NCBI GenBank assembly: GCA_009829735.1
Contig: CM020620.1
Coordinates: forward strand, 12,211,420 to 12,275,419
Length of the DNA stretch: 64,000 bases
Source: Pyropia yezoensis
Taxonomy: Eukaryota > Rhodophyta > Bangiophyceae > Bangiales > Bangiaceae
Direction of reading: 5' to 3'
The notes beneath the pieces are model-generated. The model did not search any database, was not told the origin of the DNA, and saw nothing but the letters and a program-made list of their open reading frames with translations. Position 1 is the first letter of the stretch. Every line of letters starts with the position of its first letter. Position numbers and translations under genes: made by a program. Positions 1 to 64,000 of the stretch are shown one piece after another.

Positions 1-1685
1 GCTCCCTCGTTAACCTGGAACTGGGTCCCAGCCGCGGCGATGTACGCTACCGTACCATGCTCATCAGTCACCGGCGTCGCCGGTAGCAGCAGGTGGCCCT
101 GTTGGTCGACTAGAGGTTCATCCTCACCCATAGGGGTATGCTCGGTCGCCACCAGTACTGGTGCGGCCTTACGTTCCCCAATCTCTTGCCTCGATACCGG
201 GGTAAGACTGTGCTTGCCTTCCTCACCCTTGGGCTTCGGGGCCAAGGCGCATTCCGGGTGTAGCACCCGGTAGGCGTCCCCTAGGGACTTGCACGTATGC
301 ATCAGTCGACTGAAGTTCGTCCGAGCCGTATTGGCTCCCCGTGCGGATATCCGCACATAGTTGGGTACTCCTGCGAACAGGATGGCCCGTAGTTCCCCTT
401 GACCGAGGAGCTTCCCCAGCTCGTAGTCGAGCTCTTGGATCCGGCGTCCAAACATCTCTTCATCCTCCCAGGACTGGGCGGTGGCAGTGCGAAGGGCCCG
501 ATAGTGGTCTTCGCACTTGTCCTCACTGAGTAAGCTGCTAAGCAGCTCCTTCAATATCCCACGGTAATCCAATAGGGTGGCTGCGACCCTCATTCCCGGT
601 ATCGGGGATGCCTTGCGGAGGATGCCTCGGACCCGTTCGTCAACAAAGAACGGGAGGATCTCCAGCGCCAGCCCCTCGTCGACGAGCGCCTTGTCCGCGG
701 CTGCCTTGAAGCTAGTCAAGAAGCCAATGACTGCCAACGGGCGTCCGTTAGGGCCCCCGAACATAGGGACTCCCTTCATTAGGGTCTGCATCGAGCGGAT
801 CGCTCGGTGCGAGGTCGTACGCATCGATTCCGATACGGTCGTGGATCGGTCCTCCAAACGATAACGTTCCGGAGTCAGTACCGACCTGAAGATTTCGTTG
901 ACAATGTCCGCGTCCGCGTCCTGGATATCCAGTCGCTTGGCCAGTTGATGAGTAAACTCATCGGACTCCATCCGCTTCAGTAAGCTCGCAGTAACCTGCG
1001 CTGTCATCGCTTGAACCAGTGACGCTGGAACTTCCGGCGTCGGCGCGTCGGGTACCCGAGTTGCATGGCTCCCTTCGTCGATGGGGTAATGCGAGACGGT
1101 ACCGCCTCCCCCCATTGCCGAATCTGTTCCGGCGTAAACATCCGCCGGGTCATGTCCGCGGAGCCCGCTCTGGGTGCTCCGAGCGTAGCGCTCCGTATGG
1201 CTACGTTCCAACTCAGCCGACGAGTCGGATCCATAACCCGTGTCCGGGGGTTGTCCAGGAGTAGCAACACCAGGGTTGACCCTGGTGGACTCCGAAAGTA
1301 GTCCGGCCGGTTCGAACCGTACCGGTGTGGGAGGGACCCGACGGGGTACCGTCGTATGGAGTGCTGACATCAGCACGGCCATTGCGTCCTCCGTACGCTC
1401 TTGACGGGCGTCGAACCCGGTGAAACGGGCCTCGATGCGAGCCAATGATGCCATCAGGGAGTCCCCTGGTGAAGGTTGCGGCGGCGTGAGGTCGGCAGAG
1501 GACGGTTGAGGCGGTCCGCCGCCCCCGGCCGTCCGTGCCGTACCAAACTTCGATGCGGCACCGGAGAGCATCGGCGTCTCAATGCTGTCGATCGGGTTAC
1601 CGATCTCGGTTCCCAGGTTCAGCTCCGGGGTCGGCGTCGACGCCGATCCGTCACCTTACACGTTCCCCGTCTCTTGGGTAGACAT
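1..1685 (-). pseudogene. Gag frame of LTR retrotransposon D, cut by window edge
   Basis: The minus strand has one open frame from about 1655 to the window edge, directly downstream of the D LTR and primer site, where gag belongs. The first ATG (1685-1683) is followed by an in-frame TAA at codon 10 (1658-1656); the frame then stays open for about 550 codons, with the next in-frame ATG at 1571-1569. The product is Pro/Thr/Ser-rich at its start, followed by a helical region (for example ALEILPFFVDERVRGILR near 700-640) that resembles retrotransposon capsid proteins. No zinc knuckle is seen before the edge. Gag would package element RNA in cytoplasmic particles. Either the TAA is a nonsense mutation, or translation starts at the later ATG. 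Assignment to Gag rests mainly on position and general character. Confidence 0.6.
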
Positions 1686-1890
1686 AGTCACAATCTGTCA
1701 ACCGACGTAACAGTCACCACGAAAAAGAGAGCGAGGGGGTAGTTGGGGGAGAGTAACCGTAGATCATAGTCAAACGCAACCACTCAAAACAATCGAACAG
1801 ATCGCAGCACCACGAGTACAAGAAAAGGACTGGATCCCTATCCGTGTGCCAGGGCCGAAGACGGCGTCACCACAAGGGTGACGGAAACCC

Positions 1891-1909
1891 GTCCCCTGCT
1901 GCTCCACCA
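1891..1909 (-). other. Primer binding site of element D
   Basis: One base inside the D LTR, the minus strand reads TGGTGGAGCAGCAGGGGAC. It begins with TGG, as expected for pairing to a tRNA 3' CCA end. The same motif lies inside the LTRs of elements A, B and C. Confidence 0.8.
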
Positions 1910-1910
1910 A

Positions 1911-2273
1911 TGTAGCACAATAGGTATCCGCTGCACGTCCACTCTCAGGGAACACTCGCGAGGGGGGATCGGCACCAACGTCACCGGGAGGCCAAGGTTG
2001 CTGTCCTTGGAGCGCAAGCCACGGGTTCAAGATGAGAGCCCAACTGGGAGGGGTTTGTTGTTCTACCTTGGCCGGCGGTGGATTCGCCGCCGGCCCCCTC
2101 GTTATAAACCCTCGGAGCCACTACAAACTACCCTCCACCCAAAGATGCAAGTCCCTCTGGTCATACGTACCTTATAGATACCGTGACCAGTACTCTCTCA
2201 AATTGAAAGTCAAGGATTAGAAGTAGCCCCCGTAATATTAGGGTCACAATACGGCCAACCATATTGCTACACG
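1911..2273 (-). repeat. 5' LTR of retrotransposon D
   Basis: This 363-bp repeat starts TGTAGCA and ends TGCTACA when read on the minus strand. It matches the plus-strand copy at 49557-49917 with about 13 differences by eye (about 96% identity). A TATA-like TTTATAA lies inside. The bases beyond its outer end, CGGCG on the minus strand (2278-2274), equal the bases after the other D LTR (49918-49922). This is the 5-bp target duplication of one insertion. Confidence 0.9.
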
Positions 2274-4206
2274 CCGACGCAGACCTCGAGTTTCTTTGGT
2301 GCCATGATAAAGGCGTTCAGCTGCGTGGTCACCTGCTTCTCGCTCATGTTGACTCCGATGGGGTAGTCGATAGCCAAGTACGACACCCGTGCGCACCCGT
2401 TCCCTCTCTCCATTGTTGACAAGCAGGCTAGGTCGTGCGCCTGGACGCTGCGGCGGTGCGCAAACATGTGAGTGACTTCCATGTCCTTACGCCGCCATTC
2501 CGCACGCGCGCCTCGAAGGCGTGAGCGCAAGAGTGCGGGAAGTCCGCCAGGTCGGTGGTGACGTCGCCGACGCGCAAATGGGACAGCATCTTCATGAGCT
2601 TCTTGTCCTACTGGTGCCACACATACCGCAACAGCAGCTGCTCATTCTGGAAAAGACGGTTCCAGGAGACAGACTTGAAGGCGTATAGGCCGCTAGTGTC
2701 GTTGTTGTCTTCCTCTCCGCGGAGAGGTGGAAGCTCAAAAAAATCACCAAACACGACGATACGCCAGACCACATCACTTTCCATCTTGGCGTGCGCAATC
2801 TCGAGGGAGTAGATCAGCGACGTGAACATCCTAGAGAGCACCAAGGAGACCTCGTCGAGCAGAATTAGGGTGGTGTCTGCCAATTGCATCTTCGTAAGCC
2901 GGTCCATGATGTTGTAGAGACGAGCGGCGTCTTGCTCCTCTGACAGCGACTTGCCGAAGCACCCAGCCGGCAGGCGCAAGTAGGAGTGAATCGTGACGCC
3001 ACCGGCGGCTGCTGCTGCTACGCCCATCGGGGCAACCACATGAAGCCCAGCGCGACCTCCGCCGTGCGCTTGGCGGTGCTCGTCCGCGCACTGTCGGAGA
3101 AGCCGCGTCTTCCCCACCCCCCCACCTCCAGTAACAAAGAGCCCCTTCTTTCGCCGCAAGATAGCTGTGGCCAGGCGCCCCATGTCGAACGCCACCGTCT
3201 CTCCCGTTCGTAGCTTCTTAGTCGGCTGACTATTAGAGGAACACGCCTGGGCCGGCACAGGAGTTCACGTCTGCGCCAGGGGGCGCGCGGACAGAGCTGG
3301 CCTGGTCCCAGCACCAGGCGACCGGCTCGCCATGGAAGGAGTGGACGTTGGCGGGGATGGGGGCGTGAGCAGCGATGCGCCTGTTGCGGACGAAGAATCC
3401 CCATCAGCAGTATCGGGTCCCCCGCGGCGGGCGCGAAATACACTTCCAGTAACAGAGTGCCGCTGGAATGCGACCGGCAGAAGCATAGAGTTCTTGATAC
3501 TGGATAGGGCCAAGATAGATCGCGTGATTGGTGGGGGGGGGGGGAGGGCCAGGGCTGCCCGACGAAATGCAGACCGTGCCGCTGCTTCTGCATCTTGCCC
3601 GTCCTCTTCGTCATCGGACAGGTGGATGACGCCGTCGGCGGTTGTCACCGTGACAACAACTGCATCGTCCCCTTTTGTCTCATCGACGGTCGGCAGCACA
3701 GCAGCAGGCGCCAAAAGCCACGCGGGCACGCGGAACTTTAGCAACCACTGTTCGGCGTCGCCCATAGACGACAAAGTACGCTCCACGGCGACCTCTCCAT
3801 TAAGAGCATTAACTGTGTTTACAAGCCGGGGGGTCAGCGCCGTGTTGTCCTCATGAGCGAGCTGCCCGCCAACTTGACGGAGGAGGGCAAAGACAGGAAA
3901 GGGGTCCGTCTCGTCCTCGAGGTTGATCAGGTCCTCATCGTCCATCGCTAGACATATGCGCGCTGCCCACGTGGGCAGCGTCAGCGGCATGATTGAAAAC
4001 CAGGACGAGGCCGCGCCATGGGTCTCAAACGTGGATATCAGCGCATCATCGCGGTCCAGCTGTGTCCACGCAACCAGAAAGCGCGCCAGATCGATGGAGT
4101 CGCCAGTGGCCGCTATCAAGCCGCCCGTGCTACACCGGAGAGCCACGAATGGCATCGTGCATGCTAGTTGACCATCGACGCGCTCTATCTCGATGCGGAG
4201 CGCCAT
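2274..4206 (-). pseudogene. Pif1-like helicase, N-terminal half, interrupted by element D
   Basis: Pif1-family helicases are SF1B 5'-to-3' DNA helicases, here most likely of transposon origin. From the ATG at 4206 there are about 314 residues of unrecognised N-terminal sequence (acidic patches, a Pro run), then an in-frame TGA at 3267-3265, then the helicase core. Visible motifs are Walker A TGGGGVGKT, Walker B LILLDEVS and motif III GDFFELPP. A TAG at 2610-2608 falls just after the usual FRQ-like position (VWHQ), and the frame shifts again between about 2540 and 2480 before continuing to KKLEVCVG at the D LTR. Joined at CGGCG to the segment starting at 49918, the frame continues exactly (VCVG then VRVAAC). 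Two stops, a frameshift and an insertion make it a pseudogene, unless small introns hide some of the breaks. Confidence 0.85.
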
Positions 4207-5779
4207 GATAGCCCTGGTCGTCCAAGTCCCGCCCTCAAAGACCGGCGGGAGAGCGGGGGCGGGCACAGGGCGGCGGCTCGTCCCTGTAATGCCGATGGCA
4301 GCAAGAGGTGTCCGTGGTGGGAGTGCGGAGACGGCCAGCTGTCCCAAGCTCCCGACTAGCAGCAGACGCCGAATCCAGGGCGCCACCTGGGGAAGCCGAG
4401 GGGAGCACAAGCCAGAAGAAGGACCATCGGGAACTCCGAAAAGGAAAGCACCAGGGTAGGGGGGCCGCGCAGGGTGCGTTGGGAAGCTGGCGCTGGCCGG
4501 GAGGTAGCGTCGGGGGGGAGGGCAGTGCGACGTGCACATCTCCCGCTTGTGTGCCGAAGGGTCGCCAGGGGTCTTGCGGGGGAGTGGCTCGAGTGATGGA
4601 CACCCGCGGATCGAGACGAGAGAGCAAAAATGGCGGAAACACACCTGTACCCCCCCACCTTGAAAGGGCTTTCGAGGTCTTCTGGGTGGGGGCGCGCGGG
4701 CTCAGACCGTTCGCCTGTTTGACATAAATCCTGACTCGGAGATACTTGAAATCAAGGATCCCGATTTTCTTGGCAATTTTGTTTGACGGCCGAAAATTGC
4801 GTCGGCCCTACAAGCTCTTCCTACCGATGGTTGCGCTTCACCACCGCCGCTCACTGACACACTACGTCACCAGAGCGACCCATCTGCAGCGATGCGTTCC
4901 CACGACTTCTGGTGTACAACAGCATTGCAGCATCACCCCTCCGTCTAAACCTGTTTAGGGTGCTCAAGCGCCTCTCGTCCCCTTCACCCGGGCAAAGATG
5001 TCTTCGGTGTGCCCAGGCGCGCCCTCCAGCCACTGCACGTGCATGGAGCGAGGGGGGAGTGTCATATTTTCCTTAGTGTGCCACTGTGACACATTACGCT
5101 GTAATGATGCTAAGGGAACGAAAGCAGGCGTCTTCCTGCCCATCCAGGCAGAACTCCAAAGTGCTTCGCACTTCCATCGTAGATGACTCTTCTCGCAAGT
5201 ATCCCATATTCGATGCCTCCGAACGGCTTTCAGGGCAAAAGACCCGACGAGACGTTAGTAGCGCCAACTGAATGGACGTCGAGATTTGCCTGTTGATGAC
5301 ACTCTCATGCAAAAACGGCATGTAGAACGCCCTTGGCGACCAAGCGACCCGCACCACCCAAACAAGGACGCTCCAATTGTGCAACAGGGTCCATTTCGTC
5401 TGACGAGTGTTCTGACTCTTCTTGGACCCGAACAGCCCCGTTGCCATCCATTACTGGCACTGCGAGGGGGAGGTCGCTCGGGCCAACCGTTTCGAATAAG
5501 TGCTCGTCACCAGGGTTCAGACGGGACGCACAGCACGCAAAATTACGCACCGTCGTGTGTTTTTAATACAGGATTACCTTTGGGCATGCCGTTGGCGTGT
5601 ACAAAAGGGTTTCAAGAAGCGCAGGTGCGTGATCTACTGGCTGGATCAGTGTTAGCATGTGCAGCAGTCGGATGGCTCTGGATCATTCATGCCGTGGGCT
5701 GGTAGCACTGGGTATCATATATTGTGGCCCACCTCCGGCCGAGTCGGCGTCTTTCAGGCCACTGTCACTGTCAAGGTGA
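4207..5779. other. No gene recognised
   Basis: This holds only short overlapping frames on both strands with no recognisable domain. Upstream of the helicase ATG the frame stays open to about 4644 with Pro-rich sequence, so a longer N terminus is possible. I see no repeat or RNA gene here. Confidence 0.4.
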
Positions 5780-7870
5780 CGCCTACACCACCCCCCTTGC
5801 CACCCCCGCCGACGCACGCGCCCTCGAGGCGCTCCGGCCTGCGACATGGGGCGGGTCGTCCTACCGCCGAGGTGGCCACCGCCGCGGCGTCGCGCAACCG
5901 CGGTCACTGCTCGGCGGGGGGGGGGAGGCACATTCTTCGGTGCCCGAGGTCAATCTCCCGTACCTGGTGCAGCCGCTTTCTTGTGTGGTGAAGCTTGGCG
6001 GTGGTCTGCACAGTCGGACGGGGTCGGAGGTAGGGACAGGGGGGCGTGTGGGGGGGGTCGCATGGCGCGCACAAGATACAGCGGTGGCAAAGCGGGCGGC
6101 CATGGCGGCGGTGCAGCGCGAGTGGGAGGGTGGCGTCGGGGGGGCTCCGCACAGAAGCGTCCTGGCGTGATGTTGGCGCTGTCAAATAGGTCCTCTAGGT
6201 CTGCCGACAGCGCGTCGCCATCCGGAAACTGCTCGAGCGTGTCTGCAACGGTACCTTTGCCGCCACGGCCGCCACCCCCACCCCCACCACCGAAGCCATC
6301 AGAGCCACCGAAGCCTCCCCCGCCACTTCCGCAACCCCACCCCCGCAACCCCTGCCACTCGACTCGTCGGTACTGCTTGCCTCCTCCCCAGGCCCCGCCC
6401 CACCGTGAGCGGCCCCCAGCGACGGGTATCTCCCAGGCGGGTACGATGCGGTCCGCAACGGCGGTGTGGGGACGGCGCCTAGGCCGCCCGGCCGCAGCGG
6501 CAGCAGCGGCAGCAGCCGGCGGCGGCTGGCGGCCCTTACACACGGCAGGTGCCCCCCCTCCGCCTTTGAGGCAATGACACCCCCGCTGCCACAGCCGGCA
6601 CCCAAGACAGGACCAACGGGGCCACCGCCGCCACCTCCCCCGGCAGCACCGCCCCGACTACGGGCCCACCACTGCTGCAATAGGCCCATGCCGTGCTTTG
6701 TGCGGCGCAGCCGCCGGGGCGGCCGCCGCCTCGCAAAGAGGGAAAGGAAGGGCTCACACGCATTGTGCCTCATGCCGCCGGCCGGCGCGTCGACAGCAGT
6801 CGCGGCCTTCGCCGCGGCGGTGGCAGCCGCGACAGCCGTCGACAGCGCTGTCGCTTACGCGCCGGCGGTACTCCGGACACCGCCAATGCCCCTGCCCATG
6901 CTGTGGCTGGGCTCGACGCTGAAGGGGGGCAAGGCGGCGGCGGCAGCGCCGCCCCCTCCTGCCACCGCCGCCGCCGACGCCGCCGACACACGAACGGTGC
7001 CAGATCGTGGACGACCGCCCTCCCGCCCTGCAGCAGCTGCCGACACCACCTTCGCCTCCAGGTCGGCGAACGCGGCAGTCGCCGCCGCCACCGCCACAGC
7101 CAGGCCGACTGCCGCTCCCCGTGGGCAAGTCGTATCGTCCAGGAGGCCCCGGCGGGGGCGGCCGCCGGGGGCGCTCGAGGCGTCCCTTTACTACGAGGGG
7201 GAGCAGCCGTCTACGTCGCTGCGCCAGATGCTGTTGCTTCTCGCCGCCTCTTCGCGGCAAGGGCCACCGCGGGAGCTACGCAGGGCGCGCGCCGCTCGGC
7301 ACTCGTGGCTGGGCTGGCCGACGACGCGACGGACGCTGGTGGTGGCAACTGTGGTTGCGGCGGCTGCGAAAGCGGGTGTGGCTGCTGCTGCGCGGCACAT
7401 TTCGCAGCCATGTCATAGCCTACAGCTGCGGACACTGCGGGGGTGCCTTCATGTATGTCACCGACTGCACGCGCGAGGAGGACCTGTTTCGCGGTGGGGG
7501 CGGCCGGAGCCACCGTGACGGCGGCGGCCGGGACAGCCTTCCGCGATCTGTGCATTATGGGATGCCACAGCACGCTCGCCACCACCCACACCGTCATCAT
7601 GGCCAGTACTTTCACAGGCACGGCGCACAGCACAACCCTCTGGCGAACCGTCCTAAATGCTTGTTCGAGCGCAACCGCCCGCCCGCCATCGTCACCGAAC
7701 GCCCATCATTTACTTCCACTATGCGGACTGCACAACGCTCCACCTCGGCGGCGTTGTGGGCGCCGGTGGTAATAACCACCAGCAGCTCCAGCTCACTCTT
7801 CGTGACTCCGCTATCTCTAAGGACTGCCCGGCAGTCGAGGCCCCGTCAGAGGACTGCAGCTGCTAAAACG
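5780..7870. repeat. CCG/GCC-rich low-complexity region
   Basis: The stretch is dominated by C, CCG and CCA runs on the plus strand, so all frames stay open and give Pro-, Ala-, Gly- or Arg-rich translations. Overlapping frames on both strands reach 200-350 codons, but none has a recognisable domain. A minus-strand piece near 6270-6165 (starting TVADTLEQFPDGDALS) looks slightly more protein-like but is embedded in Gly runs. I do not call a gene. Confidence 0.5.
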
Positions 7871-8427
7871 CAGAGAGGTTGGTGTCATTGTCGACTGACT
7901 GCCAAACGCCACCAAAAGCGCTCACCACGTAGATGGAAACGTCGTACCGCTCCATCTCCTCATTGGTTGGTTGCCGAGAGGAAGCACGCGCCATGACCCC
8001 CGTCATGGACGTGCCATCAGTCATGGTCGGCGAGTTGGGGTCACTACGTCACCGCTGCTCGACTCGTACGCTGGGAATGTCGCCAGAGTCGTCCAGACGA
8101 CCAGCCTCGGTATAGTGCCAGGTCCTTCAGACAAACCGAAGCACGTCTAATGGCTGTACTTCCACGGACGTAGCACTTGCAAAGAAGCCTTCTGGTATCT
8201 GTTGACGGGAAGCGATGAGGGAATGGCAGTGGGAGGGGGAAGGAAGAAGCATTCCAGGAGGGAGCCCGCGACGGCTCGTAAATGGTCTTGCCTGGGAGCC
8301 TGAAGTGTTCATGACACGGAACAAGCGGGTGGGTAAGGGAGCAGTAGGTAGGCACGCAGGCACGAAGGTCAGCCACACGATCGTTCCACTTCGACACAGA
8401 CACGCGTGGAGCGGGCAGGAAGATGGG
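7871..8427. other. Left flank of element A; no gene recognised
   Basis: This is unique sequence ending in ATGGG (8423-8427), the left copy of the target duplication of element A. Before the insertion it joined directly to 17442 and formed the upstream region of the KDZ-type transposase gene. Confidence 0.5.
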
Positions 8428-9070
8428 TGTGGCGTTCTGAGCCCCTGGGACCGTTGGAACCCGGGAGACTGACTTGGGACCCGGTTGGCAGCGTTACGTG
8501 GAACCACGCGCTGGCCGAGGATCCCTGCATCGGTGGCCCGGGGCAGTGGCGACACGCCCGGTGCCCTGATTAGTCACCCGGAGCGGTGGACTTGCCGGGT
8601 TGGGGCATACTGACCTTCGGGTTATTTGTTTGATTTTTCGCATTTGTTTTCCTTGCGTGATTTCGTGTCTTTCCCCTTTTTCCCACTGGGTTTTTTTTGG
8701 GATTGACATTTGTGTGTGGGGGGATTTCACTTGCTTTTTGTGTGTTGGCCCGGTGAGCGGCCGGTGCCTTGCTGGCACTTGACCCGCTGGGGGCGTCCTC
8801 TGGGGGCCTCGCTCAGGGCCCCTGGAGGGGCCAGGGGGGGAGGTTCTTGAGGGGTGCTCCGGGGTTCTCCCCGGGGCCATCTTGTAAAATCAACAGTACT
8901 TTGGGTTCCCTCTCCCTCGGGCTTTTGTCCTGTTTACCTTTGCCTCGTATCGTGGCGGGCGAGTGGATCAGCAAGGGCTCTTACCTCTTCCTTCCTGGGC
9001 TTCGGACTGTGGTCTCTGTGTGTTTGGTTGTGGTTTCTGGGTCCGGGAATCTGGGTCCCATTACGCTACA
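8428..9070 (+). repeat. 5' LTR of element A
   Basis: This 643-bp direct repeat of 16795-17436 is bounded by TGTGGC and GCTACA. Differences are a one-base indel near 8601 and a few substitutions. Downstream of about 8620 it has a T-rich stretch followed by G-rich sequence. I see no canonical TATA box. Confidence 0.93.
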
Positions 9071-9074
9071 TTTA

Positions 9075-9091
9075 TGGTGGAGCAGCAGGGG
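9075..9091 (+). other. Primer binding site of element A
   Basis: TGGTGGAGCAGCAGGGG lies four bases inside the 5' LTR. It would prime from a tRNA whose 3' end reads CUGCUCC, then A, then CCA. This is not the initiator-Met type site (TGGTAGCAGAGG or similar) common in gypsy elements. Confidence 0.8.
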
Positions 9092-9211
9092 AGGGCTTTA
9101 CTCTTCTCCCGTATCGGGACAGCCCTCTTCTTTATCTGTGGCGTTTGGTTCCTTGGTTCCCGTTTCTGGTAACGAGATCGTTTTGTTCAGGTCGAGTGCC
9201 GCACCGCCAAC

Positions 9212-10918
9212 ATGACGGACCCTGTCCCTTCGGGCGGTCGGGGCCGTGGTGCGCCGTCGGACGTTTCGATGGTAACTCCCCCTGGCCGTGGCCGCGGCGG
9301 TCCCTCGGGTCCCTCGAACCGTGGTGGGGGCGGGTCGACAGGGACTCCTCGTCGGGGGACAGCGCCCCCGGGTGGGATCCGGGTTACAATGGGTCAGGAT
9401 TTACGTGGGAACGCGGGTTCCGAGTCAGGGACCCGAGTTCCACCTTCGGCTACTGTTGCTGGGTCCCCGGACATTGTGTCCACACTGAAAACGTTTCGAG
9501 ATGAGATTTTGGCTACTGTTTCCCAGGCCCCGAGCCAGAGTCCTGCTGGCCAGGGTGGGTCCCGTGATACCAGTCGTTCCGATCGTTCTCGTTCCCGCCG
9601 TCACCGGCGTCGTCATCATTCGAGTGGCTCCTCTTCCTCTTCTTCCTCTGGTACCACGTTTTCATCCGTCTTCGACGAGGAGGACCTGGAACTCATTCGG
9701 AACCCACAAACCGAGCCCCAGGTCATCAAGTGTTCCGATGATCGTTTTGCTCGGGTCCTGGACTATCGTACGTATCGCCTACGGAACAAGAAATCGACCT
9801 ATGGAACGCGAGAAGCACGTAAGATGGGACGGGTTGCTCGTAACATGAAACACTCCTTTGCTGGGTACCCTAATTTCTCTGGGAAGGAGGCCCTCAAGGT
9901 GTTCACGTGGCTCCGCAAACTGGTTAAGGCATGTAACGATAATGGGGTTTCCGAGGGCATGGCCCTGTACGCGATCCCTCATTTCCTGTCTGGGGACGCG
10001 GAACTGCGGTACACTCGGGCCCTTCCGGACTCCTCAAGCGCGTCAAATGGCGCTTCGATCACGAGTTACCCTGAGGCTGTTAACTGGTTCCTAGAACCGT
10101 ACGCTGAATCCCATGCGTTGGCACTGGCGCAGGACAAGTTCAGTCGGGCCGCAAAGGAACCAGATGAGGGTATCGAGGCCTTTGCAGTACGCTTACGGGG
10201 TCTGACGGAACTATGTGGGAACATCCACACCGAAGGAACCATGAAACAGCAGCTGATTCAAGGGCTCCCTGAGTACCTACGTACGGACGCATTTGTCTAC
10301 AATATTCCTGACCGTACGTACCAGCAGCTGGTAACGTTTACTGCGGGCAAGAACAAGGCGGCTACCGAGGTTCTCAAGATGGCCCGAGGGTCCTCTGTGA
10401 CCAAGGCTGGCCCCTCTGGAACCGTCCGCAGACCCACTGAACCGGGGCCCAGTCGATTGTTGGACTCGTCCCCGTTGATGGCTGTTAATCCTATGGGCCC
10501 CTCTACGATCCTTAAGGGCCCCCTCGAGAAGGAAACTGAGAAGAACGGGTCGGGTCAAGTGTTTGGGTTCAAGGGACCCACGCCCCAGTTCGTGGGAGTA
10601 CGTACCATGGACAGTCGACGCCCGTACCGTTGTTACCTGTGTTGGGAACCGGGTCACATGGCCCATCAATGTTCCATGTTGTCGGAGGTCCAACGGAAAG
10701 CGGTTCTCCAGGCCCGGGATTCGTTCCTTGCGGCCACTCGTGGACGGAGTCAGAGTACCGATGTAAAGCCGAACGCGGACCGCCAGTTCCATCGTCAGAT
10801 CCGGGTTGCTATGGTTCAGGCCCTTTGTGAAGGGATTAACCTCTCGGACGACGAGGCGGACCAAGGGTACCAAGTGAACGACGGTTCCCAGGAGCCGGGA
10901 CCCTTGGGAAAAGAGTAA
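9212..10918 (+). CDS. gag: Gag polyprotein of element A
   Basis: A 568-residue capsid/nucleocapsid precursor, starting at the first good ATG after the primer site. Residues 1-80 are Gly/Arg-rich with RGR repeats, and about 115-150 is an Arg/Ser-rich tract followed by a Ser run. The capsid-like region spans roughly 190-400, with WLRKLVKACNDNGVSEGMA near 230-250. A CCHC zinc knuckle, CYLCWEPGHMAHQC, lies at 474-487 (CX2CX4HX4C). Gag assembles element RNA into cytoplasmic particles, and the knuckle binds RNA. The last codons contain the heptamer G GGA AAA in frameshift phase, and pol is open in the -1 frame across this end, so a Gag-Pol fusion is likely. Element B has the same protein with a nonsense codon. 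Confidence 0.95.
   Translation: MTDPVPSGGRGRGAPSDVSMVTPPGRGRGGPSGPSNRGGGGSTGTPRRGTAPPGGIRVTMGQDLRGNAGSESGTRVPPSATVAGSPDIVSTLKTFRDEILATVSQAPSQSPAGQGGSRDTSRSDRSRSRRHRRRHHSSGSSSSSSSGTTFSSVFDEEDLELIRNPQTEPQVIKCSDDRFARVLDYRTYRLRNKKSTYGTREARKMGRVARNMKHSFAGYPNFSGKEALKVFTWLRKLVKACNDNGVSEGMALYAIPHFLSGDAELRYTRALPDSSSASNGASITSYPEAVNWFLEPYAESHALALAQDKFSRAAKEPDEGIEAFAVRLRGLTELCGNIHTEGTMKQQLIQGLPEYLRTDAFVYNIPDRTYQQLVTFTAGKNKAATEVLKMARGSSVTKAGPSGTVRRPTEPGPSRLLDSSPLMAVNPMGPSTILKGPLEKETEKNGSGQVFGFKGPTPQFVGVRTMDSRRPYRCYLCWEPGHMAHQCSMLSEVQRKAVLQARDSFLAATRGRSQSTDVKPNADRQFHRQIRVAMVQALCEGINLSDDEADQGYQVNDGSQEPGPLGKE
10906..10912 (+). promoter_or_regulatory. Putative -1 ribosomal frameshift heptamer of element A
   Basis: GGGAAAA sits in the phase G GGA AAA relative to gag, three bases before the gag TAA (10916-10918). 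The pol frame is the -1 frame and is open from here through RVTGGGSNRSPPHRRDS into the protease. Element B keeps both the heptamer and this linker peptide, which argues that the overlap is translated. Confidence 0.7.
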
Positions 10919-13900
10919 CGGGGGGCGGATCGAATCGGTCCCCTCCCCATCGTCGGGATAGTAACTGCTCGTTCGCAACTGCGTTGGGGTTCTCCAAGAT
11001 CTTTAAGGGCCCCGTTATACCTGTACGTTCTGAGTCTCCTATTACTTTGAAAACCCCTTGTTCCTGTTTGCCCTCTCTGGCACGACGATCCAAGTCTGGG
11101 CTCCGACGTCGGATGGGAATGAAGAAGCCCTATGGGTTCAAGGGTACCTTGCTTGTACTGCGTAAGAGAAACTTTGCTTTGAATGCTTTGGTTCGATTGG
11201 ACAAGGAGGAACCGAAGGACACCACGGCTATCCTGGACACTGGTGCTGGGCCAAGCGTGGTACGTGAGGATGTCCTCCCTGAAGGGTGGCGACGACTGGC
11301 GTCAAGGGCCCCCAAGTCGACGCATGTGTGTGACGCCTCGGGTCAGTTGTTACGGGCCCGTGGGATCGTGGAACTATCGGTGATCGTGAACGGGAAGCCG
11401 ATGGAGTTCGAGTTCCTCGTGGTCAGGGCCCTCTCAGTACCATTGATCCTCGGGATGGACTTTCAGAAGGAACACGTTAAGGCGATATACCCTGGAACAG
11501 AGTCTGTGCTTTGGAACCTGGGTTTCCTGACCTACCCCAAGAGAACGTGGGACGGAAAGACCCAGAACGCTTTTCCTGTGAAGGGTAACCCCGTACGCCA
11601 AGATCCTTCTGCCCTGTACCTCTCCAAGGGTGTAACTTTGGCACCCCGATCCCTCCAAGCGGTCTACGTCAAGTGCGGAGCGAATGGACGTTGTTTACTA
11701 TATGAACGACCGCACAAGATGTCTATGAAAGGGCTCCGTCTGCATAACGCCCTGGTTAACGTACGGACCCGGCGGGGCTTCCGGATCCATATCATGAACA
11801 TCTCGAACCGGGCGGTCAACTTGCCCAAGAACTTCGCCGTTGGCCTCGCTATCCCGTACGACGGACCCGTGCTCGAGGTTCCCACTGGTTACTTGCCGGC
11901 CCCTAGTGAGGGGGCCGACCCAATTGTTACGCTGGGAACCGAGCAAGGGAACACGTCGGACCAAGCGTCGCCACCGGGCGGCGAGACCCCTGAGGGATCC
12001 GATGGAACCACGTTACCCGAGCCGGATACGAAGGGCGAGACGTCAGACGGAACCCCGGTCAAGATGCCCAAGGTGGCGTACGAGCTGATCCCGCCTGAAC
12101 TTCATCAGGCTGTACGTGAACTTTTGGAACGCTACAAGGGTCTGTGGGACGGACAACTGGGACGTATTGACGTAACACCCCACCGGATCACTTTGAAGGA
12201 CGGGGCCAAGCCTATTCGTTCCCAACCATACCGTACCGGGCTCCATCATCGGGACCTGATCAAGGAACAAGTGGAAAAGCAGACCAAGCTCGGGGTCATT
12301 GAACCGTCTCAGGCTGAGTGGTCGTTCCCGGTCGTCTTGGTCCCCATGCCCGATGGTACCCCGCGGTTCTGTGTTGATTACCGCAGGTTGAACGATGTGA
12401 CGGTTAAGGACACGTACCCGTTGCCGAGGATGGACGACTGTATCGACTTTCTGGGAGAGGCAACCGTGTTTTCGATGTTGGACGCGAACTGTGGTTACTG
12501 GCAGATCCCTGTTGCTGCCGAGGACCAGGATAAGACGACGTTCACGTGTCACGAAGGAACCTTCCGGTACATCAGGCTCCCCTTTGGTCTTACGAACGCT
12601 CCGGCTACGTTTCAGAGGGCCATTGACATGATCCTGTCCGGGGTTAAGTGGAAGACGTGCCTCGTGTACCTGGACGACATTATTGTTTTCTCGAAGAACC
12701 CTACGGAACACCTGGAACACCTGGAAGAGATCTTTGGGCTACTCGCTAAGGCCGGTGTTTCCCTGAAGGCCAGCAAGTGCTTTCTGTTCCATGACGAGGT
12801 TGAGTACCTTGGCCATATCGTCGGCAAGGGCCAGCTCCGCGTGAACGAGAAGAACCTGGTCGGGCTACGGGAAGCCAAGACACCGAGAACCAAGAAGGAC
12901 CTACGCAGTTTCCTGGGAATGTGTAACGTTTACCGTCGCTTTGTTAGGGACTATGCTCAGGTGGCCCGCCCTCTGTTGGCTATGACAAGTACCAAGGTAC
13001 CCGACCCTCTGCCTCCTTTTACTCCGGCTCAGACGGACGCGTTCGAGGAACTCAAGTACCGTCTGACCCACACACCGATCCTAGCGCTTCCGCGACGCTC
13101 GGGCCAATTTAATGTGGATACCGATGCGAGCGCTGCCCAGATTGGTTGCGTTTTGCTACAGGAACAAGAGGACGGGGCCTACAAGCCCGTGGGTTACTGG
13201 AGCAGGGTCCTGACACAAGCGGAACGGAACTATAGTACCACGGAACGCGAGTGCCTCGCTGTTGTCTGGGCTCTCTTTTTGTTACGACCGTACCTAGAGG
13301 GGACACGCTTCGTTGTACGTACGGACCACACCGCTTTGAAGTGGATGTTACACATGGACGGAGCCCATGGACGTTTGGCTCGCTGGCGACTCCGGTTAGC
13401 CGAGTACAATTATACCGTTGAGTCCCGTCCTGGTCAACACCACCATGCTGCAGACTTTATGTCAAGGCTAGAGACTACGGGACACGACCGAGGACCTATA
13501 CCTGAGGAGATACCTTCCCTGTTAACCATGGCCAACTTTGTTACCGGATGGGTCCGCCCGAACTTCAAGACACACAAGAGGTACCCACCGTTGTCGGTTG
13601 ACAGGATCCTCAAGGCTCAGGGGAATGATAAGCGTTGCAAGGAACTTCAGGAAGAGATGAACCGGAACGCTAACTCGCGGTACGGGGAAACACCTGAAGG
13701 GTTACTTGTACGACTGGCGCCTCTGGACCGAGCCGTTCAGATTGTGGTACCCAAGGAACTACAGCAGGAGGTACTGACTTTGGAACATGAACCAGGCCAC
13801 GCGGGACACCCAGGGATTAACAAGATGTATACCTCTATGAGACGAACGTTCTACTGGGAAACTATGGTGGCCGATGTGCACGCTTTTGTTACCAACTGTA

Positions 13901-15168
13901 CCGCTTGTTCCAAGGGCAAGGTTCAAGGAAGGCGACGTATCAATCCGTTGAAGCTGTTCCCCGCAACGGATCCCTTTCAGGACGTATGCCTTGACCTGTT
14001 GGGACCCTTGCCTGAGACAGTGAACGGGAACAAGTACGTTTTGGTTATCGTGGACAGGTTTACCAAGCTGACCAGAGTGGTACCCATTAGCAGTCAGGAC
14101 GCGGAAATGGTGGCCTCGGCCTTTTTGGATACGTGGGTCGCTTCTTACGGGCCCCCGGAAACGTTACTGACTGACAACGGGCCCCAGCTGGCGTCCACGC
14201 ACTTCCGTGGCGTCTGCAGTATGCTTGGGATCAAACACGTAACGTCTACCACGTACCATCCGCAGACCCAGGGACAAGTGGAACGCTTTAACCGTACTAT
14301 CGTGGCCCAGTTACGTACGTACATTGAGGACCATCAGGACCAGTGGGACGAATTGGTATCCGTGCTTACCGTGGCGTACAACACAAGGCCACAACAGAGT
14401 ACCGGTGTGGCCCCGTTTGAGTTCGTTATCCCTGAACGCGTGCGTACCTTTGCACTGGACCGGCTCCCAGGGTCCCCGTATCCCAAGGAGTTCAGTGGCA
14501 ACGCACGCCAGGTACGCGAGATGAGACGGGCCCACCTCAGGAACCTAGCCTTCACGGTACGCAAGAACCTTGACCTGGCCCAGCGTCGGTACAAGAGGGG
14601 TTACGATAAACGGGTTACGCCTGTGAACGAGACCATTCGCGTGGGAGACTGGGTATACGTGGATACCAACGACGACAGTCGGAAGAAACTGGACCAGAGG
14701 GTCAAGGGTCCCTATTGGGTCGTGGACCGGGATGGGCATACGTTCACGGTCCTAGTTGAAGGGATTCGTGACCGGGTCAGTAGTGACCATGTGGCCCGTG
14801 CACGCACACCCTCTGGCCAGACGGATTCCACGTCCATGTTACATGGTCCGCAGGAACCGGTTGTACCCCTGCACCACGAGGACTCTGGCACCCCTTTTGT
14901 TTGGGAACGTTTTTTGGGGCACGACAAGGACCAGGAGGGGAACCTATGGCTCTTGGTACGCTGGTGGGGTTACGCCCAGTCCGAGGATACCTGGGAACCT
15001 TACCATAAGTTCGACAGGGCCAAGTTTATCCAGTACTGTGAACGCGTTGGGACCGAACCTCCACTGCGGGAAGAGGAGGCCATCGTACTACTGGAACCGT
15101 TCAAGGCTATCTATGCTGTGTGGCCCTGGAACCTTGAACCGGGTGCAGACATGTGGCCCCGTTGCTAA
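10912..15168 (+). CDS. pol: Pol polyprotein of element A (PR-RT-RH-IN-chromodomain)
   Basis: Translated as a -1 fusion to Gag; the frame has no needed ATG of its own. Counting residues from codon 10984, the protease DTG is at 85-87, the reverse transcriptase YLDD at about 562-565, and an RNase H NVDTDAS motif at about 710. The integrase H2C2 zinc region starts near 936 (HEPGHAGH). The DDE core includes LDLLGPLP, LTDNGPQ and QGQVERF. A C-terminal chromodomain lies at about 1305-1357 (WLLVRWWGYAQSEDTWEPY). These convert element RNA to DNA and integrate it; the chromodomain probably steers insertion to modified chromatin. All active-site motifs are present and the frame has no stops over about 1,400 codons, so the enzyme looks functional. 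Confidence 0.95.
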   Translation, partial: RVTGGGSNRSPPHRRDSNCSFATALGFSKIFKGPVIPVRSESPITLKTPCSCLPSLARRSKSGLRRRMGMKKPYGFKGTLLVLRKRNFALNALVRLDKEEPKDTTAILDTGAGPSVVREDVLPEGWRRLASRAPKSTHVCDASGQLLRARGIVELSVIVNGKPMEFEFLVVRALSVPLILGMDFQKEHVKAIYPGTESVLWNLGFLTYPKRTWDGKTQNAFPVKGNPVRQDPSALYLSKGVTLAPRSLQAVYVKCGANGRCLLYERPHKMSMKGLRLHNALVNVRTRRGFRIHIMNISNRAVNLPKNFAVGLAIPYDGPVLEVPTGYLPAPSEGADPIVTLGTEQGNTSDQASPPGGETPEGSDGTTLPEPDTKGETSDGTPVKMPKVAYELIPPELHQAVRELLERYKGLWDGQLGRIDVTPHRITLKDGAKPIRSQPYRTGLHHRDLIKEQVEKQTKLGVIEPSQAEWSFPVVLVPMPDGTPRFCVDYRRLNDVTVKDTYPLPRMDDCIDFLGEATVFSMLDANCGYWQIPVAAEDQDKTTFTCHEGTFRYIRLPFGLTNAPATFQRAIDMILSGVKWKTCLVYLDDIIVFSKNPTEHLEHLEEIFGLLAKAGVSLKASKCFLFHDEVEYLGHIVGKGQLRVNEKNLVGLREAKTPRTKKDLRSFLGMCNVYRRFVRDYAQVARPLLAMTSTKVPDPLPPFTPAQTDAFEELKYRLTHTPILALPRRSGQFNVDTDASAAQIGCVLLQEQEDGAYKPVGYWSRVLTQAERNYSTTERECLAVVWALFLLRPYLEGTRFVVRTDHTALKWMLHMDGAHGRLARWRLRLAEYNYTVESRPGQHHHAADFMSRLETTGHDRGPIPEEIPSLLTMANFVTGWVRPNFKTHKRYPPLSVDRILKAQGNDKRCKELQEEMNRNANSRYGETPEGLLVRLAPLDRAVQIVVPKELQQEVLTLEHEPGHAGHPGINKMYTSMRRTFYWETMVADVHAFVTNCTACSKGKVQGRRRINPLKLFPATDPFQDVCLDLLGPLPETVNGNKYVLVIVDRFTKLTRVVPISSQDAEMVASAFLDTWVASYGPPETLLTDNGPQLASTHFRGVCSMLGIKHVTSTTYHPQTQGQVERFNRTIVAQLRTYIEDHQDQWDELVSVLTVAYNTRPQQSTGVAPFEFVIPERVRTFALDRLPGSPYPKEFSGNARQVREMRRAHLRNLAFTVRKNLDLAQRRYKRGYDKRVTPVNETIRVGDWVYVDTNDDSRKKLDQRVKGPYWVVDRDGHTFTVLVEGIRDRVSSDHVARARTPSGQTDSTSMLHGPQEPVVPLHHEDSGTPFVWERFLGHDKDQEGNLWLLVRWWGYAQSEDTWEPYHKFDRAKFIQYCERVGTEPPLREEEAIVLLEPFKAIYAVWPWNLEPGADMWPRC

Positions 15169-15488
15169 CCCTGGGGCACGCACCCTTGACTTGGTCAGCC
15201 GGTTCTCCGAGGCCAAGTGCTGGTAGAAACACCCGAGTAGGTGGGCAGGTTGGTGGTTCGACTCGGGACACCAAGGGCAACATTTAGTTCTTGCAAAGAT
15301 TTTTTGATGGGGGGGCTACTTTATTGTCACCGTCGTGGCCACCATCGTGTTCCCCGGCATCGAAATCGGCTAAGTCGCATCTTCTTCCCCGGGCGCGGGA
15401 GCGGATTAGAGGCGTTGCAAGAATGTGGGATCAACGATTTATTACTATGTGGCGTTGCAACGCGGAGGTTGCTTACACCAAATCCCAC

Positions 15489-16223
15489 TCATGTCTCTCC
15501 CCCCCACGACCCCCTGCGACCTTGGACACCCACCTCCGTGGTGCTGGGCACGCTGGCAACCCTCTGTGTCCTCGACGTGGGTCCGTGTGAACCTTGACGG
15601 GACCCTCTTGACTGTCCTTGACCCTTCCACGTTGGTGCCCTTGGTGACTTGCCTCGCGGCGGGTGCCTCGTCCCACGCGGTGGTGTCCTTGGTCCTGGTC
15701 CCCCTTCTTTTCTTGGGTCCCTAGTACCTTGTCCTGTTGAACTGGTTGACTTCTTGGTTCCACGTTCCGTCGTTACCCGGCTTGTTGAACGCTTCCTTGA
15801 CGGTCCCCTACGTCCCGTGAACCTGTTGGTACTTGGACATGATGCCGCCTGGTACGGGATGCCTGGACGGTTGCACGTCGGTACCAGCACTTGGTTACAG
15901 GAGCCCATCGGTGCCACGTCCGCCGTCCGTCTTGTTCCCGTCGGTCCCCCCGGAGCCCATATGGTTGCCGGGCCCCACACGACCTGGGTACCCGTCCGGA
16001 GCGTGACGACCGCGTACGACTGGCCCGCCCCGGTTTCCTCTTGGTTCGCAGGTAGCACGCCTGGCCCCGTAGCGGGACCACCTTGAGCATCGCGTACGCC
16101 TTGCCCAGCTGGTACGCCGGACCCAGTAGCGGGGCCACCTTGCCCAGCTCGGTCACCTTGACGCACAGGAGCCCCAGGGCCCGCGCCAACAGGCGAACCC
16201 GCCGCGGCGCTGCCGGTAACCAT
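15489..16223 (-). CDS. Antisense ORF of element A (eroded)
   Basis: Between pol and the 3' LTR, on the strand opposite gag-pol, lies a frame of 244 codons from the ATG at 16223. It begins with collagen-like Gly/Pro/Ala/Gln repeats (AGQGVRDAQGGPATGPG) and then EETGAGQSYAVVTLRTG. That segment aligns with EERGAGQAYVTVHGTV in the antisense frame of element B (from 30939). After it A diverges into basic Arg/Ser/Gly-rich sequence and lacks the long folded region seen in B, so A's copy seems internally deleted or frameshifted. The function is unknown. Antisense ORFs in this position are described in some plant gypsy elements, but I recognise no family here. Confidence 0.45.
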   Translation of the reverse strand: MVTGSAAAGSPVGAGPGAPVRQGDRAGQGGPATGSGVPAGQGVRDAQGGPATGPGVLPANQEETGAGQSYAVVTLRTGTQVVWGPATIWAPGGPTGTRRTADVAPMGSCNQVLVPTCNRPGIPYQAASCPSTNRFTGRRGPSRKRSTSRVTTERGTKKSTSSTGQGTRDPRKEGGPGPRTPPRGTRHPPRGKSPRAPTWKGQGQSRGSRQGSHGPTSRTQRVASVPSTTEVGVQGRRGSWGGET

Positions 16224-16794
16224 AGGGGCCAGGGTGGAGGGGAGCGTGGTGGTACGGGTGATGGGGTACGTGGGCACGGAGACGGAGAAGGGGAACGAGG
16301 AAACGGGGTAGAACGAGGTGACCACGGGAAGCGCCGCGGGGACGATGGTACGATGGGACCCGGGTGCTGGGGACGAGGGAACCCGTGAGGGTGCTCTTAT
16401 CCACTGGCCCCCTGCGTTCCAAATGGTACCAGGGCTGCGCCCACGTTCCGCTGGCCCCCGCCTGTGCCCCTACACCGCGTCACCCCCCCCCTGGCGTGCA
16501 GCAACACATGGGGAGGGCGACGGGGAGGAGGAATGCGGGTGGGCGGCCGGCGCGGGCTGCGCCACACCCCCTTTGGTTCCTCTGCGCGTGGCCCACACCT
16601 CTCCTGTACCCGCCCCTGGCCAGTCTGAACGGGTTCCCCTGGCACGAGACACTTGTCGGGGGGGCCCTGTTGACAGACACTGGCCCCACAACCCGTTCGT
16701 TGTGGCCCTGTTGTAACTATTTCAGACGTTCCCCAGTCCCTTTCCTCGGTTTCCTTGTTGGCCGGCGGGACGCTCGGCCCTAATGAGGGGGCCA

Positions 16795-17436
16795 TGTGGC
16801 GTTCTGAGCCCCTGGGACCGTTGGAACCCGGGAGACTGACTTGGGACCCGGTTGGCAGCGTTACGTGGAACCACGCGCTGGCCGAGGATCCCTGCATCGG
16901 TGGCCCGGGGCAGTGGCGACACGCCCGGTGCCCTGATTAGTCACCCGGAGCGGTGGACTTGCCGGGTGGGGCATACTGACCTTCGGGTTATTTGTTTGAT
17001 TTTTCGCATTTGTTTTCCTTGCGTGATTTCGTGTCTTTCCCCTTTTTCCCACTGGGTTTTTTTTGAGATTGACATTTGTGTGTGGGGGGATTTCACTTGC
17101 TTTTTGTGTGTTGGCCCGGTGAGCGGCCGGTGCCTTGCTGGCACTTGGCCCGCTGGGGGCGTCCTCTGGGGGCCTCGCTCAGGGCCCCTGGAGGGGCCAG
17201 GGGGGGAGGTTCTTGAGGGGTGCTCCGGGGTTCTCCCCGGGGCCATCTTGTAAAATCAACAGTACTTTGGGTTCCCTCTCCCTCGGGCTTTTGTCCTGTT
17301 TACCTTTGCCTCGTATCGTGGCGGGCGAGTGGATCAGCAAGGGCTCTTACCTCTTCCTTCCTGGGCTTCGGACTGTGGTCTCTGTGTGTGTGGTTGTGGT
17401 TTCTGGGTCCGGGAATCTGGATCCCATTACGCTACA
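16795..17436 (+). repeat. 3' LTR of element A
   Basis: This 642-bp copy of the 5' LTR is preceded by the purine tract GAGGGGG (16785-16791), three bases from the LTR start. It is followed by ATGGG (17437-17441), the right target duplication. Confidence 0.93.
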
Positions 17437-17845
17437 ATGGGCACCGCCTGGGCACGGACATGTCAAAGGACACTGTATGCAGTGGGCCCGCTTGAGGGAG
17501 GGTACTGTCCGCACTTGAAGGGATGCCACATGGCACACGGAATGCTCACTGCGGGCATTGTACGCGTCGGGCTGGATCGAGGGCGCTCTGCGAGGACCAC
17601 AGCAAGGACGGCATCTCGCTGCCACGGAGTCGCGGCAAACAGCGTGGAAATGAGTGTCTATTTCTATCCCAATGTTCGGATTTTTCACTGCAATCATTGG
17701 TCCACAAACTGACCGTCGGGGCACGGAGTGGGCGGTGTGGTACGCATGATCCAGTAGGCATGGGGTTCTCCGTCCTTCCGGTCTTTATTTGCGGTTGCTT
17801 GCGGCGTGCACCCCCCCACCCTTTGTCGGGGTCCCCACTGGCACT

Positions 17846-20800
17846 ATGGCGGATCACGGCAAGGGGGACGACTGTGCTGACGCGCACTCGACCTTACGGT
17901 CGCGTCAATCGCAGATGGGCACGTTGGGGTACCTGAGACTGATGGCCTCGACTACCCAGCCGTCGAGGTCTCTCGCCGCACGCACTGTTCCTGCGCTGGT
18001 CGTCGAGCGGTTTCGCTTGCCACCCTTCCCCATGGCCTCTACCGACTCCTCCTCTCGTGCTTCACCCGCCGCAGTCGTAGGCTCAAATAAAGAAGAGGCC
18101 GGCAACGAGTCGGACGAGCCCCCGCCGCTCGAGGACGACAGCGACGCTGACAAGACTGACACATCCTCTTCTTCCGGAAAGCCGGTCACCAGGCGACGAT
18201 CTGCTCGCCGTCCTCGGCGGATTTTGGGTCGACCCAACGTGAACTCCCAGCAGGATCGGCAACGTCTGCAGGCCGGACATATATCCGCGGCCTTGCGGCG
18301 ACTACTGGGCATGCGCACTCTGGTCGGAGCCTCTGTTGGTTGCGGCATGATGGCGCAAGTCGTGGGTGCCCCGTCTTCCCGCTCGCGCTTCCTCTTTTGC
18401 GTGACTGGGCCCCAAGCGGTGGACCTCGCAAACATGTGGCTGTCTCAGGGCGGCGCGACTCTCTGCTCTTGCTGGGGCCACACAGAGAACGTGGCGCTTC
18501 TGTCCATGGCTGGACAGGACAGTACATGTTGGCATGCGCAAGCCTTCAAGGCGGCTTTAGGCGATCTACATGGTCATGAGGCAGAGCTCTCAACGCACTT
18601 GCTCTTGGCAAGCGACGTGCAGCCTTATGCAGTGGACATCTCTACCTTCCGCGGCGCAGCTGCGGCTGCTTTTGACGGCATTATTTATAGCCCGGTAGTG
18701 GCCACGCGGCGGTGCCACATCAAGTGCATTGCCGCGGGCTGCAGATCAGCCCAGCGCCGGTCCCACCACGCTTCTTTAGTGCGGATGCTCGACCATGGAG
18801 CCGCCGCTGGCGACTCGTCGGACGACTCGTCCGGTGATGACGGTGCGCGTGCGCAGCACGAAGACAACGAAGAAGAGAGTGTCATCGAGGAGGAGCTGAT
18901 CATTATTTCTAAGGATCGGCAGAGGCGGAATCTGGTGAGCTGCACCGAGGAGGATCGACAGGGGTTATTGTGGGCGCGAACAGCGGAGGGGGCGGCTGCT
19001 GACGTGCCCGTAGCCGCCATATTTTCCCCGCCACCACCTGCTGAAGACGGACAACAAGCGCTGCCTACGAAGTCGACGACGTTGTTGGGACGCATGGCGG
19101 AGCTGGGCCTCGCTTACAACCCGTAGGTGCTCCACGAAAATAAGTACATCAAGTGTGGGGCACAGAAGCTGGACACGGCCGAGCTCGTGAAGATCCCGTC
19201 GTTGCTGTATTTGGACGGGAACGCTGCCCCACCACTGGAGGTATGTGCCCTTATTCTGCTCTACCATGCGCCACGATGTTTTGCTTCAGTCTTGTGCGCC
19301 AATGCGTGTCGCTGCCGGTGCATGACCTGACGGTAGGATGCTCTTTTCTTGTTTCGCACATCGTCCCGGACTTCCTACCTGGTCTTGCTTATGCAGCTTC
19401 ATATAAAGGAGGGGACTTGCCCAAATGGGCACGTCGTGCAATACGACGGCGGGGCGGATGGCCTGTTTTCCCTCCGCAGGTCAAACGACTCGGGGCGCGT
19501 TCTACTTTTCACGAGGTCCTTCTGCGACTCGCTCATGTTGTTTATACACAAATCGCAGTCATCCTACTCGGCGGCGACGTCCTTCTTAGCGTCGTTGCGG
19601 TCCGGGTATGGGCTTCGGCGGCAGCTCATCGTGCTGCTTGGCCGATGCTTCGTCGCCGTTCACCAGCCGACGCCCGAGCTCTTTGTCTGCCCCAAGTGTG
19701 GCTTCAATCCATACTACAATGTGATTGACGGGCAGGCCCTTGGCTTCCGGCTGCGCGAGGACATCCATCTCTCTCGCCCAGCCCTTCACCTCCCAAGTAT
19801 GAACCTCAAAGTTGACGACTATGCGGTCATACGGGAGCCAAGCATACGAGCCGCCATACGCGCGGTCATTAAGACCGGGGACAAGCTTAACAAGACTGAC
19901 GCGGAAGCCCTATCAAAACTTCATGCCGCGCTCATGTCGGTGCGACCGCTGTCGCGGAAAGCTGCAACGACTGAAAACTGGCAGATCAAGCGCCAGGCTG
20001 CCACGCTCTTCTTTCGATTCTTTGAGTGGACGTCAGTGGATGACTTGGTCGGCACGGCGCCGAATGTGCCAATTCCTGCTGCTGGGGACTCGTCCGTTGG
20101 CAGACTTGGGGAGGCCCCGCCAGTAAAAGCTGCAGCAGTTCCGTGGCTCGCACGGGCGGGCACCTGCCACTCCCGCTTCGACGCGTATGTTGCGGCGGGC
20201 ACCGAGTGGGCGACCATCCGACCGTTCATTCTCGCCTTTCTGGTTGATCCTGTTGCAAATCTGTTTGCCGGTCAGGCCCACGGGCCTTTGAGGGCCCTGG
20301 CAGCCGAGTTGCAGAAGGAGGACGGTGGGCGGTGGCGCCAGTTGTCGACAGCGTCCAACGCCGTCGGCTTTGTGGCGAACTTTTCCGCCCGCGTCGGCCC
20401 GCTCCTGGATAAGAAGCCGGCGCTGCGCAAGGCTGTTGGGGCGGTGCTGTTGTTCGCCGTTGAAGTCGGCGAGCTAGTGGATCGTGAATTCCAGGCGGCT
20501 GCCAAGAAGGGGTTGGACGACGGGCAGACAAAGACGCAGGAGAATTGCAAGCGTTGGCTAGGCGTGACGACACCCGAGCAGTTCAACAAGTTTGCTGCCG
20601 AGCACAATGACTTCAAGAACGTAGACCTCGACTCGCCCTTCAAGACGACAGAGTTCTTCGGGTACTTGAAGCGGGTGAGGCCCGCTATTTTTGCGCCGCA
20701 GGCCGGTCCACGAAGCGGTAAGAGAAGTCAACCAGCGGGCGCTGGCAGGCCTCGGAAGGGGTCTCAAGCGTTCCTAGAGGACCCCGGGGATCGTTGCTCC

Positions 20801-21592
20801 AAGTCGTTCCCGAAGCACTCGCAACTTATGGCTGGCGTGTTCAATATCGTTTGTCCGCATGTCGTAACGCTGGGGTTCCGCGTCATGTTCCAGGTAGAGA
20901 GCGTTGCAGACGCCCTCTCGCTCATCCTGGAGCGATTCCCCGAGCTACCTCAAGTCGTCTTTTACGATGTGGCTCGCAAGATCGATCGGATCGGGATGCA
21001 GCGGGTGCGATCTATCCTCTCCCGGCACGGTGTCCGCTTCTGTGTCGACCGTGCGCACGCCAAAGGCGACACGTGCTCGTGCATTCAGGACCCGGACGAA
21101 GCCTTGGCGGTTACACACTGTGTGTCGACGCAGGCCGCCGAGGTGCAGCACTCTGTGTCGGTGAAGTTTCGAGGCCATCTCACCTACATGTCCCCCGCTT
21201 CTTTCATGGCGCACCGCATTGCACAGCTGTCGCTGATGAGCCTGACAGCGGCTTTCAAGCTTACAGATGCAACGGCCAAAGCTGAGAACGACGGGGTCCG
21301 CCTTAACGCGTACAACTACAATGTGCGAGGGGACAAGTGCGTCTGTACGGGGTGCACCTGCCCGGCGAGTGCGCCGCGCCCGGTGTCGCCAGATCTGGTA
21401 GCACGTGGCGGCGATGTGGAGTCTGAAGCAAGTAACGGCTCTGTGAACGGCGGAGAGGACGATCAATATGCAGAGGGGCGCGTGGCACAGCCGGCCGGTT
21501 TGGAGTCGTCAGCCAGTCCCAATGCGGGGAACAGGTATGAGTACGTAGGAGAGGAGAGGAGTGCGAGTGTCCACGGGAGTGATACGGATTAA
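17846..21592 (+). CDS. KDZ-type transposase (SWIM, Cys clusters, DDE core)
   Basis: A DDE transposase resembling the Kyakuja-Dileera-Zisupton group. Residues 1-130 are Ser/acid-rich and disordered. A SWIM-like C-S-C...C-W-H site starts near residue 207, followed by a CIAAGCRS...HH cluster. After the intron at 19241-19396 comes a Cys/His region (CPNGHVVQYDGGADGLF; CPKCGFNPYY; then GQALGF). The catalytic region has YDVARK near 20962, VDRAHAKGDTCSC near 21044 and the Glu in TQAAEVQHS near 21140, followed by YMSPASFM, matching the usual KDZ order. With that intron removed the product is about 1,195 residues. One in-frame TAG remains at 19124-19126; it either marks a mutation or lies in a second intron (18935-19126, 192 nt, GTGAGC...TAG, phase 0). 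The start is uncertain: ATGs at 17846, 17942 and 18032 are all in frame. Element A sits about 410 bp upstream. Confidence 0.8.
19241..19396 (+). other. Predicted GT-AG intron in KDZ-type gene
   Basis: A 156-nt phase-0 intron with donor GTATGT and acceptor ATGCAG. Removing it joins ...GNAAPPLE to LHIKEGTCPNGHV in frame and removes an in-frame TGA at about 19328. Both flanks belong to the same conserved protein. Confidence 0.75.
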
Positions 21593-23059
21593 AGCCGGGA
21601 GGTTGACACTTGAGTACCCGCAGCCCTCCTTGACGGAATAAAATGGATGTATAAAGACACGGTTACTCTTGAACCATGACGAACAGGAGCAACACAGTGA
21701 GAATTAACCACCACACACAAAGAGGCGCTACAAAGAGAGCTAACAATGGCGATGTGATGGCAGCAGTGTGCTCCTACTTGGAAAAAACGTGGGGCTCCGC
21801 TGCGTTCATGGATGGAAGGGGCGGCGAAATGGGATACACGAAGATGCCCTCAAATGGATCCGCGCGGGTGGGTGGTGCGCGGCAGTGGGGGGTCGTGGCA
21901 GCGGCCTGAGGTGGCCGCGGCCACGAACAGAGGCGGTAGCGGTTGGAATCAGCAAGAGGCAGCAGGCAGTGGCGGCACGGCCTGCAGGCGGTCGGCGACG
22001 ACCACCCGCGGCGTCGGCAGCACCCACCAGCGGCACCGGCGCCAGTAGGCGGCAACAACAAAAGCAGCCCCCAACTCCGGTCGGTAGCGCCTCTGGTCAC
22101 GACGCGGCAGCGAGCAGCTGCTGTCTACTAGGATGGAAGCGGCCCGCCACGGCAGCTGCCCGACAGGGCGGTGCACGTGGCCACGGAACGGCAGCCTAAG
22201 CCGGGGTGGGGATCCGGCGGCCGCGACCACGGTGTAGCAGCGCCACGGACAGGCAAGCCGAGCAGCGGCGGTAGGATCAGCCACCGCGGCCAGGCCAGGC
22301 AGCTGGCAGCTGCCACCGGTAGAGACCCCACTGAGGGGAACGCCGGCGCAGCCACTGCCGCAGCAGTGGGATGACCACTGGCGACGGAGGGGAGAAGGCT
22401 GCTCCGGCAGCGGTGGCAGGAGCCACTGGCGGCCATTCAGAGTGGCAGCACCGGCCGCGTCAGCCGTCGGAGCCGCCGTCGAGGCCCAGGAGCCAGCAGC
22501 CGCCCGAGGCAGCCAGCTCAGCGCGGGGCGGAGGGGTAGGGCCCTGGCTGCGGCTGGGGAGGGGCCAGCACCAGCGGGGGGGGTAAGCATCGCCAGTCGT
22601 GGTGGTGACCGCTACCGCAGCAAAGAACAGCTAAGCGGGGGGCGAAGGGGGGGGTATCGCGGCGGAGGGGGGGCCAGAGAGGGAGAGCCGGCCCAGCCGA
22701 AAGCGTGGAAGAAAGGGAGAGGACACAGGCTGGGGGGCCAACAGCAGCCAGGGGCCACGCAGCCCAGGCCGCTGCAACAAGGGCGGAGGGCGAGCGCCAA
22801 CCTGAAGAAGGGTGGGAGACGGGGAGATCGTGGCGGCAGGGGCAGCCTGAGGTAGCCAGGCAGTCGGCAGGGGCAAAGCAGGAGGGAATACGGCAGCCCC
22901 AGCCACAGCAGCGCAAGCTGCAAAGAGAGGCGCGGTAGCCCTCGCCGCAGCCCTGACAGCGGGCAGCGGGGAAGGAGCGTGGTTGCGCCCGCTCTACACC
23001 AGGCAGCCTGCTGCAGGGGGCGAGGAGCGGGCAGCGACTGCGGAAGACATCAGGGTGAG
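21593..23059. repeat. GC-rich CAG/GGC low-complexity region
   Basis: A possible poly(A) signal GAATAAA lies about 45 bp after the KDZ-type stop. From about 21800 the sequence is a mix of CAG, GCC and GGC with many open but repetitive frames on both strands and no domain. I see no gene. Confidence 0.5.
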
Positions 23060-23880
23060 GCAGCGGGTGGCGACGGCGGCCGGCTGCAGGGGGGGGGGAC
23101 GGGCAGGGGCGGCAGCCAGCAGCAGGGGGGGGGGGGGGCAAGGGTGGCAGCCGGTGGCAGGCGGGGGGACGGGCAGGGGCCGCAGCCGGCAGCAGGGGGG
23201 GGGGGCGGTCGTAGCGCCCGCCGCACCCCCGGCAGCCCGCTGCGGGGGGGGGGGGGGGGCATCGGCGACAGCCCTTGGCAGGGCGCGGGGGCGGTCAGGG
23301 GCGGCCGGCGGCGGGGGGGGGGGGTGGGCAGCGACAGCGGCCCCCAGCAGCGGGGGGGCCGTGCAGCGGCGGCGAGCCGCGGCAGGAGCCGGCAGCAGGT
23401 GGGGGGGGCGACCGTGGCGCCCACCACACCCCCGGCAGCCCGCTGCGGGGGTGGGGGGGGGCATCGGCGACAGCCCGTGGCAGGGCGCGGGGGTGGGCAG
23501 CGGTGGCAGCCGCCGGCAGCGGGAAGAGGCGGGCAGGGGCGGCAGCCGGCAGCAGGGGGGGGAGAGGGCAGCGGTGGCAGCCGGCGGCAGCGGGGGGGGC
23601 GGGCAGGGGCGGCAGCCGGCAGCATGGGGGGGGAAGGCTGCGGCGGCAGCCGGCGGCCTCGAGGGGAGGCGAGCAGCGGCGGCAGTTGGCAGCACGGGGG
23701 GGGGGCGGGCAGCGACGACGGCCGACAACAGATGGGCGGGCGGGCAGGGGCGGCAGCTGGCAGCAGGTGGGGGGGCGGGCAGGGGCGGCAGCTGGCAGCA
23801 GGTGGGGGGGCGGGCAGGTGCGGCAGCCGGCAGCAGGGGGGGGGGCGGGCAGGTGCGGCAGCCGGCAGCTGGGGTGGGGT
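23060..23880 (+). repeat. G-rich minisatellite with G-quadruplex potential
   Basis: An irregular tandem array of about 30-35-bp units built on GGCAGGGGCGGCAGCCGGCA followed by runs of 7-14 G. Units vary in G-run length and include some ACCGTGGCGCCC-like interruptions. The plus strand is strongly G-rich throughout. The long open frames here (Gly/Arg/Ala/Gln) are products of the repeat. Confidence 0.85.
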
Positions 23881-24493
23881 TTAAGGATATGCCCCCTAAT
23901 TCCCCAAGACTCTAGCTTCGGGGATAAGGACTGGGGCCTCTCCTTCCCTGTCCTTCTCTGCCAACTCCTTCCAAGACTCATCAACTCCCTGGTAATCTGG
24001 CGATGCCGCGGTGTCCGGCCGAGATTCTACGGGTGGCGGACGGTCAGCACGAGAGCCACGGATCGGCTACCCGTTAGTACCCTGACTCATCCCCGGAAGG
24101 ATATTTTCTCTCCGCGGATCAGAGGACTAACGGACCACAGGACAAGCCACATCTCTGACTCATCGGCCAGCCGGAACAATCTCCCCGCGAGCCAATGGGA
24201 ATGGCAAGATTTGCTGACCCACGGGAGATTTTCGCCCCGAAGACTGGCGTCTGGCTTACACGCCTCTGCGGCCTTTCCGGCCGACCGGCGTGTGAGGCCA
24301 GCCGCGCGGCGCCACGAGCGCCGCACGCCGCCCCCGCCCCCGCTTCGGGCTGTCTGGTGGGGCGCCTTGGGGCGCACACACCCACCTTGACTTGTTCTGG
24401 GAGCCTATGCCTTGTTTTGAGCCCATTGGTGCCGCCTCCCCGGCGGCACTGGCAATCGCATGCTTTGGGGCACCCTGTGTGCCCCCCCGGGGG

Positions 24494-24500
24494 TATATAA
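24494..24500 (+). promoter_or_regulatory. TATA box of zinc-finger gene
   Basis: TATATAA is preceded by C and G runs and lies 104 bp upstream of the ATG at 24604. The spacing leaves room for a start site near 24525-24530 and an A/C-rich leader (AACAACAAACACAGACAACG). Confidence 0.55.
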
Positions 24501-24603
24501 TGCGTGAGTGCGGGCGCCACCCGGGGAGACCTCGGGGGGAACAACAAACACAGACAACGACCTCCTTTACCCTCGAACCCCTCGACCCCCTCGACTCGCA
24601 CCG

Positions 24604-25600
24604 ATGTCACGCCCATCTTCTTCCCCACCCCCATCACCGTCACCCCGCCCGTCACCTTCCCCGCAGCCTCATTGGCTTGCACGGGCAGCTGAAACCGTTC
24701 ACCAGTTCGTTGAGGGCTGCCCGGGTGTGGGTGGTGCCTCACATGTGGTAGCTTCAGATAGTTTGACTTCCTCCTGTCGGTGACGTTGTGATTCCGTTCC
24801 CGATTTGGCCCCCCCTGCGTTTGTGCCCTCGTGCTGCCCCCTGTGTTCGGCGTGCCTCGGGCATTGTAATACGAACGCAGCGGGTTCCACGAATCACACC
24901 GAAAGAACACGGCCCTGACACTGCCCTGGTGGCCCCTGTCACGGTTTTTCTCTTTTGGTCAACGGATTGTTGAAACCCAGTGGGTGCCAAATCAGGTTCC
25001 AAACATTCTTCCTCGGCGTTGGCGGGCGCCCCGACTTCCTCGGCGGCGACTGCTCGCGCCCCGGCGGCGCGCGCGACCGCGGAGGCACGCGTCACCCAGG
25101 CGGCGCGCGCATCACCGGCGGCGGCATCCACGTCATCCTCTGTGCCGGCGACGGCCGACTCGGCGGCGGCAGCCGCGTCCAAGCCCCCCCTCTCGCGCAA
25201 GGGCAAGGGCCCCGCCACGCCCGGCTCGGCGGGCTCGGCCAGTCGGGGCCTGTTGCTGCCCCCGCTGGACCCTGCGCGGCGATACACTGCGCTGCCCGCC
25301 CCACGTATTGGGCACATCCGACCCACGGCGGCGCGCGCGGCGGAGCAGCGGGAGCAGCGCCGGATCGCCAAGAGCATCCCCAAGAAGAAGTACGTGTGCA
25401 AGTCCTGTGGCGTGCGTTGCAACAGCTTGACAGTGCTGCGCGATCATCGCTGGTCGCGGCGCCACCGCAATACGGTCAACCGTCCAGCCACGCGCCCGCG
25501 GTGCGACATCTGCGATCGCGAATTCGAGACGGTGGAACACATCGAACGCCACCAGCGTGGCGAGGATCACCACCGCACGCTGGCGCGCCACACCAGTTGA
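24604..25600 (+). CDS. Two-exon gene with two U1/JAZ-type zinc fingers
   Basis: Exon 1 starts at the ATG 24604 and encodes a Ser/Pro-rich segment then WLARAAETVHQFVEGCPG. Exon 2 (about 24981-25600) encodes an Ala/Ser/Thr-rich linker, then two fingers: CKSCGVRCNSLTVLRDHRW...H and CDICDREFETVEHIERHQRG...H. Both have CX2CX12HX5H spacing, typical of U1-type/JAZ fingers that bind dsRNA, DNA-RNA hybrids or DNA. Exon 2 has no ATG and opens just after a TGA (24971-24973), so a splice is needed. A phase-1 junction from a donor at 24725 (or 24731/24734) to the acceptor at 24980 or 24995 keeps the frame. A TATA box lies upstream. It could be a host gene or transposon cargo, since element E begins only about 350 bp downstream. 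Confidence 0.6.
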
Positions 25601-25956
25601 CATCTCGCAACACCCCCAAGGATCTGTGCGAGAGGCGCGATTTGCCACGTGGATTACCCCCCGCTTGGAAATCCGGCGCGACCCGACTCGGGCCCGCGCA
25701 CGGACGCCGGCAGCAAAACCCGATTGCATGTTTGAGTCGTCGAATTCTGTTTCATCGCATCACTTGTGAACCATCAAATAGTGTTGTACATCTTTGGGGT
25801 CGTTGCAGCCACTACGGCCGCACACGTCCAGAAGCTCGTGTACCACTACTTTGACGTATCAAATTACCTTGCACATCTTTAAGGACCTGCCCGGCGCCCA
25901 ACCGGAGTAAGTCGATTTAGATCTGCTTAGTTGATTTGATCGTTGCGATTTTTACC
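25601..25956. other. Leader region before element E gag; LTR not resolved
   Basis: A 5' LTR and primer site of element E should end in here. Without the 3' LTR (lost at the assembly gap) I cannot define the borders. No gene is seen. Confidence 0.4.
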
Positions 25957-26835
25957 ATGGATCCCCCTAATCCTTCTGGTATTAGCCCGACTACTCCAGG
26001 CACGGCCTCAACCGCACCCTCAGCGGAATCATGGAATCGACTAACTGCGTTCGTCTCGCAGATGAGCGCCGAACTCGAGGCTCACAAGGTAGAACTGGCG
26101 GACGCCAAGAAACAGCTGTCGGACGCCCAGGCCAAGACCACCGGTGCGGGCACAACGACTGCGAGGCCGCACAAGCCCGCACTGTTCTCCGGCAAGCCCG
26201 GGACAATTGAAGCGTGGTGCTCGCACATGGACTCTTATGTGCGGCTGACTGACCCTGACGAAGCGTGCCGGATCGCCTGCACCTACGTGGACGGTGAGGC
26301 GTTCACTTGGTGGCATACCTACAGTCGTACCATCGCGGTCCCCGACTGGACTGCCCTGCGGGCTGCGCTCATCCGTCGCTTCAGCCCACTGAACAGGACG
26401 CAGGCGGCGCGGGACAAACTGCACTCCTGGCGTCCAATCAAGGACGTCGGGACGTTCAACAGGACGTTCCTAAGCGTCCTCTTGGATATCCCCGACATCA
26501 CCGAAGCGGAAAAAATCGACCGCTATAGCCGAGGCCTTAAGCGAGACATCTGGCAGGCACTGTGCCTGAAGACCTACACGGATCTTGAGTCCCTTATGAC
26601 GGACGCCCTGCGCGTCATAGCGGCCAAGGCTGGAGCGTCCCGTATTACCAGCAATGTTAACAGCACTTCTGGGAAGCCACCGACGACGGTTGTTATCCCA
26701 ATGGAAATTTCCAGCATCAAGGTCGACAAGCTGACGCCAGACGAACGCCAGCGCTGTATGCGCGAGGGTCTGTGCCTCCGCTGTCGCGAGAAAGGGCACT
26801 TGGCTAAGGACTGCCCAAAAGGCCAGCGGAACTGA
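25957..26835 (+). CDS. gag: Gag of element E
   Basis: A 292-residue Gag from the ATG 25957, in an ACC context. It has a short coiled-coil-like helix ([20 protein letters not shown]), then a capsid domain of the retrotransposon-gag type ([40 protein letters not shown]), and a zinc knuckle [14 protein letters not shown] (CX2CX4HX4C) near the end. The stop falls five codons after the heptamer C CCA AAA. Pol is open in the -1 frame here, so a Gag-Pol fusion is probable. The frame itself is intact, although pol is broken. Confidence 0.9.
26814..26820 (+). promoter_or_regulatory. Putative -1 frameshift heptamer of element E
   Basis: CCCAAAA is in the phase C CCA AAA relative to gag, directly after the zinc knuckle and 12 bases before the gag stop. 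The -1 frame continues as [18 protein letters not shown] into the protease. Confidence 0.6.
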
Positions 26836-29800
26836 AGCAGCAACCGTCATCAACACTTGTGAAAGACGCTTCTTCGGTTCCTGAAAATATGTCGTCACCG
26901 TTTGAAGGCCCGCGACTCGGGCTTCTGCTTTCTACTGCTTCTGTCAATGGCAAAGTTATTAAGGTGCTGTTTGACGACGGATCTCCCATCAACTTCGTCT
27001 CAAGGCGCCTCGTGACCTCCCTGCTTGTGAACACTAAGGAAACGGACTTTGCGGCAAGCATGCCCGATGGCCGCTCTCATGTCCTCGCTGAAACCATTGA
27101 ATCCCTTGAGATTCACATTGGACCGTATCAAGAACGACCACGATTTGCTGTATGTGACTTAAACGCATACGACCTCATCCTGGGAAAGAAGTGGCGCGAT
27201 GACAAGGACGCCAAAATCAACAACAAGAAAAACAAGATCTCCTTCAAGTTCAACCACAAGAACATCTCTATCACAGCCTCCCTGAAGAAGCCTGAACCCC
27301 TGATCAGTCGGCAACGTCTCGCCCGGGACCTCGTCCGAAGGTGCCCGATTTTTGCCATCTACCTGCAGTCCGAAGATCCCTCTACCAACTTCGACATTAA
27401 CGCCATTTCGATGGGACACGCCGACGACAAGAGAGAAGTTCAAGAGATTCTCAAAGAAAACGCCGACGTCTTTCCAGACGCGCTCCCCGACGGACTTCCT
27501 CCTGAGCGCAGTCACAAGTTTAGCATCAAACCTACCGACGATGCCCAGCCACGTCGTAGCGGAATTTACCGCCTGGCCGAATGGGAGCTCGAAGAACTCA
27601 AGACCCAACTTGCCGTCCTAATAAGGAAGGGATTCATCCAACCGAGCGCCTCACCGTGGGGCTCTTCCGTCCTCTTTGCGGCAAAAAAGGACGGTGGCTG
27701 GCGAATGTGCATCGACTACAGGGCCCTAAACAAAGCCACCATCAAGAACGCGTATCCACTACCACGCATCGACGACATCTTCGACCAACTGCGAAAGGCC
27801 AAGTACTTTACGAAGATCGACCTCCGTTCTGACTACCACCAGATTCGCCTTGATCCGGAAACAATACCTCTGACGGCGTTTCGAACCAAGTACGGACTCT
27901 ATGAGTTCACGTTCGTACCCTTTGGTCTCACGAATGCACCCGCGGTCTTCATGAACCTAATGAACGCTGTCTTCAGACCCTACCTGTACGACTTCATCTG
28001 CGTCTACCTCGACGACATCCTGGTCTACAGCGAAACAAATGACGATCACCTCAAGCACCTAAGATTAGCACTCGACAAACTACGAGATCACAAGCTCTAC
28101 GCCAAGTTGAGCAAGTGCCAATTCGCTCGGACCACTGTGGACTACCTCGGTCACGTCATCTCCGAGAAAGGCTTCGCCATGGAAGACTACAAGGTCCAAG
28201 CCATTCGTACATGGGCAACACCGAGAAGCAAAAAGGACGTGCAATCCTTCCTCGGTATGGTCAACTTCTACCGCAGATTTATCAAGGGAATGGCGGCCGT
28301 AGCCACGCCTTTGACGAGGCTGACTGGGAATGTCGACTTCGAGTGGACCCCAGACGCCCAGAAAGCTTTCGAGCAGCTGCAGAATCTGACAACAACCGCA
28401 CCAGAACTAAGGCCTTTCGACAAGAGATATCCAATCTACGTGTCTACCGATGCCAGCGGATATGCTGTTGGCGCAGTCCTTGAGCAAGATGACGGACGCG
28501 GACGGCGTCCAGTGGCATACTTCTCGTTAACTCTCAACATCCACGAGCAACGCTACAGCATTCGTGAACGAGAACTTCTTGCAGTCGTACAAGCCATCCG
28601 CCATTGGCGCTGCTACCTCTACGAAGACCCTTCGAGGTCCACACCGACCATGAGCCCCGGAGATACCTAAGAACCCAAGAAAAGCTCAACGATCGTCAAG
28701 TCAAATGGCTGGAGCTTCTGGACCAGTTCCAGTTCAAGATTGTCCCCATCAAGGGCACTTCAAATCCCGTGGCTGATGCCCTTTCCAGGCAGCCACAAGA
28801 TGCTCCCGACAAGCACGCCCCCGATCAAGACCTCCTTAGTCGCGTGCTGGCCAAGACCATCAAAGCCATCCCCAAGAAAACTGAAATCAACAACCTCATG
28901 ACCATCAACCAAAGTGATCAAGACCTTGCCACCTTAGAACAAGAGTACGACTCGGACCCCGAGTTTGCCGACCTAGTCAAAGACCCGGTATCTCCCTACC
29001 GGCTGCACATGAGGTTGTTGAAGCGAGGTGACGGTACGTGTATCCCTGTCGGTACTCTACGCCAAAGACCACTCCACGACTACCACGATGTCCCGTGCCA
29101 AGGGCACATGGGAGTCAAGAAAACAACGAAGGCCATTTCTTCGAAGTACTACTGGAAAACAATTCGGAAGGACATCCAAAGATACGTACAAACATGTGAT
29201 TTGTGCCAGCGAAACAAGGCTAGCACCCATTCACCTCTGGGTCACCTCAAACCTCTAAATCCCCCGAACCAACGATGGGAAAGTGTCTCCATGGACTTTA
29301 TCACGCCTCTTCCTCTGACTCCAAGAGGTCACAACGGGATTTACGTCGTTGTCGACCGCCTCTCCAAAATGATTCGCCTCGCCCAATGAAGCCGGACTGT
29401 ACCGCGCCAGTTGCAGCACAGCTCTATCACGATCATGTCTATCGACACCACGGACTCCCTGCTGATGTCGTCTGCGACAGGGACCGCATCTTCTTCTCCA
29501 ACTTTTGGCGGTCACTCACGGAGATCCTCAAAGTCAAGGTCGACGCATCTTCAGCCTACCACCCGCAAACTGACGGACAGACTGAGATTATGAACAAGAA
29601 GATTGAGGAAATCCTGCGAAATTTCGTCAACCATCACCAGGGCGATTGGGACCTATTCTTGGTTGCTGCTGAAGTAGCCTACAACCGGTCGCCAAATGCT
29701 GTGACGACGTACTCACCCTTCTTCCTGAACTACGGATTCGAACCCAAGACAGTTCCAATGGACATCCTCGACAAGTCAGAATCAAGTATACCTGCAGTGT

Positions 29801-30074
29801 CTGACTGGCTAAGCGGTCTCCATCGTGCTCAGGAGACTGCCATATCAGCCATCAAGAGTGCAAATGAGGCGCGCTCGGCGTACGCAAATCGCCATCGCCG
29901 ACCTTGCAAGATTGCCGTCGACGATCTGGTGCTTCTAAGTACCAAACACCTTATGCCAGACGCCTTCCAAGGCGCTCGGAAGCTGATGCCCAAGTACTCA
30001 GGACCCTATCGCGTCACTGAGAGCATTAATGATGTGACTTTCCGACTGGATCTTCCCCAAGCGGTGCTCGATCG
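26820..30074 (+). pseudogene. pol: Pol of element E, two frameshifts, truncated by gap
   Basis: Order of parts: protease ([13 protein letters not shown], with Asp where Ser/Thr is usual in D-S/T-G), reverse transcriptase ([19 protein letters not shown] near 28003), and RNase H ([14 protein letters not shown] near 28440). The integrase H2C2 zinc region is near 29080-29225 (HMGVKKTTK...CDLCQRNK). The integrase core has SMDFITPLPL and, after the second shift, CDRDRIFF and HPQTDGQTEI. The first frame ends at 28670 and the true continuation is in another frame from about 28635 ([13 protein letters not shown]). A second shift lies near 29385, just after VVVDRLSKMIRLA. The sequence ends in the gap within the C-terminal integrase region. 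Catalytic residues other than the protease Ser/Thr look conserved, so decay is recent. Confidence 0.85.
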
Positions 30075-30477
30075 NNNNNNNNNNNNNNNNNNNNNNNNNN
30101 NNNNNNNNNNNNNNNNNNNNNNNNNNNNNNNNNNNNNNNNNNNNNNNNNNNNNNNNNNNNNNNNNNNNNNNNNNNNNNNNNNNNNNNNNNNNNNNNNNNN
30201 NNNNNNNNNNNNNNNNNNNNNNNNNNNNNNNNNNNNNNNNNNNNNNNNNNNNNNNNNNNNNNNNNNNNNNNNNNNNNNNNNNNNNNNNNNNNNNNNNNNN
30301 NNNNNNNNNNNNNNNNNNNNNNNNNNNNNNNNNNNNNNNNNNNNNNNNNNNNNNNNNNNNNNNNNNNNNNNNNNNNNNNNNNNNNNNNNNNNNNNNNNNN
30401 NNNNNNNNNNNNNNNNNNNNNNNNNNNNNNNNNNNNNNNNNNNNNNNNNNNNNNNNNNNNNNNNNNNNNNNNNNNNN
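30075..30477. other. Assembly gap of 403 N
   Basis: This is unknown sequence between two contigs. Comparison with element A shows that the 3' LTR of B (about 650 bp) plus roughly 300 bp should lie here, more than the N run could hold, so its length is probably nominal. The order and orientation of the two contigs should not be assumed. Confidence 0.95.
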
Positions 30478-30751
30478 CCCATGGGGTGGGTGAGGTGGCG
30501 TCGGGATGCGGACGGGGGCCGGCGGCACACGGGCGCAGCCTGGGTTCCGTCGGAGTGGGGGCCCAGGGATAAGAGGGCCCTCACGGGCTCCCTCGTTCCC
30601 CGCGACCGGGACCCCAACGCACCATCTTCCCCGCTACGCTTCCCCGTGGGCTCCTCAATCGTTCCCTCTACCGTTCCCCTTTCCAACGTTCCCACGCACC
30701 CGTTCCCCTGGTACCCCCACTTTCCCACACCGTGACCCGTTACCCCGTCCC

Positions 30752-32360
30752 ATGGAGCCCGGCCGCGCCGCGACGAGCGCGTCGGCTGGCAAGGGCTCGA
30801 CGGTTCCTGGCGGTCCCAGCGTGCCTGTGGGTGCGGCGGTACCTGGGGCCCAAGGCGGTCCCCCTCGGTCAAGGTGCAGCGGGTCAAGGGGCTCCCGGCG
30901 CCCAAGGCGTACCGGTTGCTGGGCCAGGTGGGAACAACATGGAACAAGAGGAACGTGGTGCGGGTCAAGCGTACGTCACGGTCCATGGCACGGTACCGGA
31001 GGACTTTGGTCCCGAGACGGTCACCGCTTGGCGCCGGGAAGAGGCCCGCGATTGGGTCACCGGTACCCTGGCCCATAAGGTCCTTCGAGTCGTGGACGGG
31101 TCCTGTCCCGGGAACGCGTTCCGGAAGCAGATGACCGCGATGGTCCAAGCGCGGATCCCGGTTAAGGCCGATCGGTCCCTGTCGATAACGGTGGTCCGGC
31201 ACGCAAGAGAAATTGGGTACGTGGAGCGGTTCAAGAGCATCCGAGACGAGGTCACCAAGGGGACCCTGCCTGCGGCCCCAGGTCCCGACTACATCGTGCT
31301 CCCGTCTCCCTACTTGGACCCTACTTCCTTCAAGCCGTCCCATGGGGACCTTGTGGTCAGTCGGCTCCATCGGGACAAGAATGGGATCCTGGTCGGCTGG
31401 CACCAGCAAGAGTTCCCGAGTTGCCCGGCTACCCTCCGTGGGCTCCACTACCTCCGGGTACCCCACTGGTTCGGTCACGTTGAGGTCCCTTTTGGGGCCC
31501 TGGTGGAACTGCCCCCGGTCCAATGCTACTTCGGGGACCTCCTTCGTGCCTCTGACTCCTTTGCCTGGTTCGTGTTCCGGACCGAGTGGGCCACGAACTG
31601 TGCCCTTTATACCCTGGAGCGGGCCCGTGGTTCCGGTGAGATGTGTCTCCTTCCTCGTCTCCTTCGGACCTGGATCGACCGTGTTTGGGGTCCCTGATAT
31701 CTGCAAGGGTCCCGGTGGCGTGGACGAGGGAGCGGCGCGGGACCTCAAGGCCCTCATGGTTCTTAGCGACCGGGTGGTCGGGGCCCCTGGACTCCGTTCA
31801 CGTTTGGGTCAGGCGGCTTCCAACCGCAAGGACCGTGCTTCCTACGTCCTGGTACGGTTCGAGACCCGGGACGGGACCTGGGCAGCGCTCGTGGACGAGG
31901 ACCTGGCTCCCTCGGACCTTCCTAACTCGGTGGACATCTTGGACGCGCGGGAGTTTGTCGGACCCAAGGACGGGAACGTGGGCCCAGTCGGACGAGATTG
32001 TGCCTGGAAGTGGGTCCGGTGGTCCTGGTGCCCCTGGTGCCCCTGGTGCCCGGTCGTCGGGCTCCCTGGTTCAACGTGACCCTGCGCTGGGAAGCCGTAC
32101 CGTCTTCGTGGCCAACTTGTTGGCCCATGGCGAGGTACCTGATGAGGAACTTCGGGACCTTGAGGGTAACCTGGCTACCTCAACCGTTCTGGGGCTCCGT
32201 AGTTTCTTTGGCGGGTCCGCGGACGTCTTGGCCCATGCTCACGTGGGGCCCTTGCTCTCGGCTTCCCTCCATACCACAGTCAAACATTGGGTCCCGTGTA
32301 GCCGAATGTACCCGGGTCCAGGCGGGTTCCACGACGCCGGACTACAAGGGCCTGTTGGGC
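30752..32360 (+). pseudogene. Antisense ORF of element B, long but frameshifted
   Basis: This lies between pol and the 3' end, on the strand opposite gag-pol. The likely start is ATG 30752 (MEPGRAATSASAGKG), followed by Gly/Pro/Gln repeats, a frame change near 30850, and then an uninterrupted 252-codon stretch from the in-frame ATG 30939 to 31697. That stretch has globular character (HYLRVPHWFGHVEVPFGALV; FVFRTEWATNCALYTLERAR). A shift near 31690 continues it as DLKALMVLSDRVVGAPGLRS and YVLVRFETRDGTWAALVDED. Another shift near 32080 gives RTVFVANLLAHGEVPDEELR. Codon use resembles the pol genes. The complementary strand reads as Pro/Gly/Arg-rich shadow. I recognise no known family; parts align with element C's antisense frame. 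Confidence 0.5.
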
Positions 32361-32953
32361 GATCGTGGACCGTAATGGTATCCGTGGGGATCTGGGGTCA
32401 GAGTTGGCCACGGCCGAGGAGGAGGCTCGTAAGAGTTGGCATGGGGTTCGTGAGGGTTCCCGGGTCCGAGGTCGGGACGACATGGACCAAGACACTGACC
32501 CCCGTGCCGAGAGCCGGGCCCGTTACCAGTGAGTCACACGGAGGGGAGGGACCCGAGGGACCATGGGTTGTTCTCGCGTATGATGTTGATCCAAGGAGTT
32601 ATAAAGTCTCTTTGTTTGTCAGCTTCCTTGGGACCCCTCCTTCAGTGTTGACCGTAGGAACCTCCTTCCGACTTAGGCGCATAGCTGGTGCAAAGGGACC
32701 CCATACTAGCCCAGACTGGGAAATGGGGAACTAAAGGAAACTGAAGGAAAGCGGGGGAGTTCATATCCAAGGGGGACGAAGTAAATCTCCATTCCAAAAA
32801 ACATTATCAATAAAACCCCACCCGTGGGTTAGATGTCTTCCCCACCTACCCGAGTTGAACCCCTGACCTCTTTGTTGCCCCCTTCCGATGACTTTCCCTT
32901 AGTTCGTTCCATTGACGGACCATCATGCCTGCCCTTGGGCTTCCCTTTCAGGG

Positions 32954-35900
32954 TCAATAACGGGGCCACAGATCCGCACCCGGTTCAAGGTTCCAGGGCC
33001 ACACAGCATAGATAGCCTTAAAGGGTTCCAGTAGTGCCACGGCCTCTTCCTCCCGCAGTGGGGGCTCGGTACCAACTCGTTCACAATACTGAACAACCTT
33101 GGCCCTGTCGAACTTATGGCACGGTTCCCATGTGTCCTCGAAATCGGCGTACCCCCACCAGCGGACCAGGAGCCATAGGTTCCCATCACTGTCCCGGTCG
33201 TGGCCCACAAAACGTTCCGAGACAAAAGGGGTGCCTGAGTCTTCGTAGTCCAGAGGTACAACCGGGTCTTGTGGCCCGTGTAAACGGGACGTGGAGTCAA
33301 TGTGTCCAGCAGGCGTGGGTGCCCGGGCCCCATGGTCACTGCTTACCCTGTCACGGATCCCTTCAACCAGAACCGTGAATGTGTGCCCGTCCCGGTCCAC
33401 GATACGATAGGGCCCCTTGACCTTCTGGTCCAACTTCTGCCGACTGTCATCATTGGTATCAACGTAGACTCAGTCCTCGATACGCAGGGCCTCGTTGACC
33501 GGAGTGACCCGCTTGTCGTACCCTCTCTTGTACCGTTTCTGTGCCAGGTCCAGGTTCTTACGGACCGTAAAGGCCAAGTTCCTTAGATGGGCCCGTCTCG
33601 CCTCTCGGACCTGTCGCGCGGTACCAGTGAACTCCTGAGGGTACGGGGAGCCAGGGAGCTTGTCCAGTGCATAGGTGCGGACCCGGTCAGGGATCACAAA
33701 CTCAAACGGGGCCACACCGGTACTCTGTTGGGGCCTCGTGTTATAGGCAACCGTGAGCACGGAAACCAACTCGTCCCAATGGTCCTGGTGGTCCTCAACG
33801 TACGTGCGGAGCTGGGCCACTATGGTACGATTAAACCGTTCCACCTGTCCTTGGGTCTGGTGATGGTACGTGGTGGATTGACATGCTTGATCCCAAGGAG
33901 CCCGCAAACGCCACGGAAGTATGTGGACGCTAACTGGGGCCCATTGTCCATTAGTAGGGTCTCCGGGGGACCATAGGAAGCCACCCACGTATCCAGAAAA
34001 GCCGAGGCCACCACTGCCGCGTCCTGGCTGCCAAGAGGAGCCACTCGGGTCAGCTTAGTAAACCGGTCCACAATAACAAGAAGGTACCGGTTCCTGCTGA
34101 CGGTCCAGGGTAAGGGGCCCAAGAGGTCAAGGCACACGTCCTTGAAGGGCTCCGATGCAGGGAACAGTTTGAGCGGGTTGGTCCGCCGTCTCCCTTGGAC
34201 CCTGCCCTTGGAACACGAGGAACAGTTGGAAACGAAGGCGTGCACATCTGCCACCATAGACTCCCAGTAAAATACCCACCTCATAGAGGTGTACATCTTG
34301 TTCATGCCTGGGTGCCCTGCGTGTCCCGGTTCATGTTCCAAGCTCAGGACCTGTTGTTGTAGGGCCTTGGGGACCACGATCTGGACCGCTCGGTCAAGAG
34401 GAGCCAATCGTACCAGTAGCCCTTCCGGCGTTTCCCCGTACCTTGAGTTCACGTTCTGGTCCATCTCTTTCCGTAGTTCCTGGCAACGCTGGTCCTGACC
34501 TTGGGCCTTGAGGATCCTGTCCACTGTCAGAGGAGGGTACCGTGTGCCTGTCTTAAAGTTTGGCCGGGTCCAACCAGTGACAAAGTTAGCCAAGGTCAAC
34601 AGCGAGGGTATCTCGTCAGGTATGGGGCCCCTGTCGTGTCCCGTGGTATCCAAGCGTGACATAAAGTCCGCTGCGTGATGATGTTGCCCAGGACGGGACT
34701 CAACGGTATACTGGAACTCTGCGAGCCGAAGGCGCCAGCGGGCCAAACGTCCATGGGCCCCGTCCATATGTAACATCCACTTCAGGGCCGTATGGTCCGT
34801 TCGAACGACGAAGCGTGTCCCTTCAAGGTACGGTCGTAACAGAAACAGAGCCCAAACAACAGCAAGACACTCACGTTCCGTGGTACTGTAGTTACACTCA
34901 GCCGGAGTCAGCACACGGCTCCAGTAACCCACGGGCTTGTAGGCCCCGTCCCCTTGGTCCTGTAGCAAAACGCACCCAATCTGGGTAGCGCTAGCATCCG
35001 TATCCACGATGTACTGACCCGTGCGTCTCGGAAGAGCCAGAACGGGAGTATGGGTCAGACGGTACTTGAGCTCCTCAAAAGCGTCCGTCTGGGCCGGGGT
35101 AAACTGTGGTAACGGGTCTGGGACCTTGGTACTGGTCATGGCCAATAGGGGTCGGGCTACCTTGGCGTAGTCCTTGACAAAGCGCCGGTACACATTGCAC
35201 ATCCCTAGGAAGCTGCGAAGGTGCTTCTTGGTCCTTGGGGTCTTAGCTTCCCGGAGCCCAACCAGGTTCTTCTCGTTCACACGGAGCTGACCCTTACCGA
35301 CAATGTGCCCGAGGTACTCAACCTCATCCTGGAACAAAAAGCACTTGGTAGCCTTGAGGGAAACACCGGCCATAGCCAGTAACCCAAAGATCTCTTCCAG
35401 ATGGGCCAGGTGGTCCTTATGGTCCTTGGAGAACACGATGATGTCATCCAGGTACACAAGGCACGTCTTCCACTTAACCCCAGACAGGATCATATCAATG
35501 GCCCTCTGGAACGTAGCCGGGGCGTTGGTAAGACCAAATGGGAGCCGGATGTATCTGAAGGTTCCTTCGTGACAAGTAAACGTAGTCTTGTCTTGGTCCT
35601 CAGGAGCCACAGGGATTTGCCAGTAACCACAGTTTGCGTCCAGCATGGAAAACACGGTAGCCTCTTCCAGGAAATCGATACAATCGTCCATGCGCGGTAA
35701 CGGGTAGGTATCCTTAACCGTGACCTCGTTCAAGCGCCGGTAATCCACACAGAACCTAGGGGTACCATCGGCCTTCGGGACCAAAACAACCGGAAAGGAC
35801 CACTCAGCCTGTGACGGTTCAATAACCCCGAGCCGGGTCTGCTTTTCCACTTGTTCCTTGATGAGGTCCCGTTGATGGAGCCCGGTACGGTACGGTTGGG

Positions 35901-37215
35901 ACCGAATGGGTTTGGCCCCTTCCTTGAGGGTAATCCGGTGAGGGGTCACATCAATGCGTCCCAGTTTCCCGTTCCATAGGTCCTTGTAACGGTCCAAAAG
36001 TTCCCGTACAGCCTGGTGCAGCTCAGGCGGGATGAAATCATACGCGACCTTGGGCATCTGGACCGGGGTTCCGTCAGGCTTCTTGTCCGTCGTGTCCGGC
36101 TCAGGGACCGTGGTTCCGGCGGGTCCCTTGGGAGTCACGTCCTCCGGTGCCGACGCTTGGCTCAACGGGTTCCCTTGCTCCGGGCCCAGGGTGACAAGTG
36201 GTGCCGCCCCTTCACTAGGGGCCGACAAGTAATCAGCAGGGACCTCGAGCACGGGACCATCGTACGGTATGGCCACGCCAATGGCAAAGTTCTTGGGCAT
36301 GTTGACAGCTGGGTCCGAGATGTTCATAACATGGATCCGAAAGTCCCGTCGGGTCCGTATCGTAGCCAGTGCGTTGTGTAAACGGAGCCCCCTCATAGCC
36401 ATCTTATGGGGCCTCTCGTACAATAAACACTTCCCATTGGTACCGCACTTGACATAAACCGCTTGTAGGGACCGAGGAGCCAAAGTCACGCCCTTGGACA
36501 GGTACAGGGCCGAGGGATCTTGACGGATAGGGCTGCCCTTGACAGGAAAAGCGCTCTGGGCCTTGCCCTCCCAGGTCCTCTTGGCGTAGGACAGGAACCC
36601 AAGGTTCCAAAGGACCGACTCGGTCCCAGGGTAGATAGCCTTGACATGTTCCTTTTGGAAGTCCATCCCAAGGATCAATGGGACAGAAAGGGCCCTGACG
36701 ACAAGGAACTCGAACTCCATCGGCTTCCCGTTGACAATGACCGATAGTTCCAGGACTCCCCGGGCGTTGAGCAGTTGCCCGGAAGCGTCACAAACATGGG
36801 TAGACTTAGGAGCCCTAGAAGCCAATCGTTGCCATCCACAGGGTAAGATGTCCTCGCGTCCCACACTGGGTCCCGCGCCTGTGTCCAAAATGGCCGTCGT
36901 TTCCTTGGGGTCCTCTTGGTCCAAACGTACAAAAGCATTCAAAGCGAAGTTCCTCTTACGCAGTACAAGCAAGGTGCCCTTGAACCCATATGGCTTCTTC
37001 ATTCCCAATCGACGTCGGAGCCCAGACTTGGACCGCCGTGCCAAAGACGGTAAACAGGAAGAAGGGGTGGGCAAAACAATAGGAGACTCAGAACGAACAG
37101 GTACAATGGGGCCCTTGAAGATCTTCGAGAACCCCAGCTTGGTTGCAAACGAGCAGGTACTGTCCCGACGATGGGGAGGGGACCTCTTGGATCCGCCCCC
37201 CGTTACTCTTTTCCC
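32954..37215 (-). pseudogene. pol: Pol of element B, frameshift and nonsense codon
   Basis: Very similar to A's Pol. From the -1 slip site it reads RVTGGGSKRSPPHRRDS, then protease TAILDTGAGPS, RT YLDDIIVFS, RNase H YIVDTDASATQIG, integrase zinc region HEPGHAGHPGMNK and the DDE core to GLLGIKHV. There a small deletion near 33870 shifts the frame, and the first frame ends at 33820. The true continuation (HHQTQGQVERFNRT) runs to a TGA near 33470, where A has Trp in GDWVYV, and resumes to a chromodomain (WLLVRWWGYADFEDTWEP) ending at 32954. The broken integrase makes it non-autonomous. Confidence 0.9.
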
Positions 37216-38909
37216 GAGGGTCCCGGCTCCTGGGAACCGACGGTAACATGGCACATTTGGTCCGCCTCATCATCTGACAAGTTGATCCCTTTACACAGAG
37301 CCTGGACCACGGCAACACGTATCTGGCGATGGAACTGACGGTCCGCGTTGGGCTTGACCTCGGTACTCTGGCTCCGGCCCCGAGTAGCCGCAAGGAAGAA
37401 GTCCCGGGCCTGGATAACCGCTTTCCGTTGGGCCTCGGATATCATGGAACATTGATGGGCAATGTGCCCCGGTTCCCAGCAAAGGTAACAACGGTACGGG
37501 CGCCGGCTATCCATGGTACGTACCCCCACGAACTGGGGCGCGGATCCCTTGAACCCAAACACTTGGCCCGACCCGCTCTTCTCAGTTTCCTTGTCAAGAG
37601 GGCCCTGAAGGATCGTCGAGGGGCCCATAGGATTGACTGCCATTATCGGTGACGGGTCCAGGGTGGGCTTAGCCCGAAAATCAGTAGGCCTGCGGGCGGA
37701 AACAGAGGGACCAGCCTTACTCGAAGAGGACCCTTGGGCCATCTTAATAACGTCCGTGGCTGCCTTGTACTTGCCCGCAGTAAAAGTAACCAACTGCTGG
37801 TACGTACGGTCGGGAACATTGTAGACAAACGCGTCAGTGCGCAGGTACTCAGGGAGCCCTTGGATCAGCTGCTGTTTCATGGTGCCCTCGGTATGGATAA
37901 TCCCGCACAGTTCCGTTAGGCCCCGGAGACGGACCGCGAAGGCTTCGATGCCCTCGTCTGGTTCCTTAGCTGCCCGACTGAACCTGTCCTGTGCCAGGGC
38001 CAGTGCATGGGGCTCTGCGTACGTCTCTAGGAACCAGTTAACGGCCTCTGGGTAACTTGTGATCGAGGAGCCATTAGACGCGCTGGAAGAATCCGGACGG
38101 GCCCGTGTGTACCGTAGTTCCGCGTCACCAGAAAGGAAATGTGGGATCGCATAAAGGGCCATGCCTTCGGAGATCGCGTTGTCGTTACAAGCCTTTACCA
38201 GTTTGCGGAGCCACGTGAAAACTTTCAGGGCCTCCTTACCAGAGAAATTAGGGTACCCAGCGAAAGAGTGCTTCATGTTACGCGCGACCCGTCCCATATT
38301 ACGAGCCTCACGCGTCCCATAGGTAGCCTTCTTGTTCCTCAGAAGGTACGTACGGTAATCTGGGACCCGAGCAAAGCGATCATCTTAACACTTGATGACC
38401 TGGGGCTCGGTCCGTGGGTACTCAGGGGTCTCAAGGTCCTCCTCATCCAGGACAGAAGAAAACGTGGTACCCGAGGAAGAGGACGTACAGGAACCACTGG
38501 AATGGTGACGACGCCGACGACGGCGGAAACGGGAACGATTGGAACGACTGGTATCATGGGACCCACCCTGGCCAGCAGGACTCTGGCTCAGGGCCTGAGA
38601 TACAGTAGCCAAAATCTCATCTCGAAACGCTTCCAGAGTAGTAACAATGTCTTGGGACCCAGCAACAGGAGCCAAAGGTGGAACTCGGGTCCCTGTCTCA
38701 GAACCCGTGTCCCGACGTAAATTCTGACCCATAGTAGCCCGAATCCCACCCGGGGGCTCTGTCCCCCGACGCGGAATCCCTGTCTGCCCGCCTCCGCCAC
38801 GGCCCAACGGACCCGAGGGACCGCCACGACCGCGACCAGCGGGAGTAACCATAGAAGTGCCCGACGGCGCACCACGGCCCCGACCTCCCGAGGGAACAGG
38901 GTCCGTCAT
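37203..38909 (-). pseudogene. gag: Gag of element B with one nonsense codon
   Basis: Homologous to A's Gag over its full length, from the ATG at 38909 (MTDPVPSGGRGRGAPSG) to ...PSGKE. A TAA at 38387-38385 replaces the TCC (Ser) codon of A in QVIKCSDDRF. The rest of the frame, including the capsid region and the zinc knuckle CYLCWEPGHIAHQC, is intact, so this is a late mutation. Confidence 0.9.
37209..37215 (-). promoter_or_regulatory. Putative -1 frameshift heptamer of element B
   Basis: On the minus strand GGGAAAA precedes GAG TAA exactly as in element A. Heptamer, phase and downstream -1 peptide are all conserved between the two. Confidence 0.65.
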
Positions 38910-39029
38910 GTTGGCCGTGCGGTACTCGACCTGAACCGAAAGATCTCGTCACCAGAAACAGGAACCAAGGAACCAAACGCTACCGAGAAAGAAAGGGGCT
39001 GTCCCGATACGGGAGAGAAGTATAGCCCT

Positions 39030-39046
39030 CCCTTGCTGCTCCACCA
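39030..39046 (-). other. Primer binding site of element B
   Basis: The minus strand reads TGGTGGAGCAGCAAGGG, four bases inside the LTR. It differs by one base from the site of A. Confidence 0.75.
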
Positions 39047-39050
39047 TAAA

Positions 39051-39704
39051 TGTAGCGTAATGGAACCCAGGTTCCCGAAACCACAAACCACAAACACTCA
39101 CACAGAGACCACAGAGACCACAGTCCGGAGTCCAGGAAGGAACAGGTAAGAGCCCTTGCTGATCCACTCGCCCGCCACGGTACGAGGCAAAGGTAAACAG
39201 GACAAAAGCCCGAGGGAGAAGGAGCCCAAAGCACTGTTGATTTTTCAAGATGGCCCCGGGGAGAACCCTGGAACACCCCTCAAGAACCTCCCCCCCTGGC
39301 CCCTCCAGGGGCCCGGAGCGTGGCCCCCAGAGGGCGCCCCCAGCGGGCCAAGTGCCAGCAAAGCACCGGCCGCTCACCGGGCCAACACACGAAAAGCAAG
39401 CGAAATCCCCCCACACACAAATGTCAATCCCCCAAAAAAACCCAGTGGGAAAAAGGGGAAAGACACGAAATCACGCAAGGAAAACAAATGCGGAAAATCA
39501 AACAAATAACCCGAAGGTCAGTATGCCCCAACCCGGCAAGTCCTCCGCTCCGGGGGGACCAATCAGGGCACCGGGCGTGTCGCCACTGCCCCGGGCCACC
39601 GATGCAGGGATCCCAAGCCAGCGCGTGGTTCCACGTAACGCTGCCAGCCGGGTCCCAAGTCAGCCTCCCGGGTCCCAACGGTACCTGAGGGCCAGAACGC
39701 CACA
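39051..39704 (-). repeat. 5' LTR of element B
   Basis: A 654-bp LTR that starts TGTGGC and ends GCTACA on the minus strand, similar along its length to the LTRs of A, with many substitutions and small indels. The matching 3' LTR is not in the sequence. Confidence 0.85.
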
Positions 39705-40026
39705 TGCGTACCCGCCTATGGCGGGGTTGAAGTCAGCGTCGAGCTGGCGACGCAACCATGGTGTCATGGCGGATGCGTTCCGCACCGATATAACGTGTGC
39801 GTTGCAGACCGGTAACGGTCGCGCGCCGGTGTACACTGCCGTGCGCCCGCCTCTGTGGCAGGAGGGGTGGGATCCCGCCCCTGCTTTCCGGTTTGACACC
39901 GGCTCCTGCCTCCGATACTTCAGGAGTGTGTTTGCCTTCCGGCCGGTCCACCCATTGCAGGGTACCTTCGCCCTTGAGGTTACCCTCGGGCAGGCTTCCT
40001 CCTTCTTGCTGTCCGTCCGCCGGCAG
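39705..40026 (-). pseudogene. Fragment of antisense frame, probably element D, between B and C
   Basis: This 322-bp island lies between the outer ends of the B and C LTRs. The minus strand carries an open frame (ADGQQEGGSLPEGNLKGEG; YIGAERIRHDTMVASPARR) with its stop at 39733-39735. Read leftwards, it is where the antisense frame at 48969-48809 would continue after element C, so I infer it is D sequence split by C and cut again by B. There is no independent similarity to prove this. Confidence 0.35.
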
Positions 40027-40495
40027 TGAGGCAAAAACCACATACACACACGGCACCCAAGTTGGGGCGGTGTGCAAGGGCTGCCTCCCGTGTCGGGGGA
40101 ACCGGAAGAAGTGCAAGTCGCACACACTCTGTCCCTGTTGTGGGGCAAACCCCCCACGGACAAACAAGAGGATGGTGTGTGGTCCAACAGTTTCTTGGTC
40201 GGGACGGGGACGCAGGGCCAAGCCCCGCTGTCCCTCCCCTTATCCTCCCAGGGTCCCCTCAGAATCTCGCCACTCAGAATCTCCCACCCCAGCACCTGCC
40301 CACCGGGCCACACGAAAATTCAAGACGATAAATGCAGAAAACCCTCAAATCCAAGTTGGATTTACTACTAAGCTAACTATCCCAAACTTAGGGAATATGG
40401 ACCCAAATGCAGGGGGAGGAACGGATCAGGCTAGTGGCCTGCCGCCCCTTGCATGGCACGCGTTGTTCCTGTACCTGGGGGTCGATACTGCCACA
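40027..40495 (-). repeat. 3' LTR of element C
   Basis: This 469-bp direct repeat of 48340-48808 starts TGTGGCAG on the minus strand. A purine tract GAGGAGAGGGGAG (minus strand, 40508-40496) lies immediately next to its start, as expected for plus-strand priming. Confidence 0.9.
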
Positions 40496-40833
40496 CTCCC
40501 CTCTCCTCAGTTCCGACCGACCCGGTCGGCCCTGTGAGGGGGTGCGTAAACGCACGTCTCGGCGATGGGGGCGCGACTTGCTGTCCTCCATCGAGTACGT
40601 AATGCGGATGTGGTGGCGGTCACGTTGACCGCCCCTCTCCTCAAGCTTGCCCACTCGGCAGCTTGCTCTCCTCAGTTCACACTTCACCATCACCACCACC
40701 TCCCCTTCACCTTCCACTGGGCCGCCCCACGCTGGGGAGGCCACCCGTATACCCACGACCCGAGTCCCCCTCAACTCGAGGCGGGTCTCGTGCCGCGATA
40801 GCCAGAGCGTCTCTCCCCAACTTGGGGAGAGCC

Positions 40834-42183
40834 ATGGCGACTCCGGGAGTGGAGACAGACTCTCTAGATGAGCGTATGGAGGACACCACCTACGGTGCAG
40901 CACCCGCCGGGACTTCCGGCGGGGGCTCCGCGATTGCTCCGGGGAATGGGACTCCCGCGTCACCCGGCTTTGGGTTGACGGCGGGGTCTCCCCCGGAGGC
41001 GGGACAAGTTGTCCCGCGTGAGGCCTTGGGGCGGTGGATTTTCCGGCGGGGGAGGCTCTGGCATCTCCCCCTCCGGCTCATCCAAGGTTTGGAACAGCTC
41101 ACCCCTCAGCTAGTTGCTGAGGGGTGCTCATCAGGACAACTCACTCTACTTGAGGAGATGCTCCGGCTGCATAAGTTCATCGAGTGGGAGAGCATTGAGC
41201 ACAAGTTGCGCCGCCCCACTCGTGGGCCCAAGGACGATGGCGCACTTCGCCAGTTCGTGTGGGTCGCTCGTGAACTTCACGACGGCCGTGTGGTCGTATG
41301 AGAGGGGTTGGGCATCGGGGACTACCCGTATGCCCCGGGGGTGGATCGCCACACTGCGCCACCCCCGGACAAGCCCATAGTTATGGCTGTGCCCTCATCT
41401 GATGACCATATGACTCAACCTCCTGCGGGGGCCCCAAGTCAGGGTCGCAGTTACACCCGGGTACCGCCACCTCGGCGTGCCCCTCCACTTCCTCCTGTTC
41501 CATTCCAGCTTCACGGGAACATCCCGATCAGCGTGGCCGTGGAGTCATCCACCCCGGTGTCCCCCAACTTGGGGGCCACCCTCCTGACGGTATACCCCAA
41601 GTTGATGTTACCGCCCACGCCTCTAACCTCAGAGATGATGATCACCACGTTGGTGCGCACCGTTTCCTGGTTGGCCGCGTCGACCGCAACCCTCCAAAGT
41701 TCCGAGACTCCTCAACTTGAGGAGCGCGTTTGTACTGCAGTGTCGACCGCGAGTAGCGAGTCGGTGGCGGAGTTTATGACAGCCGAGTTGGCTGGCATTG
41801 GGGCTATTATGCCCCAGCCAGCCCCACTTGGGCGTGGCAAACGTCGCGCGAGCCGGGCATACTCGCCTCCTCGCCGTCGTCGCCGACACTCGCGGCGCTC
41901 TCCCTCCGTGTCGGAAGACGAGTTGTCTTGCTCCGTCTCGGAGTCCTCTACCCCGTCGGAGACGGAGTCTGTCCAGCTTCTGCGTCGCAAACTTGCGCGC
42001 AAGACCACGCAGGAGAGTAGCCACGGTCGGCGCCACTTGCGCGACCGTGAAGGGCGCGACGGTTCCGACTTGGAGCCGCCGCCCCTTCCAACGAGTGGAG
42101 ACCGTTATCGGCGTGGGTCTCGCCGCTCGCCTCCACGTGAGGGCGAGGGCCGTGGAGTGGGAGAGTCTAGCATGCGTGCCTAG
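40834..42183 (+). CDS. Antisense ORF of element C, one internal TGA, RS-rich tail
   Basis: A single frame of 449 codons opposite to gag-pol, between pol and the 3' LTR, interrupted only by TGA at 41299-41301 (codon 156). Residues 1-65 are Gly/Ser/Thr-rich. About 70-155 looks globular and helical (LWHLPLRLIQGLEQLTPQL; LLEEMLRLHKFIEWESIEHK; FVWVARELHDGRVVV). After the TGA it continues with Pro-rich sequence, a second possible helical region (EMMITTLVRTVSWLAASTAT) and, from about residue 330, an Arg/Ser-rich tail (SPPRRRRRHSRRSPS) like RNA-binding SR proteins. The stop TAG is 111 bp from the convergent pol stop. The TGA could be a Trp-to-stop mutation, or the stop of a shorter protein. The product is unknown, but its middle region resembles part of B's antisense frame. 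Confidence 0.6.
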
Positions 42184-42294
42184 TTGGCAGCTGCCTTTGT
42201 TGTGAGAGTGTGAGGGTTAGGGCTGTAGTTAAAAGCCACTCTGCGTACCACTTCGACTTGAAGCACTCTCTTGGCACTGTTGCTCGGCCTTCCC

Positions 42295-45200
42295 TCACGT
42301 TGAGGGAGGGCTGTTAGGGTCTATCTCATTCCGGGCACAGTACGCCCGGACCTTCTGAGCGAGAAGGTCCTCCACATACTTCCACGTATCGTCCTTGGCT
42401 TTGTAGCCAAACCAACGCACCCTCAACATGAGGCGGTTAGTGTCCTCATCCCATCCGTGGTCGATGAACTTATCGAACACGTACTCCTGCGGGCCCTGTT
42501 TGGCCGCAGGCAGTGAGGGGAGGCGCCACGCTTCCAAAGCACGCGCCCAAGCTGGGCCGCCTGCAGGCGGTGGTGCAACTTTGACCACGTCCTGTCCGTT
42601 CACTGTGCGGACCCCATCGTCACTTTCGATGGTGAAACGCCGCCCATCAGTACGAAGGACCTGGTACGGCCCCTTCGTCTGGAATACCAGCTTACCCCCA
42701 GTTGGGGTGTGTGAGTGAACCAGCACCCAGTCACCCTGTTCGGGGACATGCTTAGCATTGCGCACTTTTTTGTCAAAGGTACGCTTGTAGCGCTTTTGTG
42801 CTTTGTCCATCTCAGCCCTGACTTTAGGGATGAGGTGTTCCAGCCTAGCAGCGAACTCCGCCTTACTCTCAGTAGGAGTAGGCGTACTGCCACTATCCTC
42901 CCCAGTTGGGAGCGACCGCCGCACGGCAATAGACCGCACGCGACGGGGTGTCACAAAAGCGAGGGGTACTTCCCCGGTAGATGAGTGAACCTGCGAATTG
43001 TAGGCGGTAGTAAGAATAGAAATGTATTGGTCCCACGTCTTCACGTGCTCACTCACATAGTGGCGCAGCTGCCTTACAATAGTTTTGTTGAAGCGCTCCA
43101 CCTGCCCATTAGTTTGTGGGTGGTAGGGGGTGGCATAGTTTGCCTTAACCCCCAACATATCCAGCACTCCCTGAAACAGTACAGACGCAAATTGCGGTCC
43201 ATTGTCCGATAGTGTACTATCTGGGATGCCATACGCGGCAACCCAGTGATCTAGGAAGGCTGACACGACCGACATGGCCGTGATCTCTGCCAGTGGGATC
43301 GCTCGCGTAAGTTTCGTGAAGCGGTCACAGATGACCAGGAGGTACTGGTTGCCCTCCTCGGTCACTGGCAGTGGCCCAAGGATGTCCATTGCCAACGCGG
43401 CGAAGGGCTCCTTGGCCGGGAACAATAGCATAGCCGTACTAGGCCGTCGTTCCATCAGACGGTTCTGTGCACAACTTGTGCAGGCAGCCACCCAACTGTA
43501 GATGTCCACCACCATGGACGGCCAGTAGTACCTGGTCCTCAGGGTCTGGTACAGTTTACTAGACCCCAGGTGTCCACCCGTGGGAGCGTTGTGCTCCCTC
43601 TCAAGGATACTGTCCTTGAGGGATGCGGGGACGACAAGTTGTTCAGTCCCCTGGAATACCCCCCTCCTCATGAGGAGGCCATCGTCTCCCAGAAAGAAAC
43701 GCGTCTCAACCACTGTATCCAGTGTATCCCTCTGCGACTTGCAGAAGGGATCCTCGGCCTGGGCCTTCACCACCTCGTCCAGGGACAGGGGCAAGTACTT
43801 CTTGTTCCCTGGCGCCTCGGGGTTCAACGCCTGACCCGAGCGCGTGACTACCCCCACGATGGGGATGTCCTCATCGACTGGGTTAGTGTCCAGCCCCTTG
43901 GTAGGTACCCGAGAGAGGCCGTCGGCAAGGGCATGTTGCCTGCCAGGCCGGTACTCAATGTCAAAGTTGAAGGGTGCCAGTCGCACCCTCCACCGATTGA
44001 GACGAGTGTTCGTACAGTCCGTCTTAAAGATGAACTGCAACGCGCGGTGGTCACAGCGGATGAGGAACTTCTCACCCTCTAGGTAGTGACGAAGTGACGT
44101 CACCGCCCACACCACTGCGAGTCCTTCCAACTCGGTGACTCCGTAGTTCTTCTCGGCCGAGTTCAGCCCCTTGCTGAAGTATCCCACCGGCAAGTACTTC
44201 TGGTCCGGCTGCTGCTGAAGCAACACACAACGAAGTTGGTCGTAGCTAGCGTCCACATCCAGGATGTAGTGGCCTCCCAACCTGGGAATAGCCAGGATAG
44301 GGGGCTGCAGCAGAAGGTCCCGAAGAGTCTCAAAGGATTCCTGCTCCACCCGACTTGGGGGAGGCAGGTTCTTCGGTAGCGTTGAGCTCACTAACTCATT
44401 CAACGGCTTCGCCACCTTGGCGAAGCCCTTGGTGAAACGTCGGTACACGTTACACATCCCGAGGAAGCTCCTCATCTGGGTCTGGGTCCGGGGGTACTGA
44501 GCCTTACGGATGGCCCTCAAGTTTTTCTCGTTGACACTGAGACGCCCCGGACTGACAACATGTCCCAAGTATTCCACCTCTTGAGTAAAGAGGTGGCACT
44601 TGCTCGCCTTCAGTGACACACCGCCGTCAGCAAGTAGCTTGAACACCTGGCCAAGATGGCCAATGTGTTCCTCCGGACTTCGGGAGAACACAATGATATC
44701 GTCTAGGTACACAAGACAGATCTGCCACCGTACTCCGGCCAGAATCATGTCCATAGCGCGCTGGAAAGCTGCCGGCGCGCTACACAGACCAAACGGTAGA
44801 CGCTTGCACTGGTAGGTACCACAGTGACAGGTAAAGGTAGTTTTATGCCTGTCCTCCGGGGCAATGGGAATTTGCCAGTACCCCGCGTTACAGTCTAGGG
44901 TAGAGAACACGTTTGCCTCCCCCAGAGAGTCCAGACAGTCGTCCATCCTAGGTAGGGGATAACTGTCCTTCACCGTGCTCTCGTTGAGCTTACGATAGTC
45001 GATACAGGACCGGGGGGTCCCATCAACTTTGGGGACGATAACCACCGGACTCGCCCACTCGGCGTTGCTGGCCTCGATCACATCGAGGGCCTCCATGCGA
45101 GCAACTTGCTCCTTAACGAGGGCCCTTGAACGAGGTCCTCCCCTATACGATTGTTGGCGTATAGGGAGTGCACCGGGCTTCAACTCGATCCGGTGTTGGG

Positions 45201-46277
45201 TGGCTCTCATGAGTCCCAATTGACCATCCCACAACTTGTGATATTGGTCCAAGAGGCGTTCAACTTGAACCCTCAACCTGGGGGGGACACCCTCCATGTT
45301 CACATGGGGCCGAGGAGAGGCGGCCGACTTGGCTTGATGCTTCTCCTTTCCGGACTTCGGGTCGCTACTTGCGCCCGCGTTGAGGGTGACCGCTACTACC
45401 GGTCCCTCGTGTTGGTCGATATAGCCGAACTTGGCTCCCGACTTGAAGTACTGGGGCGACGAGCTCAGGTTCATCACCTGGATCCTCCACGGGACTCCGG
45501 CTTTGGAGTCCATCGTGCCAAGGGCAACATGCACTTGGTGCTTGCGAGCAAGACGGGGGTGAGGGTGCACCAACCCGTTCCCCGTATAATCAGTTCCAAC
45601 ATCAACGTGCGCCACCGAGTTGGGGGGCAACGTGACTTTACGGGCTAGACGCAGGGTAGCAGTAAACCCTTCCCTCACGGAGCAAACAGGCTTCGACTGT
45701 GAAACTGTCACAGGAGCCACAGACTTTCCCTTACCAAGGATGGGGATAGTCTCCCCATTCATCAACTTGACCCAGTACTCAGGGCCACAAATCAAAGGCA
45801 CTTGTGTAACAATATAAGGGGTACCCAGAAGCAGGGGTACCGATATATTCTCAACTACACCATAGGTCACGTCGACCTCATGGGTCCCCAACCTAGTTGG
45901 TAGGGTCACGGCACCAACGATGGGAAGTACCCCACCATTGATGTCAATCATATGGTCAGCTTTGGACCTCCAGCGTTGGAGCTTCACCTCCTTTGGTAGT
46001 AGCGACTTGCGTATCAAGGAGGCTCCTGACCCGGTATCAAGTACGATACGGGCACAACAGCGCGGCCGGGGGCAAGTTGCACCCGTCCAGCCACCTGGAA
46101 GTTCTCACCCGTCAGCACCGCGATGACCCGACGTGGGTTTACGTTCTTGGGGAGTCCTACCCGAGGTGGGCGGACTCCCTTAGGTCGCCGCAGTATCCGG
46201 CACGGTTGGTTCGTCCTTCGGGCCCACTTGGCCGAGGCTGCCGTTGTGAGCTTCGGACGACCAGCCCCAACGGTCAT
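42295..46277 (-). pseudogene. pol: Pol of element C (PR-RT-RH-IN-chromodomain), one frameshift
   Basis: It begins at an ATG that overlaps the gag stop (ATGA, 46277-46274). The first frame (MTVGAGRPKLTTAAS...NFQVAGRVQLAPG) ends at 46014, but the protease motif VLDTGSGA and the remaining 1,240 codons lie in another frame, so a 1-base-type shift near 46075 separates them. In the long frame I see RT CIDYRKLNE and VYLDDIIVFS, RNase H LDVDASYDQL, and integrase H2C2 GGHLGSSKLY...CTSCAQ. The DDE core follows (AMDILGPLP; SDNGPQFAS; HPQTNGQVERF), with a chromodomain near the end (LMLRVRWFGYKAKDDTWK). All catalytic motifs are present; one mutation, or an unrecognised recoding event, stands between this and a full protein. 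Confidence 0.9.
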
Positions 46278-48220
46278 TCACTTCCCGCCGACTTGGCGTC
46301 CGAGTCGGAGGGCGGGGAGGAAGACGACGAGTCCGAGGACGACGTGTCCGCCTCCTCCGCCGAGCGTGTGGCGACCGCGACGACCGGTCGAGACCCACCC
46401 TCGCGGCGTGAACGTACTTCGTTCGTAGCCGACTTTTTACTCGCATTCCTAACAAGTTGTTGGATGCGTTTACTCAACTTGGGGCAATCATATGCCCAGT
46501 GTTCATCGGAGTTGCAGTTCCAACACCAATTGTCTGTTCCGGGAGGGGTCGTCCCAACTGGGGAAGACGAAGGGATACCCTGGGAAGTTCCCACGGCAGC
46601 TACCACCCTCTCCTTGCGGATTCGGCGTGCCTCTCTGAATTCTCTGGCCTGGCGCGCCTCCTCCCGTTCCTTGGCCAACTCGGCCTGACGCTCCTGGCGT
46701 TGTTCCTCCCGCAACTTGCGGTAGGCCTCACCTCTGCGGTAAGCGAACCTGGCCAACTCGGCCAGGGTCGCCCGGGCAGTGTTATGCTCCCGGGTCTCCA
46801 TCCGGACTGACCAGTGGAGTCCCTCCACAAACCGACTCTTCACCACAGCTTGTGGATGAAGAAACCCACAAAGATTGTTGAGCTTACGGACTCGCTCCGC
46901 AAAGGACAACTCGTCCTCCGCCTCTTCCTGATGGGCTTGCGTAAACTCCTCGACTTGAGAAGCCAGCGCCGCTTCATCAACCATGGCTCTCAACAACCAG
47001 TTGACGAGCTCCAAATAGGAAGTCACCTCCCCAGCGCCTCCACTTGAGGAGCTGGGCATAACGGACATAAGTTCTGTCCGTAGGTCGCCCTTCGTAAACT
47101 CCTGTAGCATGTAAAAAGCCATGCCTTCACTTATGGCATTGTCGTCACAGGCTTTTGTGAAACGACGTAGAAACTCAAAGACACGGAGGGGGGGAGTTCC
47201 ATCCCACTCCGCTTTGTGCCCAAAAGAATGAAGTGCATTCTTCTTGGCACGGCCCATGGCTCGGGCCTGGTCAGGACCATACACCACCGACTTGTTGTGG
47301 AGGGCGTAGGTCTCACAGTCAAAGATCCGCTGGTAGACCGGGTTGGCTACCTGGATCTTGGGCGGCACCTCACGTTGAGGGAACAGCCGCTGTGGCACTG
47401 GGGTAAGTTGACCCTCAGCGCCTGTAGTCTGGTGCGGCGAGCTTGGTGTAGCCGCCGGCGTTTCCGAGGGGAACTCCCCCGTGAAGGGCGTACGCCCCAC
47501 CGAGAATGGTGCGGCTCCCACGTTGGGAGTCACAGGGGTCCCCCCCTGTTCGGGGCGACCCGGAATAGGCGTCAGGGGCGATTCCCCCTGCGCCAGCGGG
47601 CTCGAAAGCCCCAATCCGGTCTGGACATTAAGGCCATCTGGCAAACTCGCCACAATCTGATTCAGAATAGTATTCGTCATCGTGACCACCAGGTCCGGCA
47701 AAGTCTGCCGCAACACATTGGTCGCCTCCCGACGGACAGTTTCCGCGAGGAGTGGATTGACGACTCCAGTTGAGTCTCGGTCCGCCTCCGGGAGTCCATC
47801 TGAGGGGTAACCACGTTCCTCAGGGGTCTCAACCGGGGGCATGGGCGCGAGCCCATCGCCGACCAACGGAGGTCCGCCGTCCTCCGAAAGCCTAGTTGGC
47901 GACGGCTCCATGCCAAAGTTGGCTCCAACCCGAGTGGAACCCGCGGGGACCGTCCTCACCCCTTGGGACGCTCCCGTTGAGTATACCACGCGGTGGCCAG
48001 ACTTCGGCCCACCCACATCAGAAGTGTCACCCGAGTGAACTCCCGACTGAGTCGGGGTGGCCTGTTGCCCGCCCGTACTTCCAGTCCTGCTGGCTTGAGG
48101 GACCTCTAGTCCCTCTGCGACCCCAGGTAAACCCACCTGTGTCTCACCAGTATTCAAAGGCACTGAAGTACGTGCGTCACCCGTGTACTCCCCGGACGAC
48201 GGGGGGTCCGAGCTAGCCAT
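46274..48220 (-). CDS. gag: Gag of element C
   Basis: A 648-residue Gag from the ATG 48220. The N-terminal 250 residues are Pro/Gly/Thr/Ser-rich with a helix around VRREATNVLRQTLPDLVVTM. The capsid domain follows (FLRRFTKACDDNAISEGMAF; SFAERVRKLNNLCGFLHP), then a long charged helix rich in Arg/Glu/Gln (LREEQRQERQAELAKEREEA) and a zinc knuckle CWNCNSDEHWAYDC (CX2CX4HX4C). The C terminus is Ser/Asp-rich. The capsid segment is recognisably related to A and B (KACDDNAISEGMA versus KACNDNGVSEGMA). The stop TGA overlaps the downstream ATG by ATGA. Confidence 0.92.
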   Translation of the reverse strand: MASSDPPSSGEYTGDARTSVPLNTGETQVGLPGVAEGLEVPQASRTGSTGGQQATPTQSGVHSGDTSDVGGPKSGHRVVYSTGASQGVRTVPAGSTRVGANFGMEPSPTRLSEDGGPPLVGDGLAPMPPVETPEERGYPSDGLPEADRDSTGVVNPLLAETVRREATNVLRQTLPDLVVTMTNTILNQIVASLPDGLNVQTGLGLSSPLAQGESPLTPIPGRPEQGGTPVTPNVGAAPFSVGRTPFTGEFPSETPAATPSSPHQTTGAEGQLTPVPQRLFPQREVPPKIQVANPVYQRIFDCETYALHNKSVVYGPDQARAMGRAKKNALHSFGHKAEWDGTPPLRVFEFLRRFTKACDDNAISEGMAFYMLQEFTKGDLRTELMSVMPSSSSGGAGEVTSYLELVNWLLRAMVDEAALASQVEEFTQAHQEEAEDELSFAERVRKLNNLCGFLHPQAVVKSRFVEGLHWSVRMETREHNTARATLAELARFAYRRGEAYRKLREEQRQERQAELAKEREEARQAREFREARRIRKERVVAAVGTSQGIPSSSPVGTTPPGTDNWCWNCNSDEHWAYDCPKLSKRIQQLVRNASKKSATNEVRSRREGGSRPVVAVATRSAEEADTSSSDSSSSSPPSDSDAKSAGSE

Positions 48221-48318
48221 GTTGGCTGACGATCCGTATGACACGGTCCAAGTCCACCGTTCCTCTGAGACAGAGGGCGCCCCACACCCGGGTGCACCCG
48301 GAGTTAAAGTTTACCTCT

Positions 48319-48337
48319 GTCCCCTGCTGCTCCACCA
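48319..48337 (-). other. Primer binding site of element C
   Basis: The minus strand reads TGGTGGAGCAGCAGGGGAC, two bases inside the LTR. It is identical over 19 bases to the site of element D. Confidence 0.8.
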
Positions 48338-48339
48338 AA

Positions 48340-48808
48340 TGTGGCAAAAACCACATGCACACACGGCACCCAAGTTGGGGCGGTGTGCAAGGGCTGCCTC
48401 CCGTGTCGGGGGAACCGGAAGAAGTGCAAGTCGCACACACTCTGTCCCTGTTGTGGGGCAAACCCCCCACGGACAAACAAGAGGATGGTGTGTGGTCCAA
48501 CAGTTTCTTGGTCGGGACGGGGACGCAGGGCCAAGCCCCGCTGTCCCTCCCCTTATCCCCCCAGGGTCCACTCAGAATCTCGCCACTCAGAATCTCCCAC
48601 CCCAGCACCTGCCCACCGGGCCACACGAAAATTCAAGACGATAAATGCAGAAAACCTTCAAATCCAAGTTGGATTTACTACTAAGCTAACTATCCCAAAC
48701 TTAGGGAATATGGACCCAAATGCAGGGGGAGGAACGGATCAGGCTAGTGGCCTGCCGCCCCTTGCATGGCACGTGTTGCCCCCCTACCTGGGGGTCAATA
48801 CTGCCACA
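48340..48808 (-). repeat. 5' LTR of element C
   Basis: This 469-bp LTR starts TGTGGCAG and ends GCCACA on the minus strand, a good inverted terminal motif. It is about 98% identical by eye to 40027-40495. Confidence 0.9.
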
Positions 48809-49556
48809 GGGGCCACACGAACGGTCACCCGGTCGCCTTCGTCCTCCGACGAGCTCGCTAAGAAGCACTCGGCGGCGGTGGCAGAGAAGAGGGCGTCGTC
48901 CACCATCACCTCTTCCTGCTCCTCAAGCAGGAGGTCGTCCTCGCCCCCGGGTACCTGGGGGTCCGACATGGTGAAACCGGGGTAGCAGGGGCGTCCCGTG
49001 CCAAAGAGCCGCAGCCGGCTCGACCCGGTACGAGGAACGCTCGCGCGGACGAGCCAGGGAAGCGCGGGCACCCGCGCTTATAACCACACAGCTCGACACG
49101 AGCGATACGGTAGCGCGGGACGACCCGCGCCAGCCGAGCTACGAGGGCGCTCCACCCAGGCACCTGGATCGGAGCCACGCCCCCCCTTACGGGGTGACCA
49201 AGGGGGGTCACCCCCAACCGCTCCCACGCAACGCGGGCAGCTCCTGCCACCCACTCAATCGTCCCGCGAGAGGGGCCCCCCTACCACCAGACGCCTGGTG
49301 GCGGATCCGCTTGCACCACCCCTCGGAAGGGGGGGTCGTGAACAGAAACCCGCATCGGGAAGTCAACGGTCCGGAAAACGGATCGTGTGTGTACCACACA
49401 AAGAAGGGCCCCCCCCCCAGACAACCTCGAAAAGGGGTGTCTGTCGCGATAAGGCGCAAAGCCCCACCCGACTGGTAAACGGTCACGCGACCCACTTACA
49501 TTCGGTAACCCGAATGCAACTCGACATGAGGACGGGCCGAATCTAAGGGGGGAATA
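48809..49556 (+). mobile_element. 3' internal part of element D with truncated antisense frame
   Basis: This ends in the purine tract AAGGGGGGAA (49545-49554) directly before the D LTR, so it is the 3' end of D's interior. On the minus strand an ATG at 48969 opens an acidic frame (MSDPQVPGGEDDLLLEEQEE ... ASSSEDEGDRVTV) that reaches the element C border at 48809 after 53 codons. Position and direction match the antisense frames of A, B and C. The rest (48970-49556) has no convincing frame. Confidence 0.6.
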
Positions 49557-49917
49557 TGTAGCAATATGGTTGGCCGTATTGTGACCCTTATATTAGGGGG
49601 GCTACTTCTAATCCTTGACTTTCAATTTGAGAGAGTGCTGGTCACGGTATCTATAAGGTACGTATGACCAGAGGGACTTGCATCTTGGGGTGGAGGGTAG
49701 TTAGTAGTGGCTCCGAGGGTTTATAACGAGCGGGCCGGCGGCGAATCCACCGCCGGCCAAGGTAGAACAACATACCCCTCCCAGTTGGGCTCTCATCTTG
49801 GTCCCGTGGCTTGCGCTCCAAGGAGAGCAACCTTGGCCTCCCGGTGACGTTGGTGCCGATCCCCCCTGGCGAGTGTTCCCTGAGAGTGGACGTGCAGCGG
49901 ATACCTATTGCGCTACA
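49557..49917 (+). repeat. 3' LTR of element D
   Basis: A 361-bp LTR, about 96% identical to the copy at 1911-2273. It starts TGTAGCA and ends GCGCTACA, and TTTATAA is present inside. It is followed by CGGCG (49918-49922), which equals the bases before the other D LTR. Confidence 0.9.
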
Positions 49918-50647
49918 CGGCGTTCGAGTGGCCGCCTGCGATTCCATCGGCGACGGCCCAGCGGAGGCTCCCAACGGCACCGTTGGCACCGTCATTGGGT
50001 TTACCGGCACAGCGGCGCGCGGGTCGAGCAGCCCGGCCGCCAGCGTTCCCGTTGTACGGTTTGACGCCGTGAAGGGACCGGTCGGGATGGCTGTCAAGCA
50101 CGTCGATATGAAGCTGCAATCTGTCTCACGCGATGGGGCATATGCGAGCCGCTTCCAGATCCCTCTCGTGCTGGCCTGGGCAGAGACGGTGCATGGCTGC
50201 CAGGGACTTTCTATGGACGCGGCGGTGAAAGACTTGGCACCATGTTTCGTGGATGGGGCAGACTACGTCGCCCTTTCGCGTGTCAGGTCCATCGAGGGCA
50301 TTCACATACAGTTGTTCTCCCGCGCCAGCGAGCGGGCCCTTTCCTCGACATCTCTGAGGCGAGCCGCCCCCGCAGCGTGGCCACGGCAGCGGCCGCTGCC
50401 CGGCGTGAGGCTCGCGGCGAGAAATCCCCACCAGCCAAGGGGCGACGCCCGCCGCAACCGCCGCTGCCATCGCCTCCACCGCAACAGCTGCCGCCAGGCG
50501 GCCCCGCGGAGGCAGCGTGCCACTCCTCCCGCTGTCGCCGTCCCCGCCGCTGCCGCCGATGCTCTAATTGGCGAGGTGGCTGCAGCTCGCACCTTGCCTG
50601 AAGGCAACATGCAGAGATGGCCCGCGGGACGGATGGGAGCCGGATAG
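49918..50647 (+). pseudogene. Pif1-like helicase, C-terminal half
   Basis: The frame starts mid-protein right after the D LTR (VRVAACDSIGDGP) and carries the C-terminal helicase features: NGTVGTVIGF, PVVRFDAVKG, motif V-like IPLVLAWAETVHGCQGLS (usually ITIHKSQGLT) and motif VI YVALSRVRSIEGI. After HIQLFSRASE it runs into Ala/Arg/Pro-rich sequence to a TAG at 50647; the true C terminus may be in another frame. It completes the copy whose first half ends at 2274 on the other strand: the codon split by the insertion is restored when the two are joined at CGGCG. Confidence 0.9.
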
Positions 50648-51967
50648 ACGTATTCCCTTTGGTACAGAGGGTCTCCAGAGCCGGTTGACGACCCCCCCAA
50701 TTAGTCATCAACACGACTCTGAAAAGAACATAAAATTTCAAGCTAGCTAACGCGGCAGCTCGTTCGGGCTACGGAAACGTCAGCTCAGGCCGCCGTCGGG
50801 GGGGTGCACCGGGGAACGTCCGTGGGGCACCTCTTAGCTGATATTCCCGGCCACACGTTTCCCGCAGGGTTGTCACGAGAAAAACGTATCCGTTTAAGTT
50901 CAATTGATCTATAGATTAAACTCTAGATTACTCTATCTGGGGCGCTGTGCTTGTAGATTAATCAAAGAACAGTTCCTGTATTGATACCTCTTACATTTCT
51001 GACTTCTGCGCGAATTGAGGCCACATTTGTTCGACTGAGACTGGCTTTTGTCTCACCTGAACCCTTCTCCTCATCGCACAAAAGTCCCCCCTCGGAGAGC
51101 CAGCGGGCCAGCATTGTCGGAGTCACGGAGTGGCTCCCAGTGACACAAGGAGCTCATTCTTCCTCCAGCCCATCCATACCGCGCCCGCTCTCACCCACAC
51201 TATCGGTTGCACCACCACTCCCCCTCCCATCCTCTGCAGCAACTGAACCGTGGACCATTTCTGGACCAGCCGTCGAGTAACCCAACGTCGTTGTCGACCC
51301 CAGCGACGTCGACGCCAGCCCTGCCACCCCGACCATCCTCACTCTTGCGCTTTTCTTTGCGCCTCTTTTGTGCGCGCGGGCGCAGGTCAACAGCGTTGAT
51401 TCTCTTTCGGCACGGCACGCGCTTGGGGTCGATTGAGGCGGGATATCTCGTGTGCTTCACTTGCATTCGCCGCACGGTGCGGGCCATGGTCGCCGACCAT
51501 TTTTAGCTCGTACCTGTTCTTCTTGTTTTTTTGTGGGAGGGTTATGCTTCCCAATGAAAGCTGGACTTTTTGCGTTTGATTTCGAGTTTGTTCTTTTGTG
51601 CGCTTGTGCTATCTTGTGCGCCTCGACCGTAGTTGCTCCCCCCCCGCCCGACCCTTCCTAGATTCTGCAAGAATGGCAACGCGTGGGCGATCTGGCCGCG
51701 GCGGCCGCTGCGGCCGCGGCAGGAAGGTCTGTCCAAGCCCGTCCCGGGAGACGGTCCAGGTCATTCGGATAGCCGCGCGAGTAACAACAGCAGCTACTGC
51801 AACAGCACTGGGGTAGGATCCTATGGAGCTGTCAAAAGTACCCTGGCAGACAACTCCGAACGGCCAGTAGCGCACGGCGGCTGCAGCGCGCGCGCCCCAT
51901 CGTGGACAGAAAACACCGCGCGAGACTGACCAGGGCAGCGCTCAAGGTGCGCGAGTCGGTGGGCGCG
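50648..51967. other. No gene recognised
   Basis: This includes a more AT-rich stretch (about 50850-51010) and a C/T-rich stretch with short frames only. A Gly/Arg/Ala-rich segment at 51670-51960 precedes the Tigger-like pseudogene and could be part of its 5' region. Confidence 0.4.
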
Positions 51968-53139
51968 ATGATGGAACAGGCGATGGCGGGAGGGGCTGAG
52001 CGGAGTAGCGAGGCCGGTGCTGGGCCGGGCGGAAGAGGGGGGGCTGAGCATGGCGGTCAAGCGGTGGGGAGAGACGGAGCAAGCGTAGGCCAACGCGTTG
52101 AGCGCTTGCGGTCGAGCGTCAATTGTAAAAGGCGGACCCCGGTATCTTTCGGCAACAAGCTGGAACTCATTTCCCTCAAGAAAAATGGTCATTCTTGGAC
52201 CAAAGCGCTTGCGAGCTTTCTGCTGGACATCAGTCCCTCAGCCGCTGGAAGCATCTACAAAAAGCGGGTTGAGTACAAACGCCGAGCAGCCACGGCTGAG
52301 GACCCGTCGTCTTTTCGCTGGCGACGCTCATACTTTGAGCAGATCTCCAAGGGTCTGTGAAAGTGGTCCTCCGCACTTCAGCAAGTGGTTGCGCGGCACG
52401 TGCCGGTGTCGGGTGCTCTGTTGGAGGCCAGAGCCAAGCGCATCGCGAGGGAGCAAGGCGTAGCCGATTTTAAGGGTTCTCGCCACTTTGTGCAGAACTT
52501 GACGAAGCGGAACAACCTTCGGAACATTGCTCTATGGGGGCAGGATGGGTCGGCGGACACGGAGGGGGCGGTGGAACGCATCGCCGAGATACGCGCGGAA
52601 CTCGAGGCTGACCCAGCCGACGGGGTCTACAACACGGACGAGACAGGGCTTTTCTACCTGTCCATCCCGAACTTCTCCTACGTACTGGCTGGAGGGCGGC
52701 GGCAAGCACGAAGCACCAAGGCAAATGAAGGCCAAGGACCGTATCACGCTCGTATTGGCCTGCAACGTGGATGGGAGCCACAAGTTCCCAGTTGCCATGA
52801 TTAGCAAGGCAACCCAGCCGATGTGCTGTAGGCCCCCCTCGTGGAACATGCCCTCTGCCGTACTTCTCACAGAAGAGTGCGTGGAAGGACGCTACAGTCT
52901 TCAAATTGTGGTTTGAGACAGTCTTTCACCCCGCTGTCAGGGCACGCACTGCTTTTCGAGTGGTCTTACTTTCCGACAATTTCGGGGCGCACGGCGACCT
53001 CGAGAGCGAGCAGGTCACGTTCATCGCTCGCCAACGCAACTGCGCATCGGTCTACCAGCCGCTGGACCTGCGCATCATCTCTTTCCTTAAAACGCAATAT
53101 TGCAGTTTTCCCAGTTTTGGCCGATCCGGACAAGAATAA
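51968..53139 (+). pseudogene. pogo/Tigger-like transposase with CENP-B-type DNA-binding domains
   Basis: The N-terminal helix-turn-helix segment resembles the CENP-B/Psq type (FGNKLELISLKKNGHSWTKA). A TGA at 52358-52360 is followed, in the same frame, by a CENPB-type second domain (EARAKRIAREQGVADFKGS). The DDE_1 catalytic region is then spread over three frames: YNTDETGLFYLSIPNFSY (first Asp), MKAKDRITLVLACNVDGSHK after a shift near 52718, and VVLLSDNFGAHGDLES (second Asp) and VYQPLDLRIISFLK (third Asp) after another near 52900. The order and spacing fit the DDD triad of Tigger/pogo cut-and-paste transposases. The stop and two shifts make it dead, unless small introns are involved. I did not find terminal inverted repeats. 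Confidence 0.8.
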
Positions 53140-55439
53140 GAACAACAGTCCACTGACCAATGACATGCCTCACAGGATGCCTCTTTGACCAATGAGAGTT
53201 CCGAATTAGCCTCCATTGTTGTGCAAACAGTAAGATCTGCGACTTTTCCGGGACTCCGAGCACATGTAGGGGAGAACCCGAGTGGAACAGACTCGAAGAC
53301 AAGCTGGACAACTGTTCAGGAGAGGAACGAGCCGATGTAGGAGGACTCTTCGGCGATCTCAGCCGAGAGAACAACAGTGTTTCGACCAATCAGCGATTGG
53401 TAAGAGGCCCACTTTGGCTGCAGCGAATCATCTGCTCGGGGCGATCGAGTACCTAGAGCACGCGATTGGGTCGCCCTCACCTGCCAGCACGCGATTGGCT
53501 CACACAGTTGCTCATGCGGTGTTGCTCTTGTCTGGATCGGCCAATATTGGGAGAACAGCAATACAAGCGACATTTGTTGGATCTTGTCGTCGCTGCTTTC
53601 AGTTCGACCGCCACCAACGAGGCGCCGCCACTGGCGGGGTCCGAAGCGCCGCCTCCAGCAGAGTCCGACTCGGCCTCGCGTGCACGAGAGGGCACGCAAA
53701 ACGAGCTGACTGGTGTGGGTGTGGGCTTGGTCACCGCCGGAGTTGCAGCGACCAACGGCCCAGCAGTGGCGGGGGCGGGCGTGGCTAGTGCTGCAGAGGC
53801 GGACCCAAGCGGCTACCCTGCTTCCGGGGCGCGCATCGGCATCACGGCCGGCGCAGCAGACGCTGGGAGAAGCAGTCCACCACCAGTGGAAGCGGGCGCG
53901 GCCGAAGCCACGGTCAGCGCGGTTGTGGGCGGCCCACGCTGCCCGACCGTCGGTAAGCTGCACGTGGAAGGTGCCGGCGTGGCCGGGCCAAGCGGCACGA
54001 CAGTGGGGGCGAGGGGTGTCGCCGGTGGGGCTTGGGCCGGGCCTGGCGTCGCCGTTGTGATGATAGCATTGCCTCCGATGGATCTTAATGTGGTCTCGCG
54101 TGACAGTCGGTGTCTGACGGCCAACGGGTCGTGGTGCGCTACTGAACCGGTACGAATTGTCCAAACGGCGCGCCCACCGCTGACGGCAGCCAATCTGAGA
54201 GCGCTGCGCACCATAGTCAAGCGTGTTGCTCGGCTGGCCGTCCGCCAGGCGGCGCGGGATGCTGCGCGGCGCAGAAACGGTGCCCGCTTGGCAGCTGCGT
54301 CAAATTCAACCTTGGTTTGACACGTGGACGCAGGTGCGACCACGGCGGGCGCTTCCAACACGGACGCCGTTAGTGACGTGGCTGCTGGGAAGGCGAACGC
54401 AGAGAGCGTTTCTGGCCGGGGCATTCATATTGACGGCGCTTCCGGATCTGGTGCGGTGGACGCAGGACCGGGACTTTAGAGCTGGCCGACGGACTGGCCC
54501 GCAGCCCCGAACTCCGATCTTCCGAAGGGTCAGCGCTCTCGCCCTCGTGCCCAACCGGCTGAGCTTCGGGGTGTCCGGGATGGGGGTGCTGCGAATCTAC
54601 AAGACCCGTCGGAGGTTGTGCTGGCGCAGTGGATTTAGGTAAACCCGTCTACAATCGCCCACTGCAGGCTCAAATCGACCATTTTGCCACATGCAGTTGC
54701 AATAGATGACGCTGCAGTGCACAATGAGTACCGGGAATCCTCGCGATCGCTGGGCTCTGGAGTGGCCTCTTATGGCGGGTTGTAACTTTGGGGAACGAGC
54801 TTTTGGGGGCACCCCTGTACCTCTCAGGGAACTCGCAGTGGAAGACTGGCTGACGAGGAAGGATGATGAGGGCGTCAGGCCTGCTACGGTTGATGCGATT
54901 GTGCTTGAAGAGGGAGTGGTAGACACCTGAGTCGGCACTGACGACAATGCATTTTCCACCAGCAACAGTCAGTGATCTATTCATGTTCTCGGCTTTATTC
55001 TCACGTCCTCTATGTGTGCCAGTTCCAGCCGCCCACAGGCACGTGCATGGGGCGGGGCTGGTTGTAGGGATGGGGGTGGCAGTGCTGGGGGGGATGAAAG
55101 GAGGTGCTGTTTCGATACCCTCACTGTCCAGTCGAATGACTCGCAGCACGGATCTGTCGAGACAGAGTCGCAGCAGTCCCGCTGCAGCCGACGGGACGTC
55201 ATCCAGCACCATATCAAATGTTGTGCATCCCCCAAAACGTAGCTCATGCATGTTGAGATAAGCAACGTGCATCGCAACATGTTTCGTGCACCATTACAGC
55301 ATGACCTGTGCACAACCAATCGAGCAGTTCACTTTCATCTGTTCCGAGGTGTAAGGATGCGGGACATGGATGCGAAGTTTGGTGAAAAGATTCGGTCATC
55401 GCCCACAATGAAAAGCGACCCGCCGCCTGCTGTATTCAG
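53140..55439. other. No confident gene
   Basis: A plus-strand frame at 53466-54320 gives an Ala/Gly/Val-rich protein with a basic C-terminal helix (RALRTIVKRVARLAVRQAAR). The opposite strand is also open (54424-53813), so this may be composition alone. The rest holds short frames only. Confidence 0.35.
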
Positions 55440-55930
55440 CTGCGTCATCCGCCACCCACCCGGCCATCGTCGTCTCCCACTCCCGTCGTCGCCCCCACCC
55501 ATCGTCTTCTCCCCCCCCGTCGTCGTCGCCTCCCCCGTTGTCGACGCCGCCCCCGCCGTCGACGCCCCCCCCGTCGTCGTCGCCCCCCCGTCGTCGTCGC
55601 CGCCCCCGCCGTTGTCGCCTCCCTCGCCGTTGTCGCCCCCCCCGTTGCCGTCATCGCCCCTGCGGGCACCGTCGTCGCTTCCCCCGTGGATAGCGTTGCT
55701 TATCTCTTGTTCTCCAGCAGTACCCGTCGTCGTCGTCGCTCCCGCCGTCGTTGCTGCCCCCCCCCCGTCTTCCTCGCTCCCCCCCCGGTGGTCCTCGTCC
55801 TCCCCTCCTGTTATGCATCGTCTGCCTTTTGCTGTCCCCCCCTTCCCTGGTGGTTTACCCCCTCGCTCTCACTTTCCGCCTCTCTGTGCCCCCCGTTTGT
55901 CCCCTCTGCCCCCCTCGCATCTCTTCACGT
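55440..55930. repeat. GTC/CCC simple-sequence region
   Basis: Imperfect trinucleotide-like repeats (CGTCGTCGCCCCC, CCGTCGTCGTCGC) with C runs. Frames here are Pro/Ser/Val/Ala-rich on one strand and Gly/Asp/Arg/Thr-rich on the other. There is no evidence for a protein. Confidence 0.7.
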
Positions 55931-55970
55931 GCTGCGCATCCGCCTGCTTATTTTGCTGTTGTTGATGAAG

Positions 55971-56029
55971 AACTCATTGACATCCCCTCTGTTGGCCATC
56001 ATCGCCAACACAGAGGATGTCAATGAGTT
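55971..56029. repeat. Short near-perfect hairpin
   Basis: Two 26-nt arms (55971-55996 and 56004-56029) pair with two or three mismatches around a 7-nt loop CATCATC. The left arm starts AACTCATTGACATCC. It lies in otherwise non-coding sequence. Confidence 0.75.
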
Positions 56030-59000
56030 TCATGATGCCCAGGCATCCCGATCAAAGTCAACTCGTTCTTCCTCATCGTTGCCCATAGCTTGCAGCGAAC
56101 CCTTAGGAGGGTGGCAGGCGACCAGGGTTCTCAGAGGCGGGGGCAAGTGTGCCCCGAGGCGACGTTCACGGAGGGGGCAAACAAACAATAAAGCAGACGC
56201 GGAGTGTTGGGAAGAGGACGCGTGGACCACCGCGCTGTTGTATATTTTTACCAGCTTACCGGGGGCCCTCGAGCGTAAGGTTGATGCCGCGTTCCGTTAC
56301 CTCAAGATGATGCGGGACAGAAAAACACCGTTGGGCCCTCTGCCGTCAGCGTCCTGCGACAGCTTTGTGAGTGGGCTTGTGTGATCTTGACGGGGTCTTA
56401 CGCAAGTGCATAGCCAATCAACAGGCGCCAGTGAGTGCTGTCTTCACTATACGCGTGTACCTGTTTGTACAAGTGGATGTGCCATGAAACTACAACTTGA
56501 TGATTTCTCGCGCCTAGCCATTCCCGACTGGGCGACGTTGCGCAAGGCCCGACGCGGCACTAGCGTTCCATGCCCTAAACGGGCGAACCCAGACCGCCTT
56601 GGAGTGCAACAGGGGCGGACCACGTGATCTCAGGCGCGTCCGAGATCCCGCCGGTCTGCCAGCACAGACCTCTACATCTCCTGGACCGGCGTGTGTCACT
56701 GAAGTGCCCCGAGCAGCGAGGCACGAGCTCCCATGCGGGTGCACGAATGCGACTGGAGCCATTGCGCTCGAAGCCAACTTGCAGAGCAATTTTCGTGACT
56801 GTTTGACTCGAGGTGGGCTCACAACCACACAAAGCCACCTCCAGTTGGCTTTACCATCAGCTGATGTGCCTCTGCAGTGCATCTTCATAATTCTTTGCTC
56901 TCGGGCAGGTCATGATCGCAGCACGTTTTCCCCAGCATGGCGTGAGACCCCGCCCTCGTGCCCCAAATCTGTATTCTCATTTGCAATGTTCCGCCGTTCG
57001 TGTATGTGCGCCGGGTTTCCACAGGTGAATATCCCAGATGGATATTGGGCAGCCAATGAGAGTCATCCTGTGTGCACGACTGATCAAGAATTGCCTTCAG
57101 AATTGCATGTTTGCTTCACGATCCCGCATGTCATGGACACAAATTGCACAATCACGACTGCTACACGTCTGCTTGTTGTAGGATGCACAATACGGAATTG
57201 GGCCGATCTTCACGCGGTCGACCAAAGGCGCTCTGTCCAACCTGGCATCAGATTCACGCGATCGACGGAGGTTTTCGACGTGGACCGGCAGTGATTGCGG
57301 TAGAAGAGAAGACGATCGACAGTGAGCCAACCGCGCTCGCGAGCTGGCGCCACGAACCCGCATCGCTGGAACGGGGGCTAAAAAGTGCGCAAGGGTGCCA
57401 TATAACCGGGTCATGACTGCTGAACGGTGTCCATTCTCTTTGAGCCACCAAACGCAGGTCATCAACAGGTCAGCCCAGCGTATGAAAGCGCACATATGTG
57501 GCGAGTGTCGATAGAATCCCAATTTCTTTTGAGCACGCCCGAGTCGAGATGACGCTGAGAAGAATTGTGCGCTCTAATTGTCTGACTCGTAGCCAAGTCC
57601 CAGGTCTGACTCGCAGCTGAGAATGGTCGGTAAAGCTTGGAGTCGGCTCTGTACTGGAAGCATCTCGGAGGTCGCGCTGGGTGTGCGAAGTACCGACCTT
57701 TGCACGACCCCCACCCAGGGTGCGGGCCTGGGCGCTACCAAGTGGTGCAGTTTACTGCAAGAGAAGCTTAAAACTCAGAATCTTATCGACACACGTTGTA
57801 CATCTTATAAAAACAAGAAGACGAGGCGAAAAGATTACTTATAGAGGAAGTCCAGGGTGGCTCTCGTGTCTGACTGACCTGCAGACAAGGGCCAGTCTGA
57901 TATTCCATGACACGAAAGTAGGCAAAGGAATATGGGGAAAGAACAGACGCGTCTCCTTGGCATAAAACAGCCAGTATCTCTCAGAGAAACAATAAGAGAG
58001 ACGTGTGAGAAAGACGCGGATGGACAGTTGGGGTGAGTCAGGCTGAGGAAGAGTGTACACATCACAGATTATCAGACGCATATTCAGTTTCTCAGTCTCA
58101 GACACTGTTTTTCTAGCATTGTATCGTTGGTGCTTGCCGTTCCTCCGTGCGGCAGCGAGTCCAGTTGTACGCCTTGTGCCACAGTAACTGGGCGCGAGAG
58201 CGCATTGAAGAACACGTTCCGTCGCGGAACGAATTGGAGAACCGACATCGTGCTCAACTGTATGTCTGACTGAGAAGATATTTGAACATAGTTTCGTACC
58301 CTTGCAAAACAAAGGAATGGGCGCGGCAGATACCTTGGAAGCGGGGTTGTCAAGCGTTCGGACATGAAGCGTATTACGCGCGTATGTTCAATAACATATT
58401 ACACGTACGCGCAATTTCTTCTCTTGCACCCCCTCTACGTGTATGCTTGGTGCTGCATAAAAAAAAAGACGCACAATGGAGATGTACGAGCCAGGTTTTG
58501 GGGTATGCTGCATCGCAGAACCCGCCAGGCAGGCACGCTGTGATCCGGTTGTTTACTTCAGAAAAATACCGTACCGCAACTGAGACACGCAGGGAACGCG
58601 GGTTGACCACCTGGGAGACGCTGCTGGGCAATCCTCAAGGTCCTCATGGGGCACATCGAAGGGAGGCCGGCGAACTTCAGTCACATGCGCGGACGCGCTG
58701 CCTTGCCAGGGGTGTCTTTGCGGCGGGGCGCTCGCGATGGTCGTCGCGCCGGGGGGGCGCCAGCCCTGCCCGATTCGGCCGGCGGTGGCCGCTGTCTGAG
58801 GCGCGATGAATCTCGGGGCCGGGGGGGGGGCGGCAGCAGTCAGACGAAGTGGTAGTTGGGGGGCGGCGCGTTCAGTGCTCCACATGTGCTGACAGGCGGT
58901 GGGTGCTTCCTGGGTGGGGAGAGCGCCTGGCGTCTGCTGCTGGGAGTGGTAGCCGTTGGCTAGTGGTTGTCGAAGCGGCGTTCAGGCACGAGAGCTACCC

Positions 59001-60165
59001 GCTTGAGCGGCCAGCTGACGCTGCCAGTAGTGCTATGGCGGCGCTCTGGGACCCGGGGAGAGGCGGCGGCTGTGGGACGGGGCGGTTGTCGCGGGGCGGC
59101 GCGTTGGTTGCACTGCGAAGCAGTTGCCGTATTCGCTTACTGCGGACCTGAGTTGAAGGGAGGCGTACATGTTGTCATGAAGGCATGTCAACGGGTGTGT
59201 TTCGCAACGGAGACGCGTGTGGGTGGCTATAATGGCAAAATTACCCCGCAGGTCGTTGCCCCGGACGCCCCCAGCGAGCCCACACTGCTTTTTCTACCGC
59301 TCAGGCGATTACGGCAGCCATCGTACGCCACCCGGCCCCAGCTCTCTCAACCCCGCTGTCCCAACGGAACTCATTAAGCCAGCTGTCCCAAACCCCTCTT
59401 CCCCCACCCCTGCCGCCCTCAACCACGCCTATCGGCGAAGTACAGCTGCTGTCCTCAGTGCCCCCGGATGTTCCCCTGTCAACGCCAACGAAATGGAATC
59501 CAGGACGACAATCCAAGTAGGGGGAAAGGGGTTTTGAGGCGTTGAGTAGCGACCACAATTGCCTCAGCTGCGGGGCACTCAACGGCAGACAAGCCACACT
59601 GGACGCGGCGACTGCTGACGCTGCCACTTGCCGCGGCGTCGGCCGGCCCTAATGCTGACCGCCTACCACGCGGGCGGATAGGGGGGAGGAGGAATGGAAA
59701 AAATAGGCGGACGCGCCGAGGTTATGACAGGAGGGGAGGTAGTGACCACAATCTTGGTTGAGGGGGCAAAGACAGTCATAACGGGGGAGTGACACAAGAA
59801 GAGGAAGGGGGGCACGGTGAAGTCGGGGAGAAGGGGTAGGGGGTGGCGTCGGAGGTGGGGGGGGGAGTGGGGCGCGAGGTGACGTCGGTGTACCCACGGG
59901 TGGCAGGGGCGGTGGCGTCGGCGGTGGGAGCTGCGGGGACGACGGCGGGTGCGCGCCCTCCACATCCGTCGTGCGCGTCAAGATTTGTGACACCGGCCCA
60001 GCAATGGAACCCTACCTCGACGGAACCAAACCCCAACGCATCATAGAAGACGTGCACATTGGCGCCGCCATCGCATTTAAGTGGGTATTGGCTGCTGCGA
60101 AATCCTGCACACACAACGGAACCGAACCTGTTGGTGTCGATCGAAACCGAACCCTGATCTCTATA
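56030..60165. other. No gene recognised
   Basis: This is less GC-rich than the rest. Frames of 100-230 codons occur (for example 56599-57294) but have ordinary random composition and no domains. GC-rich low complexity occurs at 58700-59100 and 59790-59960. No tRNA or rRNA is seen. Confidence 0.4.
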
Positions 60166-60280
60166 GTGCGTCCAGTAAAAAGTGGACGTGCACGTGTCGT
60201 GATCATGTCATATACCAGCCACTGCACCAATCAAACCCACGCTGCACGACACGTGCACGTCCACTTTTTACGGGACGCAC
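60166..60280. repeat. Foldback (MITE-like) element
   Basis: Inverted arms of 36 nt (60166-60201 and 60245-60280) match with one mismatch around a 43-nt spacer. The arm starts GTGCGTCC and contains TAAAAAGTGGACGTGCACGT. The flanks TATA and AATA do not give a clear target duplication. Confidence 0.75.
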
Positions 60281-61557
60281 AATATCCGTCTGACACCCAA
60301 GTGGCACCAGTTGTTCACCCATTGCGATTTCCACAGTGTTTTCATATGAACTGCCGTTTATGAGGGCCGGAGAAATGGGCTCCAGCCGCAAAGTGGCTCA
60401 AATTTAAAACTGACCCCGTACGAACTCCTGCCCGTGAGGCACATGGCTGGGTGCACCAGCTCAGAGGCTCCTCAACGGTGTGGAGAACAGAAAGAGAGGG
60501 GCACTGATGACCGAGTTGTAGCCGATTGCGAAAAATCAGCTCGAGCTCCCGGAGGTCAATTCGGTTCTAATTACAGCACTGTATCGTTCATCTGGTTGCC
60601 AGGTTGTTCCCGCACCGCGAGGGCATCCATGCGTGTCGCTCGCTGAACTGGCCTCCCATCCCCCCACCCCCCCCGTACTCGGCTTCGTTGCGCTATAGCA
60701 TATTGGAAAGAACCGAGCAAGAAGCCCATCGCGCCTGCAAGCTGGTGCTGGCAGTTGAGGAACCATCAAGGTGCTTGCGCAGGCTAGCAGCGGCCCCAGG
60801 ATCTTCTTCCCCTTGCCCGCCCGACTCCCCCCCCCCGCCCCCACCACCGCCCTCGAACCTCACCTCAAGGAGGTTGCTGGGGCGCCTAATGGGCACCCCC
60901 CCTCCTGCTGTACAGGGGCTTGTTTTCTTATCCTCCAAAGCGCGGATAGCCCTTTCCAGACGGGACTATTAGCGTCAGTGTGGGCCGAGGGAGATGCTCC
61001 TCATGCCCATTGATTGAGGAGAAAGCACCTCAAGGGCCTCAAGTGGCGAGAAAAGAAAAATACTACCAGTGGAGCAGGCATGAGGCTTCATGTCAGTCCT
61101 CCCAGCGAGCGCTGTCGAAGGTGGGGGGGGGCGCGGAGGGACGCGCAACAGTGCCTGAGGAGGGGACACGCCCAGTTAAGGCCTGCTTTACGGGTCGGAT
61201 GCTTTACGCAGCTTTCAACTTATGTGGCGCCCGCACAGTGGCTGAGACTTGATTCGCGACCATATATCTTGGCCAATCTGTCGCCAATTGTCGCCACGCC
61301 CAGGGCACACTCTGGAGCGCGGTTGCCGACAGACCACACCAAGGGTTTTTGATTTGTCGTCGAATTGATCTTCAGTGCACGCGGTGGCGCCTTCCGCCGC
61401 CTGCCCTCGCCGTTCCCACCGGTGGTGCACCACCCCTCACCTGTCCCATCCTTTTATACCGACCTTGTGCCCCTCCATGAAGCCATCCCAGCAGTACAGC
61501 GCAAGCAACTGTGTGAACTGCTTCCCTTCCCTTCCGCGGAGCTACCCGTTCTATCCA
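60281..61557. other. No gene recognised
   Basis: Short frames only, with C-rich runs at 60660-60860. It forms the upstream region of the transposase-like gene. I see no clear promoter element. Confidence 0.4.
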
Positions 61558-64000
61558 ATGGCGGATGCCGGCGCGATAGGTGCGGACCTCACCAAGGAGC
61601 AGGCTGCGCACGGTGCAATGTGCGTTATGGGCAGAAGCTTCTCACGTGGGAGCCTGGACCAATGCGTGAGTTGTACTACCACTTTTTGAGTGACTGCACA
61701 GTGACTGACGTACCCTTTCCGCTCTGGTGTCGCGTATCTTTCTTTTTTTTTGTCCCCCCTCCCCCCCCCCCTAGTGATGATGCTATAAACGATGTTTTTC
61801 CCAACAGGAGCTTGGCCTTTGGCTGCTGTCGCTGCTTCAAACGGTTTTTAAAGCCGGGTGCCGCCTTGGCGGCCTGGCGCTCGACGGCCGGTGCAGGAAC
61901 ATCTCCGGCGGTGCTGGCGGTCGCGCGGCTGCCCGAGTAGAAAAGCAAACAGGCGGCCGGAGTGACGGAGTCCGGCGTCCCCGCCGGCGTGTGCGAGCCG
62001 TGCTACACTCGGCGCAGGCGCGCGTACGGCGCCAGCCCTGCGGCTCCGGGAGGGTCTTCGGGAGCTATTGGAGAGCTTCCCATCCCCCAGGGCCTCGCGC
62101 TGGACGCGAGCGCGGTGGCCGCGCTGCGCGCCAGAGTGCGTGACGCTGAGCAGCAAGCCACAGGCGTCGGGCGAGAGCTTCAAAACGCGCTCCGCCAGCT
62201 GCTGTCAAAGTCGCCGTTCCGCGCAAGGAAGATGTGCAGCCACGGCAGTCCAAGAGACGTCGTGCGGACGTTGAAGGCCTTCTCGGAGTGGGCGTGACTC
62301 AGCGCCCCTATGCCGCTGGGTCAGAGCAGACTGCGAGCGCTCCCGCCAGCGCCAGGGGGGGTGCACGAACCGGTGCGTGCCCTGCCGCTGTGCCAGTCGA
62401 AGCACAGGTTGGTTTGATTGCCTCCGCGGGCGTCAAGGCGACGCAGTTCAACAAGCTGCGGCTGGGCTTTAGCGGCTCGCGGAGCCCGATGGCGAGCATC
62501 CCAGACTTGCGCGCAGCCCGCATGCTCCTGGCGGCCGCGAAGGCGAAGAAGGTCGCCGTGACCAGCACCGGAGCGCACCTATCCTCTGTGAGACTGGCCA
62601 TCCAAGAGGCGGTGGATGCCTTGGCGGCCTCCGGCCTCTTCATCGACCGGCTCCTCCGCGGCCCAGACGGAAAGGAGTACGCCCAGACGGACGCGTACAC
62701 CCCGCCGGCCGCAGCGGACGAGGAGCTGTGGGCTGCCAGCCCGCCCGTCCACGTCAAGGACATCCACGTCTCCATTGGTGTGGACAAGGGCGGGTCGCCG
62801 AGCTCGGTTAAGATTGTTGCTGGAATTATCAACCAGAGTCGTCCAAATTGGATTTCCAATACGATTTTGGTGGCCGTGTGCCCTGCGGCGAAGGACAAGC
62901 ATGCGCAGCTCACGGCCATGCTGGCGGAGCACCTTCTGCAGCTGCGGCAGCTGGTGCGTCAAGGTATTGTCGTGCCGGGCACGCGGCGGGCAGTCCGTCT
63001 TTTCGCCTCCGGCGACTACGAGGCGTTATGCGCCATCCACGGCCACAAGGGGCCGAATGCCAGTATGCCGTGCTTGTGGTGTTACAGCACGAGGGCGCCG
63101 AGCGCCGCCCAGGCGGCTCTGGACGCCCAGTTCGGCACGCTGCAGGATCTTCAAGGGGTGCGGTTGCTGCGTACGGCCGCACACTTGCGCGCAATGCACG
63201 CCACGCACTCGAGCGGCAGCGACGGGGCGCTCGTCCTTGCCGTGCACCGGTCGATTGCGCAGCGGCCGCTGATTGGTATTGATCCGCGTCAAGTGGTTCC
63301 AATTCCATTGCACATCCTCTTGGGAGTTACGATTCGACTTCTGCGATTGGCGATTGAAATCGTCATCCTCTGTAAGTCGCCGGCGATCGGGCGAGTTTAT
63401 GCCGACGAATTGGCGGTCGAACTACGATCGGCTGTTCGTGTCGAGCCGACGCCCTACCACGGCGGCGTCTTCATCGGGCGTGACTGCCACGCCATCGCCG
63501 AGAAGAGCGACGTGGTCTGTGCGACGCTTGCGCCCCTCGTCCCCAAAAAGGACTCAGACGCGTATGCAAAAGCGTGGGAGCTGTGGCGGGGCGTGCGGTC
63601 GACTTTGAGCCGCGCGGCCGTTATCAGCCGGGAGGAGTCCGTGCGGTTTCGTGCGGACACGAGGGAGTTTGTAACCCTCCTGTGTCGCTCGTTCCCCTGG
63701 GTGCGCGTGTCTCCAAAGCTGCAGGCGCTGTGGTGCCACGCACCAGACTTTCTCGACCGTTTTGGCAGTATTGGCCTGTACGGCGAGCAGGGCATTGAGG
63801 CCTGGCACGGGCACATGAACCAGCATGCGGACGAGTACCCGGCCGCGACCGAGCAGGAGTCCGCGTCAATGTATCTTCGGGCGATGGCGCACGCTTGGGG
63901 CGCGAGTGACTCCCATAGATCGCCGCATACGCGGCGGTCATCTGCGGCACCGGGGGCGAGGCGAGCTACCAAGCCGGGGGACGGACGACTCAAGGAGAAC
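61558..64000 (+). CDS. Transposase-like gene, multi-exon, cut by window end
   Basis: A possible exon 1 (61558-61665, MADAGAIGADLTKEQAAH...LDQC) ends at GTGAGT; an intron to the AG at 61940 keeps the frame. Exon 2 then gives CEPCYTRRRRAYG and a coiled-coil-like helix (AVAALRARVRDAEQQATG). By about 62230 the coding frame changes (small intron or indel) to an open frame that reaches 64000 without a stop. It contains a basic SKRRR, VSIGVDKGGSPSSVKIVAG near 62785, GDYEALCAIHGHKG and MPCLWC near 63010-63080, and YGEQGIEAWHGHMNQH near 63780. An Asp early, a GDY...CxWC core and a late E-Q-x-x-E-x-x-H motif match multicopy, transposase-like eukaryotic proteins. I cannot name the superfamily. The long frame is solid; the exon structure is not. 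Confidence 0.6.

What the first reader, a model, noticed from the sequence alone, without database searches (positions are those of the whole stretch)
15489..48969. Antisense gene between pol and the 3' LTR in four related LTR retrotransposons
Elements A (15489-16223), B (30752-32360), C (40834-42183) and D (48969-48809 and probably 40026-39733) each have a frame on the strand opposite gag-pol, in the same slot and pointing from the 3' LTR towards pol. In B and C the products look globular, with codon use like pol. The complementary strand gives only Pro/Gly/Arg-rich shadow. Antisense ORFs are described for some plant gypsy elements (for example Grande and Retand relatives), but I recognise no family here. 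Occurrence in four lineages of one locus suggests a retained function, such as a regulator, RNA-binding or anti-silencing factor made from an antisense promoter near the 3' LTR.
Basis: partly seen in the sequence, partly recalled or inferred. Interest (0 to 1): 0.9.

Follow-up and report, generated by a model that had tools for sequence, protein, structure and literature searches.

The report
Antisense gene in nori retrotransposons
Jumping genes of the edible red seaweed nori carry an extra gene written backwards between their enzyme genes and their far end; natural selection has kept its protein working across distant families of these elements, although no known protein family we searched resembles it, so it is probably a helper gene for the element's own spread.

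Summary
The genome is Pyropia yezoensis (scaffold sizes match). In chromodomain Ty3/gypsy elements the slot between pol and the 3' LTR holds a gene on the opposite strand. Copies elsewhere encode one uninterrupted protein (546-789 aa in nine loci); the window copies of B, C and D are broken. B, C and D belong to one protein family diverged to about 20-30% identity. In 8 of 8 further loci, chosen for long frames, and in D, pol lies on the opposite strand beside the gene. Purifying selection is clear: dN/dS 0.23-0.42, and shared polymorphisms are mostly synonymous while singletons look neutral (B p=1.6e-10, C p=9e-4). Corrections: A keeps only about 70 codons, the rest being unrelated sequence without selection in this frame, although A's pol stays constrained; D's second piece is on the plus strand; B ends near 32529. 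Another chromovirus here (E) lacks the gene in 3 of 3 copies. The architecture is known from plant Grande/Retand elements, but no TRP28, PMD or other Pfam domain matched. Function is unproven; a trans-acting accessory regulator is my best guess.

The parts
30752..32529 (+). Element B antisense gene, broken copy (several frameshifts); L010 encodes 591 aa uninterrupted
   Evidence: tblastn of the L010 frame: pieces 93-100% identical at 30933-31709, 31687-31983, 31964-32284, 32359-32529; intact frames; length
30478..30751 (+). B slot upstream of the antisense ATG: putative antisense promoter side (inferred), cut by the assembly gap
   Evidence: N run 30075-30477; the LTR-proximal 540 bp of the A slot is 78% identical to B copy L010
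40834..42183 (+). Element C antisense gene, copy with an internal deletion of about 593 bp and one stop; L049 encodes 647 aa uninterrupted
16010..16223 (-). Element A: remaining N-terminal part of the antisense gene (about 71 codons)
   Evidence: slot positions 244-786 93% identical to L069; ATG position derived
15489..16009 (-).
   Evidence: no match to L069 or L010; dN/dS 0.82, shared vs singleton p=1.0
48809..48969 (-). Element D antisense gene, first about 53 codons, interrupted by C
   Evidence: tblastn of the L083 protein, residues 1-110 at 48969-48682, 59% (the end runs into the C LTR)
39706..40026 (+). Element D antisense gene, middle part, inverted relative to the first piece
   Evidence: tblastn residues 382-507 at 39667-40050, 84% identity
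10984..15168 (+). A pol (RT, RNase H, integrase, chromodomain-like end)
   Evidence: Pfam
9212..10918 (+). A gag (zinc knuckle, below the Pfam cut-off)
   Evidence: Pfam
8428..9070 (+). A 5' LTR (3' LTR 16795-17436, 99.2% identical; ATGGG on both sides of the element)
32954..37266 (-). B pol, broken copy
   Evidence: 84% DNA identity to A, 39704-32949 vs 8428-15173; ORFs
42295..46104 (-). C pol
   Evidence: 43.6% protein identity to A pol; ORF
40027..40495 (-). C 3' LTR (5' LTR 48340-48808, 97.7% identical)
23871..30074 (+). Element E, a different Gypsy element whose other copies lack the antisense gene (negative control)

Best explanation
A clade of chromodomain Ty3/gypsy elements in Pyropia yezoensis carries a third, ancient protein-coding gene on the antisense strand between pol and the 3' LTR. 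It is an accessory gene. I infer that it is transcribed from its own promoter in the roughly 0.3-0.6 kb next to the 3' LTR, convergent with gag-pol, so that it is not part of Gag-Pol. Shown: homology, intact frames in many copies, purifying selection during the elements' active life, position and orientation beside pol in every locus sampled, and absence from three copies of element E. Shown for lineage A: loss of the gene's body while pol stays constrained, which implies that the product is supplied in trans or is dispensable in cis. Inferred: a soluble protein (no clear membrane segment in 8 members tested) that acts outside the particle, most likely a nuclear regulator or counter-silencing factor for the element (about 0.4), otherwise a particle or trafficking helper.
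For: One homologous protein family across B-like, C-like, L075-like and D-like lineages. Long intact frames: of the 150 rows listed for a 200-aa C core, 118 (counted by eye) have exactly a 724-codon frame (rows are ranked by match, which favours intact copies); B and relatives. dN/dS in the antisense frame: 0.415 within C, 0.228 C vs L073, 0.326 within B, 0.251 B vs L069, 0.240 L075 vs L076, 0.315 D; noncoding upstream control of B 0.69-1.04 over six frames. Singleton vs shared polymorphisms, syn/nonsyn: B 94/218 vs 68/35, p=1.6e-10; C 53/120 vs 29/22, p=9e-4. Pol on the opposite strand in 8 of 8 sampled loci and in D. E: no family match in 3 of 3 copies. A: antisense parts p=0.78 and 1.0, pol end p=0.02, pol dN/dS 0.320.
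Against: No transcript or protein evidence. Many copies are broken: 9 of 20 C and 9 of 16 B copies have at least one in-frame stop; L072 has a stop after 422 codons. The complementary frame that shares the third codon position also gives low dN/dS (0.32-0.52) and significant shared/singleton tests (B p=5e-4, C p=2e-3), though it holds 14-25 stops per copy. AATAAA was found downstream only in the B family (4 of 12 loci; up to 700 bp looked at, 410 bp for C). Basic clusters are inconsistent between members, and peak hydropathy in L075/L076 (1.59) lies just under the usual 1.6 mark (recalled). D shows no similarity to the L075 group and only weak similarity to B. No domain or credible fold match; structure model pLDDT 30. 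The eight distant loci were picked for long frames.
Confidence: 0.75

Rival explanations
1. Shadow frames: long antisense frames arising from high GC and codon structure, not genes.
For: 62-65% GC in the four slots; long frames occur by chance (null mean 196-249 codons).
Against: 0 of 500 shuffles in each of 4 slots reach the observed frames; selection signal; complement frames hold 2-25 stops per copy in B and C; protein homology across families at about 20-30% identity.
Confidence: 0.03
2. The protein is structural or a trafficking helper (capsid-associated or movement-type) rather than a regulator.
For: Large protein with a conserved globular-looking core; function unknown; no domain match.
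Against: No clear membrane segment, so not obviously Env-like; antisense orientation would need transcription separate from Gag-Pol.
Confidence: 0.25
3. The antisense transcript, not the protein, is what matters (convergent noncoding RNA or dsRNA).
For: Convergent arrangement; such roles are discussed in reviews (PMC7264820 section 8; PMC10186651 abstract).
Against: Synonymous changes accumulate while amino-acid changes are held back.
Confidence: 0.05
4. Descent from the plant Retand/Grande antisense genes (TRP28) or PMD proteins.
For: Same slot and orientation (PMC7264820; PMC11963269).
Against: No Pfam match at E<=10 in 10 of 10 members; no PF04195 or PF10536 match in this genome at E<=1 (controls rang in 1 of 14 genomes below cut-off and 0 of 14, so weak evidence); host elements here have a chromodomain-like end while Retand is non-chromovirus.
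Confidence: 0.05
5. A host gene captured once by an ancestor of this clade and kept; function follows the host gene.
For: Single origin fits homology in the lineages seen; pol-end and antisense identities correlate (Spearman 0.70 over 23 of 28 possible pairs, non-independent).
Against: No Pfam or credible PDB relative; no host homolog identified, but the genome lists were truncated and not checked locus by locus for this.
Confidence: 0.15

Closest known systems
Antisense additional ORFs (aORF-3R) of plant LTR retrotransposons: maize Grande gene23, rice RIRE2, Silene Retand ORF4
   Same: Gene between pol and 3' LTR, antisense to gag-pol, kept in most copies of a family (PMC7264820, abstract, first part and sections 7 and 8 read)
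   Different: Those named are in flowering plants; Retand elements are non-chromovirus and 97% of clusters have TRP28 antisense ORFs (PMC11963269 abstract). Here: red alga, chromodomain-like pol end, no TRP28/PMD match
Plant mobile domain (PMD) in Gypsy elements
   Same: Extra domain in Ty3/gypsy elements; a counter-silencing role has been proposed (PMC8616336 passages; PMC9289625 passages)
   Different: No PMD match in the members scanned or in the genome (control silent)
Retroviral antisense genes (HTLV-1 HBZ, HIV-1 ASP)
   Same: Antisense gene under a promoter on the 3' LTR side (PMC10186651 abstract)
   Different: No sequence comparison made; HBZ and ASP overlap or lie near sense genes (recalled), whereas no open sense frame spans this slot in B or C
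Env-like sense ORFs of plant Gypsy elements
   Same: Same slot (PMC7264820)
   Different: Opposite orientation and no clear membrane segment

Membership tests
aORF-3R class (antisense additional ORF between pol and 3' LTR) | Position between pol and 3' LTR | tested here: met
   A and C in the window, B in copies L002-L008; the LTR side was not checked for L069-L076 or D, whose pol side was
aORF-3R class (antisense additional ORF between pol and 3' LTR) | Antisense to gag-pol | tested here: met
   8 of 8 sampled loci and D; A, B, C
aORF-3R class (antisense additional ORF between pol and 3' LTR) | Present in most copies and conserved like other element proteins | tested here: inconclusive
   Conservation like pol ends: met; fraction of copies not measured without bias (searches are capped and ranked)
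aORF-3R class (antisense additional ORF between pol and 3' LTR) | Own antisense transcript | not testable with these tools
   no RNA data
Retand/Grande-type antisense gene (TRP28) | TRP28 domain (PF04195) | tested here: not met
   0 of 10 members, D 0, 0 in genome (control weak)
Retand/Grande-type antisense gene (TRP28) | Non-chromovirus host element | tested here: not met
   chromodomain match at the A pol end, E=2.5e-5, 24.6 bits vs cut-off 25.1; pol ends of other families align with it
PMD-carrying Gypsy element | PMD (PF10536) | tested here: not met
   0 of 10 members; 0 in genome (no control genome rang)
Env-like gene | Transmembrane segment and sense orientation | tested here: not met
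   (hydropathy only; 1.59 maximum)
Ty3/gypsy chromovirus (host elements) | RT, RNase H, integrase with C-terminal chromodomain | tested here: met
   A by Pfam, chromodomain just under cut-off; L010, L049, L069, L070, L072, L074-L076 by alignment of the pol end only; D integrase only

The most novel reading that the evidence does not exclude
A previously unrecognised, deeply diverged protein family, encoded antisense in most or all lineages of a red-algal chromovirus clade and co-inherited with pol, arose independently of the flowering-plant Retand/Grande antisense genes and acts in trans. Lineages such as A, which discarded the gene yet kept a constrained pol and spread, live off the product of their relatives. 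Antisense accessory genes would then be a repeatedly evolved feature of Gypsy elements.
Probability: 0.5. Interest if true: 0.75.

Novelty: new variant of a known kind. Interest (0 to 1): 0.62.

Why it matters
Antisense genes of plant retrotransposons are known but their function is unsolved (PMC7264820, PMC11963269). A second, apparently unrelated protein family in the same slot, in red algae, with clear selection and thousands of first-look candidate loci (1891 and 3133 scored in each), gives an independent system in which to ask why Gypsy elements keep a gene on the wrong strand. The natural loss in lineage A offers a ready comparison between relatives with and without the gene.

Tried and rejected
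Rejected: my first reading of B as a spliced gene with an intron near 31635-31709; other copies read straight through. Rejected: the missing stretch in window C as splicing; it removes coding sequence. Rejected: the A frame as a gene over its whole length; in the A replacement the lowest dN/dS (0.57-0.64) is in two other frames, which I did not pursue. At first I rejected D because the family representatives gave no tblastn hit there; the D protein from L083 overturned that. By-eye guesses of a KDZ transposase at 19349-21589 and a helicase at 49811-50644 found no Pfam support at E<=0.01. Weak PDB matches to ribosomal protein eL6 (E 0.35 and worse) are treated as chance. Viral contigs: 16 pattern stretches, 0 relatives. 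NCBIfam: one match at E 0.17, treated as chance. Single-sequence structure model useless.

Literature: in 5.39 million open-licence PMC papers, searches for Porphyra + LTR retrotransposon + antisense (4 papers), plant mobile domain + retrotransposon + antisense, Pyropia + retrotransposons + Gypsy + red algae, red alga + Gypsy + ORF terms (47 papers, 10 listed), Neopyropia + retrotransposon, antisense ORF + LTR retrotransposon (14 papers, 12 listed) and antisense open reading frame + retrotransposon showed no title or abstract start about antisense genes in red algal elements. Papers opened, and only in part: PMC9289625, PMC7423979, PMC8616336 (passages), PMC10186651 (abstract), PMC7264820 (abstract, first part, sections 7 and 8), PMC11963269 (abstract and passages). 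The rest were seen as search listings only.
Full report
Where it is. The window lies at C3:12211420-12275419 of a 107.5 Mb genome in 11 contigs. The three large contigs (43.59, 34.33 and 29.39 Mb) equal the three scaffolds reported for Pyropia yezoensis, 43.6, 34.3 and 29.4 Mbp (PMC7423979, passages). The same paper reports 48.0% repeats with LTR retrotransposons predominant.

Elements in the window. A (+): LTRs 8428-9070 and 16795-17436, 99.2% identical, flanked by ATGGG on both sides. Pol has RT, RNase H, integrase and a chromodomain-like end at 24.6 bits against a cut-off of 25.1. B (-) is 84% identical to A from LTR to the end of pol (39704-32949 vs 8428-15173), but the slot beyond pol differs; its 3' end is lost in an assembly gap at 30075-30477. 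C (-): LTRs 40027-40495 and 48340-48808, 97.7% identical. C pol is 43.6% identical to A pol. D is an element split by C.

Copies elsewhere are intact. B: stop-to-stop antisense frames of 651 codons in L009, L010 and L012 and 627-709 in L016-L019, L021 and L023, while the window copy is frameshifted. C: the uninterrupted 724-codon frame in 10 of 20 fetched copies; 11 of 20 have no in-frame stop on the alignment. The window copy lacks about 593 bp and has a stop. A tblastn with 232 aa of B listed matches from 100% to 29% identity, many with open frames above 400 codons (150 of 1891 candidates scored). With 200 aa of a C protein, the 150 listed rows were 99-100% identical and 118 (counted by eye) had exactly 724 open codons (150 of 3133 candidates scored). 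Both lists are ranked by match and truncated, so they show abundance, not unbiased fractions.

One protein family. I took 8 further loci from the list, preferring long open frames. Their antisense frames are 422-796 codons. blastp among the representatives links the B-like, C-like and L075-like groups (E 5e-5 to 7e-16 in a 17-sequence set). Profile comparison gives E 4.8e-12, 5.4e-17 and 1.2e-7. The shared core reads like 'EF ... R-x-x-Y ... P-x-W-W ... VEVPxG ... YF' (not every residue in every member). One D copy elsewhere (L083) carries a 789-aa frame that matches C collinearly (blastp 1.4e-6; hhalign probability 80, E 1.4e-5) and B weakly (blastp 0.05; hhalign probability 62, E 7.7e-5), but not the L075 group (probability 0.3).

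Position. tblastn with A and C pol finds the pol end on the opposite strand 220-390 bp past the antisense stop in L069-L071 and L074-L076 and about 980 bp past the first stop in L072. In L073 it finds an RT-region fragment overlapping the end of the frame, so that copy is rearranged. Thus 8 of 8 have pol on the opposite strand and 7 of 8 have the pol end. D: integrase on the opposite strand, 43.5% identical to C. Identities of the pol end and of the antisense protein correlate (Spearman 0.70, 23 of 28 pairs; 5 dropped for short overlap); pairs are not independent and the pol stretches are short.

Selection. Pairwise NG86-type estimates in the antisense frame: C within 20 copies 0.415; C L049 vs L073 0.228; L075 vs L076 0.240; B within 16 copies 0.326; B vs L069 0.251; D L083 vs L081 0.315. 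For B, 16 of 26 fetched loci were used; truncated or distant ones were dropped. Four of the five other frames give about 1 or more. The fifth, the complementary frame sharing third positions, is also low (0.32-0.52), as expected from shared wobble sites, but it holds 14-25 stops per copy in B and C. Noncoding upstream sequence of B gives 0.69-1.04. Pol ends in the same copies: C 0.256 (97 codons) and B 0.531 (66 codons, 15 copies), A 0.320. Singletons, mostly post-insertion changes, are near neutral (syn/nonsyn B 94/218, C 53/120; neutral nonsyn:syn site ratio 2.75-2.81), while changes shared by two or more copies are mostly synonymous (B 68/35, p=1.6e-10; C 29/22, p=9e-4). In the wobble-sharing complement frame the same test is weaker (B 58/45, p=5e-4; C 30/26, p=2e-3). 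This is the pattern of a protein that mattered while the elements were active.

A is a loss lineage. Its slot matches L069 at 93% over the LTR-proximal part including about the first 70 codons, then about 700 bp without a match, then the pol-proximal 127 bp again (95%). The 10 full-length copies used (of 14 fetched) plus the window align over the whole slot. Constraint is weak in the shared N-terminus (0.60) and absent in the replacement (0.82-0.88), with shared/singleton p of 0.78 and 1.0. Yet pol keeps dN/dS 0.320 and p=0.02 (9/3 vs 21/40, small counts). So A multiplied after losing the antisense body: the product works in trans, or A does without it.

Negative control. Element E (gag and RT by Pfam) is another Gypsy element with a chromodomain-like pol end by eye. 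In 3 of 3 fetched copies no family member is found (E<0.1). In L077 and L078 sequence matching the stretch upstream of E's gag (23871-24743, taken as its LTR) follows pol within a few bases; in L079, an 83% subfamily, the match to that stretch starts only further on. The RT region of E is 36-38% identical to A and C, while A and C-like RT share about 61-62% (L057 and L073). The gene therefore marks a clade, not every Gypsy element of this genome.

What the protein is. No Pfam match at E<=10 in 10 of 10 members, none at E<=0.01 for D, no credible PDB or NCBIfam match. No clear membrane segment in 8 of 8 (highest 1.59, in L075/L076). C has an arginine/serine-rich tail, not shared by all. The only structure job, on one window sequence, gave pLDDT 30. 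AATAAA lies about 280 bp past the stop in the 4 B copies tested, but in 0 of 8 other loci.

Comparison with the known. Antisense genes in this slot are known in plants (PMC7264820, parts read): Grande gene23 is nuclear and has its own promoter; functions are unknown. Retand elements, in that survey of Viridiplantae found in Eudicotyledons and Liliopsida only, are non-chromovirus and have TRP28 antisense ORFs in 97% of clusters, with a suggested regulatory role (PMC11963269, abstract and passages). PMD proteins encoded by elements have been suggested to counter silencing (PMC8616336, passages). Here the anatomy is the same, but the domains tested were not found (the controls for these two families rang in 1 and 0 of 14 genomes, so absence from the genome is weakly shown). 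It works like an aORF-3R; it is not filed as a Retand/Grande-type gene.

Mechanism, with confidence. Real protein-coding gene under selection: 0.95. Own antisense transcript starting beside the 3' LTR: 0.8, inferred. Acts in trans: 0.6, inferred from A. Nuclear regulator or counter-silencing factor: 0.4, by analogy only.

Noticed in passing
30075-30477: Run of N joins the 3' end of element E to the broken slot of B. Near-identical copies of the E end (C3:12160050, 12175920; listed as 100%) and of B (C3:12195724, opposite orientation, 99.6-100%) lie just outside the window, so local duplication, inversion or a misassembly is possible.
   Followed up: partly
23871-30074: Element E, a Gypsy element with lower GC over pol (about 53%); many copies, and a second subfamily at 83% identity.
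   Followed up: partly
40020-48815: No matching target-site repeat was seen at element C's ends, and its two flanks are inverted pieces of element D, suggesting rearrangement.
   Followed up: partly
1911-2271 and 49557-49917: Inverted repeat at 96.7% identity; both places match sequence next to a D copy in L081.
   Followed up: no
22957-23879: Very GC-rich (about 75%) degenerate repeat array next to the putative E LTR; similar sequence follows the LTR-like stretch in L077.
   Followed up: no
19349-21589: 747-codon open frame with no Pfam match at E<=0.01.
   Followed up: partly
L009, L010, L012, L016, about 280 bases past the antisense stop: AATAAA on the antisense gene's strand in these 4 B copies but in 0 of 8 other loci looked at.
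   Followed up: partly
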